A DNA stretch of 64,000 bases from CBDBIG01 sp965205845 [NCBI: bacterium] (GTDB taxonomy: Bacteria; SAR324): positions 310,001 to 374,000 of the forward strand of contig CBDBIG010000003.1 in NCBI GenBank assembly GCA_965205845.1. Direction: 5' to 3'. Numbering within the stretch: position 1 is the first letter of the stretch; the number at the start of each line of letters is the position of its first letter. The notes beneath the pieces are model-generated. The model did not search any database, was not told where the DNA came from, and was given only the letters and a program-made list of their open reading frames with translations. Shown here piece by piece: positions 1 through 64,000 of this stretch. Made by a program: the position numbers and the translations under genes.

Positions 1-864
1 GACATTGGTGCTAGCAAGGCGCTGCTGGCTTAAACCCAAACCCAGCAAACTGGTGGGGAACTCGGTGATCCAGTCGAAACGAACGCTCCCCTCAACGCCT
101 TCCAAAATGCGGACACTAGGGGCGCTATCGCGTTGGGAAACACGAGGCTGGGCTTGCGCGGTGGGCACACGCAAAGCGATTTGCCAATTGAGGTGGGTCC
201 GCGGATAGCCAATGGGAAAATGCGCAATGACCATTTGGCTCACCAAACTGGGACCCGCTTTTTGCACCTGCAATTGGTGCTGATAGCGGTAGGGTTCTTG
301 TTTTTTAACTGGAAAAGCAAGGCCTATTTGCCAATCCCAAATGAGTTCGTCATCGAAATGCAGCCTAAGCACGCGCTCAAGCATTCCTTGGCTTAACGCA
401 TCAAGGCTTTGGGTTTGCAGGCTTGGCACAATATGAAGCGCCGCTGGGCTGGCACTTGCATGGGGACTCACACTGCCCGTTTGGCGCGCACTTTCGACAT
501 CAAGGCTAAACCCCCATGCCCGCCTTGGAGCATCGCCATAACGCATCTGCAAACGCGTCAAGCTGCGGGTGCGCGAAACTGTGCCCTGGAGTTCGCCCGC
601 CACGGAGTTAGGGTTTTGCGCCAAATAATTGAGCAAAGTACCCTTTTCACCATGGCGATTCACACCACCGGTTTGGCGCTCAAGTACATAGCGAGTCTGA
701 ACACTCCATACCCCAGCGGGCGGCATGGTTTCTGTGCCCCACAGTATTTGTGGTGTTAGCAACAGCCCGCCATACAGCACAATCCACAAAAGGGCCTTAC
801 CCCCCACGGTTGAACGCCATTTCTGCCAAACCTTGCTGCTGAGTTTCGCCGTGCTTTTATGCAC
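1..864 (-). CDS. Exported, probably outer-membrane protein (3' end beyond the window)
   Basis: An uninterrupted reading frame runs on the minus strand from a GTG at 864 past the left edge; 288 codons are visible. After a basic start there is a hydrophobic stretch (ALLWIVLYGGLLL) followed by a plausible signal-peptidase region, so the product is probably exported. The remainder alternates polar and hydrophobic residues and is rich in W/Y/Q, as in beta-barrel or beta-sandwich envelope proteins. I recognise no family. The GTG is the first plausible start downstream of the maf stop, which lies 42 bp upstream on the same strand, so cotranscription with maf is likely. The real start could be another rare codon, because no clear ribosome binding site is visible. 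Confidence 0.6.
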   Translation of the reverse strand, partial: MHKSTAKLSSKVWQKWRSTVGGKALLWIVLYGGLLLTPQILWGTETMPPAGVWSVQTRYVLERQTGGVNRHGEKGTLLNYLAQNPNSVAGELQGTVSRTRSLTRLQMRYGDAPRRAWGFSLDVESARQTGSVSPHASASPAALHIVPSLQTQSLDALSQGMLERVLRLHFDDELIWDWQIGLAFPVKKQEPYRYQHQLQVQKAGPSLVSQMVIAHFPIGYPRTHLNWQIALRVPTAQAQPRVSQRDSAPSVRILEGVEGSVRFDWITEFPTSLLGLGLSQQRLASTNV

Positions 865-905
865 AGGCAGGGTGTGGAAAAGCCATACCCTTTGTTTGCT
901 CTGTA

Positions 906-1526
906 TCACAGGGAAATCCATCCTTTTTGCCACAAACCCCAAAACATATGCTCGATGGGAAAACCGATTACATTCGAATAGGAACCCTCCAGCGATTCCA
1001 GCAACAAACCACCCCAACCTTGCACTTCGTAGGCCCCTGCTTTACCCATGGGTTCACCACTTTGCGCGTACCATGCCAGCCATTTAGGGTCTGCTTGCCT
1101 AAAACGTACTTTGGTTTCCACCTGTGCTTCCTCATACACACCGCTTGGGGCATGTAGTAGGCAGTATCCCGTAATTACCCAATGGGTTTTGCCGCATAAA
1201 GACGTGAGCATAGCATGCGCATCGACGGCATGTTTTGGCTTGCCATACACGCTATTGCCAAAGGCAACCACGGTATCGCCCGCCAAAATAAGGTGCGTGG
1301 GGTGCGTGGGAGCAGCAGCATTTGCTTTAAGACGCGCCAAGCGTGCGGTTAAAGTTTGGGGGGATTCCTTTGCCATGGCGTGCTCATCCACCATAGGGGC
1401 AAACACGCTTGCTTGTAAACCAAAGCGTTCCAGCAGCATTTTGCGCCTTGGCGAAGAAGAAGCCAGGCAAAAGGGTAGGTTTTGCTTAATGGGTGCGTTT
1501 TGCGCAAAAAGGGGAGAGGACGTCAC
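906..1526 (-). CDS. maf: Maf family nucleoside triphosphate pyrophosphatase
   Basis: The 206-aa product matches the Maf family, which hydrolyses non-canonical or pyrimidine NTPs to the monophosphate in the cytoplasm and is linked to septum control. The N-terminal signature LASSSPRRK lies at about residues 21-29, the conserved DEHA at 47-50 and LAGDTVV with the catalytic Asp at about 81-87, followed by GKP. Start is GTG at 1526; the product carries about 20 residues before the signature, longer than usual, and no better internal start is visible. It lies between mrdA (upstream) and the exported-protein gene (downstream) on the same strand. The exact substrate subgroup (dTTP/UTP or m7GTP) cannot be read with confidence. 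Confidence 0.9.
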   Translation of the reverse strand: MTSSPLFAQNAPIKQNLPFCLASSSPRRKMLLERFGLQASVFAPMVDEHAMAKESPQTLTARLARLKANAAAPTHPTHLILAGDTVVAFGNSVYGKPKHAVDAHAMLTSLCGKTHWVITGYCLLHAPSGVYEEAQVETKVRFRQADPKWLAWYAQSGEPMGKAGAYEVQGWGGLLLESLEGSYSNVIGFPIEHMFWGLWQKGWISL

Positions 1527-1696
1527 TTGCTAAAGATCTGCTAAATGGAATGTGTTTTCTAAAAAATGGACAACGATGGGGCCGTTTGCACCCTCATTTG
1601 CGTCTCCCGTTTGGGTGCTTTTCGCAAGTTTACCTTGATAACCGCCTGAGGCGACGTTTTTTTAACCGCAGCCCAAGCCAAACACCCCCTGATACC

Positions 1697-1794
1697 TCCG
1701 AAAAAGGCAACTGTTTTTAATAGCGGCTCAGGCACAAATACCCTTGTGCCTTCGAAAAAAGCAGCATCAAAAAAGATCCCAGGCACAAAAACGT
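1697..1794. repeat. Degenerate tandem duplication and hairpin between mrdA and maf
   Basis: Two imperfect copies about 54 bp apart (from about 1697 and 1751) share a CGAAAAA-rich start and an AGGCACAAA end. An 8-bp inverted repeat with a 6-nt loop (1730-1737 and 1744-1751, AGGCACAA/TTGTGCCT) lies 44 bp past the mrdA stop. It could form an RNA hairpin, but no run of U follows on either strand, so I do not call it a terminator. The rest of 1527-1794 shows no convincing gene. Confidence 0.35.
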
Positions 1795-3741
1795 TTATTG
1801 CGCGACCAACCCAGGGGTGGTTTCGGGTTGGGTGGTGAGCACTTGAATATTTTTGTCGTAAAATTCAAGGATTTTACGCGCCACAGGTGCCGCCACCTCG
1901 CCGCCGCCGCCCTCACCGTGCTCAATCAAGACTAGTACCGATACTCGGGGTGCCTCAAAAGGCGCATACCCCACAAAAAGAGAATGGGGCAATTGATTTT
2001 TATTCAACACCGCACGCCGCCGCGTGAGTGTCCCCGTTCTGCGTCCAACCACCTCGGACGTACCCGTTTTTCCCGCCATCGCAAAATGTTTTGACTGGGC
2101 ACGCAATGCCGTACCTCTGGGGCTGTTGACCGCCGCCCGCATTCCACGGCGAATCAACTCAATGTGCTCAAGGGCAAAAGGCAAGTGCTTTGCCGCGGGC
2201 ACCGCAAGAAGTGAGGGCAACTGCAACTTGGCTAGGCGTACATCATGGGGTAAAGAAAGCCTTGGGGGAACCCACACCCCATCGTTAGCCAAAGCATTCA
2301 CATAATACAACAGTTGGATGGGGGTTACCGTTAGAAAACCTTGCCCAATCGAAACGGGAGCGGTTTCTCCATCAAACCACCTTTCGCCAAAGGTTTTTTG
2401 CTTCCACTCGCGGCTGGGTAACAAGCCTTTTTTTTCACTTTCTAAAGGCACCCCTGTAAGGCTCCCAAAACCCAGCATTTTTGCGTAGCGATGAATGTTG
2501 TTCACCCCCAGTTCCTGGCCTAACTGGTAAAAAAACACATTGCAAGAGCGCGCAATCGCCTGTTTTAGGTTGATTTCACCATGGCCTGTACGCTTCCAAC
2601 AATAGCGCACATCGCGCTTGCCCACCTTAAAATGCCCTGGGCAATTTAACTTGGTTTCAGAGTTAATCACTTTTTCTTCCAGGGCCGCGATCGCAACCGC
2701 CATTTTGAAGGTGGAACCAGGGGGATATTGCCCTTGGACCGCTTTGTTGATGAGGGGTTTGTTTTTATTGGAAACCAATAACTCCCATTCTTTCACCCCC
2801 AGCCCTTCCACAAACAAATTGGGGTCGTATTGGGGCAAACTTACCATGGCCACCATTTCCCCCGTAAGTGGCTTCGTAACCAGCACCACCCCACTGCGCT
2901 CTCCCATCAATTCATAAATGTAGCGCTGCAGGCGCAAATCTAAACTTAAATACAAATCTTGCCCTGGTTGTGGAAGCACGGTTCGACCGATTACTTTTAG
3001 CACGCGTCCTAAATGATCTACCTCCACTTGACGCCCTCCATCAACACCCAGCAAGTGTGTATTCCAAATGCGTTCGACCCCACTGCGCCCCACCACGCGC
3101 CCTGAATGCGTTTGGTTCGCAGGAAGTTCGTGGAGCTCTTTGGGATTAATGCTTCCTACATACCCCACCGCATGAGGCGTTAAAATGCCTTCAGGATAGA
3201 GCCGTTTAAACTCGACCTTAAGCGAAATACCAGAAAGGTCTTCTTGGTAGGTGTCAACAATGTCGGCCACCTTGCGTCCTACATCTTTAAGCAACACCAC
3301 GGGTTTAAACACGGGTCTTGCAGCATTTTTGCGTAAAATGTTTTCAAAGTGCTGCAGCGGAATGTTTGTAAGTTGGGAAAGGTTTTGCAAGGTTTGGTTT
3401 TGGTTGAGAGCGTCCTCACGGGTAAACTGCAACGCAAAAGAGGCGCGGTTATAGGCAATAATGCGCGCATTCCTGTCGTAAATAACCCCGCGGGGGCCTT
3501 CTAATGGGGCAACCCGAATGCGGTTTCCACGCGAAACCTCCTTGTAGTATGAGGCAGAAATGGCTTGCAAGTGAATCAGGCGAAGCACCCATATGACCCC
3601 TAAGCAGGCCAAACAGACCATCATCAAGGCAATCCAGTTGCGAAAACGCGCATTGGCGATGGCTTCAAAAGTATGGAACTTCATAGCGTTGTTCTTTAAA
3701 AACGGGGAGCAGTGCTGTATCAAAGCCATGATGCCCGCCAA
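1795..3741 (-). CDS. mrdA: Penicillin-binding protein 2 (cell elongation transpeptidase)
   Basis: The 648-aa class B PBP cross-links peptidoglycan in the elongasome. One N-terminal membrane segment lies at about residues 36-56, then the PBP dimer domain, then the transpeptidase with all three active-site motifs: STFK (Ser343), SCN (399-401) and KTG (558-560). The Cys pair around CPGH and RYCW before SCN is typical of PBP2. The frame opens with TTG at 3741; ATG at 3729 or 3684 (MKFHTF, directly before the membrane segment) are equally possible starts. mreC, mreD and rodA, its usual neighbours, are absent from the visible flanks. It is divergent from trpB across a 398-bp spacer. Confidence 0.93.
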   Translation of the reverse strand: MAGIMALIQHCSPFLKNNAMKFHTFEAIANARFRNWIALMMVCLACLGVIWVLRLIHLQAISASYYKEVSRGNRIRVAPLEGPRGVIYDRNARIIAYNRASFALQFTREDALNQNQTLQNLSQLTNIPLQHFENILRKNAARPVFKPVVLLKDVGRKVADIVDTYQEDLSGISLKVEFKRLYPEGILTPHAVGYVGSINPKELHELPANQTHSGRVVGRSGVERIWNTHLLGVDGGRQVEVDHLGRVLKVIGRTVLPQPGQDLYLSLDLRLQRYIYELMGERSGVVLVTKPLTGEMVAMVSLPQYDPNLFVEGLGVKEWELLVSNKNKPLINKAVQGQYPPGSTFKMAVAIAALEEKVINSETKLNCPGHFKVGKRDVRYCWKRTGHGEINLKQAIARSCNVFFYQLGQELGVNNIHRYAKMLGFGSLTGVPLESEKKGLLPSREWKQKTFGERWFDGETAPVSIGQGFLTVTPIQLLYYVNALANDGVWVPPRLSLPHDVRLAKLQLPSLLAVPAAKHLPFALEHIELIRRGMRAAVNSPRGTALRAQSKHFAMAGKTGTSEVVGRRTGTLTRRRAVLNKNQLPHSLFVGYAPFEAPRVSVLVLIEHGEGGGGEVAAPVARKILEFYDKNIQVLTTQPETTPGLVAQ

Positions 3742-4139
3742 GGGCTCGGTTGTCTAGTGGGTGCCGAGACACGCTTTTGCACTGGCAAAAATGATGGTTT
3801 TTGTGTGTAAAGGGACACATGTTTTTACACTGGGTATTTTGCCGTTTTTTTTTGAGGCCTTCTTACCGCCATCTATGTCGCCTGGGCAGTGAAAATTTTT
3901 GGAGGCGTGCAGGTTTTTAGCCGACAATGTGATGGGGACGAGGCGATTCATACGCTATGGTCGTTGTGTTTGTCCCATTTGTAGATGTTAAAAAAAAACG
4001 GGTAACGTGCGTTAAGGCAAACGCTCGAGGTTAAGCTTTGCTTATGATAAAAACTGTTATAGTTTGACGTTAGATTGTGTAGTGATGCGTTGTTGTGCAT
4101 ATTCCTCCCCTTTTTTGAACCACCTGGTGCCCACACCCA
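3742..4139. other. Divergent intergenic region between mrdA and trpB
   Basis: A 398-bp AT-rich spacer that must hold promoters for both divergent genes. I see A/T tracts and a small inverted repeat (GTGTAAA/TTTACAC near 3810-3835), but no pair of -35/-10 elements good enough to call and no trp leader peptide with tandem Trp codons. No gene is supported here. Confidence 0.5.
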
Positions 4140-5342
4140 ATGAAATCAGCAACATCCACCGCAAAATTTAACGGTTATTTTGGACAATTTGGCGGCCAAT
4201 TTATTCCCGAAACCTTGGTAACGCCACTCAAGGATTTGACCCGTGCTTTTGAGGCAGCGACGGCAGATCCAAACTTTTGGGATGAAATGCGTTTGCTCCT
4301 TCGCGACTACGTCGGGCGGCCTACTCCATTGTTTTTAGCCAAGCGCTTAACTGCACACTGCGGTGGTGCCCAAATTTACTTGAAGCGTGAAGATTTAAAC
4401 CATACAGGTGCGCATAAGGTGAATAACACCTTGGGTCAGGCTTTGTTAGCCAAACGCTTGGGCAAAAAGCACCTTATTGCCGAAACAGGTGCAGGCATGC
4501 ATGGCGTGGCAACGGCCACGATGGCAGCATTGTTTGGGTTAGAATGCACGGTGTTTATGGGTGCTAAAGACATTGAGCGCCAAGCGCCCAATGTGGCGCG
4601 CATGCGGATGCTAGGCGCTAAGGTCAATGCAGTGAATGCGGGTTCAAAAACCCTCAAAGATGCCATGAACGAAGCCTTGCGCTACTGGGTGGCTGAGATA
4701 GACAATGCTTTTTACGTCATTGGATCGGTGGCAGGGCCGCACCCTTATCCGCTGATGGTGCGCGAGTTTCAGCGTGTGATTGGGGAGGAGGTAAAAAAAC
4801 AAATGGCCCAAAAAACGGGCAGCCTACCCGATTTGCTCATTGCCTGCGTGGGTGGCGGAAGCAATGCGATGGGGCTCTTTGCCACATTTATCGATACCCC
4901 CAGTGTACGCCTGCGCGGTGTTGAAGCGGCGGGTCAAGGCTTAGAAAGCGGTAGGCATTCTGCAGCACTTCATGCAGGCAAAATTGGTGTTTTGCATGGC
5001 AGCAAAAGTTACGTGCTCCAAGATCAAAATGGACAAGTACAAGAAGCGCACTCGATTTCCGCAGGGCTCGACTACCCCGGGGTGGGTCCCGAACACAGTT
5101 ACCTCCAAGATAGCGGGCGGGCGGAGTATGTTGCCATTACAGACGACGAAGCACTGGACGCCTGTTTTGCCCTTTCACGCCTAGAAGGTATTTTGCCCGC
5201 CCTAGAAAGTGCCCATGCCATTGCAGATGCCATGAAGGTCGCCCACGAAATGCCCAGCACAAAAAGCATCGTTGTCAACCTTTCAGGTCGTGGTGATAAA
5301 GACCTTAATAGCATAATGAATGCAAGTCCCGATCGCTTTTAA
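4140..5342 (+). CDS. trpB: Tryptophan synthase beta chain
   Basis: The 400-aa enzyme joins indole and serine to give L-tryptophan, using PLP. The N-terminal [10 protein letters not shown] (about 12-21) is the TrpB signature. The PLP lysine lies in GAHKVNN (Lys93), the catalytic Glu in AETGAG (Glu115), and the glycine-rich phosphate-binding loop GGGSNAMG follows. The length is normal for a type 1 TrpB, which works with TrpA. Start ATG at 4140 gives the standard N-terminus, though no clear Shine-Dalgarno is present. Unusually, trpA and trpF are not next to it; trpD and trpC lie 3 kb downstream, separated by unrelated genes. Confidence 0.97.
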
Positions 5343-5486
5343 AGCAATATTTTATCCTGATGCTCTCGGTATCGACCACGCTCCTCCAAAAGGCTGATGA
5401 TGAGTGCCCGCGGGAGGTCTTTACCGTTTTAACCCCTTACCGCTTGCATCTTACCCGCCTCCTTTGTGTAATAAACACTGCGGTTG

Positions 5487-5635
5487 CGCTCCCGATCTTT
5501 TTTGCCAGTGGCAAAGCATGGAGACGGGGACACCCGTTTGCGCTGCCGATCTTTTTTGCCAGTGGCAAAGCATGGAGACGGGGACACCCGTTATTTCCAT
5601 GTGGTCGCATAAGCATGGGGACGGGGACAACGGGC
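5487..5635 (+). repeat. 54-bp direct repeat (2 copies plus a partial third)
   Basis: Copies start at 5487 and 5541 and are nearly identical; a shortened third copy of the GCATGGRGACGGGGACA core lies at about 5613-5635. Each full unit contains the inverted repeat TTTGCC-AGT-GGCAAA and the motif GACGGGGACACCCG, which resembles GGGGAC-type repeats often seen near REP-associated Y1 transposases. No such transposase is visible here. The repeat sits between trpB and the deacetylase homologue and keeps a reading frame open upstream of it, but probably is not coding. Confidence 0.75.
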
Positions 5636-5760
5636 ATGCACTTAAGTTTTGGGTGATTTTTGCCATAAATTTGCTTTTTGGGCTTCGAATGTGGTGTAAG
5701 GAAGGCTGGCGTTTTAGAGAATCATCGGGCGGCGGGTGCTGGTTACATCACAAGGGGGCA

Positions 5761-6795
5761 ATGCTAAGAAAAATGATGCGCGTTTTTTATCATCCAAGCG
5801 AGCAGCACTACCGCCCATCGCGCACCTGGTTTCATGGACGCATCGAGCCCAATCCCGAGGTTGTTGCGCGCACCCAAAGCATTTTAAATGCACTGGAACA
5901 ACACCCCAATTTTGCGTTTGAAGAACCCCCTAACCTTGATCCCACAAAAGACCTGCCTTTACTGGCAGAGGTGCACGATGAAGGCTACCTAAACACCTTA
6001 AAAACGGTGTGCGAGAGGCTGGACCCAGAGGAAGAGTTCTTTCCTTTTATGGCACGCCCCGACAAGGCCTTGTTGAAGGTGGCCTACCCCCGTGTGCGCA
6101 TGGGCTATTATGCGGTCGATGGTTCCATGCCCTTATTAACCCGCTCTTTTACCACAGCCTTAGGAGCAGCCGCCAGCGCTTTGGCGGGTGCCAAGGCAGT
6201 GTTATCGGGTGAAAAAGCCGTATACAGTTTGTGCCGTCCCCCGGGGCATCATGCCAGCAGGGCATCGTACAGTGGGTATTGTCTGCTAAACAATGCCGCG
6301 TTGGCCGCGCAGCGTTTGTCTAAGCAGGGCAAAACCGCCATCCTCGACGTTGATTTTCATCATGGTAACGGAGTACAGGAAATTTTTTACGCACGTGAGG
6401 ATGTGCTGTACGCCTCCTTACATGGTGATCCACGCCAAGCTTACCCTTTTATTTTGGGCGATAAAACCGAAACGGGAAACGGGGCAGGCTTGGGTTGCAA
6501 CCATAATTTTCCCCTACCCAAAGGCTGCAATTGGTCTTTGTATGCTCCCGCCTTAGAGGATGCCCTTGAGCGAATTGCCGCGTTTTCTCCCGACTTTCTA
6601 GTGGTAGGCCTTGGCTTTGATACCTATGCCAAAGATCCCATTGGTTTTTTTAAACTTGAGGTGTTGGATTTCGCTGCCATTGGAGCAAGGCTGGCGCAAC
6701 TCCAATGCCCCACCTTGGTGGTCCAAGAGGGGGGCTATTGTGCACCTGAATTGGGGGATTTGGCGGTGGCTTTTTTTAGGGGCTTCGGGCATTAA
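5761..6795 (+). CDS. Histone deacetylase-like amidohydrolase (HDAC/AcuC/APAH superfamily)
   Basis: The 344-aa zinc-dependent deacetylase belongs to the arginase/deacetylase fold; bacterial members remove acetyl or other acyl groups from polyamines, small amides or lysines. Visible are the tandem His motif GHHA after CRPP, the zinc-ligand motif DVDFHHGNG, the second Asp ligand in GFDTYAKDP, and QEGGY near the C-terminus. The frame extends upstream to 5404 through the 54-bp repeat, but the conserved part begins at ATG 5761, which follows AAGGGGG closely, so I place the start there. The substrate is unknown. Its last codons are duplicated just downstream. Confidence 0.88.
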   Translation: MLRKMMRVFYHPSEQHYRPSRTWFHGRIEPNPEVVARTQSILNALEQHPNFAFEEPPNLDPTKDLPLLAEVHDEGYLNTLKTVCERLDPEEEFFPFMARPDKALLKVAYPRVRMGYYAVDGSMPLLTRSFTTALGAAASALAGAKAVLSGEKAVYSLCRPPGHHASRASYSGYCLLNNAALAAQRLSKQGKTAILDVDFHHGNGVQEIFYAREDVLYASLHGDPRQAYPFILGDKTETGNGAGLGCNHNFPLPKGCNWSLYAPALEDALERIAAFSPDFLVVGLGFDTYAKDPIGFFKLEVLDFAAIGARLAQLQCPTLVVQEGGYCAPELGDLAVAFFRGFGH

Positions 6796-6862
6796 GGGGT
6801 TTGGATTTGGGGGGATTTAGCGATGGCTTTTTTTAGGGGCTTCGGGCAAGGGGTTTGGATTT
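6753..6862 (+). repeat. 57-bp tandem duplication of the deacetylase gene's 3' end
   Basis: The segment from 6753, encoding GDLAVAFFRGFGH and the stop, is repeated from about 6810 as GDLAMAFFRGFGQ followed by the same GGGGTTTGGATTT. The second copy lacks the few bases holding the stop. A third, decayed GGATTTGGGGGG start follows. The second copy lies after the stop codon and is presumably untranslated. Confidence 0.85.
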
Positions 6863-7298
6863 GGGGGGGGTGGAGGCTTATTTTGGCTGCCCTTGGCACC
6901 CAACCTGATGCACTTTGCGTTCTTGATGGCTGGTTTTGCGCTCTTGGCAATGGGGGGGCCGCCATAGGCTTGGTTTTTTTTTTAGATGCCCCGCACGCAC
7001 ATAGAAGGCGGGCTTGCATCCCCAAGTTTTGATAGAACTTTTGCTGGCGGGTCCCCAGCACAAAGTGCCATGCTTTTATAAGCCTCATCTTGCGTGCTAA
7101 TCGGCCTTTTAGTAGGGGTCTACGCCCGTTCTGTGCCAATTCTGCGCCAATTGCTATAAGCCAATGCCTTGTGCCAACTCCAACCCCACGTTACACGCAA
7201 AACAACCTGGGGCTGCCATACCTTTGCCCTCGCACTTTGGTTTTGTGGGCATTTGCTGGCAATTATGGGCTTTGCTAAAGTGCGACGTTGTGTTAGAA
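6863..7298. other. Gene-poor spacer before the CcmB-like gene
   Basis: About 430 bp with G-rich stretches (including an 8-G run near 6865) and short low-complexity T runs. Reading frames crossing it show no recognisable protein and no ribosome binding sites. I see nothing else that I can support. Confidence 0.5.
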
Positions 7299-8126
7299 AT
7301 GCGCCGCAAGTACAATCTGCTCTCGGTGGTGTTGTTCTGTGCACTTACCTTGCTCTTGTTGCGCTTTAGCCTGTCTCCCCAAAGCACAAACAATTGGCGT
7401 TTGACTCCCCGTGTATTGGCCCTGGTCCAAGGCAAGGCCGTTTCTGCCCAGCAAAGCCTTGCCTTAAACCCACTGCTTAACCGCCCTTTTCCCACCCGCC
7501 AAGCACTCGTGCAGGCCTTGCGCCAAAGGCTAACAAAGCAGCCGTTAACATCGGCCGCGCTGCTAGCCCTGGTGGGGGCAGTCCAAAATAACCAAGGCGC
7601 ACCCCTGGTGGCAGGCTTGCTGTGGGTAGCCTTGTTGCTCGGGGCTACCCTAAGTTTAAACCGCGCCTTTGAACAAGAACGCGAACAAGGCAGTTTAGAC
7701 ATTTTGCTGCTGGCTCCCGCCTCACGCTGGGTGTTGTATGGCGGGAAAATGCTGGCATGCTTGCTGCGCTTGTTGGTGTTACAGGCAATTTTAACGCCCC
7801 TAACGGCACTGTTTTTTGGGAGCACTCTACACGGGGCTTGGCTGGTATTGTTGCCAGCATTGCTGGGAGGTGCCGTGGGCATTGCCGCTTTGGGTGCCTT
7901 GCTGGGTTGGCTTGCAGCGGAGATCCCAGGGCGCGAGGCCCTGTTACCCATTTTGCTTTACCCACTACTTACCCCTTTGCTACTGGCTGTAGTGCACCTT
8001 ACCCAAGGTGCCTTGCAAGGTTTGCCTTGGCATGAACACTGGCCTTGGTTACGCTTGATGCTGACTTTTGATGCCATGGTGTTGCTTGCGGCTTGGCTGT
8101 TGTTTGAGCACGCCGCGAACGGATAG
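7299..8126 (+). CDS. CcmB-like heme exporter membrane protein
   Basis: The 275-aa integral membrane protein resembles CcmB, the permease of the CcmABC system for cytochrome c maturation. An N-terminal membrane segment (about 6-25) is followed by an unusually long soluble stretch, then FEQEREQGSLDILLLAPAS, which matches the CcmB motif ERxxGSLDxLLLxP, and about five further hydrophobic segments. ATG 7299 (MRRKYN) precedes the first segment; an earlier in-frame GTG at 7290 is possible. Neither ccmA nor ccmC lies next to it. The long first loop and the isolated position make the exact role uncertain; another ABC-2 type permease is possible. Confidence 0.65.
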   Translation: MRRKYNLLSVVLFCALTLLLLRFSLSPQSTNNWRLTPRVLALVQGKAVSAQQSLALNPLLNRPFPTRQALVQALRQRLTKQPLTSAALLALVGAVQNNQGAPLVAGLLWVALLLGATLSLNRAFEQEREQGSLDILLLAPASRWVLYGGKMLACLLRLLVLQAILTPLTALFFGSTLHGAWLVLLPALLGGAVGIAALGALLGWLAAEIPGREALLPILLYPLLTPLLLAVVHLTQGALQGLPWHEHWPWLRLMLTFDAMVLLAAWLLFEHAANG

Positions 8127-8386
8127 AAAAACGCTATGTTTGAGCGTGCTTGTCGCTTGAATGTGCAAAAAACCATGCCATTAAAAACTTGCGGCGAGAT
8201 GCCCAATGCAAAGCCACTTTGTCCCAAAATGGCAAAGTATACGGACCGCTTACCTTGACACAAGGGGTGTTTCGAAAACGGGTTACTTCAAACATTAGAT
8301 GCTTGTATTCATGGCTCCATTGGGTTTATGGTGGCTTCATAGAATCAAGCGAGCGTGATGTAATCCTCTTATGCGTATCGATTTCA

Positions 8387-9418
8387 ATGATGACCTTGGC
8401 CCAACGAACCCTTGCCCAAGTGATGGCGGGTAAGCACTTAAACCATGCCCAGTCCAAAGAGGCCATGGCCGGCCTTATGGCGGGGGAATGGACACCTGCT
8501 CAAATTGGGGCTTACATTGCGGCGTTAAAAATGAAGGGCGAGCAAGTAGAAGAACTCTCTGGTTCCGCCGAGGCGATGCGTGAAGCGGCAGTATGGACCC
8601 CTATAGCACAGCGTCCCATACTCGACGTGGTCGGCACAGGGGGCGATGGCGTGGGCACGGTGAATGTTTCGACCCTAGCTGCGCTGTTGTGCGCTGCGGC
8701 AGGTGTGGCTGTAGCCAAACACGGCAACAAGGCCATTACAGGGCAGTGCGGGAGTGCAGATGTGTTAGAGCATTTGGGGGTAGCACTAAAAGCAGAAGCC
8801 AAATACGCCATGAAGGGCATTGATGCGGTCGGTTTTGCTTTTTTGTTTGCACCCATGTTTCACCCTGCCATGCGTCATGCAGCAGTGCCACGGCGTGAGA
8901 TTGGCGTGCCCAGCATGTTTAATTCCCTAGGTCCCCTGACCAACCCCGCGCGGGCAGAATGGATGCTGTTAGGGGTAAGCAAACAACAAGACGCCATGCG
9001 TTTTGCCCAAGTACTACAACGCATGGGCTGTCAACGTGGGTTGGTGGTGCATGGTATGGATGGCTTGGATGAAGTAAGTTTGTGTGGCCCCACGCTTTTG
9101 CTTGAGGTAACTCCTGACCGCATTGCTGAAAGCAGCATCACGCCGCAAGAAATGGGTTTAACCCCTTGTTCCTTGCCCGATTTGCAGTTGCCTAACCGCC
9201 AAGGCATTCTTGATGCTGCCAGCGCTATTGTCGAAGGCAAGGATACCGATTCTCCTCATGTTAACTTGGTTTTGTTGAATGCAGGAACTGCATTGTATGT
9301 GGCACAACGGGAACCCAGCATTGCCAAAGGGGTTTTACTGGCTAAAGCCGTGCTACGTGATGGCGGTTTAAAAACGATGTTACAAAAAACCGCTGCCTAC
9401 ACCCAAAATGCCCCTTAG
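8387..9418 (+). CDS. trpD: Anthranilate phosphoribosyltransferase
   Basis: This enzyme attaches phosphoribose from PRPP to anthranilate in tryptophan synthesis. GTGGDG (about 83-88) is the PRPP-binding loop, followed by KHGNK and the conserved GSADVLEHLG. PRREIGVPSMFNSLGPLTNPA is the anthranilate-binding and domain-linking region. The frame is open from 8150, but ATG 8387 (or 8390) gives a 343-aa protein of normal size that starts just before the helical domain. trpC follows after 73 bp on the same strand, so the two probably form a transcription unit. trpG and trpE are not here. Confidence 0.95.
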   Translation: MMTLAQRTLAQVMAGKHLNHAQSKEAMAGLMAGEWTPAQIGAYIAALKMKGEQVEELSGSAEAMREAAVWTPIAQRPILDVVGTGGDGVGTVNVSTLAALLCAAAGVAVAKHGNKAITGQCGSADVLEHLGVALKAEAKYAMKGIDAVGFAFLFAPMFHPAMRHAAVPRREIGVPSMFNSLGPLTNPARAEWMLLGVSKQQDAMRFAQVLQRMGCQRGLVVHGMDGLDEVSLCGPTLLLEVTPDRIAESSITPQEMGLTPCSLPDLQLPNRQGILDAASAIVEGKDTDSPHVNLVLLNAGTALYVAQREPSIAKGVLLAKAVLRDGGLKTMLQKTAAYTQNAP

Positions 9419-9491
9419 AAAACGCTAAAGGCTTAAGCATGGCCTTGATAACCAAAAAACCTTTAAAACCACAACACGCATTCTTTTTGTT

Positions 9492-10304
9492 ATGGCTGCA
9501 GATCTTCTTCGGCGTATTTTGGATGCCAAGTACCAAGAAATTGACCGCCTAAAAACCATCACCCCTTTTGCCGCCTTGCGAGATCAAGTGGCGGATCAAC
9601 CCCCCACACGCAACCTTACCCTAGCACTCAAAGGGGATAGTCCACGCGGAAAATCGGGAATCGTGCCGATTTTGGCGGAAATCAAACGCAAGTCACCCTC
9701 CAAAGGGTTTTTCCCGTGGACACGCAACCCCCAAGCCCAAGCCCAATGTTATGCCAAGGGGGGTGCTGCCGCTATTTCGGTGGTGACCGATCCCGCCTTT
9801 TTTGCAGGCGACACTACCTGGCTGACCCAAGTCAAGCAGGTAGTTAGCCTACCGATATTGCAAAAGGACTTTTTCATTGAACCTTACCAAATATGGCGCG
9901 CACGGGCTTTGGGGGCAGACGCCTGCTTGCTTATTGCAGCTGCCACCCCTGGGCAACAACTCACCGACTTGGTAGGTATTGCCCTGCAGGTGGGCTTGCA
10001 CCCTTTGGTCGAGGTTGTCGACGAAGAAGAACACGCCCAAGCCACCCAAGCAGGTGCGCTGCTTATTGGGGTAAACAACCGCAATTTACGGACCTTTGAG
10101 GTCGACGAAACACGCACGCTTCGCCTAATAAAATGTTATCACGAGCACCAAGTGTGTATCGCAGAATCGGGCATTCATCAAGCAGAGCAAATTCAAACCC
10201 TACGCCAAGCGGGAGTCGCTGCCTTTTTAATTGGTGAAGCATTGATGAAAGCGCAAAACCCCACCACTTTTTTACGCAACCTGCAAACCGTCTCCAAGGC
10301 TTAA
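9492..10304 (+). CDS. trpC: Indole-3-glycerol phosphate synthase
   Basis: The 270-aa single-domain TIM-barrel enzyme closes the indole ring in tryptophan synthesis. The signature LAEIKRKSPSKG (about 57-68) holds the catalytic Lys of strand 1; LPILQKDFFIEPYQIW and GVNNRNLRTFEVD are the usual later active-site strands, and AESGI lies near the C-terminus. No TrpF domain is fused, as the length also shows. It follows trpD on the same strand. Downstream it is convergent with an outer-membrane protein gene across 128 bp, in which I see no clear terminator. Confidence 0.96.
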   Translation: MAADLLRRILDAKYQEIDRLKTITPFAALRDQVADQPPTRNLTLALKGDSPRGKSGIVPILAEIKRKSPSKGFFPWTRNPQAQAQCYAKGGAAAISVVTDPAFFAGDTTWLTQVKQVVSLPILQKDFFIEPYQIWRARALGADACLLIAAATPGQQLTDLVGIALQVGLHPLVEVVDEEEHAQATQAGALLIGVNNRNLRTFEVDETRTLRLIKCYHEHQVCIAESGIHQAEQIQTLRQAGVAAFLIGEALMKAQNPTTFLRNLQTVSKA

Positions 10305-10432
10305 AAGCCCGGCCCGCCTTCCCCACCACCACGAGCGACCATCATCGCTTCTCCACGGGCTGATTTTGCCTGATATTTAGATCTGCAGACAATTTGGTAA
10401 AAGCGCAAAGCATGGGTTTCACAGAAGGGTTT

Positions 10433-11641
10433 TTAAAAAACGCTTTTGATAAAAAAGCCATAGATCTGTGTTTTATCCACGCTAGAATCGGTGTTGGCGA
10501 ATGTTGTTTTTGCTTCGCGACTGCCAATTTCCACACCCCATGAACCACCGGTACCCTTTTTTTCGAAACCTGTAATGATCGAGGTAACCTCAAAACCTTG
10601 CACGAGACCCACAAGGTCCGCCCCAGAGAGCGACGATGGAATAGCGTATTTTGTATCCTCACTTACCAGCAACGCGTGCACAGAGTATTTTCCACCTAGA
10701 CGTATTCCCAATGCCATGTCATCTTTGGTGGCGGTTCCAATGCCCTCACGGGGCGAATTGGCCATAGGGGTGCCTAACGCCGTCACCTTGGGAAGGGTGG
10801 TGCTGGTTAATTCTAAGCCAAGGTAAATCGCCCCCAGTCGCATATACAGTTCGACCACGCCAGCATTGGATTCAGTTTCTACTCCAAGGTCTATTTCTCC
10901 TGCGCCATTGTCTAAACCTTCACCTTCAGCCAATTGCGTGCGGAAACCCAGCCCAAAACTAGGGCGGGTATAACTTAAATAAAACAAAGTACTGCTTTGG
11001 GTTTGAACGTCAAAAATCTTGCCTGAGGCGTCGGCATTACAAGCGGGTTCACAACTGCTTGAAAGGGCGAAGCCTAGGTTTAGATTGCCAAGGTTAAACT
11101 TAAAATCAATAGCCCCTTGATCGAGCAGGGTATATTGCGCATAGCCATCGGGTGAGATGAGATTTTCAACGGGCTGCACCGCCGCAAAACCCGTGTTGTC
11201 AAGGTCTGGCAAGCGCCCGATGCTAATGGAAAAAGTTTGATTAGGCATCCAGCGCATGCGCACACGCCCACTTTCGATCTGCCCAGTGTTGAAAGTGCCC
11301 GTGCTGTCTTGACCGCCTCGGACAAAGGAGCCGCCTTGCGTACCAAGAAGGTGCAAACTGAAGTAATAATTCAAAACATCTCTTTTGCCCGTCAAAACCA
11401 GATCTGCATCAATGACGGTATAAGTGTTTTCTAATTCAGATACACCGGAGGCAGCGCCTATTTCTTCGGTATATTGACCAAAAGAGGCAGAGGCCGTTCC
11501 CGAAAATTTGGGCAATGCACGCATCATTGCGTTTAGTTTTTGCAAAGAGGCCAGGCCGCCCTCTTGGCCCCATGCCATGTGCCACGGCAAAAAAGCCAGC
11601 AGTAAGCCAATACCCATCCAGCGCAATGTTTTCTCGACCAC
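10433..11641 (-). CDS. Outer-membrane beta-barrel-like protein, paralogue A
   Basis: The 402-aa protein has a signal peptide (hydrophobic residues about 8-20, cleavage near AWGQ) and then a strand-rich body ending in a terminal Phe (GFFIKSVF), the usual signal for outer-membrane barrel insertion. I do not recognise a named family. It is paralogous to the next upstream gene (11983-13239): both share PKFSG..ASFG near the mature N-terminus, RMRW/RVRW, IGRLP followed by TGFA..QP, LDQGAIDF/RDLGAIDL, and a close Cys pair in SSSCEPACNADASG. The Cys pair may form a disulfide. Role inferred: porin-like channel or surface protein. Confidence 0.7.
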   Translation of the reverse strand: MVEKTLRWMGIGLLLAFLPWHMAWGQEGGLASLQKLNAMMRALPKFSGTASASFGQYTEEIGAASGVSELENTYTVIDADLVLTGKRDVLNYYFSLHLLGTQGGSFVRGGQDSTGTFNTGQIESGRVRMRWMPNQTFSISIGRLPDLDNTGFAAVQPVENLISPDGYAQYTLLDQGAIDFKFNLGNLNLGFALSSSCEPACNADASGKIFDVQTQSSTLFYLSYTRPSFGLGFRTQLAEGEGLDNGAGEIDLGVETESNAGVVELYMRLGAIYLGLELTSTTLPKVTALGTPMANSPREGIGTATKDDMALGIRLGGKYSVHALLVSEDTKYAIPSSLSGADLVGLVQGFEVTSIITGFEKKGTGGSWGVEIGSREAKTTFANTDSSVDKTQIYGFFIKSVF

Positions 11642-11778
11642 TCAATTTCTCCTCATCACCCCGTTAACGGATTCTTCTCAAAGGCCATCAATTACGAAAT
11701 CGATTACGCCAAAATCTTTGGTCCATTATTAAATATCTTACCTGTGGTAAGGGCCTCACAAACACCATTCATCTCCTT

Positions 11779-11946
11779 GCACCACCATGCCCCATTTGCC
11801 AATAAGTATCTTGCTTTCAACGGCTTTTACGCACGCACCACCATGCCCCATTTGCCAATAAGTATCTTGCTTTCAACGGCTTTTACGCACGCACCACCAT
11901 GCCCCATTTGCCAATAAGTATCTTGCTTTCAACGGCTTTTACGCAT
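11779..11946 (-). repeat. 56-bp tandem repeat, 3 copies, between the paralogous outer-membrane genes
   Basis: Three almost identical units start at 11779, 11835 and 11891. They lie between the stop of paralogue B and the start of paralogue A, so they are in the 5' region of A. The unit shows no resemblance to either coding sequence that I can see. There are no spacers, so it is not CRISPR. The remainder of 11642-11982 holds no supportable gene. Confidence 0.95.
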
Positions 11947-11982
11947 GCACTCGCAGAACACACCCGCACCCTTAAAAGGTGT

Positions 11983-13239
11983 CTACAAGGAGACGGCAAG
12001 AACCAGACGTGCGGCAGACCACTCAATCAGCGGTTCCTTCAACCCAGCCAGAGAGTATGGCGTGATTGATTTGATGGTATACTCAAAGCCATAGGAAACG
12101 TTGTTTCGCTTTCTTAGCAGACCAATATTCGTAAAAGAAACCTCTTCTTGTTTAATGCTCGTACCGGTGTTGGTCTCTTCATTGACCTGTTGAAAATAAA
12201 CCTCCGTATTAGGAAAACGAAATTTTAGCGCTATGGCAAGGTCTGTTTTTTCCGGGATAATGGTGTCGCGGTCAAGGCTTGTGCTCCCTGCAACGAGTGC
12301 CGCTGACGCCGAGTTGGCACCTATGCTAATCACCCGCGAAAGCTTTGTTTGGGTTGACTCCACCCCTATGTAAAAACCACCAAAATTAACGGCAAACTCC
12401 CCCACATTACCAGAAGCCTCGGTTTCAACATCGTTATCATCCGCCGCGGAAACCCCACCTACCCGCGAACCCCGCGCAAAAGCAAAAACATCGCGATACC
12501 CTATTTTCCAACGCCTACCTACATAGCTAAAATAGGATAGAATGCTTTGTTGGCTGCCAACAGCAAATGTTCGCCCACGGGCAGTACGGTCGCAGCGAAG
12601 TGAACACCCACTGCTCACACTCATGCCAACGATCAAGCCAATGGGCAGTTGAAAGCGCAGGTCAATCGCCCCTAAATCACGAGGTGTCAACTGGTTTACG
12701 CCATCGCTGCGCACCGGCGCATAGCCTGGTTGAATGTCAGCAAAACCCGTACCTTCAATGCCTGGCAAGCGACCTATGTCCACAAGTAAAAAATCGGTGG
12801 CGCGCCAACGTACCCGCACCTGCGCGGTTTGCACCCCACCCGTTTGAAACACATCGTTTCTCAATACGTCATTTCTGCCACCCTCGGTGAGGGCAACATC
12901 CTGCTCGCCATTGCGGTTGCCCACCCCATATTGTGCACCGCGCACACGAAAGCGAAAATAATACGCGAAATCGCGTCCGCCCGTAAGTGCCACGCTTGAT
13001 TGGACGGCGGTAAAGTAAGAATTCTCGCTTACAGGGCCCTTCGAGCCCACAGGCACTGCCTTAAGCGAGATGTCTCCAAAAGAGGCATCAACATCTCCGC
13101 TAAACTTGGGATATTTGTTTAAATCCTGGATCACTCCTGATGATGCAAGCGCGCTGGCGGCTTGCCCCCAAGCGTTGCTGCCCCATGCAAAGCATAAAAC
13201 GAGCAAGGTGGTATTCAATAAGAAGCGTATCATACTCAA
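11983..13239 (-). CDS. Outer-membrane beta-barrel-like protein, paralogue B
   Basis: The 418-aa paralogue of the downstream gene has a signal peptide (LLNTTLLVLCFAWGS, cleavage near AWGQA) and the same landmarks: PKFSGDVDASFG, VRVRW, IGRLP..GTGFADIQPG, LGAIDLRF and the close Cys pair in SSGCSLRCDRTARG. Where paralogue A ends with YGFFIKSVF, this one has YGFEYTIKSI and then continues for about 27 residues (to LVLAVSL). It therefore lacks the normal C-terminal aromatic residue next to the last predicted strand. That suggests loss of the original stop or a small indel, and possibly impaired assembly. Function is unknown. Confidence 0.68.
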   Translation of the reverse strand: MSMIRFLLNTTLLVLCFAWGSNAWGQAASALASSGVIQDLNKYPKFSGDVDASFGDISLKAVPVGSKGPVSENSYFTAVQSSVALTGGRDFAYYFRFRVRGAQYGVGNRNGEQDVALTEGGRNDVLRNDVFQTGGVQTAQVRVRWRATDFLLVDIGRLPGIEGTGFADIQPGYAPVRSDGVNQLTPRDLGAIDLRFQLPIGLIVGMSVSSGCSLRCDRTARGRTFAVGSQQSILSYFSYVGRRWKIGYRDVFAFARGSRVGGVSAADDNDVETEASGNVGEFAVNFGGFYIGVESTQTKLSRVISIGANSASAALVAGSTSLDRDTIIPEKTDLAIALKFRFPNTEVYFQQVNEETNTGTSIKQEEVSFTNIGLLRKRNNVSYGFEYTIKSITPYSLAGLKEPLIEWSAARLVLAVSL

Positions 13240-13515
13240 AACAGCAACAAAGCAGTACTAAAACGGGTGCGCCAGAAAAAATCAGCAAGCTTGCGGCCAA
13301 TTTTACACCGTAAACCAAAGCAAACGGCCCAATGCTCTACGCAGAAAAACTCCCCAAGCACACCAATTTGGCCAAATCAACACACACACCCGTAGACCCT
13401 ACTATTCCCTATTGGGAATCGGCAAGTGTTTTTTGTTGCTTTTGCCACCCCACTGCACTTTGCATCCAAACACTTTGTGAACACTTTGGTTAATGAGGTA
13501 TGCGAACGAGTCTTT

Positions 13516-14457
13516 TTACCATTTATGGGTGATCTTCACACGGCCTTCCCATTGATTGAGCCATGTGTTGCGTGCATTGGCTAACGCATGTGCATGTTTT
13601 TGCCGTGCCTTTTGCAATGCGCCATGTGTTGCGTTGACGTAAATGCCTGTTCCCAGTAACACAAGCAAACTGGCACCCCCATGCGTTGGCTTACGTTGGT
13701 GGTGGGCAATGCCCAAGCCAATTAAGCCCAAACTTAGCAGCAAGCTCCACCATCCTTCCTGGGTTTCCCCTTGGTAAAAAAAGCCCCCTCCAGGAAATGC
13801 ACTGCCCCATGCTTGCACCTGATTTTGTGTATGCTTTGGGTAAGGAGCACCCAATGTGGGAGGCAAAAAGGGGATAGGTTTGGCGCTATGTCGAGCCCAG
13901 TGGGTTAAACTTTGCGTTGCGCGTGCTATTTTACCTTGGGCAATTTGTGCGCTGGCGAGCAACGCCCATGCTTTTTGCAGGTGGGGACCCTTGGGATATT
14001 GATCCAAAAAAGCATATGCCAGGCGTTCGGTGATCCGATGGCGCTTTGCTGCTTGGTAAAGGATGATTTGCTGTATTTTTGCCCTTGGAATTTGGGGGTG
14101 CTGCGGGGCTTGAATCATAAAGCGCAGCAGTTCCGACTCGGCGCGGTGTAAATCGTTTGACTGCATTAAAAAATCAATCCAACCAAACAAACCTTTGCTA
14201 GCCCTATCAAGCGCTACCTGCTGGGTTGCCGGGCCTGTGTTTTGGCCCCAAGGTACCGCCGCCTGTAAACCAAAGGATGGCGGTGCTGCGTTCGCTTTTT
14301 GGGTGGGTGTCTGGGGCTGGGCAAAACCCGTGCCCCACCACCATGTAAACAGTAAACACACCGCCAGTCCCATGCTAAAATTTGGCCGACCACAGCGGAG
14401 CCGCGCATGTTTTGAGCGAAGAGTGCTGTGAGGAGGTCTGCTGTGAAATAACCGCAT
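13516..14457 (-). CDS. Exported TPR-like protein with C-terminal membrane segments
   Basis: The 313-aa product has a long basic N-terminus, then a hydrophobic signal segment (MGLAVCLLFTWWWGTGFA, from Met29, which is also a possible start). The middle is helical and TPR-like (SNDLHRAESELLRFMIQAP, AKRHRITERLAYAFLDQYP). The C-terminal part has FPGGGFFYQGETQEGWW followed by hydrophobic segments, which resembles proteins of the PGxGQxYxGxxxxG type found with TPR domains in several Gram-negative groups. No precise family or function is recognised. It lies upstream of the outer-membrane paralogue pair on the same strand, 276 bp away. Confidence 0.6.
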   Translation of the reverse strand: MRLFHSRPPHSTLRSKHARLRCGRPNFSMGLAVCLLFTWWWGTGFAQPQTPTQKANAAPPSFGLQAAVPWGQNTGPATQQVALDRASKGLFGWIDFLMQSNDLHRAESELLRFMIQAPQHPQIPRAKIQQIILYQAAKRHRITERLAYAFLDQYPKGPHLQKAWALLASAQIAQGKIARATQSLTHWARHSAKPIPFLPPTLGAPYPKHTQNQVQAWGSAFPGGGFFYQGETQEGWWSLLLSLGLIGLGIAHHQRKPTHGGASLLVLLGTGIYVNATHGALQKARQKHAHALANARNTWLNQWEGRVKITHKW

Positions 14458-14559
14458 TTTTTTAGAGTACCGTCGGTTACTAACGAGATAGCATGCGCTA
14501 TGAAGTGAAGGCGACCTTAGCCTTCCATTTGGTTCAACAGCGTACGAGGCTCCTCGCTT

Positions 14560-15276
14560 TTAGCGGGTGCCGTCTATTTCGAGGGGTTTAATTAGGGTGT
14601 CATCCAAGCGTTGTGCGTGGTGCTCGTCTTGCGGGGCTGCATCATCCTCCCCAACTTCCTCGTTGTCATCCAAGCGTTGTGCGTGGTGCTCGTCTTGCGG
14701 GGCTGCATCATCCTCCCCAACTTCCTCGTGACTAAAGAGCCCATCTTGGGGCAGTTCTGGGATATCTAAAGCCTCAAGGGTGGGGAGTTCTTTTAAGGTG
14801 CTAATGCCAAACAGGCTAAAAAATTTACCTGCCACCCCGTATAGCAAAGGGCGTCCGGGGCCTTCATCGCGCCCTGTGATGCGTACCAGGCGTTTTTCTA
14901 ACAAGCCACGCAAACCGTTTGAAGAATCGACTCCACGTAAATGCTCTACTTCTGCGCGGCTGACGGGCTGACGGTAGGCAATGATGGATAAAATTTCCAA
15001 CGCCGCAGGGGAAAGTTTGGTGGGTTTGTAACGGCTCAGCTGGCTTAGCCATGGTTTAAACATGGGCAGTGTGCGCATTTGGTAGGCTTCGCCCACTTTG
15101 GCAATATGAAACGCGTGCTCGGCCGTGCTGTATTGTTGGTTTAGGGTTTTAACCATGGAAGCAATACGTAAAGTACCATGCGGTTTAAGCAGGCGGTTTA
15201 ATGCATGGCTCGAAACAGGGTCGGCGCTGGAAAACAAAACCGCCTCCAAGACCCTCTTTGCATCGTTGTCTTCCAT
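14560..15276 (-). CDS. scpB: Segregation and condensation protein B
   Basis: The 238-aa kleisin-associated subunit of the SMC-ScpAB condensin contains two winged-helix domains. Recognisable are EAVLFSSADPVS at the start, LSPAALEILSIIAYRQPVSRAEVEHLRGVDS in the centre and the RDEGPGRPLLYG turn. The family usually ends soon after; here an acidic tail follows in which a 22-residue unit (EVGEDDAAPQDEHHAQRLDD plus two residues) occurs twice because of a 66-bp in-frame duplication. scpA is not adjacent. An FxsA-family gene lies 132 bp upstream on the same strand. Confidence 0.92.
   Translation of the reverse strand: MEDNDAKRVLEAVLFSSADPVSSHALNRLLKPHGTLRIASMVKTLNQQYSTAEHAFHIAKVGEAYQMRTLPMFKPWLSQLSRYKPTKLSPAALEILSIIAYRQPVSRAEVEHLRGVDSSNGLRGLLEKRLVRITGRDEGPGRPLLYGVAGKFFSLFGISTLKELPTLEALDIPELPQDGLFSHEEVGEDDAAPQDEHHAQRLDDNEEVGEDDAAPQDEHHAQRLDDTLIKPLEIDGTR
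14599..14730 (-). repeat. 66-bp in-frame direct repeat inside scpB
   Basis: Two copies begin near 14599 and 14665. The unit is 22 codons long, so the frame is kept and the acidic C-terminal tail is simply lengthened. The copies look identical over almost their whole length, which points to a recent duplication. Confidence 0.95.
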
Positions 15277-15408
15277 AGACGTTTGCTTGTAATGGTTTTT
15301 TAGGCAATGATATAAAAACGGTGCACAGACACTGTGACAGTGGCCTAGGTGGTGGTCTCCGCACCCTTAAAATTGGGATAACGGGCTCGGCGGCGGGATA
15401 AAAAGCGC

Positions 15409-15858
15409 TCAAAAAATCCAGGTACGCAAGATGCTCGCAAGTCTGCTGCGGATCCAAGCAAAAAGCAATGCCATCCCCAGACAATCGGTGATGATCCCAG
15501 GGGCCACCAACAACCACCCCCCCAATACCATCAAGCAAGCTTCCATTCCTTCAAGGGTAGGCATGCGGTTGTTATGCCAGTCTGAATGGATGCTGGTCCA
15601 CAAGGTCAGGCTCTCACGCCGTGCCACCCAAAACCCTGCTAGCGCCGTAATGCTGCAAAGCACCACCAAAAACGCGGCTTCAAGGCGCAACCTAATCACC
15701 AGCATTACCTCCAACCATGGGAGGATAAAAAGTGCCGCAATGCCCCACTTCAATCTCGTCACCCACTCCCATCGCCAGTGTTTGTAGGCAGCGGGCCCTA
15801 GCACAAGCAAAACGTACACCCACAAGGGGCTTCGCCACCACCACGCCCTACCTTCCAA
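15409..15858 (-). CDS. fxsA: FxsA family inner-membrane protein
   Basis: The membrane protein carries the FxsA family landmarks LFILPWLEVMLVI, TALAGFWVARRE, and GGWLLVAPGIITDCLGMALLF near the C-terminus. FxsA is known for relieving phage-exclusion effects in E. coli; its normal function is unclear. The frame is open back to 15945 inside lipA, but a start just past the lipA stop is more likely: TTG 15858 gives 149 aa, including one extra N-terminal membrane segment compared with standard FxsA, and a later GTG is also possible. It follows lipA almost without a gap, so the two are probably cotranscribed. Confidence 0.75.
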   Translation of the reverse strand: MEGRAWWWRSPLWVYVLLVLGPAAYKHWRWEWVTRLKWGIAALFILPWLEVMLVIRLRLEAAFLVVLCSITALAGFWVARRESLTLWTSIHSDWHNNRMPTLEGMEACLMVLGGWLLVAPGIITDCLGMALLFAWIRSRLASILRTWIF

Positions 15859-15862
15859 AACC

Positions 15863-16789
15863 TTACCTGCGCAATTGTTGTTCAATATAAAATTCTGCTG
15901 CACGGTAAGAACTACGCACCAACGGACCAGAGGCCGTATAGGCAAAACCCATCTTTAACCCCGCTTGCTCAAGGGATTTAAAGTATGCTGGGGCCAGGTA
16001 TTCTTGCACATTCAGCTTGCGCTGTGCGGGTTTAAGATACTGGCCAATGGTTAAAAACGAGACCCCGACCTTGCGTAGGTCTCCCATGGCTTCGAGGACC
16101 TCCTCCTCGCTTTCGCCCAGCCCTACCATGAGGGAGGATTTGGTTTTTATGGCGGGGGTATCGTGCTTTACTTGCTCAAGCAATTGCAAGGATTGCGTAT
16201 AGGTAGCCCTTGGATCGCGTACTTTGGGGGTCAGGCGGCGCACGGTTTCCAAGTTATGTGCAAAAACCGCAGGCTTGGCATCCACCACCACTTTGGCATG
16301 CTCAAAACGTCCTTGAAAATCCGGGGTAAGGACCTCGATGAGCAACTGTGGGTTGGCCAGTTGGGTACGGCGAATGGTTTCGGCCACATGATGGGCCCCT
16401 TGATCGGGAAGATCGTCGCGATTCACGGTGGTGAGTACCACATAATTCAGTTTCATCTGGCGAATGGTCTCGGCAATATTCACCGGTTCGGTGGTGTCTA
16501 AAGGTTCAGGGTTGCGTGCGGTCGTAACCGCACAAAAACGGCAACCACGTGTGCAGGCATCGCCCATGAGCATAAACGTGGCGGTTCCGCCCTGCCAGCA
16601 TTCGCCTATATTGGGGCAACGGGCTTCCTCGCACACGGTGTGCAAGCGCAAATTGCGTGCTTGGGACTGAATCCAGTGGTAGCGTTCGCCTGAAGGAATT
16701 TTAACCTTAAGCCAATTCGGTTTGCGAAGAGGGGGATTTTCCGTGGGTTGTGGTTCATTTTTTTCGATGGGGGGCATCACGGGTGGCAT
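15863..16789 (-). CDS. lipA: Lipoyl synthase
   Basis: The 308-aa radical-SAM enzyme inserts sulfur into octanoyl-lipoyl domains. The auxiliary cluster motif CEEARCPNIGEC lies at about 54-65, the radical-SAM cluster motif CTRGCRFC at about 79-86, and the C-terminal RSSY that ligates the auxiliary cluster is present. An N-terminal Pro/Glu-rich stretch of about 20 residues precedes the conserved RKPNWLKVKIP. ATG at 16789 is used here; ATG 16777 is also possible. lipB is not adjacent. The FxsA-family gene follows directly downstream. Confidence 0.97.
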   Translation of the reverse strand: MPPVMPPIEKNEPQPTENPPLRKPNWLKVKIPSGERYHWIQSQARNLRLHTVCEEARCPNIGECWQGGTATFMLMGDACTRGCRFCAVTTARNPEPLDTTEPVNIAETIRQMKLNYVVLTTVNRDDLPDQGAHHVAETIRRTQLANPQLLIEVLTPDFQGRFEHAKVVVDAKPAVFAHNLETVRRLTPKVRDPRATYTQSLQLLEQVKHDTPAIKTKSSLMVGLGESEEEVLEAMGDLRKVGVSFLTIGQYLKPAQRKLNVQEYLAPAYFKSLEQAGLKMGFAYTASGPLVRSSYRAAEFYIEQQLRR

Positions 16790-17168
16790 CCCTTTTTTGG
16801 TGTCCGTTTGGAATTATTTTTAGCGCAAACCGCCTTCATTGTGACAATTTTTCGATGGCAATGCCAGTGTTGCAAGAGCAATTTTTTAAAAATTTCTGCT
16901 GGAGCGAACGCTAGCGACAAAACATCAAGGGGTACGATCATACCATACTTTCGAAAATGGATGGCGTTACGCCAGCACGGTTTTTTATGGAAGTTTCAAG
17001 GGGTGCACTGCCATAAACTTACGGTCGGTATGGGGAATAGATGAGAGGCGCAACGGCTTGAAGGTGGTGGTTTTAAGCTGCGCACAAAGCATGTTGCTCA
17101 AACTTGTTGTAGACAACACTTGCATCCAAAAGCAAAATGGGGGAAGGTTTTGTGGATGGCGTTGAGAT
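16790..17168. other. Intergenic region between lipA and tRNA-Cys
   Basis: A 379-bp spacer between the lipA start and the tRNA. I find no recognisable protein fragment, no repeat array and no promoter with convincing spacing. It should hold the promoters for lipA and for the tRNA. Confidence 0.45.
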
Positions 17169-17240
17169 GGCGACGTAGCCAAGTGGTAAGGCAGAGGTTT
17201 GCAAAACCTTGTACCACCGGTTCGACTCCGGTCGTCGCCT
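17169..17240 (+). tRNA. tRNA-Cys (anticodon GCA)
   Basis: A 72-nt cloverleaf: acceptor stem GGCGACG (17169-17175) pairs with CGTCGCC (17233-17239), discriminator base T as expected for tRNA-Cys. The anticodon loop TTGCAAA places GCA at 17201-17203, and the T arm reads CCGGTTCGACTCCGG. CCA is not encoded and must be added post-transcriptionally. Confidence 0.97.
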
Positions 17241-17503
17241 TTTGCTGTTGCTTACTCAAAAAATAAGCACCCGTGGGTTTTGCCAGTGTGGGGTTCGCCA
17301 AATAGAGCCGGTGGTTTACCACGCATAGGACTGCTGGTGTTCGCTGGTGATGGTGCCCGCTTAGGCCAGCGTTGCTTGTTGCAGCTAAGAATTGCTATGT
17401 ACCAAGGTGCCTTTTGGGCGTGGTTTACGGCCAATCCGCCAAAAGGGTTGTTCATCAGCAATGCAGGTGAAGTCGACAAAAAGGGCAAGCGCAAAGTGGG
17501 TTG

Positions 17504-17587
17504 GCCTGGGTGGCGGAATTGGTAGACGCAAGGGACTTAAAATCCCTCGCTCGTAAGGGTGTGCGGGTTCGAGTCCCGCCCTAGGCA
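17504..17587 (+). tRNA. tRNA-Leu (anticodon TAA)
   Basis: An 84-nt class II tRNA with acceptor GCCTGGG/CCTAGGC (one G-U pair) and discriminator A. The anticodon stem AGGGA/TCCCT encloses CTTAAAA, giving TAA at 17538-17540. A long variable arm (TCGCTCGTAAGGGTGTG region) confirms leucine. CCA is not encoded. The 263 bp between the two tRNAs hold no supportable gene. Confidence 0.97.
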
Positions 17588-17656
17588 TGAGAATTTGACA
17601 AAAAATATTCGATTAAGCCATCGCAGGCTTTTATGAGCGGTATATAAATCCCAAAC

Positions 17657-18289
17657 ATGGTGCATATAATGATACGTATTTTAGGCAGAAAAAACTCGAT
17701 CAACGTCATGAAGGCCCTTTGGTGCGCCCGTGAGGTTGGAGCAGACTATGAGCGCCTGGACTATGGCGGTGCTTTTGGCAAAGTCGACGAGGCAGACTAT
17801 CTGGCCAAAAACCCCAATGGTCGCATCCCTACCATGGAAGATGGCGACATCACCTTGTGGGAATCCAACGTGATTGTACGCTACATGGCCGAAAAATATG
17901 GCTCAAATGGCATGTTCCCTGGCAGTGCAAAAGTGCGCTGGAATGCGGAAAAATGGATGGATTGGCAGCAAACCACCTTGAATGTGGCCATGAGCCCCGC
18001 ATTTTGGGGGCTGGTGCGGACCCCACCGGAAAAACGTGATCGACAATCCATTCAAAATTCGGTGGATGCGAGCAATCGGTGCTGGCTGTTGTTAGACAGG
18101 CACTTGGCCAAGACTCCCTACATTGTGGGTGATCAGTTGACCATGGCCGATATTCCAGTGGGTTGCGGGGTGTATCGCTGGTTTGCCATGGAGGTGGAAC
18201 GCCCAAAAATGCCCCATGTAAATGCTTGGTACCAGCGCTTACAGCAACGCCCTGCCTTTTGTGAGCATGTAATGCAACCCCTTACGTAA
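17657..18289 (+). CDS. Glutathione S-transferase family protein
   Basis: The 210-aa protein has the two-domain GST fold: an N-terminal thioredoxin-like domain (IRILGRKNSINVMKALWCARE, then NPNGRIPTMEDG with the cis-Pro, and WESNVIVRYMAEKYG with the glutathione gamma-glutamyl-binding Glu-Ser) and a helical C-terminal domain with the N-capping motif GDQLTMADI. Such enzymes conjugate or reduce electrophiles and peroxides with glutathione. ATG 17657 opens the frame, but ATG 17669 (MIRILG) fits the family better. The true substrate is unknown. It follows the tRNA-Leu gene by 70 bp. Confidence 0.9.
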   Translation: MVHIMIRILGRKNSINVMKALWCAREVGADYERLDYGGAFGKVDEADYLAKNPNGRIPTMEDGDITLWESNVIVRYMAEKYGSNGMFPGSAKVRWNAEKWMDWQQTTLNVAMSPAFWGLVRTPPEKRDRQSIQNSVDASNRCWLLLDRHLAKTPYIVGDQLTMADIPVGCGVYRWFAMEVERPKMPHVNAWYQRLQQRPAFCEHVMQPLT

Positions 18290-18369
18290 ACGCAATTGTT
18301 AACCCTATACAAACAATCCTCTTTGCCCTCAAACCATCACTTAAGAATGCGGTGAAGGGTTAAAAAAGG

Positions 18370-19068
18370 GTGTCACACGCGAAAAATTGGGATGCCTGTT
18401 TGGAAGATTTATACTTTAAGCAGTTGTTGCTGGGGCCCATGGAGAATTTTGTCTACCTCATTGGCTCGCACTCGAGCAAGGAGGCTTTGGTGGTTGACCC
18501 TGCATGGCAGGTACAACGCATTTTAGACATCCTGGCCCAAGATGACATGCAATTAAAAGGAATGCTGATTACCCACACCCATTTTGATCACGTGGGGGGG
18601 GATTTTCAAGGTAACCATGTTGAAGGGGTGGAGCACTTGATGGAGAAACACCCCACCCGCGTTTACGTGCACAAAGCAGAGGCTAATTTTGCCCCCTTGC
18701 CCATGAGTGAACTGGTGGCGGTCGAAAACAACCATCAAATTACGCTAGGAAAGGTTGTTGTGCAATGCATTCATACCCCTGGTCATACCCCAGGGTCCCA
18801 GTGTTTTAAACTGGATGACAGGCTGGTTGCTGGCGATACCTTGTTTATTGGTTCCTGCGGACGTACCGATTTACCGGGGGGCGATGCAGGGGAATTGTAT
18901 GATAGTTTGACTCAAAAGCTGATGAAATTAGAAGAAAATACGCTGGTTTTTCCGGGCCACAATTATGCCCATGGACAGTGCAATACCACCATCATGGCCG
19001 AAAAAAAACACAATCCTTTTTTTGGTTTTTCTTCCCGCAGTGCTTTTTTGGCTGCCATGGGATATTAG
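18370..19068 (+). CDS. MBL-fold metallohydrolase, glyoxalase II-like
   Basis: The 232-aa metallo-beta-lactamase-fold hydrolase has the metal motif THTHFDHVGG (HxHxDH), then HTPGHTPGS with the third His, GDTLFIGSCGRTDLPGGD, and VFPGHNYAHG near the end. GRTDLPGGD and the short C-terminus resemble glyoxalase II-like or persulfide-dioxygenase-like hydrolases, not the longer human-type glyoxalase II. Start is a GTG at 18370. It follows the GST gene by 80 bp on the same strand, so a shared role in thiol or electrophile metabolism is possible but inferred. Confidence 0.85.
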   Translation: MSHAKNWDACLEDLYFKQLLLGPMENFVYLIGSHSSKEALVVDPAWQVQRILDILAQDDMQLKGMLITHTHFDHVGGDFQGNHVEGVEHLMEKHPTRVYVHKAEANFAPLPMSELVAVENNHQITLGKVVVQCIHTPGHTPGSQCFKLDDRLVAGDTLFIGSCGRTDLPGGDAGELYDSLTQKLMKLEENTLVFPGHNYAHGQCNTTIMAEKKHNPFFGFSSRSAFLAAMGY

Positions 19069-19131
19069 TTTTTAGGGGTGGGACAAGGTTTTTGCCAACC
19101 GCCAATGGCGGGCAGCCCGCCCCACGCAAGA

Positions 19132-19243
19132 TGTGTGCTGTGATGCCCATAGGTGGCAAGGCAAGCAAAAGTGCCCCTTTGTGCGGGTGTGTGCTGTGAT
19201 GCCCATAGGTGGCAGGGCAAGCAAAAGTGCCTCTTGCCCATGG
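19132..19243 (+). repeat. 56-bp direct repeat, 2 copies, upstream of leuB
   Basis: Units start at 19132 and 19188 and differ at only a few positions (for example GGCAAGGC against GGCAGGGC). They lie between the MBL hydrolase stop and the leuB start and show no coding content. The array ends about 40 bp before leuB. Confidence 0.92.
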
Positions 19244-19280
19244 ATTCCAATGCTTTTTTAATTCAATCCTCCTTTATTGA

Positions 19281-20399
19281 ATGCCGCTAACCATGAATAA
19301 AAAACTTTTGCTCATGCCGGGAGATGGGGTAGGGCCTGAGGTTATCGAACAAGCGAAACGCGTTTTCGAAGCCCTTGTTTCCCGTGAAGGGCTAGCATTT
19401 GAGGTCGATGAGGCCTTGATTGGTGGTGCAGCTTACGATGCCAGTGGCTCGCCTTTGCCCTTCGAAAGCCTGAGCAAAGCGCGCGAAGCCGATGCCATTT
19501 TACTGGGAGCAGTGGGCGGAGGAAAATGGGATACCTTGGCCGATCATGCCTTGCGTCCTGAACGTGGGTTGCTCCGATTGCGCTCGGAACTGGCCTTGTA
19601 TGCCAATTTGCGGCCCGCCACCGTGCTCCCCCAATTGGTGCAGGCCTCCTCGTTAAAAAAGGAATGGGTCTCGGGCTGCGACTTGTTGGTGGTGCGTGAG
19701 CTCACGGGGGGAATTTATTTTGGGACACCCCGTGGAATTGAGGGAGAGATAGGGCAGCGGCGTGGGTTTAACACCCTTGTGTATAGCGAGTCCGAAATTG
19801 AGCGCATTGTGCGGGTGGGCTGCGATGCGGCACTGGGCCGTGGGGGAGGCCTTTGCTCTGTGGATAAGGCCAATGTTTTAGAATGTTCGATGCTATGGCG
19901 CGAGGTGGCTGGCAAAACAGCCTCCCAATACCAAGGGGTTACTTTAGAACACATGTACGTTGACAATGCAGCCATGCAACTGGTGCGCGACCCACGCCAG
20001 TTTGATGTGATTGTAACGAGCAATATGTTTGGCGATATTTTAAGCGATGTTGCTGCCATGATCACGGGTTCGATTGGAATGCTGCCCTCGGCCAGCTTAG
20101 GGGATGGGGGGGGGCTGTACGAACCTGTACACGGTTCTGCCCCTGATATTGCAGGTCAAGACCGGGCTAACCCCTTGGCTGCCATTTTGTCGGTCGGCAT
20201 GATGTTACGCCACAGTTTTCAACTTTCGCAGCTCGACGATTTGCTGCAAAACGCGGTGAAAGAAGTACTTAAAACCCATTGTACCGCCGATTTAAACATT
20301 GAAGGTGCCAAGGTGGTGGGTTGCACGGAAATGGGTGCGTTGGTAGAAAAGGCGATTGCCAAGCAAACCATGCCCAAGGCCGTTGCATCAAATACGTAA
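19281..20399 (+). CDS. leuB: 3-isopropylmalate dehydrogenase
   Basis: The 372-aa NAD-dependent beta-hydroxyacid dehydrogenase catalyses the oxidative decarboxylation step of leucine synthesis. Seen are the PGDGVGPEV start, GAVGGGKW, the substrate arginines in [32 protein letters not shown], the VDKANVLE lysine region and the metal-site [17 protein letters not shown]. Start is ATG 19281; ATG 19293 (MNKKLL) is also possible. leuA, leuC and leuD are not nearby. A Nudix gene follows after 56 bp. Confidence 0.97.
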
Positions 20400-20455
20400 C
20401 ACCGGATGATGACCGCGCCCACACAAAACACCCTCGTTCAAAGCGATAATAGTTC

Positions 20456-21319
20456 ATGCGTAAATCTGTTCACGTTTTTCATGCCAACGCTGCAAAATCT
20501 GCCAAGCCGCCTCCCGATACACTTGAAGTGCAGGTGCGCCCCGCCGCCACCTTGGTGCTGCTCCGCGATGCTCCCAGCAAAGATGAAGCAAGCAGCGTGT
20601 TGCAGGTACTCCTTTTGCGCCGCACCCCCAAAGCGGGTTTTGCTGCCAACGCCTATGTGTTTCCTGGTGGGGCGGTCGATGTCCATGATTGTACCCCAAA
20701 CGCCGCGCGATTGAGTACCCTTAGCCAAGGGCAAGCGGGTAAAGCCCTTGGCCTTACGGCCCATCATGAAGCGTTGGGCTACTACCTTTGCGCGATTCGC
20801 GAAACCTTTGAAGAGGCCCTCATTTTGGTGGGGAGCAAAAAACACCGTGGAACCCAACCCGATGTGGTGGTTTTGCGCGAGGCTCGCGAGCAGATGCAAA
20901 ACGGCAAGGTGGATTTTTTTTCGTGGCTACAAAAACAAGATCTCATGCTGCATGCAAAAGACTTGGTGTATTTTTCTCATTGGATTACCCCTAAGGGGTC
21001 TTCCCGCCGTTTTGACACGCGTTTTTTTGCCTGCCGTGCACCCAGTACGGCGGCTGTGGAGGTCGACAATGGCGAAATGCTGGCCAGCTGGTGGACCACA
21101 CCCGCACAAGCCCTCGACGCCTTGAAAGAACGCAGGATTGAAATGATGCACCCCACCGCGGCAACCTTACGGTTGCTCTTACAGCACCAAACAGTGAAGG
21201 ACGCACTGCAAAATTTGGCTCAGCAACCTAAAGGCCCCGTACTGCCCAAACGGGTAACCACGCCCCAGGGCGAAATGCGCGTCCTGATGCCATGGGATAA
21301 GGATTATGAAAACGCTTAA
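20456..21319 (+). CDS. Nudix hydrolase, NUDT19-like
   Basis: The 287-aa protein resembles the NUDT19/RP2 branch of Nudix hydrolases, which have a long insertion inside the Nudix box and in some cases cleave CoA derivatives. FAANAYVFPGGAVD supplies the first half of the box; after about 40 residues CAIRETFEEALILVG gives the second half with the metal-binding REx2EE. The usual Gly after EEx is replaced by Leu here. C-terminal WITPKGSSRRFDTRFFAC also fits the family. ATG 20456. The stop overlaps the following porin gene by 14 bp, so the two are translationally linked. Confidence 0.82.
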   Translation: MRKSVHVFHANAAKSAKPPPDTLEVQVRPAATLVLLRDAPSKDEASSVLQVLLLRRTPKAGFAANAYVFPGGAVDVHDCTPNAARLSTLSQGQAGKALGLTAHHEALGYYLCAIRETFEEALILVGSKKHRGTQPDVVVLREAREQMQNGKVDFFSWLQKQDLMLHAKDLVYFSHWITPKGSSRRFDTRFFACRAPSTAAVEVDNGEMLASWWTTPAQALDALKERRIEMMHPTAATLRLLLQHQTVKDALQNLAQQPKGPVLPKRVTTPQGEMRVLMPWDKDYENA

Positions 21320-22856
21320 TCGATTGAAAATAAGCCCATGGTTTTTGACGGCGTATGTGCTCGCCTGTCTGGCACCGCCCGCTTTAGCACAACGCAATTT
21401 TAAACCCCTTGAGCAAGGGGATGGCGTTGATGTTGAAGAAAAAATCGTCCTTTTGCGCGGTGTCGAGGCGCGGGCAGAGTTTGCCGCATGGTTGGAGCAA
21501 ATGCGCTCGAGCGATCTAAAGCTTGAATTGGGGCACGCTTCAGGAAGCCGTTCCAAGCAAGATACCCTACTCTTTTTTAGAACGGTAAGGCACCAAAATA
21601 TTTCGGTTAATTTGGAAGTCCAATTGGGTGATACCGCCTTTCAACCTACTGAATGGCGCCGCCAAGAAGACCCCAGCAGTGCAGCACGTGCGCCGCAGTC
21701 GAACCCATTAACCCTAAGCGTACGCCAGGCGCACATTGCCTACCGCTTTAATCCACGCTCACGCCTGCGAATAGGCAAGCAGTATGTTTCTTTCGACGAG
21801 GGGCGGGGCAAAATCTTTCACGGTTTTTTTCCAGCGATCCAATTTGATTGCTTTGTGAAGACCTGGTGCTTTCCCATCAAAGTGGCGTATATCGGCCCAT
21901 CATCTGCCGATGCGGCCTACCAGTTTGCCTTGCGCTATCCCGCTTGGGATGAGGGTGAGGGCCTTGAGCGCCGCCGTTTTCAGGTAGAATTGTTCCGGAC
22001 ACGCTACACAGAAAACAATGTCCCTTTGGCGGTAGGTTTTGGGGCAGGACGTTCTAACCCAAGCGATCAAGACGACCTCACCCAAAATCCCACCTTGGTA
22101 AATGATGGCGCAGGAACGGTGTTTTTTGATACCAACGGTGTCGACATATACGGGCTACGCTTTTGGTGGGATACGTCATGGCTAAACTTGTATTTGGATA
22201 CCATTTCCTCAAACGGCGCACGGGTGTACCATCGGCGCAAATTACCAACGGGGGACTTTGTAAGCTCTTTAAATGGCGGGGCAGAAACCAATCGCCAACA
22301 AGTAAGGGGCAATGCCAGTGAGCTAGAGGTCTCGATTTCCGTGCAAAAAAACTTGCGCTTTGGTTTGCGTGTGATGCGCGCAGATGGCGACCCAAATCGC
22401 AGCAATGCAGGGCAAGGCGTGTACGCCCGCAGTTTAGAGGGGTATTATGAGATTACCCCGGGGGGCTACACGGGCAGCAGGCTTTATTTTAATGGCAGCG
22501 GTGGCGAAGCCCTTAACAAAGGCCTTGGCTTGGGGCATTCCATCACCAATACCTCCATGGATAGCGTGTTGTTTTATTGGAAACAAGCGCAAAATTTGGG
22601 TCTTTCTTTTGACATCGCAATCCATCGCTTGGCTTACAAGCACCCTGTACGCAACGCCCAAGGGGCTTTCACCACCGATATTGGGAGAGAATTGAATGTC
22701 TTGATGCAAAAGCCCTTGAGTGAGGACTTAAATTTGGAATGGGAATTCAATTATATTTCTGCTGCCAGTGGGTTTTCCTTAACCGACCACCGACCACCCG
22801 TGGCCAGTCCCGATGACCTGTCCCAGGCTATTATGCGCCTTCACTATCGTTTTTAG
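21306..22856 (+). CDS. Alginate-export-like outer-membrane porin
   Basis: The 516-aa exported barrel protein has a signal peptide (hydrophobic residues about 12-26, cleavage near ALAQR) and a long strand-rich body. IAYRFNPRSRLRIGKQYVSFDEGRG resembles the alginate-export/phosphate-selective porin-like families, where a strand with RIGRQ is typical, and the C-terminus ends in LHYRF, a classical final barrel strand with terminal Phe. Two Cys in FDCFVKTWCF may pair. It overlaps the Nudix gene by 14 bp. The substrate is unknown. Confidence 0.75.
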   Translation: MKTLNRLKISPWFLTAYVLACLAPPALAQRNFKPLEQGDGVDVEEKIVLLRGVEARAEFAAWLEQMRSSDLKLELGHASGSRSKQDTLLFFRTVRHQNISVNLEVQLGDTAFQPTEWRRQEDPSSAARAPQSNPLTLSVRQAHIAYRFNPRSRLRIGKQYVSFDEGRGKIFHGFFPAIQFDCFVKTWCFPIKVAYIGPSSADAAYQFALRYPAWDEGEGLERRRFQVELFRTRYTENNVPLAVGFGAGRSNPSDQDDLTQNPTLVNDGAGTVFFDTNGVDIYGLRFWWDTSWLNLYLDTISSNGARVYHRRKLPTGDFVSSLNGGAETNRQQVRGNASELEVSISVQKNLRFGLRVMRADGDPNRSNAGQGVYARSLEGYYEITPGGYTGSRLYFNGSGGEALNKGLGLGHSITNTSMDSVLFYWKQAQNLGLSFDIAIHRLAYKHPVRNAQGAFTTDIGRELNVLMQKPLSEDLNLEWEFNYISAASGFSLTDHRPPVASPDDLSQAIMRLHYRF

Positions 22857-22871
22857 AGATCGTTTTTAGAG
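22846..22871 (+). repeat. 13-bp tandem duplication at the porin stop codon
   Basis: ATCGTTTTTAGAG occurs twice in direct succession (22846-22858 and 22859-22871). It covers the last codons and stop of the porin gene. This is a very small example of the gene-end duplication seen elsewhere in the window. Confidence 0.85.
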
Positions 22872-22886
22872 TGAGACAATATCTTG

Positions 22887-24194
22887 ATGAGCAAAGCACC
22901 CGCATTGCATTTAAACCGTTCCAACGCACTGTTTCAGCAAGCCCAACAGCTGCTGGTGGGTGGGGTGAACAGTCCTGTGCGTACTTTTCGCGCAGTTGGG
23001 AACGCACACCCCTTGTTTATCCAAAAGGCAAAAGGGGCTTACGTGTATGATGTGGATGGCAATCGCTACCTCGATTACATGGGTGCCTGGGGTCCTATGA
23101 TTTTAGGCCACGCCCATGAAACCATTGAAAAAGCGGTGATTGAGGCCGTGAAGAATGGACTGGCCTTTGGCTTGTGCTGTGAAACCGAAATGGAACTGGC
23201 CAAAGCCGTACAAGCATGCTGCCCCCATGTAGAACAAGTGCGCTTTGTGAATTCTGGGGGGGAAGCCGCGCAAACGGCCTTGCGCTTGGCACGCGGGTAT
23301 ACTAAACGAGAGAAGGTGGTGAAGTTTAACGGCTGCTATCATGGAAGCATCGACCCGCTGTTGGTCAAAGCGGGTTCGGGCCTGTCCACTTTAGGCATTC
23401 CCGATTCCGCGGGCGTAACCGCAGGCAGTGCGCAAGATACCCTGTGCGCCGAATTTAACGACCTTGAGAGTGTGATCGCATTGTTTGAGGCCAATGCGGG
23501 TGAGGTCGCAGCGCTTATTTTAGAGATTATTCCTGGCAATATGGGGGTGGTAACCCCCAAACTACCCTTTTTACAAGGGTTAAGGGACTTGTGCGATCGC
23601 GAAGGTGCGGTGCTGATTGCGGATGAGGTGATGACTGGCTTTAGGGTGGGTTTGGGTGGTGCGCATGCGCTATTTGGGCTTGTGCCCGATTTGATAATGT
23701 TTGGTAAAGTAATGGGCGGTGGCATGCCCGTAGGTGCGGTCGGGGGACGCACAGATATTATGCAAACTCTCTCGCCACAAGGGCCTGTGTACCAAGGGGG
23801 CACGCTGTCTGGTAACCCTGTGGCCATGGCCGCTGGACTTGCTGCGTTAACCCTATTGCAACAACAAGAACGTGATGATGGGTTTTATGCCGAACTCAAC
23901 CGCAAAAGCGCCATGCTATTGGATGGCCTAAAGAGCATTTGCAAAAGTGCGGACATTGGTGTGCAAACGTGCCATTTTGGGGGCATGCTAGGGTTTTACT
24001 TTAGCGATACTCCCGTAGAAAATTACCGCCAAGCGATGGCAGCCAATGGACCTCAGTATCAGCGTTTGTTTCGCGGCTTGCTTAAACGCGGGATCGTGTT
24101 TGCGCCCTCGGCTTTAGAAGCCGCTTTTGTATCGACAGCCCATGGCGAAGAAGAGATTGAGCAGACCCTTGATGCGATGAAAGAGGTGTTGTGA
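22887..24194 (+). CDS. hemL: Glutamate-1-semialdehyde 2,1-aminomutase
   Basis: The 435-aa PLP enzyme makes 5-aminolevulinate from glutamate-1-semialdehyde in the C5 heme pathway. The PGGVNSPVR-like start (LLVGGVNSPVRTFRAVG), VNSGGEAAQTALRLAR, the PLP aspartate in IADEVMTGFR and the Schiff-base lysine in MFGKVMGGGMPVGAVGG are all present. TTG 22884 precedes ATG 22887 in frame; I use the ATG. The stop TGA overlaps the start of the atpI-like gene (TGATG), coupling heme synthesis and ATP synthase genes on one message. Confidence 0.97.
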   Translation: MSKAPALHLNRSNALFQQAQQLLVGGVNSPVRTFRAVGNAHPLFIQKAKGAYVYDVDGNRYLDYMGAWGPMILGHAHETIEKAVIEAVKNGLAFGLCCETEMELAKAVQACCPHVEQVRFVNSGGEAAQTALRLARGYTKREKVVKFNGCYHGSIDPLLVKAGSGLSTLGIPDSAGVTAGSAQDTLCAEFNDLESVIALFEANAGEVAALILEIIPGNMGVVTPKLPFLQGLRDLCDREGAVLIADEVMTGFRVGLGGAHALFGLVPDLIMFGKVMGGGMPVGAVGGRTDIMQTLSPQGPVYQGGTLSGNPVAMAAGLAALTLLQQQERDDGFYAELNRKSAMLLDGLKSICKSADIGVQTCHFGGMLGFYFSDTPVENYRQAMAANGPQYQRLFRGLLKRGIVFAPSALEAAFVSTAHGEEEIEQTLDAMKEVL

Positions 24195-24445
24195 TGTCAC
24201 CAAACCCTCTCGGTGAAAGGAAACGAAAAGTCCCCCAAGCACCCAAAAAACCGCCGCAGCCTTCCTTGTGGAGCAAAGGCGTGCGATTTATGGCGGTGGG
24301 TGTTGAGGTAGCCGTTGCGATTTTGCTAAGCTTATGGGTGGGTCAGTGGCTTGACATCCGCCTTGGTAGCGAGCCTTGGCTATTGTTGGGATGCATGTTG
24401 GTTGGGATGATTGCCGCGCTCCGTATTTTAATGCGTTTGCGCTAG
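24194..24445 (+). CDS. AtpI/AtpZ-like F0F1 ATP synthase accessory protein
   Basis: The 83-aa protein has a basic, Pro-rich N-terminus and two membrane segments (GVRFMAVGVEVAVAILLSLWVG and PWLLLGCMLVGMIAALRILM), with QWLDIRLGSEPW between them. This matches the short AtpZ/AtpI-type proteins encoded at the head of many atp operons, thought to help c-ring assembly or Mg/Ca transport. ATG 24194 overlaps the hemL stop; a GTG at 24191 is the alternative. The last codons, including the stop, are the first unit of a six-copy array that follows. Confidence 0.82.
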   Translation: MSPNPLGERKRKVPQAPKKPPQPSLWSKGVRFMAVGVEVAVAILLSLWVGQWLDIRLGSEPWLLLGCMLVGMIAALRILMRLR

Positions 24446-24904
24446 GCCTGCGGTTTGCACACAGCGCAGCTATTGGGATGCGTGTTGGTTGGGATGATTG
24501 CCGCGCTCCGTATTTTAATGCGTTTGCGCTAGGCCTGCGGTTTGCACACAGCGCAGCTATTGGGATGCGTGTTGGTTGGGATGATTGCCGTGCCCCGTAT
24601 TTTAATGCGTTTGCGCTAGGCCTGCGGTTTGCACACAGCGCAGCTATTGGGATGCGTGTTGGTTAGGATGGTGGCCGCGCTCCGTATTTTAATGCGTTTG
24701 CGCTAGGCCTGCGGTTTGCACACAGCGCAGCTATTGGGATGCGTGTTGGTTAGGATGGTGGCCGCGCTCCGTATTTTAATGCGTTTGCGCTAGGCCTGCG
24801 GTTTGCACACAGCGCAGCTATTGGGATGCGTGTTGGTTGGGATGGTGGCCGCGCTCCGTATTTTAATGCGTTTGCGCTAGGCCTGCGGTTTGCACACAGC
24901 GCAG
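24380..24904 (+). repeat. 87-bp tandem array, 6 copies, made from the 3' end of the atpI-like gene
   Basis: Units start at 24380, 24470, 24557, 24644, 24731 and 24818. The first lies inside the gene and has 3 extra bases (90 bp); the others are exactly 87 bp, or 29 codons. Each copy repeats the last coding triplets, the TAG stop in the same frame, and 24 bp beyond it. Copies 2-3 carry GGTTGGGATGATTG, copies 4-5 GGTTAGGATGGTGG and copy 6 GGTTGGGATGGTGG, so there are subfamilies. A second frame stays open across the first units, but nothing suggests it is a gene. Confidence 0.97.
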
Positions 24905-24949
24905 CTTTGAAGAATGGGTTCGTAATACAAGCATGCAGCCAGGTGAGGG

Positions 24950-25321
24950 ATGATCGATAAATCTGCAAACGCACTTTCGTGGCGTAGAATAAGGTACTTG
25001 CTTTATGCCATTGCCGTTTTGGGCGGACTCATGGCAGGCTTGAGCCTGTGGTTTATAGGCAGCAAATTTGCTGGTGCGCTCTTGCTTGGGGTAGGCCTGG
25101 TGTTGTTGAACGTGTGGGGGACAGCACGATTTGCCTCTGCCTTGCTAAATAAGCAAAGGAAAAGTTTATTGTGGATTGCCTATCCCTTTAAACTATTGAT
25201 AGACGTAGCCTTCGTCGTGTGGCTTATTGGATATGTGCAAATTGATCCCATTGGGTTTTTAGCGGGGCTCTCTACGCTGGCGATAGGGGTGGTGCTTTTT
25301 GCCTTCTACCCAAATGCTTAA
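24950..25321 (+). CDS. ATP synthase subunit I-like membrane protein
   Basis: The 123-aa hydrophobic protein has four predicted membrane helices (about 15-35, 39-58, 72-92 and 98-118). Size, topology and position directly before atpB match the AtpI/AtpR-type protein of ATP synthase operons. No charged motif diagnostic of AtpR was seen. ATG 24950 follows GTGAGGG closely. It is separated from the first atpI-like gene by the 87-bp array. Confidence 0.72.
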   Translation: MIDKSANALSWRRIRYLLYAIAVLGGLMAGLSLWFIGSKFAGALLLGVGLVLLNVWGTARFASALLNKQRKSLLWIAYPFKLLIDVAFVVWLIGYVQIDPIGFLAGLSTLAIGVVLFAFYPNA

Positions 25322-25381
25322 AAGTTTGTATGTGAGAAACAAATCACGAAAAAGGGCGGAAATTAAAGGGGACCGGCGCTT

Positions 25382-26101
25382 ATGGCAGAACAAAATGCAA
25401 TTACTTGGGGAGAACAGTTGCTTCCAGGGGTTGAGCACACGTTGGCGAAGTATGGCGTGGACCCCCATGCAGGGATTGACGCTGTGGTGGTGGGAGTTGC
25501 GCTGGTTGCCTTTGCCTATGTGGTTGGCCGTCCTTTTCGCAAAGGGCGCATGCTTGAGCCCAAAGGCAAGGCCAGTTACAGTTTTTTAGGAGAGGTCTTG
25601 GTGGGCGGCATGCTGAACATGTTTAACGGAATTATTCGTAGTGGCGCAAGGCCGTTTTTTGTGCTACTGGGTTCCTTTGCTTTGTTTATTTTAGCAAACA
25701 ATTTGATCGGTTTGATCCCTGGGTTTCACCCACCCACCTCTCAGTACAACGTTACGGTGGTGATGGCGTTGATGGTGTTTTTTACGGCTCATTACACGGG
25801 GATTCGTCAACACAAATTTGGTTATGTTAAAAAATTTTTGGGACCTTTGGTGTTGATAGCCCCGCTCATTTTTCCCATTGAAATCATCAGTCACCTCGTT
25901 CGCCCGCTTTCGTTGTCTGTACGTTTGTTTGGTAACATTACGGGTGACCATCAGGTGGTGTCGGTGTTTAGCTCGCTACTCGCTGTTGGATTGCCTGTGC
26001 CCTTTATGGCATTGGGCGTGCTTGTTTCTTTTTTACAAGCGTATGTGTTTGTTTTATTGGCAGCAGTATACTTTCAAGATGCACTAGACCACCCACACTA
26101 G
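25382..26101 (+). CDS. atpB: ATP synthase subunit a
   Basis: The 239-aa Fo stator subunit forms the two half-channels for ions. The essential arginine lies in [14 protein letters not shown], preceded by [13 protein letters not shown], and [15 protein letters not shown] is the usual helix-3 region. The C-terminus has the [17 protein letters not shown] helix. ATG 25382 with AAAGGGG upstream. It is followed by atpE after about 107 bp, in the usual a-c order. Confidence 0.96.
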
Positions 26102-26208
26102 CCCCTGTTTGTTGTGCGTCGGGAGGGGAGGTATTGTACCTAAGTTACGCACAGGTTTATTGGATGACCGTGATCCGCCAACATTTTATGAAAGAAAAGA
26201 AAACATAC

Positions 26209-26520
26209 ATGAAACAAAAAACCTTATTTCTATTTGGCTTATTCATCTTGGCTTTGGCTACCCCGCTTTATGCTGCCACGGGCGAAGTTGCGACGTTGGG
26301 CCTGGCCTTAGGAGCAGGCATTGCCATTGGGATTGCTGCTTTAGGTGGTGGTATTGGTCAAGGTATCGCTGTTTCCAGTGCCTTAGAAGGCATTGCGCGC
26401 AACCCAAATGCGGCGGATAAAATTTTTACCCCCATGATTATTGGCCTCGCCTTGATTGAATCGTTGGTAATTTACGGCTTGGTAATTGCGTTTATTTTGC
26501 AAGCAAAAATTGCTGTCTAG
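26209..26520 (+). CDS. atpE: ATP synthase subunit c with N-terminal leader
   Basis: The c-ring subunit has GIGQG in helix 1, the polar loop ARNPNA and the ion-binding Glu84 in [10 protein letters not shown] of helix 2. The product, 103 aa from ATG 26209, carries an extra N-terminal hydrophobic leader ([22 protein letters not shown]) that looks like a cleavable signal peptide, known in c subunits of some delta/epsilon-type bacteria. The frame is open from 26134, and ATG 26188 is another start. Gln51, Glu84, Ser85 and Tyr89 match part of the Na+-binding signature, but the following Thr is Leu. No atpF follows. Confidence 0.93.
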
Positions 26521-26790
26521 CCTACTGATTGCTTGGCCTTAAAGCGATGAGGGGCACATTAGGGCAAAACAACACGCTCTTTGGTTTTTCTTTAAAAGGC
26601 GGCTAAAGGGCACGTTTGGGTGGGTACGTGTCGCCAAGCGATTTGGCGGATTGCTTGTTCCTTTCGCCCCTTGCCCCCGTTTACCGGGGGTTGCTTGGCT
26701 CGTACTTTTTGATGAGGCTATTTATCAGCATATGTGCAAGCTTTTGGCTGTGATACAAGGCCTTATGTAACCAACCACTTCCGCCCAAGA
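26521..26790. other. Intergenic region after atpE, with one strong hairpin
   Basis: No gene is visible where atpF would be expected. An inverted repeat CCCCCG-TTTAC-CGGGGG (26674-26679 and 26685-26690) could form a stable hairpin about 155 bp past atpE. It lacks a U-run directly after it, so termination is only a possibility. Confidence 0.4.
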
Positions 26791-26974
26791 GCGATCTCAT
26801 TCAATCCCGTCGCGTTGTGTTCGCCCGTAGCCGATCAAAAACCCTTGTGAAAGCGATCTCATTCAATCCCGTCGCGTTGTGTTCGCCCGTAGCCGATCAA
26901 AAACCCTTGTGAAAGCGATCTCATTCAATCCCATCGCGTTGTGTTCGCCCGTAGCCGATCAAAAACCCTTGTGA
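26789..26974 (+). repeat. 62-bp tandem repeat, 3 copies
   Basis: Units start near 26789, 26851 and 26913 and are almost identical (CCCGTCGCG against CCCATCGCG in the last). They lie in the gene-free stretch between atpE and ffh and do not resemble either gene. No spacers are present. Confidence 0.95.
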
Positions 26975-27592
26975 ATCCGTTTTCTGGCACCTGCGCCTAA
27001 ACCCCTTTTAGCAATTGCGTGTAAACCCTTGGGGTATGCCTTAAAAAAGCCGTGGGGGTATTCATGGGGCGTTTGCCCCTTTGCCGACCACCCCTTACCC
27101 GTGTGTCCTGAGAAGGGCACGGGAAAGAGCGGTCCATTTGGCGGTCAAAACCGCCTTTTACGCGCAAGATGAAACGGGTTTTTCATCGGCCATTTTGGGT
27201 TTTGGTTTAAAGGTTTTGGTTTAAGCCAACGCTTAAAACTCAGGTAACCGCCCAGCCCAGCCAAGAAGTGCATGTGTCCGAGCCTTGCTGGCGTGAAAAA
27301 CATACCTCTCGCGCCTTGGCAGGGTTGCTCGCCCTTGCGTATCACTTAAAGCGGGCAAGGGCTTTTTTGGGGTTATTCTCTATTGCCTTGGTGCTGTGGG
27401 TTGGCTTTTCTTGGAGTGCTTCCTCTTGGGTAGGAGGCCTCGGCAGCACTCTCGAGCCTTGAAGCCCTTTTGCAAAAGCACCTTGCATTCTCTGGGGGCA
27501 GGCTTTACCCACAAAACCTAAAACCGCGTTATGAATCGCTACGCTATTGCGGGCAAAAGCCCTTTTTTGAGCATGGCTTGCCCTTTGGTCGA
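26975..27592. other. Gene-poor stretch between repeat arrays
   Basis: About 620 bp with small internal duplications (GGTTTTGGTTTAA twice near 27197-27225). A plus-strand frame at 27268-27462 holds one hydrophobic segment (FLGLFSIALVLWVGFSW), and a minus-strand frame runs through the 12-bp array. Neither resembles a known protein or has a good ribosome binding site. I call no gene. Confidence 0.45.
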
Positions 27593-27700
27593 TTTCAAAC
27601 ACAGGTTCAAACACAGGTTCAAACACAGGTTCAAACACAGGTTCAAACACAGGTTCAAACACAGGTTCAAACACAGGTTCAAACACAGGTTCAAACACAG
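27593..27700 (+). repeat. 12-bp minisatellite, 9 copies
   Basis: The unit TTCAAACACAGG is repeated nine times without interruption. Because 12 is a multiple of three, the minus strand reads as EPVF repeated in one frame and CLNL in another, giving a long but probably meaningless open frame at 27342-27893. Confidence 0.95.
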
Positions 27701-27760
27701 TGCCATCAATCGCAATGCTCGCCTTGACCTTAAAACCCCAAACCCATTCCTTCTTGGACG

Positions 27761-28239
27761 CCAGCCACCTGTTCCGCAGAGCAGATTCGAAGCCACGAGC
27801 GTTTACAAATGCTGTCAACAGCCGTAAAAAAAGAGTACTTGCGTTACATGAGGCGCAATCACCGACGTGGTAGCCCTCCCATGCGCGCATCATGAAAGAA
27901 ATGTGCTACACTGAGGTGTCCTACGAACAGGCTTGGTTGGCTCTGCAGCCAGTTAAGTCGTTCATCCAAGTTTTGGCCCTTTTTTTAAGTATCACATGTA
28001 CCAGCCACCTGTTCCGCAGAGCAGGTTCGAAGCCACGAGCGTTTACAAATGCTGTCAACAGCCGTAAAAAAAGAGTACTTGCGTTACATGAGGCGCAATC
28101 ACCGACGTGGTGGCCCTCCCATGCGCGCATAATGAAAGAAATGTGCTACACTGAGGTGTCCTACGAACAGGCTTGGTTGGCTCTGCAGCCAGTTAAGTCG
28201 TTCATCCAAGTTTTGGCCCTTTTTTAAGTATCACACGTA
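27761..28239 (+). repeat. 240-bp direct repeat, 2 copies, directly upstream of ffh
   Basis: Copy 1 is 27761-28000 and copy 2 is 28001 to about 28239; they differ at only a few positions (AGATTCG/AGGTTCG, TAGCCC/TGGCCC, CATCATG/CATAATG, one T in the poly-T). The second copy ends about 12 bp before the ffh start. The sequence is not recognisable as coding. Each copy carries an extended -10-like TGCTACACT. Confidence 0.95.
28144..28152 (+). promoter_or_regulatory. Possible extended -10 promoter of ffh (also present at 27904-27912)
   Basis: TGCTACACT fits the extended -10 form TGnTATAAT with two mismatches. No good -35 hexamer lies 17 bp upstream. Because of the 240-bp duplication the element occurs twice, 240 bp apart, upstream of ffh, so ffh might have two identical promoters. 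Inferred only. Confidence 0.3.
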
Positions 28240-28251
28240 TCTGTGTAAACG

Positions 28252-29625
28252 ATGTTTGAAGTATTACGCGAACGATTTCATCAGGCAGCCAACCAGTTCA
28301 AAGGCGGACGTTTGCGCCAAGAATTACTGGAAGAAGTACTCGAACAGGTGCGTGCTGCCTTGCTTGAAGCGGATGCTGGGCTGGAAAGCATTGCGCTATT
28401 TTTGGAGTGCTTGCGCCGGCGCTGTGAGCAAGAAGCCCCCCCGAATGATGAGGGTGTCTCTGCCAGTCAACGCTTTTTAAAAATGGCAGCAGAAGAATTG
28501 GCCACCATGATGGGAGGGGAAGAGGCCAAACCCTTGCGCACAACAGGTCGCCCCGCCTTGATTATGTTGGTGGGGCTACAAGGGGCAGGCAAAACAACCA
28601 CTTGCGCCAAGCTGGCTTTGCACTTGCAGACCACCACTAAAAAGCGCTGTCATATGGCTTCTACCGACCACCGCCGTCCTGCCGCCATGGAACAACTTGC
28701 AGTGTTAGCGCAAGGTTTGGGTGTGTCTTGTAGCCCTCCCAACACGGCCAAGAATGCCATGAAACTGGCACGTTATGGTCTTTCTGCAGCCAAAAAAGCC
28801 AAGTGTGAAGTGCTACTGCTTGACACCGCGGGGCGCTTGGAAATGGACACGGCACTCATGGATGAATTGGCTCAAATGGCCCAGGTGCTTCAACCCACTG
28901 AAATTTTGTACGTGGCTGATGGAATGAGCGGGCAAAATGCCGTGCAAGCATCGCGTCAATTTGCCGCAAAACTGCCTTTAACAGGATGCATTTTAACCAA
29001 AATGGAAGGGGATGCCAGGGGCGGGGCGGCCATTTCGATTCGTCACGGAAGTGGTGCTGTGGTTAAATTTATGGGCGTCGGAGAAAACCCTAAAGACCTC
29101 GAGGTTTTTCATCCGCAACGTATTGCCTCACGTATTTTGGGCTTAGGAGATATCCTCTCCTTAATGGAGCGGGCAGAAACGCTGTATAGCGAAGAAAAAT
29201 CCCTTGAAATCCAGCGCAAAATGGCGCAGAACGCTTTTACTCTCACCGACTTTTTAGAGCAACTGCGCAATTTTAAAAGCATTGGGTCCATGAGTGAATG
29301 GAAGGAAATGCTACCCGCGTTGGGCAATGCTGGGGGCAACAAAATGGATGAAGGGCGCATGCGTAAAATGGAAGCAATGATTTGCTCAATGACCTTCGCC
29401 GAACGCGAGAACCATCAAATCATAAACCCTTCAAGGCTTCTCCGGATTGCCAAGGGCAGTGGCTGTAAAACCAGCGATGTCCAGCGTTTGCTTAAGCGGT
29501 TTAGACAAATGCGCAAAACCATGAAAAACCTGCGACAGTTGCAAAAGCAAAATGGCGGGGATTTAAGTTCTTTGCTCGGCGGAATGGGCGGGGAAGGGAT
29601 AAAGGCTGGAAAAGGTTTTTTTTGA
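28252..29625 (+). CDS. ffh: Signal recognition particle protein Ffh (SRP54)
   Basis: The 457-aa GTPase recognises signal sequences with 4.5S RNA and targets ribosomes to FtsY. N domain ALLEADAGL; G domain with the P-loop GLQGAGKTT (108-116), STDHRRPAA (137-145), DTAGR (191-195), and GVGENPKDLEVF; M domain with MEAMICSMT and the RNA-binding SRLLRIAKGSG. The G4 guanine motif, normally TKxDGDARGG, reads TKMEGDARGG: the specificity Asp is Glu252 (codon GAA). YRPAA is changed to RRPAA. The fold is otherwise complete, so it is probably functional. ATG 28252, without a strong ribosome binding site. Confidence 0.96.
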   Translation: MFEVLRERFHQAANQFKGGRLRQELLEEVLEQVRAALLEADAGLESIALFLECLRRRCEQEAPPNDEGVSASQRFLKMAAEELATMMGGEEAKPLRTTGRPALIMLVGLQGAGKTTTCAKLALHLQTTTKKRCHMASTDHRRPAAMEQLAVLAQGLGVSCSPPNTAKNAMKLARYGLSAAKKAKCEVLLLDTAGRLEMDTALMDELAQMAQVLQPTEILYVADGMSGQNAVQASRQFAAKLPLTGCILTKMEGDARGGAAISIRHGSGAVVKFMGVGENPKDLEVFHPQRIASRILGLGDILSLMERAETLYSEEKSLEIQRKMAQNAFTLTDFLEQLRNFKSIGSMSEWKEMLPALGNAGGNKMDEGRMRKMEAMICSMTFAERENHQIINPSRLLRIAKGSGCKTSDVQRLLKRFRQMRKTMKNLRQLQKQNGGDLSSLLGGMGGEGIKAGKGFF

Positions 29626-30035
29626 CCCTTTTGCCAAAGGTTTTGATAAAAGTTTTTAAGGTTGCTAGCATTTTGTGTATGATGGTACGTCTTTAGGTCA
29701 AAATCCTATGCCGATGGATGCCGTCAGGCGGCCTTCGGTCGTCCTCTTATGCTTTGCAAAACGCTGCTTAAAAAATGGCAGCCTTGGGACCGTGTATATC
29801 GGTGATGGCTTGGTGTCTCAAGCAAGCGGATAGACATCCATGGCAAAAAAGGACGCGGGCGAGAATTTATTGCCCCAGTGCAATCCAGAGGTAAGCCCTT
29901 CTAGCAAGCATCCCCGTGAGGTCCGCAAAAGTTCATCTAAGCCGGCAAAACCAGCCAAAAGCCTATGCAAAGCATGTTTTGGACAGCAAGCCTTTTGATT
30001 ACAATTTAACACTAAGGAGTTATTGAGAAAATACT
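29626..30035. other. Spacer between ffh and rpsP
   Basis: A 410-bp spacer with no recognisable gene; I looked for a 4.5S RNA (GGAAG...AGCAG tip) and did not find one. A short frame from ATG 29840 to 29998 encodes 52 residues rich in K/S/P, without a ribosome binding site or relatives I know, so I do not call it. The promoter of the rpsP unit probably lies at the right end. Confidence 0.45.
29979..30019 (+). promoter_or_regulatory. Possible promoter and Shine-Dalgarno of rpsP
   Basis: TTGGAC (29979-29984) and TACAAT (30000-30005) are separated by 15 bp, shorter than the optimum. TAAGGAG at 30013-30019 is a strong ribosome binding site but lies 16 bp before the GTG start at 30036, an unusually long spacing. 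Confidence 0.35.
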
Positions 30036-30416
30036 GTGTCATTAAGCATCCACTTAGCCCGTGGTGGGAAGAAAAAAAGACCTTTTTATCGTGTTGTTGT
30101 GCAAGAAAGAACGGCACCACGCGATGGACGTTTTATCGAGCGCATTGGTGAATACAACCCTTTGCTCACAGAGGGTAAATCCTCGTTTAAATTGGATCGC
30201 GTTAAGCATTGGATGGATGTGGGGGCCAGCCCCAGCCTACGGGTGTACAAGTTGCTTTCTTTTCATGGGTTTTCGCACCCAGCACTCGACAAAGTTGCCG
30301 CACGTGAAAAAATTTCATCTGCCGCACGTGAAAAAGCCTACGCCTTAAAGCAAGCAGCGGAAAAAACCGCCAAAGAGGCTGAGGAAACCAAAGCAGAAAA
30401 AACCAAGAAGGCTTAG
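30036..30416 (+). CDS. rpsP: Ribosomal protein S16
   Basis: The 126-aa small-subunit protein has the S16 signature IHLARGGKKKRPFYRVVVQ at the start and RDGRFIERIGEYNP next. Start is GTG 30036, which gives the standard N-terminus. After about residue 85 there is an extended Ala/Lys/Glu-rich tail, partly from a 24-bp internal duplication (AAREKISS/AAREKAYA). Such tails occur in several lineages. It opens the rpsP-rimM-trmD group; rplS, normally the fourth gene, is missing. Confidence 0.96.
   Translation: MSLSIHLARGGKKKRPFYRVVVQERTAPRDGRFIERIGEYNPLLTEGKSSFKLDRVKHWMDVGASPSLRVYKLLSFHGFSHPALDKVAAREKISSAAREKAYALKQAAEKTAKEAEETKAEKTKKA
30297..30344 (+). repeat. 24-bp imperfect direct repeat within rpsP
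   Basis: GCCGCACGTGAAAAA occurs at 30297 and 30321, in frame, giving AAREK twice in the C-terminal tail of S16. Confidence 0.8.
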
Positions 30417-30450
30417 AGAAATTTTCACATCTGCCAGCCCCGGCAATATG

Positions 30451-30540
30451 GGGGTGCTTTGCGTAAAAGGCATCCATGGTTGGCCTTGTCTACGTGGGGT
30501 GACTTTGCGTAAAGAGGCCCTGTGGTTGGGCTTTACTGCT
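30451..30540 (+). repeat. Degenerate tandem duplication of about 45 bp between rpsP and rimM
   Basis: GGGGTG(C/A)(T)TTTGCGTAAA at 30451 recurs at 30496, followed by recognisably similar but diverged sequence (TGGTTGG). It looks like an older event than its neighbours. Confidence 0.55.
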
Positions 30541-30578
30541 CTATGGCAGTGCTCAACGCGCTGGGGCTGACTTGCCAC

Positions 30579-30770
30579 AAGCAACGCTGAGGTGCACATT
30601 GTTGTAAACCGTGTTTGAAAGAGGGGCGCTCGATTGAAACCATGCTGTTTGACCGCGAACAACTCCCTTGCATTAAGCAACGCTGAGGTGCACATTGTTG
30701 TAAACCGTGTTTGAAAGAGGGGCGCTCGATTGAAACCATGCTGTTTGACCGCGAACAACTCCCTTGCATT
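30579..30770 (+). repeat. 96-bp direct repeat, 2 copies, covering the 5' end of rimM
   Basis: Copy 1 is 30579-30674 and copy 2 is 30675-30770. They are identical by eye. The unit holds about 63 bp of upstream sequence plus the first 11 codons of rimM (ATG 30738 in copy 2). In copy 1 the same ATG (30642) opens a 14-codon frame that ends at TGA just past the repeat junction. Confidence 0.97.
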
Positions 30771-31310
30771 GGCGTGGTACTCCGACCCCACGGCTTAAAA
30801 GGGGTGCTTTGCGTGCGGGCTTTTGCCTTGTTTCGCCCAGCCATTCAAGTTTTACCCACGCTGATTGTATACGGTGCGGGGGCGTTGTGCGAAAAAACGG
30901 TGCTGGACTACACATCGAATAACGGATTGTGGCATGTGAAACTGCAAGGTGTAAGCACGCGTACCCAGGCCGAGGCTTTGCATAAAGCCCAATTGCTGGC
31001 GCATCCAGATGCGCTGGTGACACTTTCGCAGCATGTACCCCCCAACACCCCCACACCCCAGGCACAGGGCAACCCACACGCATTGTGGGATGCCATATTG
31101 GGTTGCAGTGTTCAAACGGAAACTGACGAAGTACTGGGGGAGGTGGAAGGGGTGTTTTCGACGGGTGCCAATGATGTACTGGAGGTGCGTCCAAACACCG
31201 GTGGCAAGGTCTTGCTGGTGCCTTGGATTGAACAGGTGGTGCGCTCCATTAACCTTGCCAAACGGCAGGTATGCATTCGCCCTTTGGAAGGAATGCAAGA
31301 GATGCCATGA
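30738..31310 (+). CDS. rimM: Ribosome maturation factor RimM
   Basis: The protein binds S19 and helps late maturation of the 30S head. The N-terminal RimM domain has IGVVLRPHGLKGVLCVRAF; the second, PRC-barrel domain has GCSVQTETDEVLGEVEGVFSTGANDVLEV and LLVPWIEQVV. ATG 30738 gives 190 aa; a TTG-type start at 30711 is open but lies in the duplicated leader. The gene follows rpsP and its stop overlaps the trmD start (ATGA). Its 5' end is duplicated upstream. Confidence 0.93.
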   Translation: MLFDREQLPCIGVVLRPHGLKGVLCVRAFALFRPAIQVLPTLIVYGAGALCEKTVLDYTSNNGLWHVKLQGVSTRTQAEALHKAQLLAHPDALVTLSQHVPPNTPTPQAQGNPHALWDAILGCSVQTETDEVLGEVEGVFSTGANDVLEVRPNTGGKVLLVPWIEQVVRSINLAKRQVCIRPLEGMQEMP

Positions 31311-32089
31311 AGCAACCCCTAGGCAAAACAGCAACACCGTGCCCTACCCTAACCGAGCAAACAACCCCCAGGCATCCCAATCCCCTCAAATATTTGGATG
31401 TCATTACCCTATTTCCCGCCCTGTTTGCGCCGTGGTTGCAAGAGGGGTTGATGGCAAGGGCCAAGAAGCGTGGTTTGATTCAACTTACGTTGGTCCCTTT
31501 GCGTCAGTACGGCCTCGGGCCAAGGCATAACGTGGATGCTACCCCTTACGGCGGAGGCCCGGGGATGGTGCTGCGCCCTGAACCCATTGCAGCCGCTTTG
31601 GAAGCACGCACACAAATCCACAAAGCCAAGGGCTTGCACGCACATTGCGTTTTGCTCACCCCCCAAGGCAAGCCCATTCAACAAGCCATGGTCGAGGACT
31701 GGGCACAACAGTCGAAACGGGTGCTTACCCTAATTTGTGGGCGCTACGAAGGCTTTGATGAGCGCGTTCGTCAAACCTTGGTCGATGAGGAGGTGTGCGT
31801 GGGGGACTTTATTTGCTTAGGCGGCGAAGCCTTGGCTTTGGCCGTGCTCGAGGCGGTGGTGCGACTGCTCCCAGGATCATTGGGCAACAAAAGCTCCCCT
31901 AAGGAAGAGAGCTTTAGCAATGGAGGTTTAGAATATGCCCAGTATACAAAACCATTGGTGTTTAAAGGGTATGAGGTCCCCCCTGTATTGCGTTCAGGCA
32001 ACCATGCCCAAATTACGACATGGCGTCAGCAACAAGCAAAGCAACGTACAAGGCTGCGCCGTCCCGACCTCTCCCAAGGCAAAGGGTAG
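31307..32089 (+). CDS. trmD: tRNA (guanine37-N1)-methyltransferase
   Basis: The SPOUT methyltransferase makes m1G37, which prevents frameshifting. The trefoil-knot SAM site is visible as LICGRYEGFDERV and VGDFICLGGEALALAVLEAVVRLLPGSLGN; NVDATPYGGGPGMVLRPEPI precedes it and PPVLRSGNHAQITTWR is the C-terminal RNA-binding part. ATG 31307 overlaps the rimM stop and gives 260 aa; about 24 residues precede the conserved start, more than usual. rplS does not follow. Confidence 0.95.
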   Translation: MKQPLGKTATPCPTLTEQTTPRHPNPLKYLDVITLFPALFAPWLQEGLMARAKKRGLIQLTLVPLRQYGLGPRHNVDATPYGGGPGMVLRPEPIAAALEARTQIHKAKGLHAHCVLLTPQGKPIQQAMVEDWAQQSKRVLTLICGRYEGFDERVRQTLVDEEVCVGDFICLGGEALALAVLEAVVRLLPGSLGNKSSPKEESFSNGGLEYAQYTKPLVFKGYEVPPVLRSGNHAQITTWRQQQAKQRTRLRRPDLSQGKG

Positions 32090-32159
32090 GCATGCAGCAT
32101 TTCTTCATAAGGCGAAAAAAAGAGCCATTGCAAAACGGGTTGTGTTGGCGCAAAATAGC

Positions 32160-33014
32160 ATGACAAAAAGCGAGGTGGAAAAACCAAACGCACAGGGGAC
32201 AAAACCCATGGGTGAAACGGCCGCCAAACCCACTCCTGAAGAGGTCGACGGCTTGCGCGAGCTGTTGCAAGGCTCAAGTAGCATTACGGTGTTTAGTGGG
32301 GCTGGAATGAGTACGGAGTCGGGAATTCCGGATTTTCGCGGGCCCAATGGTGTGTGGCAACGGGTCGATCCTGCTGATTTTCACATTGACCGCCTGCTTG
32401 CCAGCGATGAATCGCGCAAGCGTTATTGGCTGCGTAGCAGCACGATGTATGCGCAAATAAAGCAGGCACAACCCAATTTAGGGCATCATGCCGTGGTCCA
32501 GTTAGAGCAATTGGGCCGCTTACACGCCCTTATCACCCAAAATGTGGATGGCTTGCACCAACAAGCAGGGAATAACGATACCAAGGTGCTCGAGTTGCAC
32601 GGCAATGCATGCTACGTTGCTTGCCTTTCGTGTCAAAAAAAGATATCACGCGAGATCTACCAGCCAAAGGTTGGTGAGGATGGTTTTGCACCTCCATGCG
32701 AGGCGTGCGCGGGCATCATGAAGCCAGCGACCATCTCTTTTGGGCAGATGCTCGACCCTCAGGTGCTTGAAACGGCCGTGCAGGCGTCAAAAAATTGCGA
32801 TTTGTTTTTGGTGGTGGGGTCTTCATTGCAAGTTCATCCCGCGGCCACCTTGCCTTTTGTGGCTTTGGAACAAGGGGTGGACCTGGTCATTTTGAATGCG
32901 CAAACCACCCCCTGCGATTCCTTTGCCAAACTGGTGGTGCATGCATCGTCTGCCCAAACCTTGCACCAAGCGGTGAACGCGCTCTCTGCCAAAGCAGGTC
33001 ATGTTTTACACTAA
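32160..33014 (+). CDS. Sir2 family NAD-dependent protein deacylase
   Basis: The 284-aa sirtuin removes acyl groups from lysines using NAD. Visible are GAGMSTESGIPDFRG, TQNVDGLHQQAG, the catalytic His in ELHGNA, a four-Cys zinc site (CLSCQ and CEAC), GSSLQVHPAATLP and ILNAQTTP. The frame is open from 31935 inside trmD; ATG 32160 gives a normal protein with about 40 leading residues. It may be cotranscribed with trmD. Together with the deacetylase homologue at 5761 it makes two deacylases in the window; no protein substrate can be inferred. Confidence 0.93.
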   Translation: MTKSEVEKPNAQGTKPMGETAAKPTPEEVDGLRELLQGSSSITVFSGAGMSTESGIPDFRGPNGVWQRVDPADFHIDRLLASDESRKRYWLRSSTMYAQIKQAQPNLGHHAVVQLEQLGRLHALITQNVDGLHQQAGNNDTKVLELHGNACYVACLSCQKKISREIYQPKVGEDGFAPPCEACAGIMKPATISFGQMLDPQVLETAVQASKNCDLFLVVGSSLQVHPAATLPFVALEQGVDLVILNAQTTPCDSFAKLVVHASSAQTLHQAVNALSAKAGHVLH

Positions 33015-33041
33015 ACGCGGAATAATAGGTTCCACACACGC

Positions 33042-33626
33042 ATGTCAAATATTCCTCACGGAAATGTGTATCGATTCCAAAACTGGACACCCACCATTGC
33101 CCCCAGTGCTTATATCGCCCCCGGGGCACATGTTATAGGCCAAGTGCACCTTGCAGCCAAAGTACACATTTTGTTCAATGTCGTGCTGCGCGGTGACAAT
33201 GCAGCCATTACTGTGGGTGAGGGTTCAAATATACAAGACAACTCCACCATTCATGTAGAGCCAGCTCGGGAAGATGGCACACCCCAAGCCCCTTGCACCA
33301 TTGGTAAAAACGTAACCATTGGGCACAACTGCCTTGTGCACGGTGCAACCATTGAGGACGAGGTGCTGATTGGCATGGGTGCAGTGGTGATGAATTTTGC
33401 CAAAATTGGCCGTGGTTGCATTGTGGGCGCAGGTGCGATTGTGCTAGAACATACCGTGGCACCGCCTTTTTCTTTGCTGGTGGGAGCACCTGCTATAATT
33501 AAAAAAACCTATCCCTCAAAAGAAGCCCTTGCGGTAACCGTTCGTGCAGCGCAAGGCTATCAGCAACGCATTGAGGACTTTAAAACCACCTTACGCCAAC
33601 AAAACATGGGGCATGGTCAAACTTAA
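33042..33626 (+). CDS. Gamma-carbonic anhydrase-like (PaaY/YrdA) hexapeptide protein
   Basis: The 194-aa left-handed beta-helix protein has AYIAPGAHVIGQVHLAAKV, NVVLRGDNAAITVGEGSNIQDNSTIHVE and TIGHNCLVHGATIEDEVLIGMGAVV. The His residues in TIHVE and IGHNCLVH fit the three zinc ligands of gamma-class carbonic anhydrase homologues. Many family members have no proven carbonic anhydrase activity. ATG 33042, 27 bp after the sir2 stop. It is followed by a five-copy repeat array. Confidence 0.9.
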   Translation: MSNIPHGNVYRFQNWTPTIAPSAYIAPGAHVIGQVHLAAKVHILFNVVLRGDNAAITVGEGSNIQDNSTIHVEPAREDGTPQAPCTIGKNVTIGHNCLVHGATIEDEVLIGMGAVVMNFAKIGRGCIVGAGAIVLEHTVAPPFSLLVGAPAIIKKTYPSKEALAVTVRAAQGYQQRIEDFKTTLRQQNMGHGQT

Positions 33627-33680
33627 CGCTCGCCGTCTGTACACGTACGCTCCCCTTGCGCATGATAAAGGCCCTCAACG

Positions 33681-34107
33681 ACAAGAACCATTTTACAACC
33701 ACACCCCAGCAAGGTCGCTAAACCAGCATCGCCCCATGCAAAGGTGGAACGCACAAAGCACGGCGACAAGAACCATTTTACAACCACACCGCAGCAAGGT
33801 CGCTAAACCAGCATGACCCCATGCAAAGGTGGAACGCACAAAGCACGGCGACAAAAACCATTTTACAACCACACCCCAGCAAGGTCGCTAAACCAGCATC
33901 GCCCCATGCAAAGGTGGAACGCACAAAGCACGGCGACAAAAACCATTTTACAACCACACCCCAGCAAGGTCGCTAAACCAGCATCGCCCCATGCAAAGGT
34001 GGAACGCACAAAAGCACGGCGACAAAAACCATTTTACAACCACACCCCAGCAAGGTCGCTAAACCAGCATCGCCCCATGCAAAGGTGGAACGCACAAAAG
34101 CACAGCA
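33681..34107 (+). repeat. 85-bp tandem array, 5 copies, between the gamma-CA gene and nfeD
   Basis: Units start at 33681, 33766, 33851, 33936 and 34022, spaced 85, 85, 85 and 86 bp, with single-base variants such as CACCGCAGC in the second and an extra A in the fourth. The array begins 54 bp after the gamma-CA stop and ends 36 bp before nfeD. It is not derived from either gene as far as I can see. The rest of the spacer holds nothing else. Confidence 0.97.
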
Positions 34108-34142
34108 ATTTTTCAAAAAACACAGGGTAGGTGGGTGAATCG

Positions 34143-34607
34143 ATGGAATGGTTTTATTGGATTTCTTGGGCGCAAATCTGGCTAATTGTGGGCCTTTTTT
34201 TGATTGGGATGGATCTCTTTATCCCATCTGGTGGGTTGCTGGCAGCCACGGGTTTAACGGTACTTTCTGCTGCGCTCTTAGCGTGGTTTCAGGTAGCATG
34301 GTGGATATATTTGGTCGTACTGCCTCCCATGGCAGCTCTTTTCGTTGCGCTGTGCCTTTGGGTATTGGCCAAGGGGGGTGGTTTGCTTGAACGCTGGATA
34401 CTACCCGAAAAGATTAAAACCAACATGGATGCCCTGCCAGGCCGCGAGGGGCTGGTAAGACAGCTGCGTGAAGATGGATTGGTTTATGTTGAGGTGCAAG
34501 GAGATCGCTGGCTGAGCACGGTCGAAGGCAAGGCAAGGGTAGAAGTGGGGACACGCGTTCGCATTGTACGCGTGCAAGAAGGTCGCTTGGTGGTAAGCAT
34601 CTGTTGA
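34143..34607 (+). CDS. NfeD-like membrane protein
   Basis: The 154-aa protein has three or so membrane helices (about 8-28, 31-48 and 52-75) and a soluble C-terminal OB-like domain (ALPGREGLVRQLREDGLVYVEVQGDRWLS, RVRIVRVQEGRLVV), as in short NfeD/YbbK-partner proteins. NfeD proteins work with SPFH proteins in membrane microdomain quality control. ATG 34143 is chosen; GTG 34131 is open. The SPFH gene follows after 83 bp, which supports the assignment. Confidence 0.88.
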   Translation: MEWFYWISWAQIWLIVGLFLIGMDLFIPSGGLLAATGLTVLSAALLAWFQVAWWIYLVVLPPMAALFVALCLWVLAKGGGLLERWILPEKIKTNMDALPGREGLVRQLREDGLVYVEVQGDRWLSTVEGKARVEVGTRVRIVRVQEGRLVVSIC

Positions 34608-34690
34608 GGTGTTTTTTGAATTTTAGGGAACGCACACCGGCGTACTTATGGACGTCATTTTTTTTGAAAGGATAAGTAGGTACAACAAAG

Positions 34691-35542
34691 ATGTTTTTTT
34701 ATCGCATCCCCCAAGCCCATGTGATGGTGGTTGAACGCTTGGGTAAATTTCACCGCATTTGCCAGCCTGGTTTAAGGGTACTTTTGCCCATACTCGATTA
34801 CCCCAAAGAAATGCCCGAATGGGAAGGGCGTGGAGTACGCTTAGTGGGCAGCCGTCCTATTTTGGTGGAGCTGGCAGAGCAATCTTTAGGGACAGAACCA
34901 CGTGCGAGCATTACCCGCGACAACGTGCAGCTGCGTGTTGACACGCTTATTTATTGGCAGGTTACCGATGTGATGCGTGCCGTGTATGAAGTAGATGTGC
35001 TGCCCAATGCCATTTTGGATCTTACCCTGACCACCTTGCGCTCGGTAATTGGCAGCATGAACATGGATGAGGCCATTAGCAACCGCCTAAAAATTAACGA
35101 CGCTGTGCAAACCGAGCTTCAAGGTGCGGTGGAAAAATGGGGGGTGCGGGTCAACCGTGTGGAAATTCAAGAACTGCATGCCTCGGATGAAGCCTCTGCG
35201 GCAATGCTGAAACAAATGACCGCTGAGCGTGAAAAACGCGCAGCCGTTACCGAAGCCGAAGGGAAAAAAGCCGCCGCTATTTTAGAGGCAGAAGGCTATC
35301 GCGAGGCGGTGCTCATCCGTTCAAAGGCGGATGCGGATGCCATGAAGGAGTTTGCCCGTGGGGAAGCAGAATTTCTAAAACCACTCCACCAAGTGCTGGG
35401 AGAAAAGAACGGAATGAATTTTGCTCTCGCTGCAAAATACCTCCGCACCCTTGGCAGCATGGATGAAACAGCCAAGGTGTTTTTGCCCTTAAACCTGGCT
35501 GAAGCCATTGATACGGTTTTACGCGGCACGGGCAAAAAATAA
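34691..35542 (+). CDS. SPFH/Band 7 domain protein (stomatin/QmcA-like)
   Basis: The 283-aa protein has a short N-terminal membrane-association segment, then a Band 7 domain (HVMVVERLGKFHRICQPGLRVLLPILD, ITRDNVQLRVDTLIYWQVTD, LRSVIGSMNMDEAIS) and a helical coiled-coil part (EREKRAAVTEAEGKKAAAILEAEGYREA). This is the usual partner of NfeD; together they are thought to form membrane platforms. Start ATG 34691. The last six codons and stop are amplified downstream in an 85-bp array. Confidence 0.92.
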   Translation: MFFYRIPQAHVMVVERLGKFHRICQPGLRVLLPILDYPKEMPEWEGRGVRLVGSRPILVELAEQSLGTEPRASITRDNVQLRVDTLIYWQVTDVMRAVYEVDVLPNAILDLTLTTLRSVIGSMNMDEAISNRLKINDAVQTELQGAVEKWGVRVNRVEIQELHASDEASAAMLKQMTAEREKRAAVTEAEGKKAAAILEAEGYREAVLIRSKADADAMKEFARGEAEFLKPLHQVLGEKNGMNFALAAKYLRTLGSMDETAKVFLPLNLAEAIDTVLRGTGKK

Positions 35543-35939
35543 GGGCATTTGCAAAAGTGGTTGCTTTTAAGCAATCTTGCAAGCCTCATTCAAGCATTGT
35601 TATAGACGCGGCACGGGCAAAAAATAAGGGCATTTGCAAAAGCAGTTGCTTTTAAGCAATCTTGCAAACCTCATTCAAGCATTGTTATAGACGCGGCACG
35701 GGCAAAAAATAAGGGCATTTGCAAAAGCAGTTGCTTTTAAGCAATCTTGCAAGCCTCATTCAAGCATTGTTATAGACGCGGCACGGGCAAAAAATAAGGG
35801 CATTTGCAAAAGCAGTTGCTTTTAAGCAATCTTGCAAGCCTCATTCAAGCATTGTTATAGACGCGGCACGGGCAAAAAATAAGGGCATTTGCAAAAGCAG
35901 TTGCTTTTAAGCAATCTTGCAAACCTCATTCAAGCATTG
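35521..35939 (+). repeat. 85-bp tandem array, 5 copies, made from the SPFH gene's 3' end
   Basis: Units start at 35521, 35606, 35691, 35776 and 35861 (last one 79 bp). The first unit contains the final codons RGTGKK and the TAA stop of the SPFH gene; the other four repeat them plus the downstream 63 bp. Each unit contains the inverted repeat AAAAGC-AGTT-GCTTTT (less perfect in the first), so a hairpin that might act as a weak terminator is present several times. Confidence 0.97.
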
Positions 35940-35947
35940 AATAGAAA

Positions 35948-36541
35948 GTGAAAGCGCGCACGATGGCCGATCATTTTGAAACCCCCAAAAACATGCGCAT
36001 CCCCAACGTGATAGAGAAAACCCTCAGCGTCCAGCAAAAACATGCCCAAAAGGCTGTACTCGATAGCCCGCGCGGGCATGTGGTGGGGCCGTTTTGGGCA
36101 TGGCTTTATAGCCCCAAAATGTGCATCCATGCTCAAGCAATGGGGGCCTATGTGCGCTTTGAAACCAGCTTGCCTAAACCCTTAAACGAGTTAGCCATTT
36201 TGCTCACAGGTCGGCGTTGGCGTTCTCAATTTGAATTTTTTGCCCACGCCAAACTGGGCATAGCTGCAGGTTTGGGCCGTGATTTGATTGAAGCCTTGCG
36301 CCAAGGTAACCGCCCTGAAGGCATGAGCGATGACGAAGTGCTGGTGTATGATGCCGTGGAAACCTTGCTTGCCACCAGCCGCATGCCTGATAAGCTTTAT
36401 CAGCAGGTCGAAACCCGCTTTGGCGTGCAAGGCACCGTCGATTTGGTGGCTGCGGTAGGCTATTACACCATGGTATGCCTCACCTTAAACACTTTTCGCA
36501 TTTTGCCTGAGGAGGCGGATATGCCATTTGAAGAGAAGTAA
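35948..36541 (+). CDS. Carboxymuconolactone decarboxylase (AhpD-like) family protein
   Basis: The helical protein contains AYVRFETSLPKPLNELAILLTGRRWRSQFEFFAHAKLGIAAGL, the typical CMD-family core, followed by DDEVLVYDAVETLL. The AhpD CxxC pair is absent, so a peroxidase-reductant role is unlikely. GTG 35948 gives 197 aa; ATG 35963 (MADHFETP) is equally likely. It begins directly after the 85-bp array. The substrate is unknown. Confidence 0.78.
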   Translation: MKARTMADHFETPKNMRIPNVIEKTLSVQQKHAQKAVLDSPRGHVVGPFWAWLYSPKMCIHAQAMGAYVRFETSLPKPLNELAILLTGRRWRSQFEFFAHAKLGIAAGLGRDLIEALRQGNRPEGMSDDEVLVYDAVETLLATSRMPDKLYQQVETRFGVQGTVDLVAAVGYYTMVCLTLNTFRILPEEADMPFEEK

Positions 36542-36618
36542 AAAATACGCCCAAGATTAGAAAAAATCGCCCAAAAAATATCCAAAAAGGCAAAGCCATA
36601 GCGCTCTTTTTAAAAAAA

Positions 36619-37235
36619 TTGCACGCCCAGGTAAAGTCTATGCAAAAATTTGCCCGCGATGTACCTGCCAACGTGGGTGTTACCATTCCCCAAATGTCCA
36701 GCGCAAGCAATCTTTGTGCATGTGCTGACCAAAGTATTGACTTGGCTGTCACATCCCCGCCCTATTTAAACGCCGTTGACTATCCCCGAACCCATCAGCT
36801 TGAAACTTACTGGTTAGGCCTCGCTTCTGGTTCTTTGAGGGATTTAAAAGCGCAGCACATCGGTACTGAAGTTGTTTCTTCACGGGATTGCAAACGCTTA
36901 CACGCGACGGGTTACGATTGCGCGGATGCTGTTATTGCAAGCATCTATCAAAAAGACCCGCGCAGAGCCTACCATTGCCTACAAGTACTTGGTAGATATG
37001 GAAGAGCTATTTAAAAGAAGTAAATCGGGTGTTAAAACCACAGGGAAGGTATGTGATTGCGATTGGCTCTAACAAGGTTAGGGGGCATACCTTTGAATCT
37101 TGGAGACATTTTATCGACATCGCACAAAGCGTTGGTTACAGGGTAAACCATCGGTTCGAGTCGGAGATTATTAACCACTTTATCAAAGTACCTCGCGATG
37201 AGCGCATTGAGGAAGATCATGTGTTGGTATTGTAA
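36619..37235 (+). pseudogene. Decayed site-specific DNA methyltransferase
   Basis: The catalytic motif TSPPYLNAVDYPRTHQLE is readable from 36619 onwards. The protein then continues in other frames: DPRRAY in the first, IAYKYLVDMEELFK in a second (from about 36970) and EVNRVLKPQGRYVIAIGSN...KVPRDERIEEDHVLVL in a third (from about 37017 to the stop at 37235). At least two frameshifts are needed. The part with the SAM-binding FxGxG motif, which in this family should precede TSPPY, is missing. The target base (N6-adenine or N4-cytosine) cannot be decided. Confidence 0.85.
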
Positions 37236-37715
37236 AAAGGAAAGAAAATAAAGGCCAACGTGCCGCTGCCACTGGGTTTGCAAACGAAAGCAGGCTTCTT
37301 GGGGCCTTATTATCAAGGGGTTACAATGCTTTTAGGGTAGACCTACCTCTATCTTCTTATGATATTATCATGGAATTGGATCCACGGAGCAATATCCGTA
37401 TCCAGGTAAAAACGGTCGGCATTTGCTGGGTCCGTTCGTTTTACAGGGGGTCTAAGGGGAGGTGTCGATCGGTCCTATAAATCGGGTGTTAAAGCGTACA
37501 TACAAAGCACACGTACCTCAGACGCAGTGGTGGGAGTAAAAGTAGAGAGAGAAAACGGCGACTCCAAAATAGATTTCTACATCATCCCCACGTTGTACAT
37601 TGAAAAATTGGAACAAAAAAGCCTCTCTATAAACAAAATACCCCAGGCAAAAAATCACTGGAAACTTCTTGAAATGTGTAAAGACCACGCGTACGTTGAA
37701 AATCTATTTTGTTAA
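37211..37715 (+). pseudogene. Frameshifted restriction-endonuclease-like gene next to the methyltransferase
   Basis: One frame from about 37253 reads GQRAAATGFANESRLL...RGYNAFRVDLPLSSYDIIMEL, then IRIQVKTV, the D...(x)QVK pattern of PD-(D/E)XK nucleases. It stops at 37478. The neighbouring frame continues with GGVDRSYKSGVKAYIQ...VGVKVERENGDSKIDFYIIP to 37715. One indel near 37450-37462 would join them. No start codon lies between the in-frame TGA (37208) and the conserved part. A nuclease role is inferred from the pattern and the methyltransferase neighbour. Confidence 0.65.
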
Positions 37716-37824
37716 AGTGTGCGTCATGGTATTTTTAGTACGCACGTTCGTCCTAGCTTGTTTGGCGATTTTACCCGCCCACAGTACACCATTCACCTTT
37801 TCATTGCGTGCTGCGTAAAAACCG

Positions 37825-38691
37825 ATGACACAACCCGCCACCTTGCAAGATATCAACGCCTTCCCCCCACTGGCGGTTTTAAACGCTAATGTACACAGGG
37901 TGCTCGGCATGAACCCTTCTGCCTTCACGGGACCAGGAACCAACACCTACCTGGTGGGGCAGGCGGGGTCGAACCCTGTATTGATAGACTCGGGGATTGG
38001 AGTGCCCGTTTGGCAGAAAAACTTACAAACCCACACGCAACAGCAAAAGCATGCACCCCAGCGCTGCTTGTTTACCCACGGTCACCCCGACCATATTGGT
38101 GGTTGGCAACAACTGCGTGCACTCTGGCCCAACATTCCCTTTTACAAAATGCCCTGGCCTCAAAAAGATGGTGCGCTCACCCCACAATTAACACCCATTC
38201 AAGATGGCAATGTGTTTGAGGGAGAAGGCTACACGTTGCGCGCTGTACACACCCCAGGGCATGCCCCAGATCATATTTGTTTTTGGCTTGAAGAAGAAAA
38301 AGCCTTGTTCACGGGGGATGTCGTGCTAGGCATTGGAACCACGGTGATTCCACAAGACGGTGGTAACATGAAGCAATACCTTGGATCGCTGCAACGCTTG
38401 CTTGAGATGAAACCCGAGCGCATTTATCCAGGGCATGGTCCCGTTATTGAAAACGCCTGTGCCACCATTACAAACCTCATCAACCATCGCCTGCAACGCG
38501 AGGAACAAGTGCTCAATTGCGTGGGTGATGGCCTTGAAAGCGTGGAGGAAATTGTAGCCTTGCTCTACCAAAAATATCCCAAAAACCTACACCACGCAGC
38601 AGGACAATCGGTGCTGTCTCACCTGGACAAATTGGTGGAAGACGGGCGGGTTGTGCGTACGGGGATGCCGCCACGCTTTGGCTTATTGTAA
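37825..38691 (+). CDS. LACTB2-like MBL-fold hydrolase
   Basis: The 288-aa protein matches the LACTB2 branch of the metallo-beta-lactamase fold, some members of which are endoribonucleases. FTGPGTNTYLVG at the start, THGHPDHIGG as the metal motif, HTPGHAPDHICF, GDVVLGIGTTVI and YPGHGPVI all fit. The C-terminal 70 residues (VEEIVALLYQKYP...HLDKLVEDGRV) form the winged-helix typical of the group. ATG 37825. The substrate is not predictable. Confidence 0.88.
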   Translation: MTQPATLQDINAFPPLAVLNANVHRVLGMNPSAFTGPGTNTYLVGQAGSNPVLIDSGIGVPVWQKNLQTHTQQQKHAPQRCLFTHGHPDHIGGWQQLRALWPNIPFYKMPWPQKDGALTPQLTPIQDGNVFEGEGYTLRAVHTPGHAPDHICFWLEEEKALFTGDVVLGIGTTVIPQDGGNMKQYLGSLQRLLEMKPERIYPGHGPVIENACATITNLINHRLQREEQVLNCVGDGLESVEEIVALLYQKYPKNLHHAAGQSVLSHLDKLVEDGRVVRTGMPPRFGLL

Positions 38692-38825
38692 GCGCGATTT
38701 GAGCACTTAACACGCACTTCTTTTGTGAACCTTGGAAAAAAGCCTGCCTGGCTACAAACACAACGGCTTTGTGGGGGTATGGTGCGTTCAAAAAAACATC
38801 CTCGCACCATGATGGTTATTTTATT

Positions 38826-39710
38826 ATGGTGACACCCCCCCCTTGCCTTACCAACGCAGATACACCCCAAAAAACGCGTCAACTGCTGGGTGAGCGGCTG
38901 CAAACGTTTGTACCCAGGCCCCCACCCTATCCGCTGATTATGGGCATTATCAACGTCACCCCAAACTCGTTTAGCGATGGTGGCGACCTACCCCAGCTCG
39001 AGGATGTGCTCCGTCGGGCAGGCACCTTAAAGGGCGAAGGGGCAGATATTTTAGATGTAGGTGGGGCGTCCTCACATCCCAATGCCCCCCATACCCCAAT
39101 TAAAGTGGAATTACAGCGCGTTGTGCCCGTGGTGAAAACCCTACACCAGCAAGGATTGGGACCTATTTCAATCGATACCCAACACCCTGCTGTCGCGCAG
39201 CAATGCCTGCACGCAGGGGCGCACCTAATCAACGATGTAAGCGGCCTTTGCACCACCCAAACCCCCAACGCTGATATGGCCGCGATCGCTGCTCAATTTG
39301 GAGCGCCGCTGGTGATCACCTGCAACCATTTGAACCAACCCCCTCCCCCCAACACGCCTTTGTTAGAAGGGATGCTCCATTTTTTTAAGCAGCGCATTAC
39401 CGCCGCCAAAAAGCACGGGGCGACCCAACTTATTTTGGATCCTGGGTATGGTTTTGGCAAAAGCCTGCCCCAAAACTTGCAAACTTTGCGCGAACTTTCA
39501 AGTTTAATCCCTTTGGGTTACCCTATTTTAACCTGCACTTCGCGCAAAGGTTCCCTTGGCAAGTTAAGCGCAGAACCCAAACCAAAGGAACGCCTAGGTG
39601 CCGGTTTGGCAAGTGCATTCTTTGCGCTGAAACAAGGGGCTAGCATTGTGCGTACCCATGATGTAAAACCCTTGCACCAGTTCGTTCATCTATGGCACAC
39701 TTTGCGGTGA
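38826..39710 (+). CDS. folP: Dihydropteroate synthase-like protein
   Basis: The 294-aa TIM-barrel protein matches dihydropteroate synthase of the folate pathway: MGIINVTPNSFSDGG, SIDTQHPAVA, INDVSG, LDPGYGFGKS, TSRKGSLG and the final RTHDV. The loop that is normally DxGGESTRPG, which holds the pterin pyrophosphate, reads DVGGASSHPNA, so the usual Glu and Arg are replaced by Ala and His. This may lower activity or change the substrate. The frame is open from 38769; ATG 38826 is a good start. folK and glmM are not adjacent. Its 3' end is part of a duplicated junction. Confidence 0.85.
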   Translation: MVTPPPCLTNADTPQKTRQLLGERLQTFVPRPPPYPLIMGIINVTPNSFSDGGDLPQLEDVLRRAGTLKGEGADILDVGGASSHPNAPHTPIKVELQRVVPVVKTLHQQGLGPISIDTQHPAVAQQCLHAGAHLINDVSGLCTTQTPNADMAAIAAQFGAPLVITCNHLNQPPPPNTPLLEGMLHFFKQRITAAKKHGATQLILDPGYGFGKSLPQNLQTLRELSSLIPLGYPILTCTSRKGSLGKLSAEPKPKERLGAGLASAFFALKQGASIVRTHDVKPLHQFVHLWHTLR

Positions 39711-40360
39711 CCCGCGCACAACATAGGCTAGGCAACACCTTATATAAATTTTTTTGTTTTTATGGCGTAAAAAAATTAAAGCATCGTTATTGCGCTTTTT
39801 GTATGTGATGTTTTGCGCAAGGCTTGGGCGTTGGCGGCTTGGCCACTGTACGCGCGTTTTCTCACATCATTTCAAAATACAGTCAATTAAGAAGCACGCA
39901 AGCCTGCTTGCCGCCGATATTTCCTTGCGCAAAACACGCCTTTTTACGGCAGCCGAAAAGCGTGAGGTAAAACGCTTGCAACAAGCAAAGGCGCGCGTTG
40001 TGCGGACCCATGATGCTAAAACCCTTGCACCAGTTCGTTCATCTATGGAACCCCTTACGATGACCCACGCACAATTTGGCTATGAGCAGGACCTTAAATG
40101 AACTTTTTTTGGTTTTTATGGCGTAAAGAAATCAAAGCCTCGTTATTGCGCTTTTTGTTTGTGATGTTTTGCGCAGGCTTGGGCGTTGGCGGTTTAGCCA
40201 CTGTACGCGCGTTTTCTCACACCATTCAAAATACGGTCAATCAAGAAGCACGCAGCCTGCTTGCCGCCGATATTTCCTTGCGCAAAACGCGCCCTTTTAC
40301 GGCAGCCGAAAAGCGTGAGGTAAAACGCTTGCAACAAGCAGGGGCGCGCGTTGTGCAAGG
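39654..40360 (+). repeat. About 352-bp tandem duplication spanning the folP end and the FtsX-type permease start
   Basis: Unit A (about 39654-40004) holds the last 57 bp of folP, the spacer and about 240 bp of the permease 5' end. Unit B (about 40005-40360) starts again with the folP end (ACCCATGATG.TAAAACCC) and runs into the intact permease. The copies differ by many substitutions and small indels, so the event is old. The join shows short homology (TTGTGC is common to both parents). Confidence 0.92.
39754..40097 (+). pseudogene. Truncated extra copy of the permease 5' end
   Basis: The sequence encodes FLWRKKIKASLLRFLYVMFCA and, after shifts, LLAADISLRKTRLFTAAEKREVKRLQQA, matching residues 6-79 of the adjacent permease. 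The start codon of the real gene is changed here and the reading is frameshifted near the GLGVGGLATVRA region. It then runs into the duplicated folP end. It is a by-product of the 352-bp duplication, not a functional gene. Confidence 0.85.
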
Positions 40361-42632
40361 CATCCGCTTTTTGTCTTTGGTGCAGCGTCTCGATGCCAAT
40401 GGCAAGCCTCTTGCCGCCCGTCTTGCAGGGGTGCGCGGTGTGCAGGCGGGATATCCTTTGTATGGGCGTGTGATTACCGCATCGGGAAAGCCGTTGAGTC
40501 AATTGCTCACCAAAGGGCATGCTTTGGTCGAAGAAAGTTTGCTCTATCAGTTGGACGCCAAGGTAGGCGACACGCTGCGCTTGGGCAAGGTAGAACTTAA
40601 AATTGCCGATGTGCTGATACGCGAGCCCGATGCCACCGTGCAATTTAGCCGTTTTGCTCCACGCTTACTCATGGGTTTTGAAGAAGCCCAGGCAAGCGGC
40701 CTGATTGGGCCCGCCAGCCGCGTGGTCCGTAACACGCTCATTCGTCTGCCTAAAACACAAGACCCCCACCAACAAGCCGATTCTCTGCGCAAGGCTTTAC
40801 CCAATCGCTTTTCAACCATTCGTACCTACGACCAAGCCCAACCCTTTTTTAGGCGCATCAAACGCACTCTAGAAGACTACCTTAACCTCATTGGCCTTGC
40901 GGCTTTACTGCTCTCGGGCGTGGGCATAGCGGGGGCAGTGCGCGTACACACCTTGCGCAGTGCCAACCCTTACGCACTCTACCGTTGCCTGGGTGCCCCT
41001 ACCCGTACGCTTTTGGGTGTACACGTGATGACGGTGGGGTTTTTTGGTATTTTGGGCGGAATCCTGGGCGGCATCATTGGAGGCCTTGCCCAGCAGGTAC
41101 TTAACCTATGGCTTGGGGAATTGTTGCCCGTAAAACTGGTGTTTGCTTGGACTCCCCGTTTGTTGATTCCCCCGGTTGTGATGGGCGCGGTGGTTGCCGT
41201 TTGGTTTTCGCTTGCAGCACTGTGGCGCTTAGGCCAAACCCCACCCGTACAAACCCTCCGCCGCGACATTGCCCATGAGGGAGTGCGAGGCTTGTTTCGT
41301 TTACCCGAAGCACTGACAAGCTTTGCGATGAGCATTGCCTTTGCCTGCGTGATGGTGTGGCTCACCGTGGGGTTTAACACCCTATCGCTTATTTTTATCG
41401 GTGCTTTGGCTGCTGCCATGGTGCTGTGCCCATTGATTGGCTTGGGCCTGATTGCATTGATTCGCGGCTTGCCCTCGGCATGGCCCTTTATTGTACGCCA
41501 AGGGGTGGCTTGCCTACACCGCCCTGGCAATCAAACTTTAACCATTATTGCCTCGATTGGTTTAGGAGGCTTGGTGTTGTTTACTGCATTACTGTTGCGC
41601 AACGATTTACTGCACCAACTTACCCCTTCGAAGGAGGTTGACCAACCCAATGTGTTTATGGTGGATATTCAACCCAGTCAACGCGAAACTTTTCGCCTTT
41701 TGGCCAAAAAACATGGCCTCGGCAACGCAAATTTAACCCCCATTGTTCGCGGGCGGATTAAGGCTGTAAAAGGCGAACGTGTTAAACCCAACGAAATCGA
41801 AAACAGTGACGCACTCCGCTATTTACGCTTTGAATATGCCATGACGTATCGCGATGCGCTGGGGCAAGACGAAAAATTGCTAAAAGGTACATTTGCCCAT
41901 GACCCTAGCATTTTAGGTCCCCAGGTGTCGGTTACCCAATGGTTGGTTGATCACGGCAAATTTGGGATTGGCGACACCATTACCATGGACATTCAAGGGG
42001 TTCACGTGAAGGCCACCATTACCAGCATTCGCCGTGTCAATTGGCGTAGTCGCCGTGCCAATTACTCTTTGGTGTTTTTGCCAGGAGCACTTGAAGAGGC
42101 ACCAAAAATTTACCTCGCCGAAGCTTTTTTGCCCACAGCCCAAGCCAAGGCCAACCTGCGCCGCGATTTGGTGAAAACCCTGCCTAATGTAAGCATGCTC
42201 GATATTGAAAGCATTTTAAAAACCCTTAACCTTGTGCTGGATCGCGCTGCTGCTGCCTTGCGTTTTATGGCGGTGTTTTTGCTCATCATTGGGTTGAGTA
42301 TTTTGTTTAGCGCAATCCTTGCCTCAAGGGTAGTACGCCTAAAAGAGGTGGGTTTGTGGCGTGCCTTGGGATCCAGTCAGCAAACCATTTTGCAGATTAC
42401 CGCGGTCGAACAAGGCATTTTAGGGTTGGCTGCAGGTGCTGTTACCGTTATGGGAGCCAATGTGCTCGCCTGGGCCTTGCTGCGCTTCGTGTTTCATTTC
42501 AACTTTCATTTTTCATGGGAGCATAGCATGCTGGCCTGGGGCATCACCATTCTTAGCACGACGGCAGGTGGGGTTTTATGCAGTTGGCCTACGCTGCGCG
42601 GCACCCCCCTTTCCGTTTTAAAGGAAGAATAG
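40098..42632 (+). CDS. FtsX-family ABC transporter permease (YbbP-like)
   Basis: The 844-aa membrane protein has the MacB/FtsX layout of YbbP: an N-terminal helix (LLRFLFVMFCAGLGVGGLA), a periplasmic domain (LLAADISLRKTRPF...), a block of helices around residues 255-400, further helices (about 410-500), a second periplasmic part and a final set of three helices (ALRFMAVFLLIIGLSILFSAILASRV, with KEVGLWRALGSS between). YbbP works with the ATPase YbbA; neither it nor TesA is next to this gene. ATG 40098. The cargo is unknown, lipids or lipoproteins being likely. Confidence 0.88.
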   Translation: MNFFWFLWRKEIKASLLRFLFVMFCAGLGVGGLATVRAFSHTIQNTVNQEARSLLAADISLRKTRPFTAAEKREVKRLQQAGARVVQGIRFLSLVQRLDANGKPLAARLAGVRGVQAGYPLYGRVITASGKPLSQLLTKGHALVEESLLYQLDAKVGDTLRLGKVELKIADVLIREPDATVQFSRFAPRLLMGFEEAQASGLIGPASRVVRNTLIRLPKTQDPHQQADSLRKALPNRFSTIRTYDQAQPFFRRIKRTLEDYLNLIGLAALLLSGVGIAGAVRVHTLRSANPYALYRCLGAPTRTLLGVHVMTVGFFGILGGILGGIIGGLAQQVLNLWLGELLPVKLVFAWTPRLLIPPVVMGAVVAVWFSLAALWRLGQTPPVQTLRRDIAHEGVRGLFRLPEALTSFAMSIAFACVMVWLTVGFNTLSLIFIGALAAAMVLCPLIGLGLIALIRGLPSAWPFIVRQGVACLHRPGNQTLTIIASIGLGGLVLFTALLLRNDLLHQLTPSKEVDQPNVFMVDIQPSQRETFRLLAKKHGLGNANLTPIVRGRIKAVKGERVKPNEIENSDALRYLRFEYAMTYRDALGQDEKLLKGTFAHDPSILGPQVSVTQWLVDHGKFGIGDTITMDIQGVHVKATITSIRRVNWRSRRANYSLVFLPGALEEAPKIYLAEAFLPTAQAKANLRRDLVKTLPNVSMLDIESILKTLNLVLDRAAAALRFMAVFLLIIGLSILFSAILASRVVRLKEVGLWRALGSSQQTILQITAVEQGILGLAAGAVTVMGANVLAWALLRFVFHFNFHFSWEHSMLAWGITILSTTAGGVLCSWPTLRGTPLSVLKEE

Positions 42633-42812
42633 GCACCCTGTTGATGTTGCGCATGGCACCAACCGTTGAAAACGGAGGCTGCTTTAACGCTACCCATAGA
42701 AAAAAATCGTAGTGGGCAAAGAGGGTGCGTACGATCCCCTCTGAACAAGCCAACCAGCACCCATTGCCATGCCTTGATCCATTTTGGTGCACTTTAAAAA
42801 GCCTCGTCTGGT

Positions 42813-45800
42813 TCACAGGGCATCTGCCAAGCCAACGGGTTGGTATTTCCATGAAACAAAGTGCCTTTGCAACGCAAAGTACACCCCAAGGCAAATGGGC
42901 AAACGGGCATCCCACCGATAAAAGGCATCGCCATAGGCTTGGAGCTGGGCTTTGTGCTCGTCGATTCTTTCTGCAATAAAGGCTTCCAGTTGCACACCTC
43001 GCAATTCATGGGTTTGTCCTTCCACTTTATAGTCTACAATCCAGCGAATTTTCTGATGTACAAAACTGCGATCAAGAATGCGTTTTTTGGGTTGATTGGA
43101 ACCGTTGGCAACCCACAAGGGCATTTCCGTAACTCCTGGACAACGCAATAGCCAGCGTCCATTTGCATCGGTTATCACGTTGTTTAAGGCGTGTTGTACC
43201 GTTTGCACCGCTTGGGTTAAATGGCCTAAATCGACCCCTTGGGCAAGCAAACGCGCCTTGATTTGAGCCTGCAACGCTGCAATTTTGGTGCTGTTCCAGC
43301 CCTGCAAACCATCGTTAGCCATTTGCATTAGCAAAGCATGGACTTCTTCCCCCACCAAGCGGTTGGTATGCCTGGCATGGTCAAAGTCATGGAAACCCAA
43401 GGCTTCTTTTACGCTCGCTTCTTCCTTTGCGCCTTGGGTTTGGGTCCATCTGTCATCCCAAGGGGGATCGGGTAAACCGGGAGGATAATCGACGCACTGC
43501 CACCCAAGGTTAAGGCGTTGAAGCATGCGGGGGGTGGCTTCTGCGGGTTGATCCGTTGTTTGGGCGGCAAAGGGGGGCTGCGTCTTGGCTTCATGTGTTG
43601 CGCTGAGGGAGTCTGGTACGCTGTTTTTAATGGCTTTTTCTTCGCCACCATCCCACAGGAAGCGTAGAAATGAGCCTTGTTCAGGCAGGTTTTTTCCTGG
43701 TCCTTGGGGTGCTGCAACCTTGAGTTCCCCGCCCAGCAAAATATGTTTTTTGGCACGGGTAACAGCCACATACAACAAGCGTAGGGCCTCGTTTGCCTGG
43801 CGTTGTTTGTCGCGTTGCGCCAACCATTCATATAAGCTGGGCTCTTTTTGAGCCGCTGCGTCATATGCGTTAGGACGCGGTGCCATGAACACCGCCTGTG
43901 CCAGGAGGTTTGGTGTGGGTTGCTTGTGCGCCAGGGAGTCACCCGGGGTGTCATCCATGCTCGTGTTAAGCGCACCTTTTTCCCAGCGCAGCACAGAGGT
44001 ATCGCTGTTCTTTACCCCAAAATGCAAACCAGGCAGCACCACCACATCAAATTCGGTCCCCTTGGCTTTGTGTATGCTCATTACCTGCACCTGTTGTAAA
44101 CTACTCGGCTGGTTGGGGGCATACACCTTGGCGAGGCGCGCCTCTAAGGCATAAGGCCAAGGGAGTTCTCCACCTTGTAGGGGTTTTTCAAGTTGAGCAA
44201 AGCAGGCTTGCACAGTGTGCAATGCTTGGGTTTGTATCGTGATATTAGGGTTTTGGAGTGTTGCGGGACCATTAAGAGCCAGCCAGCATCCTTCGACCCA
44301 ATCGCGCAGGGCAAGGCGCTCACGCAGGACGAAAGCCGCTTTAAATGCATGCAGCACGGGCTGAATACGTGCGCGGCCATCGAGGCTTAAGGTGGCCTGC
44401 ACTGCGGGGTTTTGCAGCCTTTCGTACACGCTTAACAGCGTTGTATCATGGCCGTTGTGGACAGATGGGCAGATTTGATGCAAATCGCTGAGGCACAAAC
44501 CACACCAAGGGGCACGCAACACAGCCATCCATGCAATGGCATCATCTGGTAGGTAAAGGGCATGTACCAAGCTTGAAATATCAAGGGCTTCTTGTTGCGT
44601 GCCCAAGGTTTCAAGGTCAACCCCCTGGTATGCTATCCTATGCAAACGCATGGCTTGCAAAAAGGGTTGTACGTGCTTTCGGGTACGAAACAACACAGCC
44701 ACACGGGGTGTTTGCTGGTGCAAGGTGGTGTCTTGCTGCATGCAACTTTGCAAGCGCATCGCCAATTGTTGCGCCCAATCAGGGGGCGCATGGCTCGGTG
44801 TAGCCTCTCGGTTTGGGGTGCATACATAGGCGATGCATGGCGTGTGCGGGTGGTTCCTTGGCGGGATACTGGTTTGTGGAGGCATGGCTTGGGCAAAGCG
44901 AATGGCACCCAACGCTGCATATTGTTTTGCGGGAGACATCTGCTCAAATATCCGATTTGTCCAGCGAATAAGGGCAGGGCTGGAGCGAAAATTGACTTGC
45001 AAGCGTAAAAACTGGGGTTTAACCTGGCCTAAGCCATGGTCAATCACATGTAAAAATACCGCCACCTCAGCGCCCCGAAAGCGATAAATGGCCTGCATGG
45101 GGTCGCCCACCAAAAATAAACTATTCTCCTGGCCGTCGTTAAAATGGCGGGTAAGCAAAGTGAGAAGTTGCAACTGGGTGTGGGAGGTATCTTGAAACTC
45201 ATCCACCAGCAAATGGTGCAAACCCGTTTTTCCAAAGGCGTGAAGAAAAGGTGCTTCATCCAGTACAAGCAAAGCATCTTGGGTAATTTGCAGGTAATCA
45301 ATGCCCCCTTCTTGCGCAAACAATGCTTGCAGGCATTGGTTGGCATGCCACGCCATGCGCATGATGGCTTGCAGCTCTTGCCCTTGTACTTTTGCAAAAG
45401 GTGGGGCGCAATAGTGTCTTACATCACTTAAGCCTGCAACCGCATGCGGCACAGCAGCCAATTGTTTGAGCAGAAGCTTCATTTCTCGTTTGGCTTGCTC
45501 GCCTGCGCCCCCCCCCATTTGTTTATTGAGGTAGCCGAGGTTTTTGTCGAGATTTTTTCGTACCCTACCTGCTTGGGTGAGTAAAAAAGCCGCCCAACTG
45601 CGCCATAGGCCAAGGCATTGTTGCAGCCCTTGGTAAAACTGGGTGGGTGTTTGAAAATCACTGTCCTTGGGTGTTTGAGGCCAGTTATCAACTTTGGCCA
45701 AAGCCGTTAAGAGCGATGGTTCATTCCCTTGTTCGGTTAAAATACGCACGGCCCGCTGTGCTTGCTGCGCAAAGGCTTGGCCCAGATGGGTTTGTTCCAA

Positions 45801-46613
45801 GGTTTGTTCCAAGGTCCCCAACGATTGCTGTAGCCAGTAAGCCCATGCTTGGTTGTGCTGTTGGAGCCACTCACGCCATGGTTGCGCGTTTGGCGTGTTT
45901 TTGGTGTTGCTGGCATGAGGGCTTAACATGCCAAGCCACTGATCGCGGGTTCTTAGCATATGGGCCAGCATGCTGGCTGCTTGCATGTACTGGTTGTCCA
46001 TGTAATCCAAAAAAGATCCCGCTGCTTGAGACAACGGACCCTCCTTTTCCAGCGCACTCAAAGCCTGCATGGCTGCGCGTTGATACAGCAATTCGGAATC
46101 ATCAAGTACCGTGTTGCTGCCGCTTGTTTTACGCTGAAAAGGGGCACTGCGTACAATGTGGGAGCACAGGGAATCGATGGTTTGAATGCGCAAGCGATGT
46201 GGCATTTCCAGCAGTTGCCAGTTTTTTTCTTGGTTGCGTGTATACGCTGCCAGGGCTAGTTGCTGGCGCCCTTGTTCTTGGGTACTAGGTTTGGCAGCGG
46301 CATCTTTGGAGTGGGATTGAGGCACCCCCTCTTGTAAAGCGTTCAATACACGCTGGCGCATTTCGGCAGCAGCTTTTTTGCTAAAGGTAATGGCCAGTAC
46401 GTGCTCTGGCTCTTCCACCTGTGCCAGCAATGCCAACACGCGCTGGATAAGAAGCTCGGTTTTACCCGAACCTGCTGGAGCTTGTACAATAAACGAGTGC
46501 TTGGTGCAGAGTGCTTGTTGGCGCAGCGCATCATCAGGAGAAGCCTGGGCTGGTATATCAGCAGTGCGCGAGTACGTCGTGTGTTGGGTGTCCTTGTTTT
46601 GCATATCGCTCAT
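42813..46613 (-). CDS. addA: Double-strand break repair helicase-nuclease AddA
   Basis: The 1266-aa UvrD-like helicase is the large subunit of AddAB, which resects DNA ends for RecA. Walker A QAPAGSGKTELL (about 44-55), ITFSKKAAAEMRQRV, the Walker B LLVDEFQDTSHTQLQLL, GDPMQAIYRFRGAE, SIHKAKGTEFDVVVLP and LLYVAVTRAKKHILL give the full SF1 set. Near the C-terminus RILDRSFVHQKIRWIVDYK is the RecB-type nuclease motif. ATG at 46613 overlaps the addB stop by 4 bp, so the subunits are translationally coupled. Length and style are those of alphaproteobacterial AddA. Confidence 0.95.
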   Translation of the reverse strand: MSDMQNKDTQHTTYSRTADIPAQASPDDALRQQALCTKHSFIVQAPAGSGKTELLIQRVLALLAQVEEPEHVLAITFSKKAAAEMRQRVLNALQEGVPQSHSKDAAAKPSTQEQGRQQLALAAYTRNQEKNWQLLEMPHRLRIQTIDSLCSHIVRSAPFQRKTSGSNTVLDDSELLYQRAAMQALSALEKEGPLSQAAGSFLDYMDNQYMQAASMLAHMLRTRDQWLGMLSPHASNTKNTPNAQPWREWLQQHNQAWAYWLQQSLGTLEQTLEQTHLGQAFAQQAQRAVRILTEQGNEPSLLTALAKVDNWPQTPKDSDFQTPTQFYQGLQQCLGLWRSWAAFLLTQAGRVRKNLDKNLGYLNKQMGGGAGEQAKREMKLLLKQLAAVPHAVAGLSDVRHYCAPPFAKVQGQELQAIMRMAWHANQCLQALFAQEGGIDYLQITQDALLVLDEAPFLHAFGKTGLHHLLVDEFQDTSHTQLQLLTLLTRHFNDGQENSLFLVGDPMQAIYRFRGAEVAVFLHVIDHGLGQVKPQFLRLQVNFRSSPALIRWTNRIFEQMSPAKQYAALGAIRFAQAMPPQTSIPPRNHPHTPCIAYVCTPNREATPSHAPPDWAQQLAMRLQSCMQQDTTLHQQTPRVAVLFRTRKHVQPFLQAMRLHRIAYQGVDLETLGTQQEALDISSLVHALYLPDDAIAWMAVLRAPWCGLCLSDLHQICPSVHNGHDTTLLSVYERLQNPAVQATLSLDGRARIQPVLHAFKAAFVLRERLALRDWVEGCWLALNGPATLQNPNITIQTQALHTVQACFAQLEKPLQGGELPWPYALEARLAKVYAPNQPSSLQQVQVMSIHKAKGTEFDVVVLPGLHFGVKNSDTSVLRWEKGALNTSMDDTPGDSLAHKQPTPNLLAQAVFMAPRPNAYDAAAQKEPSLYEWLAQRDKQRQANEALRLLYVAVTRAKKHILLGGELKVAAPQGPGKNLPEQGSFLRFLWDGGEEKAIKNSVPDSLSATHEAKTQPPFAAQTTDQPAEATPRMLQRLNLGWQCVDYPPGLPDPPWDDRWTQTQGAKEEASVKEALGFHDFDHARHTNRLVGEEVHALLMQMANDGLQGWNSTKIAALQAQIKARLLAQGVDLGHLTQAVQTVQHALNNVITDANGRWLLRCPGVTEMPLWVANGSNQPKKRILDRSFVHQKIRWIVDYKVEGQTHELRGVQLEAFIAERIDEHKAQLQAYGDAFYRWDARLPICLGVYFALQRHFVSWKYQPVGLADAL

Positions 46614-49600
46614 TTTAAAAAAATGCCTTCTTGGGTATTTTCTGAGTCACCAAGATGGCTTTTTTTGGGTGTGCCCAGGGGGCCTTCTTTGGCTTTTATG
46701 CGGCAAAAAGCCGTAAAATCGCAATACTCGCAGGCGTCGTCTTGAGGATCGACCTGCGCTGCCCCTCGAGAAAATTGTTTCACGCTTTTTTCAAATGCCT
46801 GTTGCCAACGTGCCAACAGTGCTGGCTGTGTAGGCCATGGGTTTTTACCCCAGGTGCTTACTTTGTTGCCAAACAAACTGTCTTTGAATGTGACCTCACT
46901 CAAGCCAATCATCTCCATGCCTTTGCGGTGCAGTTTGGCAAAAGCAAGTGCCATCAGGGGTTTTTGCTGCTGCGCTGGCTGTTGTGCTTGTTTTTGGAGC
47001 CAGGCCAAGGCATAAAGGGGCAGTTGGGGTTGGGTAATGCGTTCCTCGTTCTGCCATGAATGAAGGGGCAGTGTTTCTCCCGTTTTATAGTCCAGCAACA
47101 CGGCAGCCTCAACCGCTTCTTGTGCATTCGATTCAAGGCTGCATTCTACGTAGTCCAAGCGGTCGAGACGTAGGCTTAAGGGCAAGCCAACCACGCTAAA
47201 GTCCAGTTTTTCCTCTTGCTTGCCTACACAAAAATCGCCCCTTTCCATGGCTTCTTTTTCCAACCATGCTGTGAGCAAACGGGTGATACGTTTGCCTTCC
47301 AAGCGTGCGGCGGCGGGAGAAAGCATCACGGTTTTTTTGCTTGCCTGTGCTTCGCTCGGTTTAGCTTGTGCTGCGGGGTCTGCGGGGTCTGCGGGGTCTG
47401 CGGGGTCTGCGGGGTCTGCGGGGTCTGCGGGGTCTGCGGGGTCTGCGGGGTCTGCGGGGTTGCTTACGCGAATAACACGCCCAATGGTGCGTTCCAAGGC
47501 TTGCTTAAAAGCCAAAGGTTTGGCAAGGAGGGCTCGTAATTCGCTTTGGCTTTGGGCCGCATCGTGCCAAAAAATTTCCAACACCCAGTGCACAATATTG
47601 CCTCGGGTCAGTGCGTCCAAACCTGTTTGCGCAAGGGTTTTTTTTTGGAGCATCAGGCGGTGCCTTGCAAAACTGCGAAAAGGGCAGAGCGCAATATCTT
47701 GGAGCAAACTTGCACCACCCTTTAGGGTAGACACATCAATGGGCGGCCCGTTGGAATCGGGGCATGACTGCCAAGGCGAATGGCTTTGGGCATGGTCCAA
47801 CATGGCCATCCATGCCGTGTGGGGGGGTGTCGGCATGGCACCTTTGGTGACGATAGGAGGGGGGGTGATGGTTTGCAGCAAGGAGCTGGGTCTGCGCTCC
47901 TCTTCGCTATCTAACTGCTGGGTTGCGTGGCTAATAACCACCTGCTTGGCGCTATGCAACAAGCGCGTCAGGCTCATTTTTCCCAGTGCAAGTTCACGGG
48001 CAGCACTTGAGCGTGGCATCTGATGGTCGCGTTGAAAAGCAAGGGGTAGCAAAGCATGCGGCATGGGCGGGGGAGGCCAGTGTTGATCATCAAAGCCCAA
48101 CACCCATAGGTGGTCAAAAAAGAGACCGCTAGCCTGCCATGGTCCTAAAATATGGAGGCTTGCTTCGAATCCCTCGGCTTGAAAGGGGGTTTCTGCAACG
48201 ATCCGTTGTAACCATGCAAACGCTTGGTTTGCAGACCATAGGTTCGTCGTTTGTGTATTTTGGATTCCATCGAGGGTGGAAAATACCTGCAACGCCTTTA
48301 AAAATCTCTTTTTTGCCTGTGCCTCGGTACTGTTAAGACCGCCCTCGGTTTGGCTCCCGTTTTTGGAAAAACCCAAGGTCCAACCCGCTGTGTGCAACAG
48401 GTTTAAAAAAAAATGCGCCCATTGCGAGGGCATTTTGTGCGTTGTTTGGGCCAATTGCCACGCATTTTTCCAAGCTTGCATTGGTTGGCACCATGTCTGC
48501 AGTTCTACCCCCGAACGTTGCGCTTGTTGCAGCACATGGCGCACTGAAAACGGCTCAACCCAGGTGGCCAAAAAACGATGCGCAAACCGTGCACGCGGAA
48601 TGCGTTCGGCGGTGGCACCCACAATAAATGGGCTTGTAACCCACTGCACAAAATGCTTGGCACTGCGTGCAACCAAAGGGGATTGCAACAAGAGCAAGGC
48701 CGCTTGGACCAACCCTTGCTCGCTGAGTGGTGGTGCATAGGAAAGGTTAAAGGGCTTGGCTGCACCTGCCTCGGTTGCATGGGTAATCAGGGTTTTGATG
48801 GGGGATAAATACTGTGTACAGACCGTGTGCACCCGTTGCCATTCTTCTTGCAGATTGGGGTGGATAATCGCAATTTTTTGCTTTGGGTTTTTTTGGGATA
48901 AGTCACGTGCCCAAAGCAGTGCTCCCTCTAATTCCTTTTGCGAGTTTGAATACGGATGCACGGTAGGAGGGTTTGCCAACGGCGGTGGTGCTTGCCTTTG
49001 GGGTTGTGGCTCGGCTTGGGCGCGGGGTAGGGCAAGCCAAGTGCTAGCTGGCACGTTCACGGGGACCCACTCCACCACCACTTGTAGAGTACGCAATGCA
49101 TCAAACAACCGCTCTTGCTGCGGGGTCAAGACATCAAACCCGCAGAGCACCATGTTGGTGGGCAACATAAACCCAAAGCCTTGGGTACTACCTTGTTCTC
49201 CAAGGTAATGTTCCCTTTCCAAAGCATGCACCACCAAACTGGCTACCTGTTCTTGACTACACCACCCTTGGGTATGCATTGCTTGCCCAAAAGCCAATGC
49301 CCAATTGACAAAAACCTTGGCTTCCAATTGCAACGTATGGGCAAAGGCTTCCTTTGCATGGGGCTGTAAAAACGCTCCTATGGTGGTATTCCAGCCCACA
49401 ACATGCCACTCGCATAGCAAACCCCATGCTTGCTGTGCCAAGGCAGCGGCTTTGGCTGGTGTTAAGGGCTTATGAGTCGTCGTTGGGTTATGCAGGGGTG
49501 TTGTGCGGGAATTACGTGTATTGGCAACGTTCCATCCGCAACGTGCAATTACTTGCTCCCACATAAGCCGTTCTTGCCACATATCCAAGGGCCATGGGGC

Positions 49601-49807
49601 TACATGCTGCGCGTCGAATCGGCCCAAGCGCAGTGCTTGCCACAGGCTACGTACCCATTCGTGCCAAACCACAATGTAAGAATCTTCCCAAACCCGCAGG
49701 CCTGCTTGGTATTTTTGCGCGTCATATTGTGTGGTGAGTTCATGCTGCAAACGCTTATTTGCAGTGAGTGTGAGCGTGGTTTGTGGGCGTTTTTGGAAGG
49801 CTTCCAT
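46610..49807 (-). CDS. addB: Double-strand break repair protein AddB
   Basis: The 1065-aa partner of AddA has a degenerate helicase-like body (LWVLGFDDQHWPPPP) and a C-terminal RecB-like nuclease with an iron-sulfur cluster. The first Cys is in IALCPFRSFARHRL and the last three in CEYCDFTAFC, and the nuclease core reads LLDYKTGE. Between them a Pro-Ala-Asp run (nine PAD triplets) is encoded by a 9-bp minisatellite, placed in a variable loop. A start at 49807 gives the usual beginning. addA follows immediately. Confidence 0.93.
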   Translation of the reverse strand: MEAFQKRPQTTLTLTANKRLQHELTTQYDAQKYQAGLRVWEDSYIVVWHEWVRSLWQALRLGRFDAQHVAPWPLDMWQERLMWEQVIARCGWNVANTRNSRTTPLHNPTTTHKPLTPAKAAALAQQAWGLLCEWHVVGWNTTIGAFLQPHAKEAFAHTLQLEAKVFVNWALAFGQAMHTQGWCSQEQVASLVVHALEREHYLGEQGSTQGFGFMLPTNMVLCGFDVLTPQQERLFDALRTLQVVVEWVPVNVPASTWLALPRAQAEPQPQRQAPPPLANPPTVHPYSNSQKELEGALLWARDLSQKNPKQKIAIIHPNLQEEWQRVHTVCTQYLSPIKTLITHATEAGAAKPFNLSYAPPLSEQGLVQAALLLLQSPLVARSAKHFVQWVTSPFIVGATAERIPRARFAHRFLATWVEPFSVRHVLQQAQRSGVELQTWCQPMQAWKNAWQLAQTTHKMPSQWAHFFLNLLHTAGWTLGFSKNGSQTEGGLNSTEAQAKKRFLKALQVFSTLDGIQNTQTTNLWSANQAFAWLQRIVAETPFQAEGFEASLHILGPWQASGLFFDHLWVLGFDDQHWPPPPMPHALLPLAFQRDHQMPRSSAARELALGKMSLTRLLHSAKQVVISHATQQLDSEEERRPSSLLQTITPPPIVTKGAMPTPPHTAWMAMLDHAQSHSPWQSCPDSNGPPIDVSTLKGGASLLQDIALCPFRSFARHRLMLQKKTLAQTGLDALTRGNIVHWVLEIFWHDAAQSQSELRALLAKPLAFKQALERTIGRVIRVSNPADPADPADPADPADPADPADPADPADPAAQAKPSEAQASKKTVMLSPAAARLEGKRITRLLTAWLEKEAMERGDFCVGKQEEKLDFSVVGLPLSLRLDRLDYVECSLESNAQEAVEAAVLLDYKTGETLPLHSWQNEERITQPQLPLYALAWLQKQAQQPAQQQKPLMALAFAKLHRKGMEMIGLSEVTFKDSLFGNKVSTWGKNPWPTQPALLARWQQAFEKSVKQFSRGAAQVDPQDDACEYCDFTAFCRIKAKEGPLGTPKKSHLGDSENTQEGIFLK
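47372..47460 (-). repeat. 9-bp coding minisatellite in addB, about 10 copies
   Basis: TGCGGGGTC is repeated about ten times without error. On the coding strand it reads (GAC CCC GCA), that is Asp-Pro-Ala, in frame. Length changes would add or remove three residues without breaking the gene. Confidence 0.97.
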
Positions 49808-49961
49808 CTGTTTTGTTCCATTGTTTTAAAAAGAGCTGCTCTTTTTTGCACACGTATCCCCATCTTTAAAATCTCACAAACGAAGTACAAGTGCCATGAG
49901 AACGATGGCTTGTTATCGGCATAACCCTTGTGGCTATCGCAATTTAAATCGGTCTGATAGG

Positions 49962-50188
49962 GCACAAAGCCAAACGCACCTTGATTCTCGCGCTCAAGGA
50001 TTTTCTTTTCTGCATGCCAGCGTCCAAGTTTTATCCCATTTTTCCCTGCGCTGCTTCCTTGTGCACAAAGCCAAACGCACCTTGATTCTCGCGCTCAGGG
50101 ATTTTCTTTTCTGCATGCCAGCGTCCAAATTTTGTCCCATTTTTCCCTGCTTCGGGTTCCTTGTGCACAAAGCCAAACAAGGGTGCAA
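49962..50188 (-). repeat. 101/102-bp repeat at the 3' end of thyX, 2 copies plus a partial
   Basis: Units start at 49962 and 50063, and the first 15 bases occur again at 50165. The 50063 unit is inside thyX and adds about 34 residues (from FVHKE to the next FVHKE). The 49962 unit is read only briefly, then a stop appears in a shifted frame at 50031. Confidence 0.93.
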
Positions 50189-51707
50189 ATAAAGGATGCG
50201 CTTTCAGTACGCATTGATACATCTGCTGGGCAATCCCTCTGTATACCAAATGGCCTTGGGGCATCGTGCGTAACTCGGTTAACCAAATCAGTGCCCTTAA
50301 ATTGAGATGCACCTGCCAGCGTACACGATAAGCCATGGGGAGCACGTAGGCGGCTTGCTCGGCAGAAAAATGCTGGCTCAGTTGCTGGTGCGCCTCGGCG
50401 GCTTGCAAAATCGCTTGGCAAAAAGGTTTTTCTAAGTTTGCCGCTTGAATATCTTCTGGGATCGTATAACCAAGGCTGATTCCAAGGGGTTGCCGTTGCT
50501 GGGTTAGGGTGCGATGGCGGTGCAGGTCGCGAAACGCACCAAAATCCGCCTGCAATTCGAAGGTGTAAAACACCAGTTCGGTGGCTCGGGGGGGCTTGTG
50601 GCGGCGGTTTTTGCGCGCTTTGCCCAGGCTTTCGATGGCTCTTTGGCGGGCGGCGGCGTCTAAGTCTGCCACGCTACGCTGTACGCCATCCCAGGGGCAA
50701 GACTGGTCCTCGTACAACCACGCCGTAAGCATTTTTTCAACCGCTTGTCCCTCGCTTTCACAGTGCAACAGGCGTACGCATTCTCCACCGTTTTCCGCAA
50801 TCCCCTCAAAGGCTTGGGCGACCGAAGCAGGGGGAAATACCTGTGCGAGGGTTTTTTGACGCGCTTTAAGCAGGGTTTGATGGTAGGTTTGTTGCGCTTT
50901 GGTGTTGGGGTGCTCCCTGGCGGAGCGCGTAACGAAAGCGGGAATCACGCCTTCCAGTTCGCATTGCATGGCATTGGCAAGGGCTTGCATTTCAGGCAAA
51001 GACTGGCTGCGTGTTTTGGCAATAAGGCTTTGAAAAAAACGCCCGTTACCATAAAGCCCCATGTTGGTGTGGGTGCAAATGGGAAGCAACCCCCGCAAAA
51101 CATCCAAGGCGTGTGCGTGCAATGCTCTTTCCCATGGAATTTTCTTTTGTCCTTGGGGTCGCGGGCTGGCTTGCCTTAAAAATTGCTGTAAAGGGCCAAG
51201 CAAATCTCGATAACTGTCAAACAAAGTGCGCACGGCTTTTAAAAACAACCCTTGCTGGGGTGACGCCATAATTTGAGGGTCTTGATAAAAACGATAGTCA
51301 CCATTGAAGAGGTCATCAAAGCGCACATAACGCGTCGATTTTTCGAGGAATGAGCCCCCAATGCGCGAAGCCTGCAAATGGTTGGCAGCAAGCATCGAAA
51401 TGCCCTCCAAGGCCAAGTGTGCACCGCCCAATTCTCCCACCGAATCATCGCCATAGCCATCGAGCACACGTTTGTAAAATGCATGCGCTTTTTTCTCATC
51501 GGCTTCCAAAAGGGTCTCCTCGCCCGCCAAAAATTCGCGCTCCAAGAGGCTGCGCAAATCGAGATTTGAACGCGAATAACGCGAAAACAATGCACCCTTC
51601 ACCACCTCTGGCAAGGCTTTTAACGCAAAGATAGGCCTTTGTGTATTGGTTACAAAGCGTGCTACGGTGGTGGGATTAAAGGGCGTTAAAGGGGAATGCT
51701 TGTTCAT
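50031..51707 (-). CDS. thyX: Long ThyX-type (FAD-dependent thymidylate synthase family) protein
   Basis: The 558-aa product is about twice the size of a classical ThyX (about 220-250 aa) and has two ThyX-like halves. The first contains FSRYSRSNLDLR, GYGDDSVGELGGAHLA and RIGGSFLEKSTRYVRF (115-130), resembling the S..E.SxRY part of the active site but without RHR. The second contains LHRHRTLTQQRQPLG (RHR at 397-399) without the following Ser-Gly-Arg. This two-part form is known from other bacteria; true thymidylate synthesis from dUMP and methylene-folate is inferred. The C-terminus is altered by a 102-bp duplication. ATG near 51707. Confidence 0.85.
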   Translation of the reverse strand: MNKHSPLTPFNPTTVARFVTNTQRPIFALKALPEVVKGALFSRYSRSNLDLRSLLEREFLAGEETLLEADEKKAHAFYKRVLDGYGDDSVGELGGAHLALEGISMLAANHLQASRIGGSFLEKSTRYVRFDDLFNGDYRFYQDPQIMASPQQGLFLKAVRTLFDSYRDLLGPLQQFLRQASPRPQGQKKIPWERALHAHALDVLRGLLPICTHTNMGLYGNGRFFQSLIAKTRSQSLPEMQALANAMQCELEGVIPAFVTRSAREHPNTKAQQTYHQTLLKARQKTLAQVFPPASVAQAFEGIAENGGECVRLLHCESEGQAVEKMLTAWLYEDQSCPWDGVQRSVADLDAAARQRAIESLGKARKNRRHKPPRATELVFYTFELQADFGAFRDLHRHRTLTQQRQPLGISLGYTIPEDIQAANLEKPFCQAILQAAEAHQQLSQHFSAEQAAYVLPMAYRVRWQVHLNLRALIWLTELRTMPQGHLVYRGIAQQMYQCVLKAHPLFAPLFGFVHKEPEAGKNGTKFGRWHAEKKIPERENQGAFGFVHKEAAQGKMG

Positions 51708-52000
51708 TGGAAAATTTGAGGTGGGGTGAGGAGATTGCCCTCATTGAAAAGCAGGCTTTTTAACGCATGGCTTGGTTTAAATTGATTTAGAGATGAGGGG
51801 CGGGAAACGGGCACCGCGAGGCGTGGGCTGCACTGCCCGGGAAAGTATACTAAAGGTATACCAAAAAACGGCGCAATAAACGCGGAAATAATCGCTTCGT
51901 TTTTCACCATCATCCAAAATGGATTATCAAATAAATTTCCACCAGCCAATGCACATTGGCCAGGCTTGCTTATCATTGCCATCTGGGCGCAAAATAACCC
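51708..52000. other. Divergent spacer with paired GTATAC palindromes
   Basis: AGTATACT (51844-51851) and GGTATACC (51855-51862) are two perfect 8-bp palindromes whose centres are 11 bp apart, about one helical turn. They lie between divergent thyX and the small membrane protein gene, 137 bp from the thyX start. They could be an operator for a dimeric regulator. Nothing else is recognisable in the spacer. Confidence 0.35.
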
Positions 52001-52318
52001 ATGACCCCAAAAGATCAAATCATCGTCCGTGGTTTTATTTTGTTGATCTTTGGTGCCATCATTGCGTTGCTTCAATCCGTTCTACCGGCAGCAGCCCCCA
52101 TTGCCGTGGCTTTATATGGCTGCGTGCAAGGTCTCAACAAACGCCTTGGAGCACGTCTCCGTTTATTCGAATGGCTGGCTAGCTTGGTATTGGCCGTCTT
52201 GTTATGGTTGGTGCGCGAACCTTTTGCTTGGATTTTGTGGGGCCTTGGCGCGACCATGGCAGGTGCTGGTATTTACTGCCTTATGCTTGGCTGGTTTGCT
52301 AGCCAGCATAAGCCATAA
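52001..52318 (+). CDS. Small hydrophobic membrane protein
   Basis: The 105-aa protein has three predicted membrane helices (about 8-30, 31-44 with an A/P-rich turn, and 59-98 as one or two helices) and basic residues between them (QGLNKRLGARLR). No family is recognised. ATG 52001 lacks a clear ribosome binding site. It lies alone between divergent thyX and the DUF3047 gene, 77 bp upstream of the latter, on the same strand. It may be cotranscribed with it. Confidence 0.55.
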   Translation: MTPKDQIIVRGFILLIFGAIIALLQSVLPAAAPIAVALYGCVQGLNKRLGARLRLFEWLASLVLAVLLWLVREPFAWILWGLGATMAGAGIYCLMLGWFASQHKP

Positions 52319-52395
52319 AGGCGTTATAGATTGCAGAGCCGTCGTGCGCGTCCTATAGCATTGTAACTGCTGACGACACCATCTTAAGAAATAAA

Positions 52396-53166
52396 ATGCC
52401 CTTGATACACAGCCTCAAAACCCTGCTGTATACGCTAGTGCTTAGCGCATGTTGGCAACTGGTGCTACCTACGGTTGCGCGGACACAAGCAAGCGCACAA
52501 GCGGATGTCCTCACAAAAAGCAACCCCATTTCCCAAGGCACACCCAGCCCGCAACCTGGGTCCACTTGGCGTCTGGATGATTTTACCCGAACATGGGACC
52601 CCAATACATTGCCTAAACCTTGGATGTATCACAAAATATTTCCCCTTTTTGGGAGCAGTAGCAACATGTTGCTCCAGTTTGTGCACACACCAATCAAGCA
52701 TTATATCCATATGAGAAGCGGACCAAAGGATTTTTTTGGCGTGGGTGTAAAGGGCATTGAAACAAGACAATGGCCTGTTTGGGAGTGGTCTTGGCGGGTA
52801 AGCAAAATACCGCGTGGGGGAGATGTGCGAAACCCCAAAAAAAATGATCAAGCGGGCTCGGTGTGTTTGTATGACAAGTTAAGCCCTTTGAACATTGGGA
52901 ATGGTGTGTGTTACCTCTGGGAAAATACGGTACCCAAAAACACTTGGTATTCTAGTCGCAACCTGCACACCATGGTGTTGCGCAATGTAACTGAAGATGG
53001 GCTCAACCGTTGGTATCGCGAAAAGCGCAATGTAGCGGCAGACTATCGCCGATTGTTCAAGCGACTCCCACCTCGCAAACTGTTTTTTGTGTTAACCATT
53101 GACGCCGACTCTACCCAGAGCGTGGCAGAGGTTTTTTACCGTGATATCGTTTTGCATAAACGCTAA
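52396..53166 (+). CDS. DUF3047 family exported protein
   Basis: The 256-aa protein has a signal peptide (LKTLLYTLVLSACWQLVLPTVART) and the DUF3047 landmarks: WSWRVSKIPRGGD, NDQAGSVCLYDKL, GVCYLWENTVPKNTW, REKRNVAADYRRLF, PPRKLFFVLTIDADSTQSVAEVFYRDI. The family is periplasmic and of unknown function. ATG 52396. mgtE follows after 48 bp on the same strand. Confidence 0.82.
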   Translation: MPLIHSLKTLLYTLVLSACWQLVLPTVARTQASAQADVLTKSNPISQGTPSPQPGSTWRLDDFTRTWDPNTLPKPWMYHKIFPLFGSSSNMLLQFVHTPIKHYIHMRSGPKDFFGVGVKGIETRQWPVWEWSWRVSKIPRGGDVRNPKKNDQAGSVCLYDKLSPLNIGNGVCYLWENTVPKNTWYSSRNLHTMVLRNVTEDGLNRWYREKRNVAADYRRLFKRLPPRKLFFVLTIDADSTQSVAEVFYRDIVLHKR

Positions 53167-53214
53167 AAAACCCCTCCTCATGGCTTGCCCAACAGCCTTT
53201 TTGAACCGTGGCTC

Positions 53215-54612
53215 ATGTTAAAGTTTCTCGCAGATTTTTTTGGCAAGTCACCCTCTGCCCTACCCGCCCACGGTCAAGATCCGTCTGCATTGCTCGAGGT
53301 TGTGCTGTCCAAAAAAGGAATGGCTAAAAAAAACCAAGGAGCTCTCGAACAAGCTGCTCCTGCGGTACTGGCCAATGCCCTAAGTGCTTTGTCTCTTCAA
53401 AATCAGGTCACCGTGCTAAGGCGCTTGACCATTAAGCAAAGTGCCATCATTTTAACCCACTTAGAATCAGCTTTGCTTCCCCCCTTAGGGCAAAGGCTAT
53501 CTCATGGTTTTCTCCAGCGCGTGTTGGCTACCCTTGAACCCGATGCAGCAGCCTCAATTGCCCACCATTTGCCCAAACCATTGATTGAAAAAGCCTTGTC
53601 GCGTTTGCGCCCAGGGCATCGTCAAGCGATTTTGCAGGTAATGTCTCACCCCCTTGAGCACGCAGGGAGCCTGATGAACCCTAACATTGTGCTCATTGAG
53701 GAAGGGTATACCGTAGCAAAAGCCCTAAAAACTGCACGTGCGAGCATGTTGTTGGTGGACATGAAGTCGTTTTTTTATGCCTTTGTGGTGAATGAAACGG
53801 GGCGTCTCACGGGTCTGCTACCTTTGTGGCGCATGATTGTGGCCAGCCCCACGGGGTTGGTGCATGAGGTAATGGATAAAAAAGTGGTGGCGGTCCAAGA
53901 TAGCACGGATCGCGAGAGTGCCAGCCGCTTAGCACTTGAGCATGACCTGATTACCCTACCCGTTGTGGATGCCAACTATCACCCCATTGGGCGCATTACT
54001 GCCGATGATTTAATGGATGTGATTCACGAAGAAAACCAAGAAGACATGGGGCGTTTTAGCGGAACGGGTGTCGAAAGTGTGTTGGGTGCACCCATTTGGC
54101 GCTCCATTTTAAGCAGGTTGCCTTGGCTACTTTTGGCCATGAGTGGTGAGTTTCTGCTTTCTGTAGTGATGGAAACCCGTCAAGATTTGCTTTTTTCCCT
54201 GCCCATGCTCGCCGTTTTTTTCCCTGTAATGATGGCCATGGGCGGGAACGTGGGAGTCCAATCTGCCTCGTTGGTTATTCGCGGTCTTGCTACAGGCGAA
54301 GTAAGTACGGGGCGTTTGATGCAGCGAATTTTTCGTGAGCAAGCCATTTCGCTGGGTTTGGGTGTTGTTTTGGCAGGTACGCTATTTGCTGGGGGCTGGT
54401 TGCTCACCCAAAATATACACTTAAGTGGTGTGCTGGGGGCTGCGACCTTGATCAATATTTTTTTGGCGAGCACCGTTGGAGGTGGCATTCCCATTTTGTT
54501 TAATGCACTTCATCGCGATCCGGCCATGGCGGCAGGGCCACTGCTTACCACCTTGAACGACATGATGGGGGTGGGTGTTTATTTACTGCTTGCTTGGCTT
54601 GTTTTGTTTTAA
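53215..54612 (+). CDS. mgtE: MgtE family magnesium transporter
   Basis: The 465-aa protein has the MgtE order: an N-terminal MgtE N domain of helical repeats (VLATLEPDAAASIAHHLP), a pair of CBS domains (LVHEVMDKKVVAVQDSTDRESASRLALEHDLITLPVVD, PIGRITADDLMDVI) and five membrane helices with PVMMAMGGNVGVQSASLVIRGLATGEV. The latter matches the pore motif GMGGNAGxQ with small changes. ATG 53215 (MLKFLADFFG) is chosen; the frame is open from TTG 53185. The gene is convergent with gatC across 282 bp. Confidence 0.9.
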   Translation: MLKFLADFFGKSPSALPAHGQDPSALLEVVLSKKGMAKKNQGALEQAAPAVLANALSALSLQNQVTVLRRLTIKQSAIILTHLESALLPPLGQRLSHGFLQRVLATLEPDAAASIAHHLPKPLIEKALSRLRPGHRQAILQVMSHPLEHAGSLMNPNIVLIEEGYTVAKALKTARASMLLVDMKSFFYAFVVNETGRLTGLLPLWRMIVASPTGLVHEVMDKKVVAVQDSTDRESASRLALEHDLITLPVVDANYHPIGRITADDLMDVIHEENQEDMGRFSGTGVESVLGAPIWRSILSRLPWLLLAMSGEFLLSVVMETRQDLLFSLPMLAVFFPVMMAMGGNVGVQSASLVIRGLATGEVSTGRLMQRIFREQAISLGLGVVLAGTLFAGGWLLTQNIHLSGVLGAATLINIFLASTVGGGIPILFNALHRDPAMAAGPLLTTLNDMMGVGVYLLLAWLVLF

Positions 54613-54894
54613 GGGCTAACCCAGACAACTCAAAAACAAGGAGGTGTGCTTTGGTTTTTTGATGACTGCGTTTAAGGCACCCTTTTTGCGCGTACAATAC
54701 CCTTCAAGTGAGCCGTTTGGCTCTATAGCGACGATCGGGCAAACGGCACTACAGATTTTTTAAGTCAAGGAATTCCCCGTAAAAACCGCTGGTGTCCACA
54801 AACACCCACTAAAAATTCCAGCGCGGCATCGCAAGGGTTTGGGGACCTTGCTGCCATGTGGTTTTTGGGGCAACACGCGGGCGTAGAAAAAAAT

Positions 54895-55173
54895 TTAGAG
54901 AATTTTGGGGGCTTTAAAAAAGCCATTTTCGACGTGAGGGCTAAAATCGGCCACGTCTATGTTCGATTGTACAGGTTCATCTTTGCGCAACGGAAGGGTG
55001 GCGGTGCTTTCCCTCACCACATCGCCAGTATCGGCTTCTTGCACTTGTCGTACAATGCCTAAAATCGATTTGAATTGTTCGGTAAACAACACTTTTTCTG
55101 CATCACTCAGTTCAAGCGCGGCCAATTTGGCAATTTTTTTAATCAAAGCCTGATCAATGACTGGATTTTGCAT
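54895..55173 (-). CDS. gatC: Aspartyl/glutamyl-tRNA amidotransferase subunit C
   Basis: The 92-aa GatC helps GatA and GatB form Asn-tRNA or Gln-tRNA by amidation. It has IKKIAKLAALELSDAE at the start and the C-terminal LRKDEP...NAPHVENGFFKAPKIL-type end (here SPHVENGFFKAPKIL), which is diagnostic. ATG 55173 is chosen; an open frame begins at 55203. gatA and gatB, normally directly downstream, are absent; the next 282 bp hold no gene before the convergent mgtE. Confidence 0.93.
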   Translation of the reverse strand: MQNPVIDQALIKKIAKLAALELSDAEKVLFTEQFKSILGIVRQVQEADTGDVVRESTATLPLRKDEPVQSNIDVADFSPHVENGFFKAPKIL

Positions 55174-55494
55174 GGCTCCCTTTTTAAGATTCGCACACGG
55201 CAATCTTGACTACGGTTACAGTGATAACGCATCTAACGCATAGATTGTGTAGTCTGTTCGGTATTTATTCGAAGGCAACCATTGAGCAATGACCGTCCCC
55301 CCAAATACAACACGCTGTCCTATAAAAAAACCGCCCCTTTACCAAGGAATTCCAAAGAATTTACCCTTTGATGGGAGTTTGCCAAGGTGACATCCCCATT
55401 CTTTTGAAACCAAAAAAAGGCCTTGAGATTCTTCTCTCGGACCCTACAAGGGATTAAAACCCTTTAACCTCCCGCTACAAACGGTAGAATTTGC
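55174..55494. other. Spacer between ssb and gatC
   Basis: A 321-bp spacer on the minus-strand side. CTTGAGATTCTTCTCTCGG and short inverted segments occur, but no stable hairpin with a T run, no promoter of good quality and no gene could be supported. Confidence 0.4.
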
Positions 55495-55959
55495 TTAAAA
55501 CGGAATATCATCATCAATGTAGGGCTCATCTTCTCTGGCATGGCCTTGTGGTGCTGCAGCCGCATCTCCACGGGGTGGGAGTGTTGACCGCCGTCCATAA
55601 GAAGCACCGCTTCCTCCTCCGCCTCCTTCTTCTTTACGGTCTAAAAATTGAAAGGCATTGACTTTGACTTCCTTGGTATAGCGTTTGATGTTTTCCTTAT
55701 CGACCCATTCGCGGGTTTCGACGCGCCCCTCCACGTATACCCTTGAACCTTTGTGCAGGTAGTTTTGTACCAATTCTGCCTGCTTGCGCCATACCACACA
55801 GTTGTGCCATTCGGTTTTTTCCTGCATTTCGCCTTGTTTATCACGCCAGCGTTCATTGGTGGCAATGGAAAAATTGGCGACTGCATCACCCGATCGGGTG
55901 TAGCGCACTTCTGGGTCGCGACCCAGATATCCAATGAGCATGATTTTATTGAGGCTCAT
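55495..55959 (-). CDS. ssb: Single-stranded DNA-binding protein
   Basis: The 154-aa SSB has the OB-fold start MSLNKIMLIGYLGRDPEVRYTRSGDAVANFSIATN, then WHNCVVWRKQAELVQNYLHKGSRVYVEGRVETREW, a glycine-rich linker and the acidic tail ending DDDIPF, the docking peptide for repair proteins. The length is standard. ATG 55959. It lies between ruvA and gatC on the same strand, 194 bp downstream of the ruvA stop. Confidence 0.97.
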   Translation of the reverse strand: MSLNKIMLIGYLGRDPEVRYTRSGDAVANFSIATNERWRDKQGEMQEKTEWHNCVVWRKQAELVQNYLHKGSRVYVEGRVETREWVDKENIKRYTKEVKVNAFQFLDRKEEGGGGGSGASYGRRSTLPPRGDAAAAPQGHAREDEPYIDDDIPF

Positions 55960-56153
55960 AGCAAAACGGTCACTTTTTAAACATGGTTTTTGATAAAGAG
56001 GTTAGGGTAAACAAAAAACACCACACCACCTGCACGGAGCCACCCTGCGCTAGGATACCAATAAATTGCACGAAAAAACCACCTTGCACCTGTCGCCTTA
56101 AGCATCTTGTCGTGTTGCTTCGTGCTGAGGGTTTGTTTTTTAGCGTTCAAAAA

Positions 56154-56738
56154 TTAATGGCGCTTTAGCACGCCAAGTGCTGCTTGAATACGTTCTTCGA
56201 TGCTACCTGCATTTGGGGGCACTTTTTGTAATGCGTTGAGTATGTCAAGTTCTTTAAAGCCTAGGTTGTTGAGTGCAGAGGCCAATTCGTCGTTATGGGT
56301 GGTGGCAAATGGCACTTTTTCCCCTTTGGATGGGGGGGCAATTTTACCCTGTAATTCAAGGTAAATGCGCTCAGATCCCTTTTTTCCCAGCCCAGGCACC
56401 GAGGCAAGGCGGGCAGTATCACCTTGGTCAATGGCTTGGCGCAGGCCATCTACCGAAAGGGCGCTGAGCAAAGCCATGCCAATCCGCGGTCCCACGCCAC
56501 GCACGCTTAGCATGCGGTCAAACAACATTTTTTCCTCTAAACTCTCAAAACCATACAGTGTCATAGCGGTTTCGCGCACAACCATGCTGGTATGCAGCCT
56601 TATTTCTCCTACCTCACTGCTGGCTTTTGCCACCAATTGAGGGCCCACAAATACCTGATATCCCACCCCCGCGGCATGTAAAATCACCACACTGTCCTCT
56701 TGATGAGGTAGCAGGCGACCTTCAAGTATGGCAATCAC
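56154..56738 (-). CDS. ruvA: Holliday junction branch migration protein RuvA
   Basis: The 194-aa protein has the OB domain (MIAILEGRLL..GVGYQVFV), two helix-hairpin-helix motifs (LLSVRGVGPRIGMALLSAL and LASVPGLGKKGSERIYLEL) and the C-terminal domain (ALNNLGFKELDILNALQKV) that binds RuvB. Its start overlaps the ruvC stop by 4 bp. ruvB, which usually follows, is missing; ssb lies next. RuvB must be encoded elsewhere. Confidence 0.96.
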   Translation of the reverse strand: MIAILEGRLLPHQEDSVVILHAAGVGYQVFVGPQLVAKASSEVGEIRLHTSMVVRETAMTLYGFESLEEKMLFDRMLSVRGVGPRIGMALLSALSVDGLRQAIDQGDTARLASVPGLGKKGSERIYLELQGKIAPPSKGEKVPFATTHNDELASALNNLGFKELDILNALQKVPPNAGSIEERIQAALGVLKRH

Positions 56739-57256
56739 GACAAGGCACTTTTTAAAAAAAGAGACGATTGAACGTTAGCAGCATGGGTCAGGGCAATGGC
56801 GAGGGCATCGGATTCATCGCCGCCCATGGTTTGGTGGTATTGTAGCAACATCTGCACCATACGTGCTACCTGTGCTTTCTCGGCGCGCCCGCTGCCCGTC
56901 ATGGCTTGCTTAACACTGCTAGGGCTATATTCAAAAAGTTGAATCCCGTGGCGGGCCAGGGTGAGCAGTGACGCCCCGCGTGCCTGCCCCAACGCAAGGG
57001 CACTCCTCGGGTTATGCGCACTAAATACTCCCTCAATCGCACCGTGCTTGGGTTGGTAGGTTTCTAGTACGGCTTCTAGCCCCTCGGCTAACCGGCATAA
57101 ACGCGTGTGCAAAGGTGCTCTGCTCGACAATTTGAAGACGCCACTTCCCAACCGTACCTGCTGTTGTGCGCTTTGTTGTAAAATAACCCCCCAACCCAGC
57201 ATGCGGCTCCCAGGGTCGACCCCCAAAATGGTTAAAGGAAAGTTTATCCGTTCCAT
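56735..57256 (-). CDS. ruvC: Crossover junction endodeoxyribonuclease RuvC
   Basis: The 173-aa resolvase cleaves Holliday junctions. The first acidic residue lies in ILGVDPGSRMLGWG, the second in IEGVFSAHNPRSALALGQARG, and the third pair in DESDALAIALTHA; YSPSSVKQAMTGSGRAEKAQV is the DNA-binding region. The start at 57256 lies inside the yebC end (13-bp overlap), and the stop overlaps ruvA. The order yebC-ruvC-ruvA is common in proteobacteria. Confidence 0.97.
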   Translation of the reverse strand: MERINFPLTILGVDPGSRMLGWGVILQQSAQQQVRLGSGVFKLSSRAPLHTRLCRLAEGLEAVLETYQPKHGAIEGVFSAHNPRSALALGQARGASLLTLARHGIQLFEYSPSSVKQAMTGSGRAEKAQVARMVQMLLQYHQTMGGDESDALAIALTHAANVQSSLFLKSALS

Positions 57257-57996
57257 TCTTTAGCCAATCCTTCAGACAAATCAAAATTGGAAAACACTTT
57301 TTGCACATCGTCATCTTCTTCGAGAAAGTCCAAGAACTTCACCAGTTTTTCAGCTTGGACCCTGTCGGCAATTTCGACCTGCACGGTGGGTAACCATTCC
57401 AATTGTGCCGCTGTGATCTTCATTTTTTTATCTTCGACACAGCTCCGCACAGCATCAAACTGCTCCATAGGGCAATACACCACAAAGTGCTCTTCTTGCT
57501 CTTCCAAATCATCTGCTCCGCCTTCGAGTACAGCATTGGTGATTTCTTCTTCTGCAATTCCCGCTTTGGGGACCATAAGGACCCCTTTGCGTTGAAACAT
57601 ATGCTGCACCGAATTAGAACTGCCTAAATTGCCATTGTGCTTGCTAAAAATAGAGCGTACCGAGGCCACCGTACGGTTGCGATTGTCCGTTAAAGCCTCC
57701 ACCATAACGGCCACACTAAATGGGCCATAGCCTTCATACACAATTTCCTCAAAATTGTTGCCTCCTAAACCACCCGCCCCCTTTTTGACGGCACGCTCAA
57801 TGGTATCGCTTGGCATGTTTTGCCCACGCGCTTGGGTTACTGCGAGGCGCAAGCGCGGGTTGGTGTCAATATCACCACCGCCTTGTTTGGCTGCTACCGT
57901 AATTTCACGAATTAATTTTGTGAAAATTTTACCGCGTTTGGCGTCCACGGCAGCCTTTTTGTGTTTAATCGTACTCCACTTGCTATGTCCTGACAT
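57244..57996 (-). CDS. yebC: YebC/PmpR family transcription or translation regulator
   Basis: The 250-aa protein starts MSGHSKWSTIKHKKAAVDAKRGKIFTKL, the hallmark of the family, and includes RDxNMPSDTIERA-type (QNMPSDTIERAVKKG), EGYGPFSVAVMVEALTDNRNRT, and LEEDDDVQKVFSNFD at the end. Proteins of this group are DNA-binding regulators or, as found for some, help ribosomes through proline runs. It overlaps ruvC. The upstream 490 bp hold no gene. Confidence 0.96.
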   Translation of the reverse strand: MSGHSKWSTIKHKKAAVDAKRGKIFTKLIREITVAAKQGGGDIDTNPRLRLAVTQARGQNMPSDTIERAVKKGAGGLGGNNFEEIVYEGYGPFSVAVMVEALTDNRNRTVASVRSIFSKHNGNLGSSNSVQHMFQRKGVLMVPKAGIAEEEITNAVLEGGADDLEEQEEHFVVYCPMEQFDAVRSCVEDKKMKITAAQLEWLPTVQVEIADRVQAEKLVKFLDFLEEDDDVQKVFSNFDLSEGLAKEWNG

Positions 57997-58413
57997 CGTT
58001 TACCTTCATTTTTCCCTCCCTTATTTTAGTGCGCGTACTTGCAGCATGCGAGCACGATAATAGGGATGCCTCCCTGATCCCATGGCGCACATCGTACTTT
58101 ATTTTTCGCGAATTAGCACGACCATTTTTTATCACTCGCCCGTAGCTATCTCGGGTGCGTTGTGGAAACCATCTCGAGCAGAGCGCAATGAAATCTTTCC
58201 CTCCTTCGATTCATTTGAATGCCAACGGGTTGATACCCGATACGTCATCGGCTCATCCAAAGGCCACCCCCAAAACATCACAGAACGGCTTTACAGCCAT
58301 TTTAAAACCCTACAAAAGCAGCCTCACAAAGGAGGCAAGCGATTGATGACAACATCAAAACGCAAAAAACAGGGCTATTGCAAAATTTGCGGTCAAGACG
58401 GGCAGTGTAAAAA
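57997..58413. other. Spacer upstream of yebC
   Basis: No gene is supported. One plus-strand frame (58082-58558) crosses the repeat described next and has no recognisable family. The promoter of yebC-ruvC-ruvA should lie near 58000-58080; I saw no clear consensus. Confidence 0.4.
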
Positions 58414-58525
58414 CAGGTGCACATTTACACGGATGGGCGTTGGTGCCAAGCAAAACGAAGGCGGCAAAGCAGGTGCACATTTACACCGATTAGCGTTCGT
58501 GCCAAGCAAAGGGAAGCAGTTGTTC
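58414..58525 (-). repeat. 56-bp direct repeat, 2 copies, at the 3' end of epmA
   Basis: Units start at 58414 and 58470. The second unit covers the last 12 codons and the stop of epmA (58490 upward); the first, somewhat diverged (GGATGGGCGTTGG against CGATTAGCGTTCG), lies outside. It is another duplicated gene end. Confidence 0.88.
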
Positions 58526-60055
58526 CACCAAATCGGCACCGCAAAGGGCAAGGAGTAAGCGCTCAAGACCCACGGCCATGCCTGCAGCGGGCGGCATGCC
58601 TTGTTCGAGGGAGGTTAAAAAGGCTTCATCCAAAGGCAATTGAACCAAGCCAAGGTGCTGGCGCTGGATCAATTCTGTCTGATAGCGTTGACGTTGCTCC
58701 CTTGCATTGGTTAACTCACAAAAACCATTGGCGAGTTCAAGACGGTTAACATACCATTCCATCCGCAAGGCCACGCTGGAATCTTGGGGATGCAATTGCG
58801 CCAAACTCGCCGCTTGGGCTGGCCAATGTACCAACAGCACACAACCCATGGGCAGGCGTCCAATCAGCAGGTCGATTAAGGCCGTAAAGAGGCTGTTGAA
58901 GTCTGCTTGGGCAAAACTTTGTAAATTGGGCAAGCCTGCTTTTTGCACTTGTTGATAAAGGGCTCGCGCGCCTTTTCTCCAGTTAGGCGTAATGCCTAAA
59001 TAGTGGGTAAACGCTTGGGCCACGCTTAGTTCCAACCACGTATGACTTTGGCTTAAAGCACGCGCACACTGCTGCAAACTGGCTATTTTGGCCTGAATGC
59101 TTGCTTGGGCTTGGCTGGCTTTTGGCACCAAGGCATCGCCAAGGGTTTGCCACAATTGGGCTGCTTCCAATGCCAGAGGTGCACAGCTGGCACCCAGTTG
59201 TTTGAGACGCACCTTAAGCGTTTCCTCGTTTGCAAAACCCTCACACCATTCAAGCAGGGTAAACTCTGGGTTGTGTAGTGTGCCTAAATCGCCCCCGCGC
59301 CATACGGGCCCCAGGCGGTACACACGCGAAAACCCCCCACAAAGGAGGCGTTTTAAATGGTGTTCCGGGGAGGTAATCAGCCAGCTTTCTTCGGCAACAA
59401 TGGGGTGAGACACCGCCTCTGGGTTAGGCCCTTGGGTAAGGCTTGGGGTTTCTACCTCTAAAAACCCTTGTTGATGCATTACCTCACGCAAACGGCGTAC
59501 CAAACGGGCGCGCAAATGGAGCCAATTCATGCGGCTGGGGTGGTAAACAACGGCTGATTCGAGTCCTTGCACAGTGATTGCGTGGTGGTGGCCCTGGTTT
59601 TGCGTGGCAGGAATGGTGCGTTCAAATTGATTCCAGCGCATGGAATCTCCCCCACCGTCCCAACGCAAAGGGCGGTGCAAGCAGCGCATGGAGAGCACTT
59701 GCTTTCGCGTCCAATCCACACTACAGGCAATCCAGTCCCCCGTTTTAACGTGCCCTTTTTGGACTTGGTTCAACATGGTGTCATGCAGCACAAATTTGCG
59801 CGTAATGCCATGTAACTGGGTGAGACGCACCTGCCCAACAGGGCTGAGCATAAGCCAAATAAAAGCTGGGCGGGGGTGTGCGCTTTGGCTGGGAGTGATG
59901 GCGGGTTTCCGGACCGTGCTATCTATCTGTTTGCCCTTGCGCGGCGCTGCATTTGGGATATGCTCGGCGCTTTTGGTGTTTGGCTGCCGTTGAGTATCTT
60001 GCACACGCAGCACCCGTGCCCCAATCTCTTGCGCCCCAAGGACAGCCGCACTCAT
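58490..60055 (-). CDS. epmA: EF-P lysyl-transferase EpmA with an extra N-terminal domain
   Basis: The class II lysyl-tRNA-synthetase-like enzyme attaches beta-lysine to EF-P. The catalytic core (about 176-521) matches EpmA/GenX: FLEVETPSLTQGPNPEA, SPEHHLKRLL, RVYRLGPVWRGGDLGTLHNPEFTLLEW (motif 2) and AAGMAVGLERLLLALCG (motif 3). E. coli EpmA is 325 aa; this one has 521, with about 170 extra N-terminal residues, of which 64-130 look like a small beta-rich (possibly OB-like) domain. ATG 60055 overlaps the efp stop by 4 bp. The EpmB aminomutase is not here. Confidence 0.9.
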   Translation of the reverse strand: MSAAVLGAQEIGARVLRVQDTQRQPNTKSAEHIPNAAPRKGKQIDSTVRKPAITPSQSAHPRPAFIWLMLSPVGQVRLTQLHGITRKFVLHDTMLNQVQKGHVKTGDWIACSVDWTRKQVLSMRCLHRPLRWDGGGDSMRWNQFERTIPATQNQGHHHAITVQGLESAVVYHPSRMNWLHLRARLVRRLREVMHQQGFLEVETPSLTQGPNPEAVSHPIVAEESWLITSPEHHLKRLLCGGFSRVYRLGPVWRGGDLGTLHNPEFTLLEWCEGFANEETLKVRLKQLGASCAPLALEAAQLWQTLGDALVPKASQAQASIQAKIASLQQCARALSQSHTWLELSVAQAFTHYLGITPNWRKGARALYQQVQKAGLPNLQSFAQADFNSLFTALIDLLIGRLPMGCVLLVHWPAQAASLAQLHPQDSSVALRMEWYVNRLELANGFCELTNAREQRQRYQTELIQRQHLGLVQLPLDEAFLTSLEQGMPPAAGMAVGLERLLLALCGADLVEQLLPFAWHER

Positions 60056-60615
60056 TTTTTAACCCGTTCCACATATTCACCACTGCGGGTATCAATGCGC
60101 AATACCTCCCCTTTTTCCACAAACAACGGGACCTGAATGACCGCACCCGTTGACAATGTGGCAGGTTTGCGCCCGCCTGTAACGGTATCACCCTTTACCC
60201 CTGGGTCGGTATCGGTTACCTCGAGTTCAACAAAATTGGCTAGGGAAACGCTAATGGGTTGGTCATTATGCAACAGCACGCTAACGTCAGTGTTTTCCAG
60301 CAAAAAGTGCGCATCGTCCCCCAACGCTTCTTTGGTTAATTGATACTGCTCATAGCTGCTTTGATCCATAAAAGTGTAGATATCCCCTTCTTTGTAAAGG
60401 CATTGCATGGTCCGCGAGTCGAGGGAGGCCTGTTGTAGTTTTTCGCCTGACTTCCAAGTACGATCAAGCACTGCACCGTTAAGCATGTTACGAATTTTGC
60501 AGCGGGTAAACGCATTGCCCTTGCCTGGTTTTACAAACTGAAAATCAATCACCGTGTAGGGGTTACCATCAATTTCAATTTTGAGTCCTTTGCGAATGTC
60601 TGAGGTATCGTACAT
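60052..60615 (-). CDS. efp: Elongation factor P
   Basis: The 187-aa three-domain protein relieves ribosomes stalled at proline runs. The modified lysine lies in VKPGKGNAF (Lys32), which is the PGKGxA form used by the EpmA/B pathway. Domain II contains GDIYTFMDQSSYEQY and domain III NFVELEVTDTDPGVKGDT with the final TGAVIQVPLFVEKGEVLRIDTRSGEYVERV. epmA follows with overlapping stop and start, so enzyme and substrate are made together. Confidence 0.97.
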   Translation of the reverse strand: MYDTSDIRKGLKIEIDGNPYTVIDFQFVKPGKGNAFTRCKIRNMLNGAVLDRTWKSGEKLQQASLDSRTMQCLYKEGDIYTFMDQSSYEQYQLTKEALGDDAHFLLENTDVSVLLHNDQPISVSLANFVELEVTDTDPGVKGDTVTGGRKPATLSTGAVIQVPLFVEKGEVLRIDTRSGEYVERVKK

Positions 60616-60976
60616 CCCGCCTTTGTGCTGCTCCTTGTCGTTTTGCTATTTTTGGGTGTTCTCTGCTGAGACTCTCAATGCTTGAGATACAACAAACATG
60701 GCGTAAAGTAAATCCAATGTTTTCTTTGGCAAGGTTTGTAAAAGGGTGTACGAAAGTGCTCAGGGATGGCTATAGGGAGAGAAAATCTGAGGCTTGAGAA
60801 GCCACCCCCAAGCTTTTCCGCAGCATTTTTGTTATTAAGGGTCTCGAAGCCCTTGTTCGAAGCGCACTCTGCTCTCAAACCCTTTATAGTGTTAGGGGGG
60901 GGGGAATAAGCCATCGTTACCCTGACAGGGCCACGTTCCCTTTTGTTGTTGAGAGGCAAGACGGGAGGGTTTTTGC
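60616..60976. other. Spacer between flgL and efp, with a ten-G tract
   Basis: 361 bp. A run of ten G lies at 60895-60904. A minus-strand frame (60675-60959) contains it as Pro codons but shows no known protein. Near it AAGGGTCTCGAAGCCC and CTCAAACCCTTT form a loose inverted repeat. It should contain the efp promoter. Confidence 0.4.
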
Positions 60977-62221
60977 TTAGCGCAGAAAGTCGAGCAAACT
61001 GGGGGCTAACAAGCGCTCCCCCGTGTGCAGTACCGAGCGGTATTTGGTTTCTGCCGTGTTCAAATCAATCGAGGCATCGGCCACGTCCAAATCTTCTACC
61101 ACCGAGATGCGCTGGGTGTTTAAAAATTCGCGATCGTCCATGGTTTGCAGGCGGTCTTGCAAGGTTTTGCTCACTATCCCCACATCAGAGCGCCGCAGAA
61201 ATGCTCGATTTAAGGCGCGGTCAATCTCTCCCAAGCGCGCACTCAAAGTTTTGCCATCATCGCTTTTTAGTGCCTCGATGAGGCCTTTTAGCAAAGTGAA
61301 CGTATCGCCATCATCCTCTTTTGCGCCATCGCTTTTTTGAGGCCAAAAAATTTCTGGAGCGGTCAGGTTGATTGCCCTCGTTTTGCCGTCTCCAATGGGT
61401 GCCAAGCGTTTGGCATCATCCCCTACATAGGTCAGGTAGGGATTAGGTTGTACCTTAAACATCAGCCCCTCGTCAAAAAACATTTGCGTGTTCGACACAC
61501 TGCCCTCAAAGCGCATTTGTGTTTTTTCGCTGGGCAAGCCGTGAGGATTCACCAGCTCAATCACAGGGCGTAACAATTGCTCTCGACTAAAGGTTTTGCC
61601 ACCATCGTCGGATACCACAAAATGCGCCTCACCAAAGCCACCCTCCTTGACCACCCGTACTTCATATTCGCGATTAAAATGCCCCTCTACATCGACCACC
61701 ATGCTCTGCTTGCCCAACGCCAAGGCAGCTTGCGTGGTTAAGCCACCCCCATCAATGGTGGCTTGGGTTACCTCTGGGTTTTTCACCAAAGGTGGTTTAA
61801 GCGTACTGCTTCCCGCAAATAGGTGTACTTTGCCAAGGCGGTTATTGCCTATATCTATCAGGGATCTCAAAATATCCTCGAGTTCATTGGCAGCCAATCT
61901 GCGCGTTTCTGCATCGAAGGTATCGTTGGCATGGGTAATCACAATGCCTTTGGCACGGTTAAGCAATTCTGCCGATTGTTGTAGTTCTTGCTCGGTCCGA
62001 TCAAGCCACACGTAGTTGTCTTGGACGGCGCGTTTCACCGCTTGGGCATGGGAGACGCGGGTACGGTGGTCTTGTACTTGAGCAGCACCGATTGGGTCAT
62101 CTGAATAGCGATTGATACGCCGTCCGCTGCTCAATTTCTCTTGAATTTCTTGCAAACGCCCGCTGGAATTTTGCAAATTGCGTACCGTTTCTCCGTGGCG
62201 CGTTGTGTCTGATACACGCAT
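60977..62221 (-). CDS. flgL: Flagellar hook-associated protein 3 (FlgL)
   Basis: The 414-aa hook-filament junction protein has the flagellin-like ends: MRVSDTTRHGETVRNLQNSSGRLQEIQEKLSSGRRINRYSDDPIGAAQ at the start and LNTQRISVVEDLDVADASIDLNTAETKYRSVLHTGERLLAPSLLDFLR at the end, with a variable central part. ATG 62221 is chosen; TTG 62227 is open too. It lies 75 bp downstream of flgK on the same strand, the usual order. The flagellin gene is not in the window. Confidence 0.95.
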   Translation of the reverse strand: MRVSDTTRHGETVRNLQNSSGRLQEIQEKLSSGRRINRYSDDPIGAAQVQDHRTRVSHAQAVKRAVQDNYVWLDRTEQELQQSAELLNRAKGIVITHANDTFDAETRRLAANELEDILRSLIDIGNNRLGKVHLFAGSSTLKPPLVKNPEVTQATIDGGGLTTQAALALGKQSMVVDVEGHFNREYEVRVVKEGGFGEAHFVVSDDGGKTFSREQLLRPVIELVNPHGLPSEKTQMRFEGSVSNTQMFFDEGLMFKVQPNPYLTYVGDDAKRLAPIGDGKTRAINLTAPEIFWPQKSDGAKEDDGDTFTLLKGLIEALKSDDGKTLSARLGEIDRALNRAFLRRSDVGIVSKTLQDRLQTMDDREFLNTQRISVVEDLDVADASIDLNTAETKYRSVLHTGERLLAPSLLDFLR

Positions 62222-62295
62222 AAGCAAAACCTGTGCTAGCCCTAAAAAAGGGGATTGTATTCATAGTGTGTTTTTTAAAATCCTGCCCTTGAGCA

Positions 62296-63987
62296 TTACA
62301 GGTCAAGCACCGTTTGGGTCATTTCATTCACCGTGTTTAAAAACTTTGCAGAAGCCTCAAAACCCCGTTGATGCTGCACCATGGCGGCCAACTCCTCATC
62401 GGTATTCACCCCCGAAACCTCGTTACGCAGTTTTTGAAACTGGTCGACGATTAAGCGGTGGTTTTCTGCCTCTTGTTGTACGCGATCAATCTCTAAGCCA
62501 AGGTCAATCAAACTGCCATTGTAGTATTCATCCAAGGTGCTGGTTTGCTGGTTTAGCAGGTTCGAAAACTGGAGTTGATGAATTCCCAAAGCGACAGAAT
62601 TGTCCCCTGGCTTAAGGCGTTGGCCCGTGGTAACCTGTTGGGGGTTGTTGACAATATCTGGGTTGAGGCTAAAATTTTTGGCCCCTCCGCTGCTGTGAAA
62701 AAAACCATTTAGCCCCAAAGCCACGCTAAAATCGCTTTCATCGGGTCCCAGCACAAAATGCTCCCCGGGGGCTGCTTGCAACTGCACCCGCCCTTGGGAA
62801 TCAATCTCGGCCATTAGGTGGCCACCTGCCAGTTGGTTAATCCGGGTTACCACATCTTCGACGCTGTCTTTGCCCGCGTGTACGGGAATTTCGAGGGTAT
62901 TGCGGATGGTTTCGCCATCGGGGCTGGTAAATTGGACGCGAAACATGCCATCACGCAAAAAGGGAGCGGGGTTATCCTGCCATAAATGTCCCATCTCTGC
63001 TGCCCCTTGCAGGCTTTCAAAACGATGGAGCAGGCCCGTGCCTGGGTTGTGCAAACGGTTTACCTCATACATTAGGGTGTCCGCCAGGGTGTTGAGTTCA
63101 TCGAGCGCTTTGGAAGCCGTTTTATCACGCACCTCCACCATGTGGTGCAATGCGCCGCTTTTAAGCGTATAGGTTAAATTGTGTGGCGGGCCAGAGGATT
63201 GCAGCCCGTGAATTTGCATGCTGGCTGCGCTTTTAAATTCTGCGGGTGCAAGATGCAGCCTTGATGATACCCCGCCGTTAACCAGAGGAAATCCGTTGCC
63301 AATGCTTACATTGAGCATCTTTTTATTATCCTCGACCCATTTCACCTCCACAATGCGGGAAAGTTCTTTGAGGGCTTTTTCGCGCGCATCGCGCAGATCG
63401 TTGGCCTCACCACGCAACCGATCTACCCGTGAAATTTGCCTGTTGAGTTCGGCAATTTTGTTCGCCTTTTGGTTGACCTCATGAATGCTTTGGCTTAAGC
63501 GTTCATTAAAATCTCCGCGCAAGGTTTCAATGCTGTTGTGCAAACCGCCCATGCGCTCTGCCAAAGCCTCGCCTTTTTGCAACACATCGCGCCGATGAAT
63601 TTCTTGCTCGGGGTTGTTGGCCAAACCCGACCACGAACCCCAAAATGCGTTTAAAGCCTCGCGCAGGCCATTGCCCTCAATCTCGGCAAACAAGCTTTCC
63701 AAAGCACGCAAGCCTTGTTGGCGTACCCCAAGGCCAGCATCGGTTGATTGCTCTGCAATCAGCCGTTTGTTCACAAAATTGTCGCGTACCTGGGCTACCC
63801 GCTCCACATCCACCCCGCCACCTAACAAATTGCGGGTAGGGTGCTTGGCGGCGTATTCCACCCTTTGGCGTGAGTAGTTTTCATCTTCCGCATTGGCGAT
63901 GTTATGCCCAGCCGTTTGCATGCCCGACTGCTGCACTTGCATGGCGCGTGCGCCAAGGCTTAGCTGAGAAAACAATGAACTCGTCAT
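62296..63987 (-). CDS. flgK: Flagellar hook-associated protein 1 (FlgK)
   Basis: The 563-aa first junction protein has the rod/hook N-terminal signature QVQQSGMQTAGHNIANAEDENYSRQRVEY, a coiled-coil-rich N-terminal third with LNRQISRVDRLRGEANDLRDAREKALKELS, and the C-terminal VNTDEELAAMVQHQRGFEASAKFLNTVNEMTQTVLDL. The start ATG 63987 lies 13 bp from the right edge, so the promoter is outside or earlier flagellar genes precede it. flgL follows. Confidence 0.96.
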   Translation of the reverse strand: MTSSLFSQLSLGARAMQVQQSGMQTAGHNIANAEDENYSRQRVEYAAKHPTRNLLGGGVDVERVAQVRDNFVNKRLIAEQSTDAGLGVRQQGLRALESLFAEIEGNGLREALNAFWGSWSGLANNPEQEIHRRDVLQKGEALAERMGGLHNSIETLRGDFNERLSQSIHEVNQKANKIAELNRQISRVDRLRGEANDLRDAREKALKELSRIVEVKWVEDNKKMLNVSIGNGFPLVNGGVSSRLHLAPAEFKSAASMQIHGLQSSGPPHNLTYTLKSGALHHMVEVRDKTASKALDELNTLADTLMYEVNRLHNPGTGLLHRFESLQGAAEMGHLWQDNPAPFLRDGMFRVQFTSPDGETIRNTLEIPVHAGKDSVEDVVTRINQLAGGHLMAEIDSQGRVQLQAAPGEHFVLGPDESDFSVALGLNGFFHSSGGAKNFSLNPDIVNNPQQVTTGQRLKPGDNSVALGIHQLQFSNLLNQQTSTLDEYYNGSLIDLGLEIDRVQQEAENHRLIVDQFQKLRNEVSGVNTDEELAAMVQHQRGFEASAKFLNTVNEMTQTVLDL

Positions 63988-64000
63988 AAGGGGCCACGGT

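What the first reader, a model, noticed from the sequence alone, without database searches (positions are those of the whole stretch)
1..64000. Recurrent local tandem duplications at gene boundaries
At least 18 places carry direct tandem repeats whose units (9, 12, 13, 24, 45, 54, 56, 57, 62, 66, 85, 87, 96, 101, 240 and about 352 bp) are copied from the DNA at that spot, not from one mobile element. Several include a gene's stop codon (24380, 35521, 6753, 50063, 58470, 22846), others a 5' end or upstream region (30579, 27761, 39654), and a few are in-frame inside genes. Copies range from identical to decayed, so the process is ongoing. An unusual replication or repair trait, such as loss of mismatch repair or slippage-prone re-replication near gene ends, is an inference.
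Basis: partly seen in the sequence, partly recalled or inferred. Interest (0 to 1): 0.8.

Follow-up and report, generated by a model that had tools for sequence, protein, structure and literature searches.

The report
Frequent local tandem duplications, selection-filtered
This stretch of an unplaced bacterium carries roughly ten times more short side-by-side DNA duplications than the bacterial sequences I compared it with; they sit at gene ends and between genes mainly because copies made inside genes are weeded out, and many of their joints do not show the flanking repeats that copying slips usually need.

Summary
The repeats are real: 19 families of local direct repeats, not alike among themselves. 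TRF gives 19 rows scoring 50 or more; 20 shuffles average 0.30. Arrays with units of 40 bp or more occur at 18.75 per 100 kb, against 1.67 in 957 kb of other bacteria and 1.29 in 155 kb of E. coli; all arrays make up 6% of the window.

Gene ends are not a target. With arrays collapsed, duplications are missing from gene interiors (expected 14.26, observed 3, all multiples of 3). Of the 16 others, 8 touch a gene end; 6.82 are expected (P=0.35). A duplication across a gene end leaves one intact gene, so selection suffices.

Mechanism, weaker: many junctions lack the homology that slippage needs. In 4 of 6 arrays a mismatch falls exactly on the array edge (expected 0.28, P=2e-5). Read by eye, 11 of 16 families are within one base of whole copies, against 3 of 15 controls; the control's own automatic rule gives 10 of 18 (P=0.07). 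This resembles end joining followed by copy-number expansion.

No genome is held for the window, so repair genes and genome-wide enrichment were untestable. The organism is unplaced.

The parts
5484..5592 (.). 54-bp unit x2, intergenic (or in-frame if the deacetylase gene starts at 5404)
6753..6868 (.). 57-bp unit x2, decayed, first copy holds the stop of the histone-deacetylase-like gene 5773-6795
11779..11950 (.). 56-bp unit x3, intergenic; the only mismatch is the last base of the last copy
14598..14729 (.). 66-bp unit x2, identical, in-frame inside scpB
19132..19235 (.). 56-bp spacing x2, 48 bp alike, decayed, intergenic
22846..22871 (.). 13-bp unit x2 over a stop codon
24386..24907 (.). 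87-bp unit x6; first copy holds the end and stop of the ATPase_gene1 (AtpZ-like) gene
26790..26975 (.). 62-bp unit x3, no flanking homology, intergenic
27198..27225 (.). 14-bp unit x2, last base differs, intergenic
27594..27701 (.). 12-bp unit x9, last base of last copy differs; intergenic, or in-frame in an ORF (27342-27893 -) without Pfam hit
27761..28239 (.). 240-bp unit x2, directly upstream of ffh (SRP54)
30579..30770 (.). 96-bp unit x2, identical, second copy reaches into the start of rimM
33679..34105 (.). 85/86-bp unit x5, intergenic
35521..35939 (.). 85-bp unit x5, first copy holds the stop of the Band-7 gene 34691-35542
39646..40356 (.). about 353-bp unit x2: 3' end of the pterin-binding-enzyme gene plus 5' end of the YbbP-like permease gene; the redundant halves carry frame-shifting indels
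45789..45812 (.). 12-bp unit x2 inside the UvrD-type helicase (AddA-like) gene
47371..47460 (.). 9-bp unit x10, in-frame (Asp-Pro-Ala repeats) in the PD-(D/E)XK nuclease (AddB-like) gene
49962..50178 (.). 101/102-bp unit x2 plus a 14-15-bp third piece, over the C-terminus of the Thy1 (ThyX) gene, in-frame spacing of 34 codons
58410..58516 (.). 56-bp spacing x2, decayed, reaching over the end of the class-II synthetase (EpmA-like) gene

Best explanation
The window records a high rate of small local tandem duplications (units mostly 54-102 bp) that can start anywhere. The first duplication is usually made without help of flanking homology: a likely route (inferred) is a break with staggered ends whose single-stranded tails are filled in, so both ends carry the same stretch, and which are then glued together, sometimes with one added base or at a few matching bases. 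Once two copies lie side by side, slippage or unequal recombination between them expands some to 3-10 copies. Selection then removes duplications inside genes unless they keep the reading frame, and tolerates those between genes or across a gene end, where one full gene remains. Shown: density, locality, absence from gene interiors, and no enrichment at gene ends beyond that. Supported but not proven: homology-independent origin. Inferred: end joining, and expansion between copies.
For: Density: 12 arrays with units of 40+ bp in 64 kb against 16 in 957 kb and 2 in 155 kb. Null. Selection sieve: inside genes 3 of 19 against 14.26 expected (no simulation of 500000 printed as so low; 0 of 300000), units 66, 9 and 12 all multiples of 3; ThyX copies 34 codons apart; gene-end share as expected. 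353-bp case: both genes keep an open frame while the redundant halves carry indels. Junctions: no flanking match at 66, 96, 62, 240, 13 and 9x10 (240 read by eye past indels); a mismatch exactly on the array edge in 4 of 6 arrays that have mismatches and no indels, 0.28 expected, P=2e-5, or P=0.001 for three. Random breakpoints give 0-1 matching bases in 83% of cases, as seen in 8 of 11 long-unit families by my reading. Expansion: neighbouring copies share variants, e.g. copies 4 and 5 of the 87-bp array are identical at all 7 variable sites.
Against: A minority has real homology: 6 bp (353), about 14 bp (101/102), 3 bp (12 in AddA-like) and 4 bp (56x3, if its edge mismatch is a substitution); 3 of 11 with 4+ bp is more than random breaks give (P=0.0014). 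The junction contrast with controls is modest: by eye 11 of 16 against 3 of 15 (P=0.011), but by the same automatic rule 10 of 18 against 3 of 15 (P=0.07), and two control arrays (L019, L071, one motif in one genome) show the same edge pattern. Three families (57, 56 at 19132, 56 at 58410) are too decayed to read. No repair gene could be looked for. Controls are not matched for relatedness or coding density and are partly fragmented assemblies, which may under-count arrays.
Confidence: 0.5

Rival explanations
1. Ordinary replication slippage or flap mis-processing between short flanking repeats, as in yeast lacking the flap nuclease Rad27, raised by a defect in Pol I flap cutting or mismatch repair.
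For: Unit sizes fit: Tishkoff's 5-108 bp duplications with 3-12 bp repeats, as quoted in PMC5677150 (passages), and most units here are 9-102 bp. Four families have 3-14 bp of flanking homology.
Against: Most readable junctions have 0-1 matching bases, as random breaks give. Edge mismatches are not expected from slippage.
Confidence: 0.25
2. A process aimed at gene ends, such as re-replication or breakage at terminators or transcription-replication clashes.
For: 8 of 19 families touch a gene end, 2.11 expected without conditioning (P=0.00024); more touch stops than starts.
Against: Given exclusion from gene interiors, 8 of 16 against 6.82 expected, P=0.35; P=0.52 and 0.15 in two variants. No junction motif (P=0.16-0.18). 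The test is small and could miss a modest preference.
Confidence: 0.1
3. Assembly artefact: repeats created or miscounted by the assembler.
For: Long arrays (6 x 87, 5 x 85) exceed short reads, so copy numbers may be wrong; PMC7343930 (passages) reports missing repeat units in short-read assemblies of a tandem-repeat-rich genome.
Against: Copies carry private substitutions and indels, units inside genes keep the frame, and redundant halves of the 353-bp copy are decayed where the functional ones are not.
Confidence: 0.07
4. Functional variable-number repeats kept by selection, for example to tune expression of neighbours.
For: Some lie next to starts (rimM, ffh) and could change expression.
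Against: Units are unrelated, sit beside diverse housekeeping genes, and have no shared motif or Rfam match.
Confidence: 0.05

Closest known systems
Ehrlichia ruminantium, a genome rich in tandem repeats of variable copy number
   Same: Many unrelated local tandem repeats, mostly in non-coding DNA, in a genome of low coding density (PMC7343930, passages; Collins 2005 only as a cited title, its text is not held).
   Different: About 29% G+C obligate intracellular pathogen; the window is about 51% G+C with flagellar-looking genes. Junctions of the Ehrlichia repeats were not seen here.
rad27-delta yeast duplications
   Same: Unit sizes up to about 100 bp (PMC5677150, passages).
   Different: Those are mediated by flanking repeats of 1-21 bp (3-12 bp earlier); most readable junctions here are 0-1 bp.
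Bacterial non-homologous end-joining scars (Streptomyces ambofaciens)
   Same: Mixture of 1-6 nt microhomology, single non-templated bases on blunt ends and fill-in; two scars held inserts of 42 or 83 bp from nearby DNA (PMC5869714, passages).
   Different: Scars of an induced break; not shown to make tandem arrays. Ku/LigD not testable here.
Tandem duplications from paired nicks in plants
   Same: Insertions over 80 nt that copy the adjacent sequence (PMC5103219, passages; PMC7464560, passages).
   Different: Eukaryotic, nuclease-induced; Schiml 2016 itself not read.

Membership tests
Minisatellite / VNTR-type tandem arrays | Head-to-tail copies of a unit of roughly 9-100+ bp, alike, beyond chance | tested here: met
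Minisatellite / VNTR-type tandem arrays | Copy number varies in the population | not testable with these tools
   no reads, no second strain; own genome not held
Dispersed repeat or mobile-element family (REP, MITE, IS) | The same unit recurs at separate loci | tested here: not met
   no cross-family or dispersed family in the self-comparison; no near match of 21-30 kb in plasmids or of 24-40.4 kb in phages
Slippage between flanking repeats (rad27-type) | Unit ends flanked by matching repeats of at least about 3 bp | tested here: inconclusive
   4 families have 3-14 bp; most readable ones 0-1; automatic rule versus controls P=0.07
End-joining duplication (staggered break, fill-in, joining) | Blunt junctions, added bases or short microhomology | tested here: inconclusive
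   edge mismatch in 4 of 6 arrays; the same pattern also in 2 of 15 control arrays
End-joining duplication (staggered break, fill-in, joining) | Genome encodes Ku and LigD or another joining pathway | not testable with these tools
Mismatch-repair loss | mutS/mutL absent or broken | not testable with these tools
Gene-end-targeted process | Excess at gene ends beyond selection against gene interiors | tested here: not met
   8 observed, 6.82 expected, P=0.35; variants

The most novel reading that the evidence does not exclude
A bacterial lineage in which staggered chromosome breaks (or opposed nicks some 50-100 bases apart) are routinely filled in and end-joined, so that homology-independent tandem duplication is a leading source of new intergenic DNA, new gene ends (as in the ThyX tail) and in-frame protein repeats.
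Probability: 0.2. Interest if true: 0.7.

Novelty: new variant of a known kind. Interest (0 to 1): 0.42.

Why it matters
Small tandem duplications in bacteria are usually put down to slippage between short repeats. A genome that makes many without such repeats would be a natural record of another route, and would let one test how much intergenic DNA and how many gene tails arise by duplication. It also shows why repeats at gene ends should be tested against survival: a duplication across a gene end spares the gene.

Tried and rejected
Gene-end targeting: rejected as unneeded. A first version failed to collapse the 353-bp family; one search replaces it and changes little. Shared nick motif at the array edges: none. 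Mobile or phage origin: no support. Rfam: only two tRNAs.

Finding relatives: the one genome-contig scan with Ffh gave 5 loci at 38-40% identity. TrpB in five of their genomes: 37-64%; Ffh in 19 genomes of one phylum: at best 41%. One viral scan with TrpB found nothing. Plasmid-borne homologues of HemL, AddA-like, TrpB, LipA and LeuB reach about 26-62% among the listed rows, with no consistent best taxon. The organism stays unplaced, so no orthologous pre-duplication site could be read.

Controls: I left out nine loci (L002, L003, L004, L010, L012-L016) that might overlap other fetched contigs. Gene calls are from my own simple caller, with six starts changed and two doubtful ORFs dropped by hand, two tRNAs added.

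Literature: nine answered searches (searches are the ten answered in all); I found no report of this window's trait in the listings, which is weak evidence as most subscription papers are not held.
Full report
Observation. TRF lists 21 rows. A lag scan recovers the long families and adds two decayed ones. On 20 dinucleotide shuffles TRF averages 0.30 rows at score 50 or more and none at 80, against 19 and 14 in the window. After merging I count 19 families. The three short two-copy ones (13, 14, 12 bp) are the weakest. A gapped self-comparison finds no family resembling another and no dispersed family; a few marginal single pairs slightly exceed the shuffles, among them two neighbouring paralogous genes.

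Density. With one TRF setting, score 80 or more, unit 9 or more and matches 80% or more, the window has 14 arrays (12 with units of 40+), 6.1% of its length; 957,122 bases from other bacteria have 34 (16), 0.6%; 155,001 bases of E. coli K-12 have 2 (2), 0.4%. That is an 11-fold excess for long units. Many of the control arrays have units that are multiples of 3. The controls are a convenience sample, partly fragmented assemblies, and not relatives of the window.

Position. My gene set covers 78.5% of the window, 81.5% after collapsing arrays. Of 19 families 3 lie wholly inside genes where 14.26 are expected; no simulated set was as low (and 0 of 300,000). The three are 66, 9 and 12 bp, all multiples of 3; the ThyX C-terminal copies are spaced 34 codons apart. 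Of the 16 others 8 touch a gene end; 6.82 are expected, P=0.35. Without the three short families it is 7 of 14 against 6.62 (P=0.52); counting a doubtful ORF (27342-27893) and a longer deacetylase start, 9 of 14 against 6.74 (P=0.15). So the gene-end pattern follows from removal of duplications inside genes. The logic is simple: a tandem duplication that overlaps a gene end leaves one complete gene. The 353-bp case shows it: it copies the end of one gene and the start of the next, both genes keep open frames, and the redundant halves carry indels (which copy changed is inferred from the open frames).

Junctions. A tandem duplication made at matching flanks leaves an array longer than whole copies by the length of the match. 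At 66, 96, 62, 240, 13 and 9x10 there is no such excess, at 54 one base (240 read by eye past indels). At 56x3, 87x6, 12x9 and 14 the lag run stops one base short of whole copies. Four of the six arrays that have mismatches but no indels have one exactly at the edge, 0.28 expected (P=2e-5); a base added or misread at the joint explains this better than chance substitutions. Clear homology occurs in a minority: 6 bp in the 353-bp family, about 14 bp in the 101/102-bp family, 3 bp in the 12-bp family of the AddA-like gene, and 4 bp in 56x3 if its edge mismatch is a substitution. The two 85-bp arrays end 2 and about 6 bases short and I read them as 0-1 with end decay, which is a judgement. Three families are unreadable. 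Random breakpoints would give 0-1 matching bases in 83% and 4 or more in 2% of cases; 8 of 11 and 3 of 11 long-unit families by my reading fit a mostly homology-free process with a homology-using minority.

Control on junctions. For the 15 control arrays with 95% or more matches, 3 are within one base of whole copies. By eye the window has 11 of 16 (P=0.011). The automatic rule used for the controls gives 10 of 18 in the window (353 unreadable), P=0.07. Two control arrays, with one shared motif, also show the one-base-short pattern.

Copy-number expansion. In the 87-bp array copies 4 and 5 are identical at all seven variable sites and copies 4-6 share further variants; in the 85-bp array at 33679 copies 4 and 5 share an extra base. 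This fits later exchange or slippage between copies.

Comparison. Ehrlichia ruminantium is the nearest known case of a bacterial genome full of local tandem repeats (PMC7343930, passages). The size range resembles rad27-delta yeast (PMC5677150, passages), but those events need flanking repeats. The mixture of blunt joints, one added base and short microhomology resembles end-joining scars in Streptomyces (PMC5869714, passages); LigD's polymerase domain can add non-templated bases (PMC8068969, passages). Paired nicks give adjacent-sequence insertions in plants (PMC5103219 and PMC7464560, passages).

Limits. No whole genome is held, no relative was found, and homologues on plasmids point to no one taxon. 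Gene names AtpZ, AddA, AddB, EpmA, FolP are my reading of Pfam matches, not separate tests; the YbbP NCBIfam match is below its cut-off (294.8 against 999 bits).

Noticed in passing
36541-37825: No intact gene; frames are broken, and a 131-aa ORF (36619-37014) contains a TSPPY-like motif that I recall from DNA methyltransferases; no Pfam hit. Probably a decayed gene.
   Followed up: partly
47371-47460 and 45789-45812: Both subunit genes of an AddAB-like break-repair helicase-nuclease carry in-frame short tandem repeats, ten Asp-Pro-Ala units in the AddB-like one.
   Followed up: partly
50031-51707: A 558-aa Thy1 (ThyX) protein, long for the family, with the tandem repeat forming its C-terminal tail.
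   Followed up: partly
10433-13239: Two neighbouring paralogous genes without NCBIfam hit, porin-like by eye; the DNA pair matches at 64%.
   Followed up: no
26520-28252: 1.7 kb between the ATP synthase subunit c gene and ffh holds four arrays (62x3, 14x2, 12x9, 240x2) and no gene with a family match that I found.
   Followed up: partly
whole window: Coding share of about 78% is low for a bacterium; two tRNA genes only (17169, 17504).
   Followed up: no
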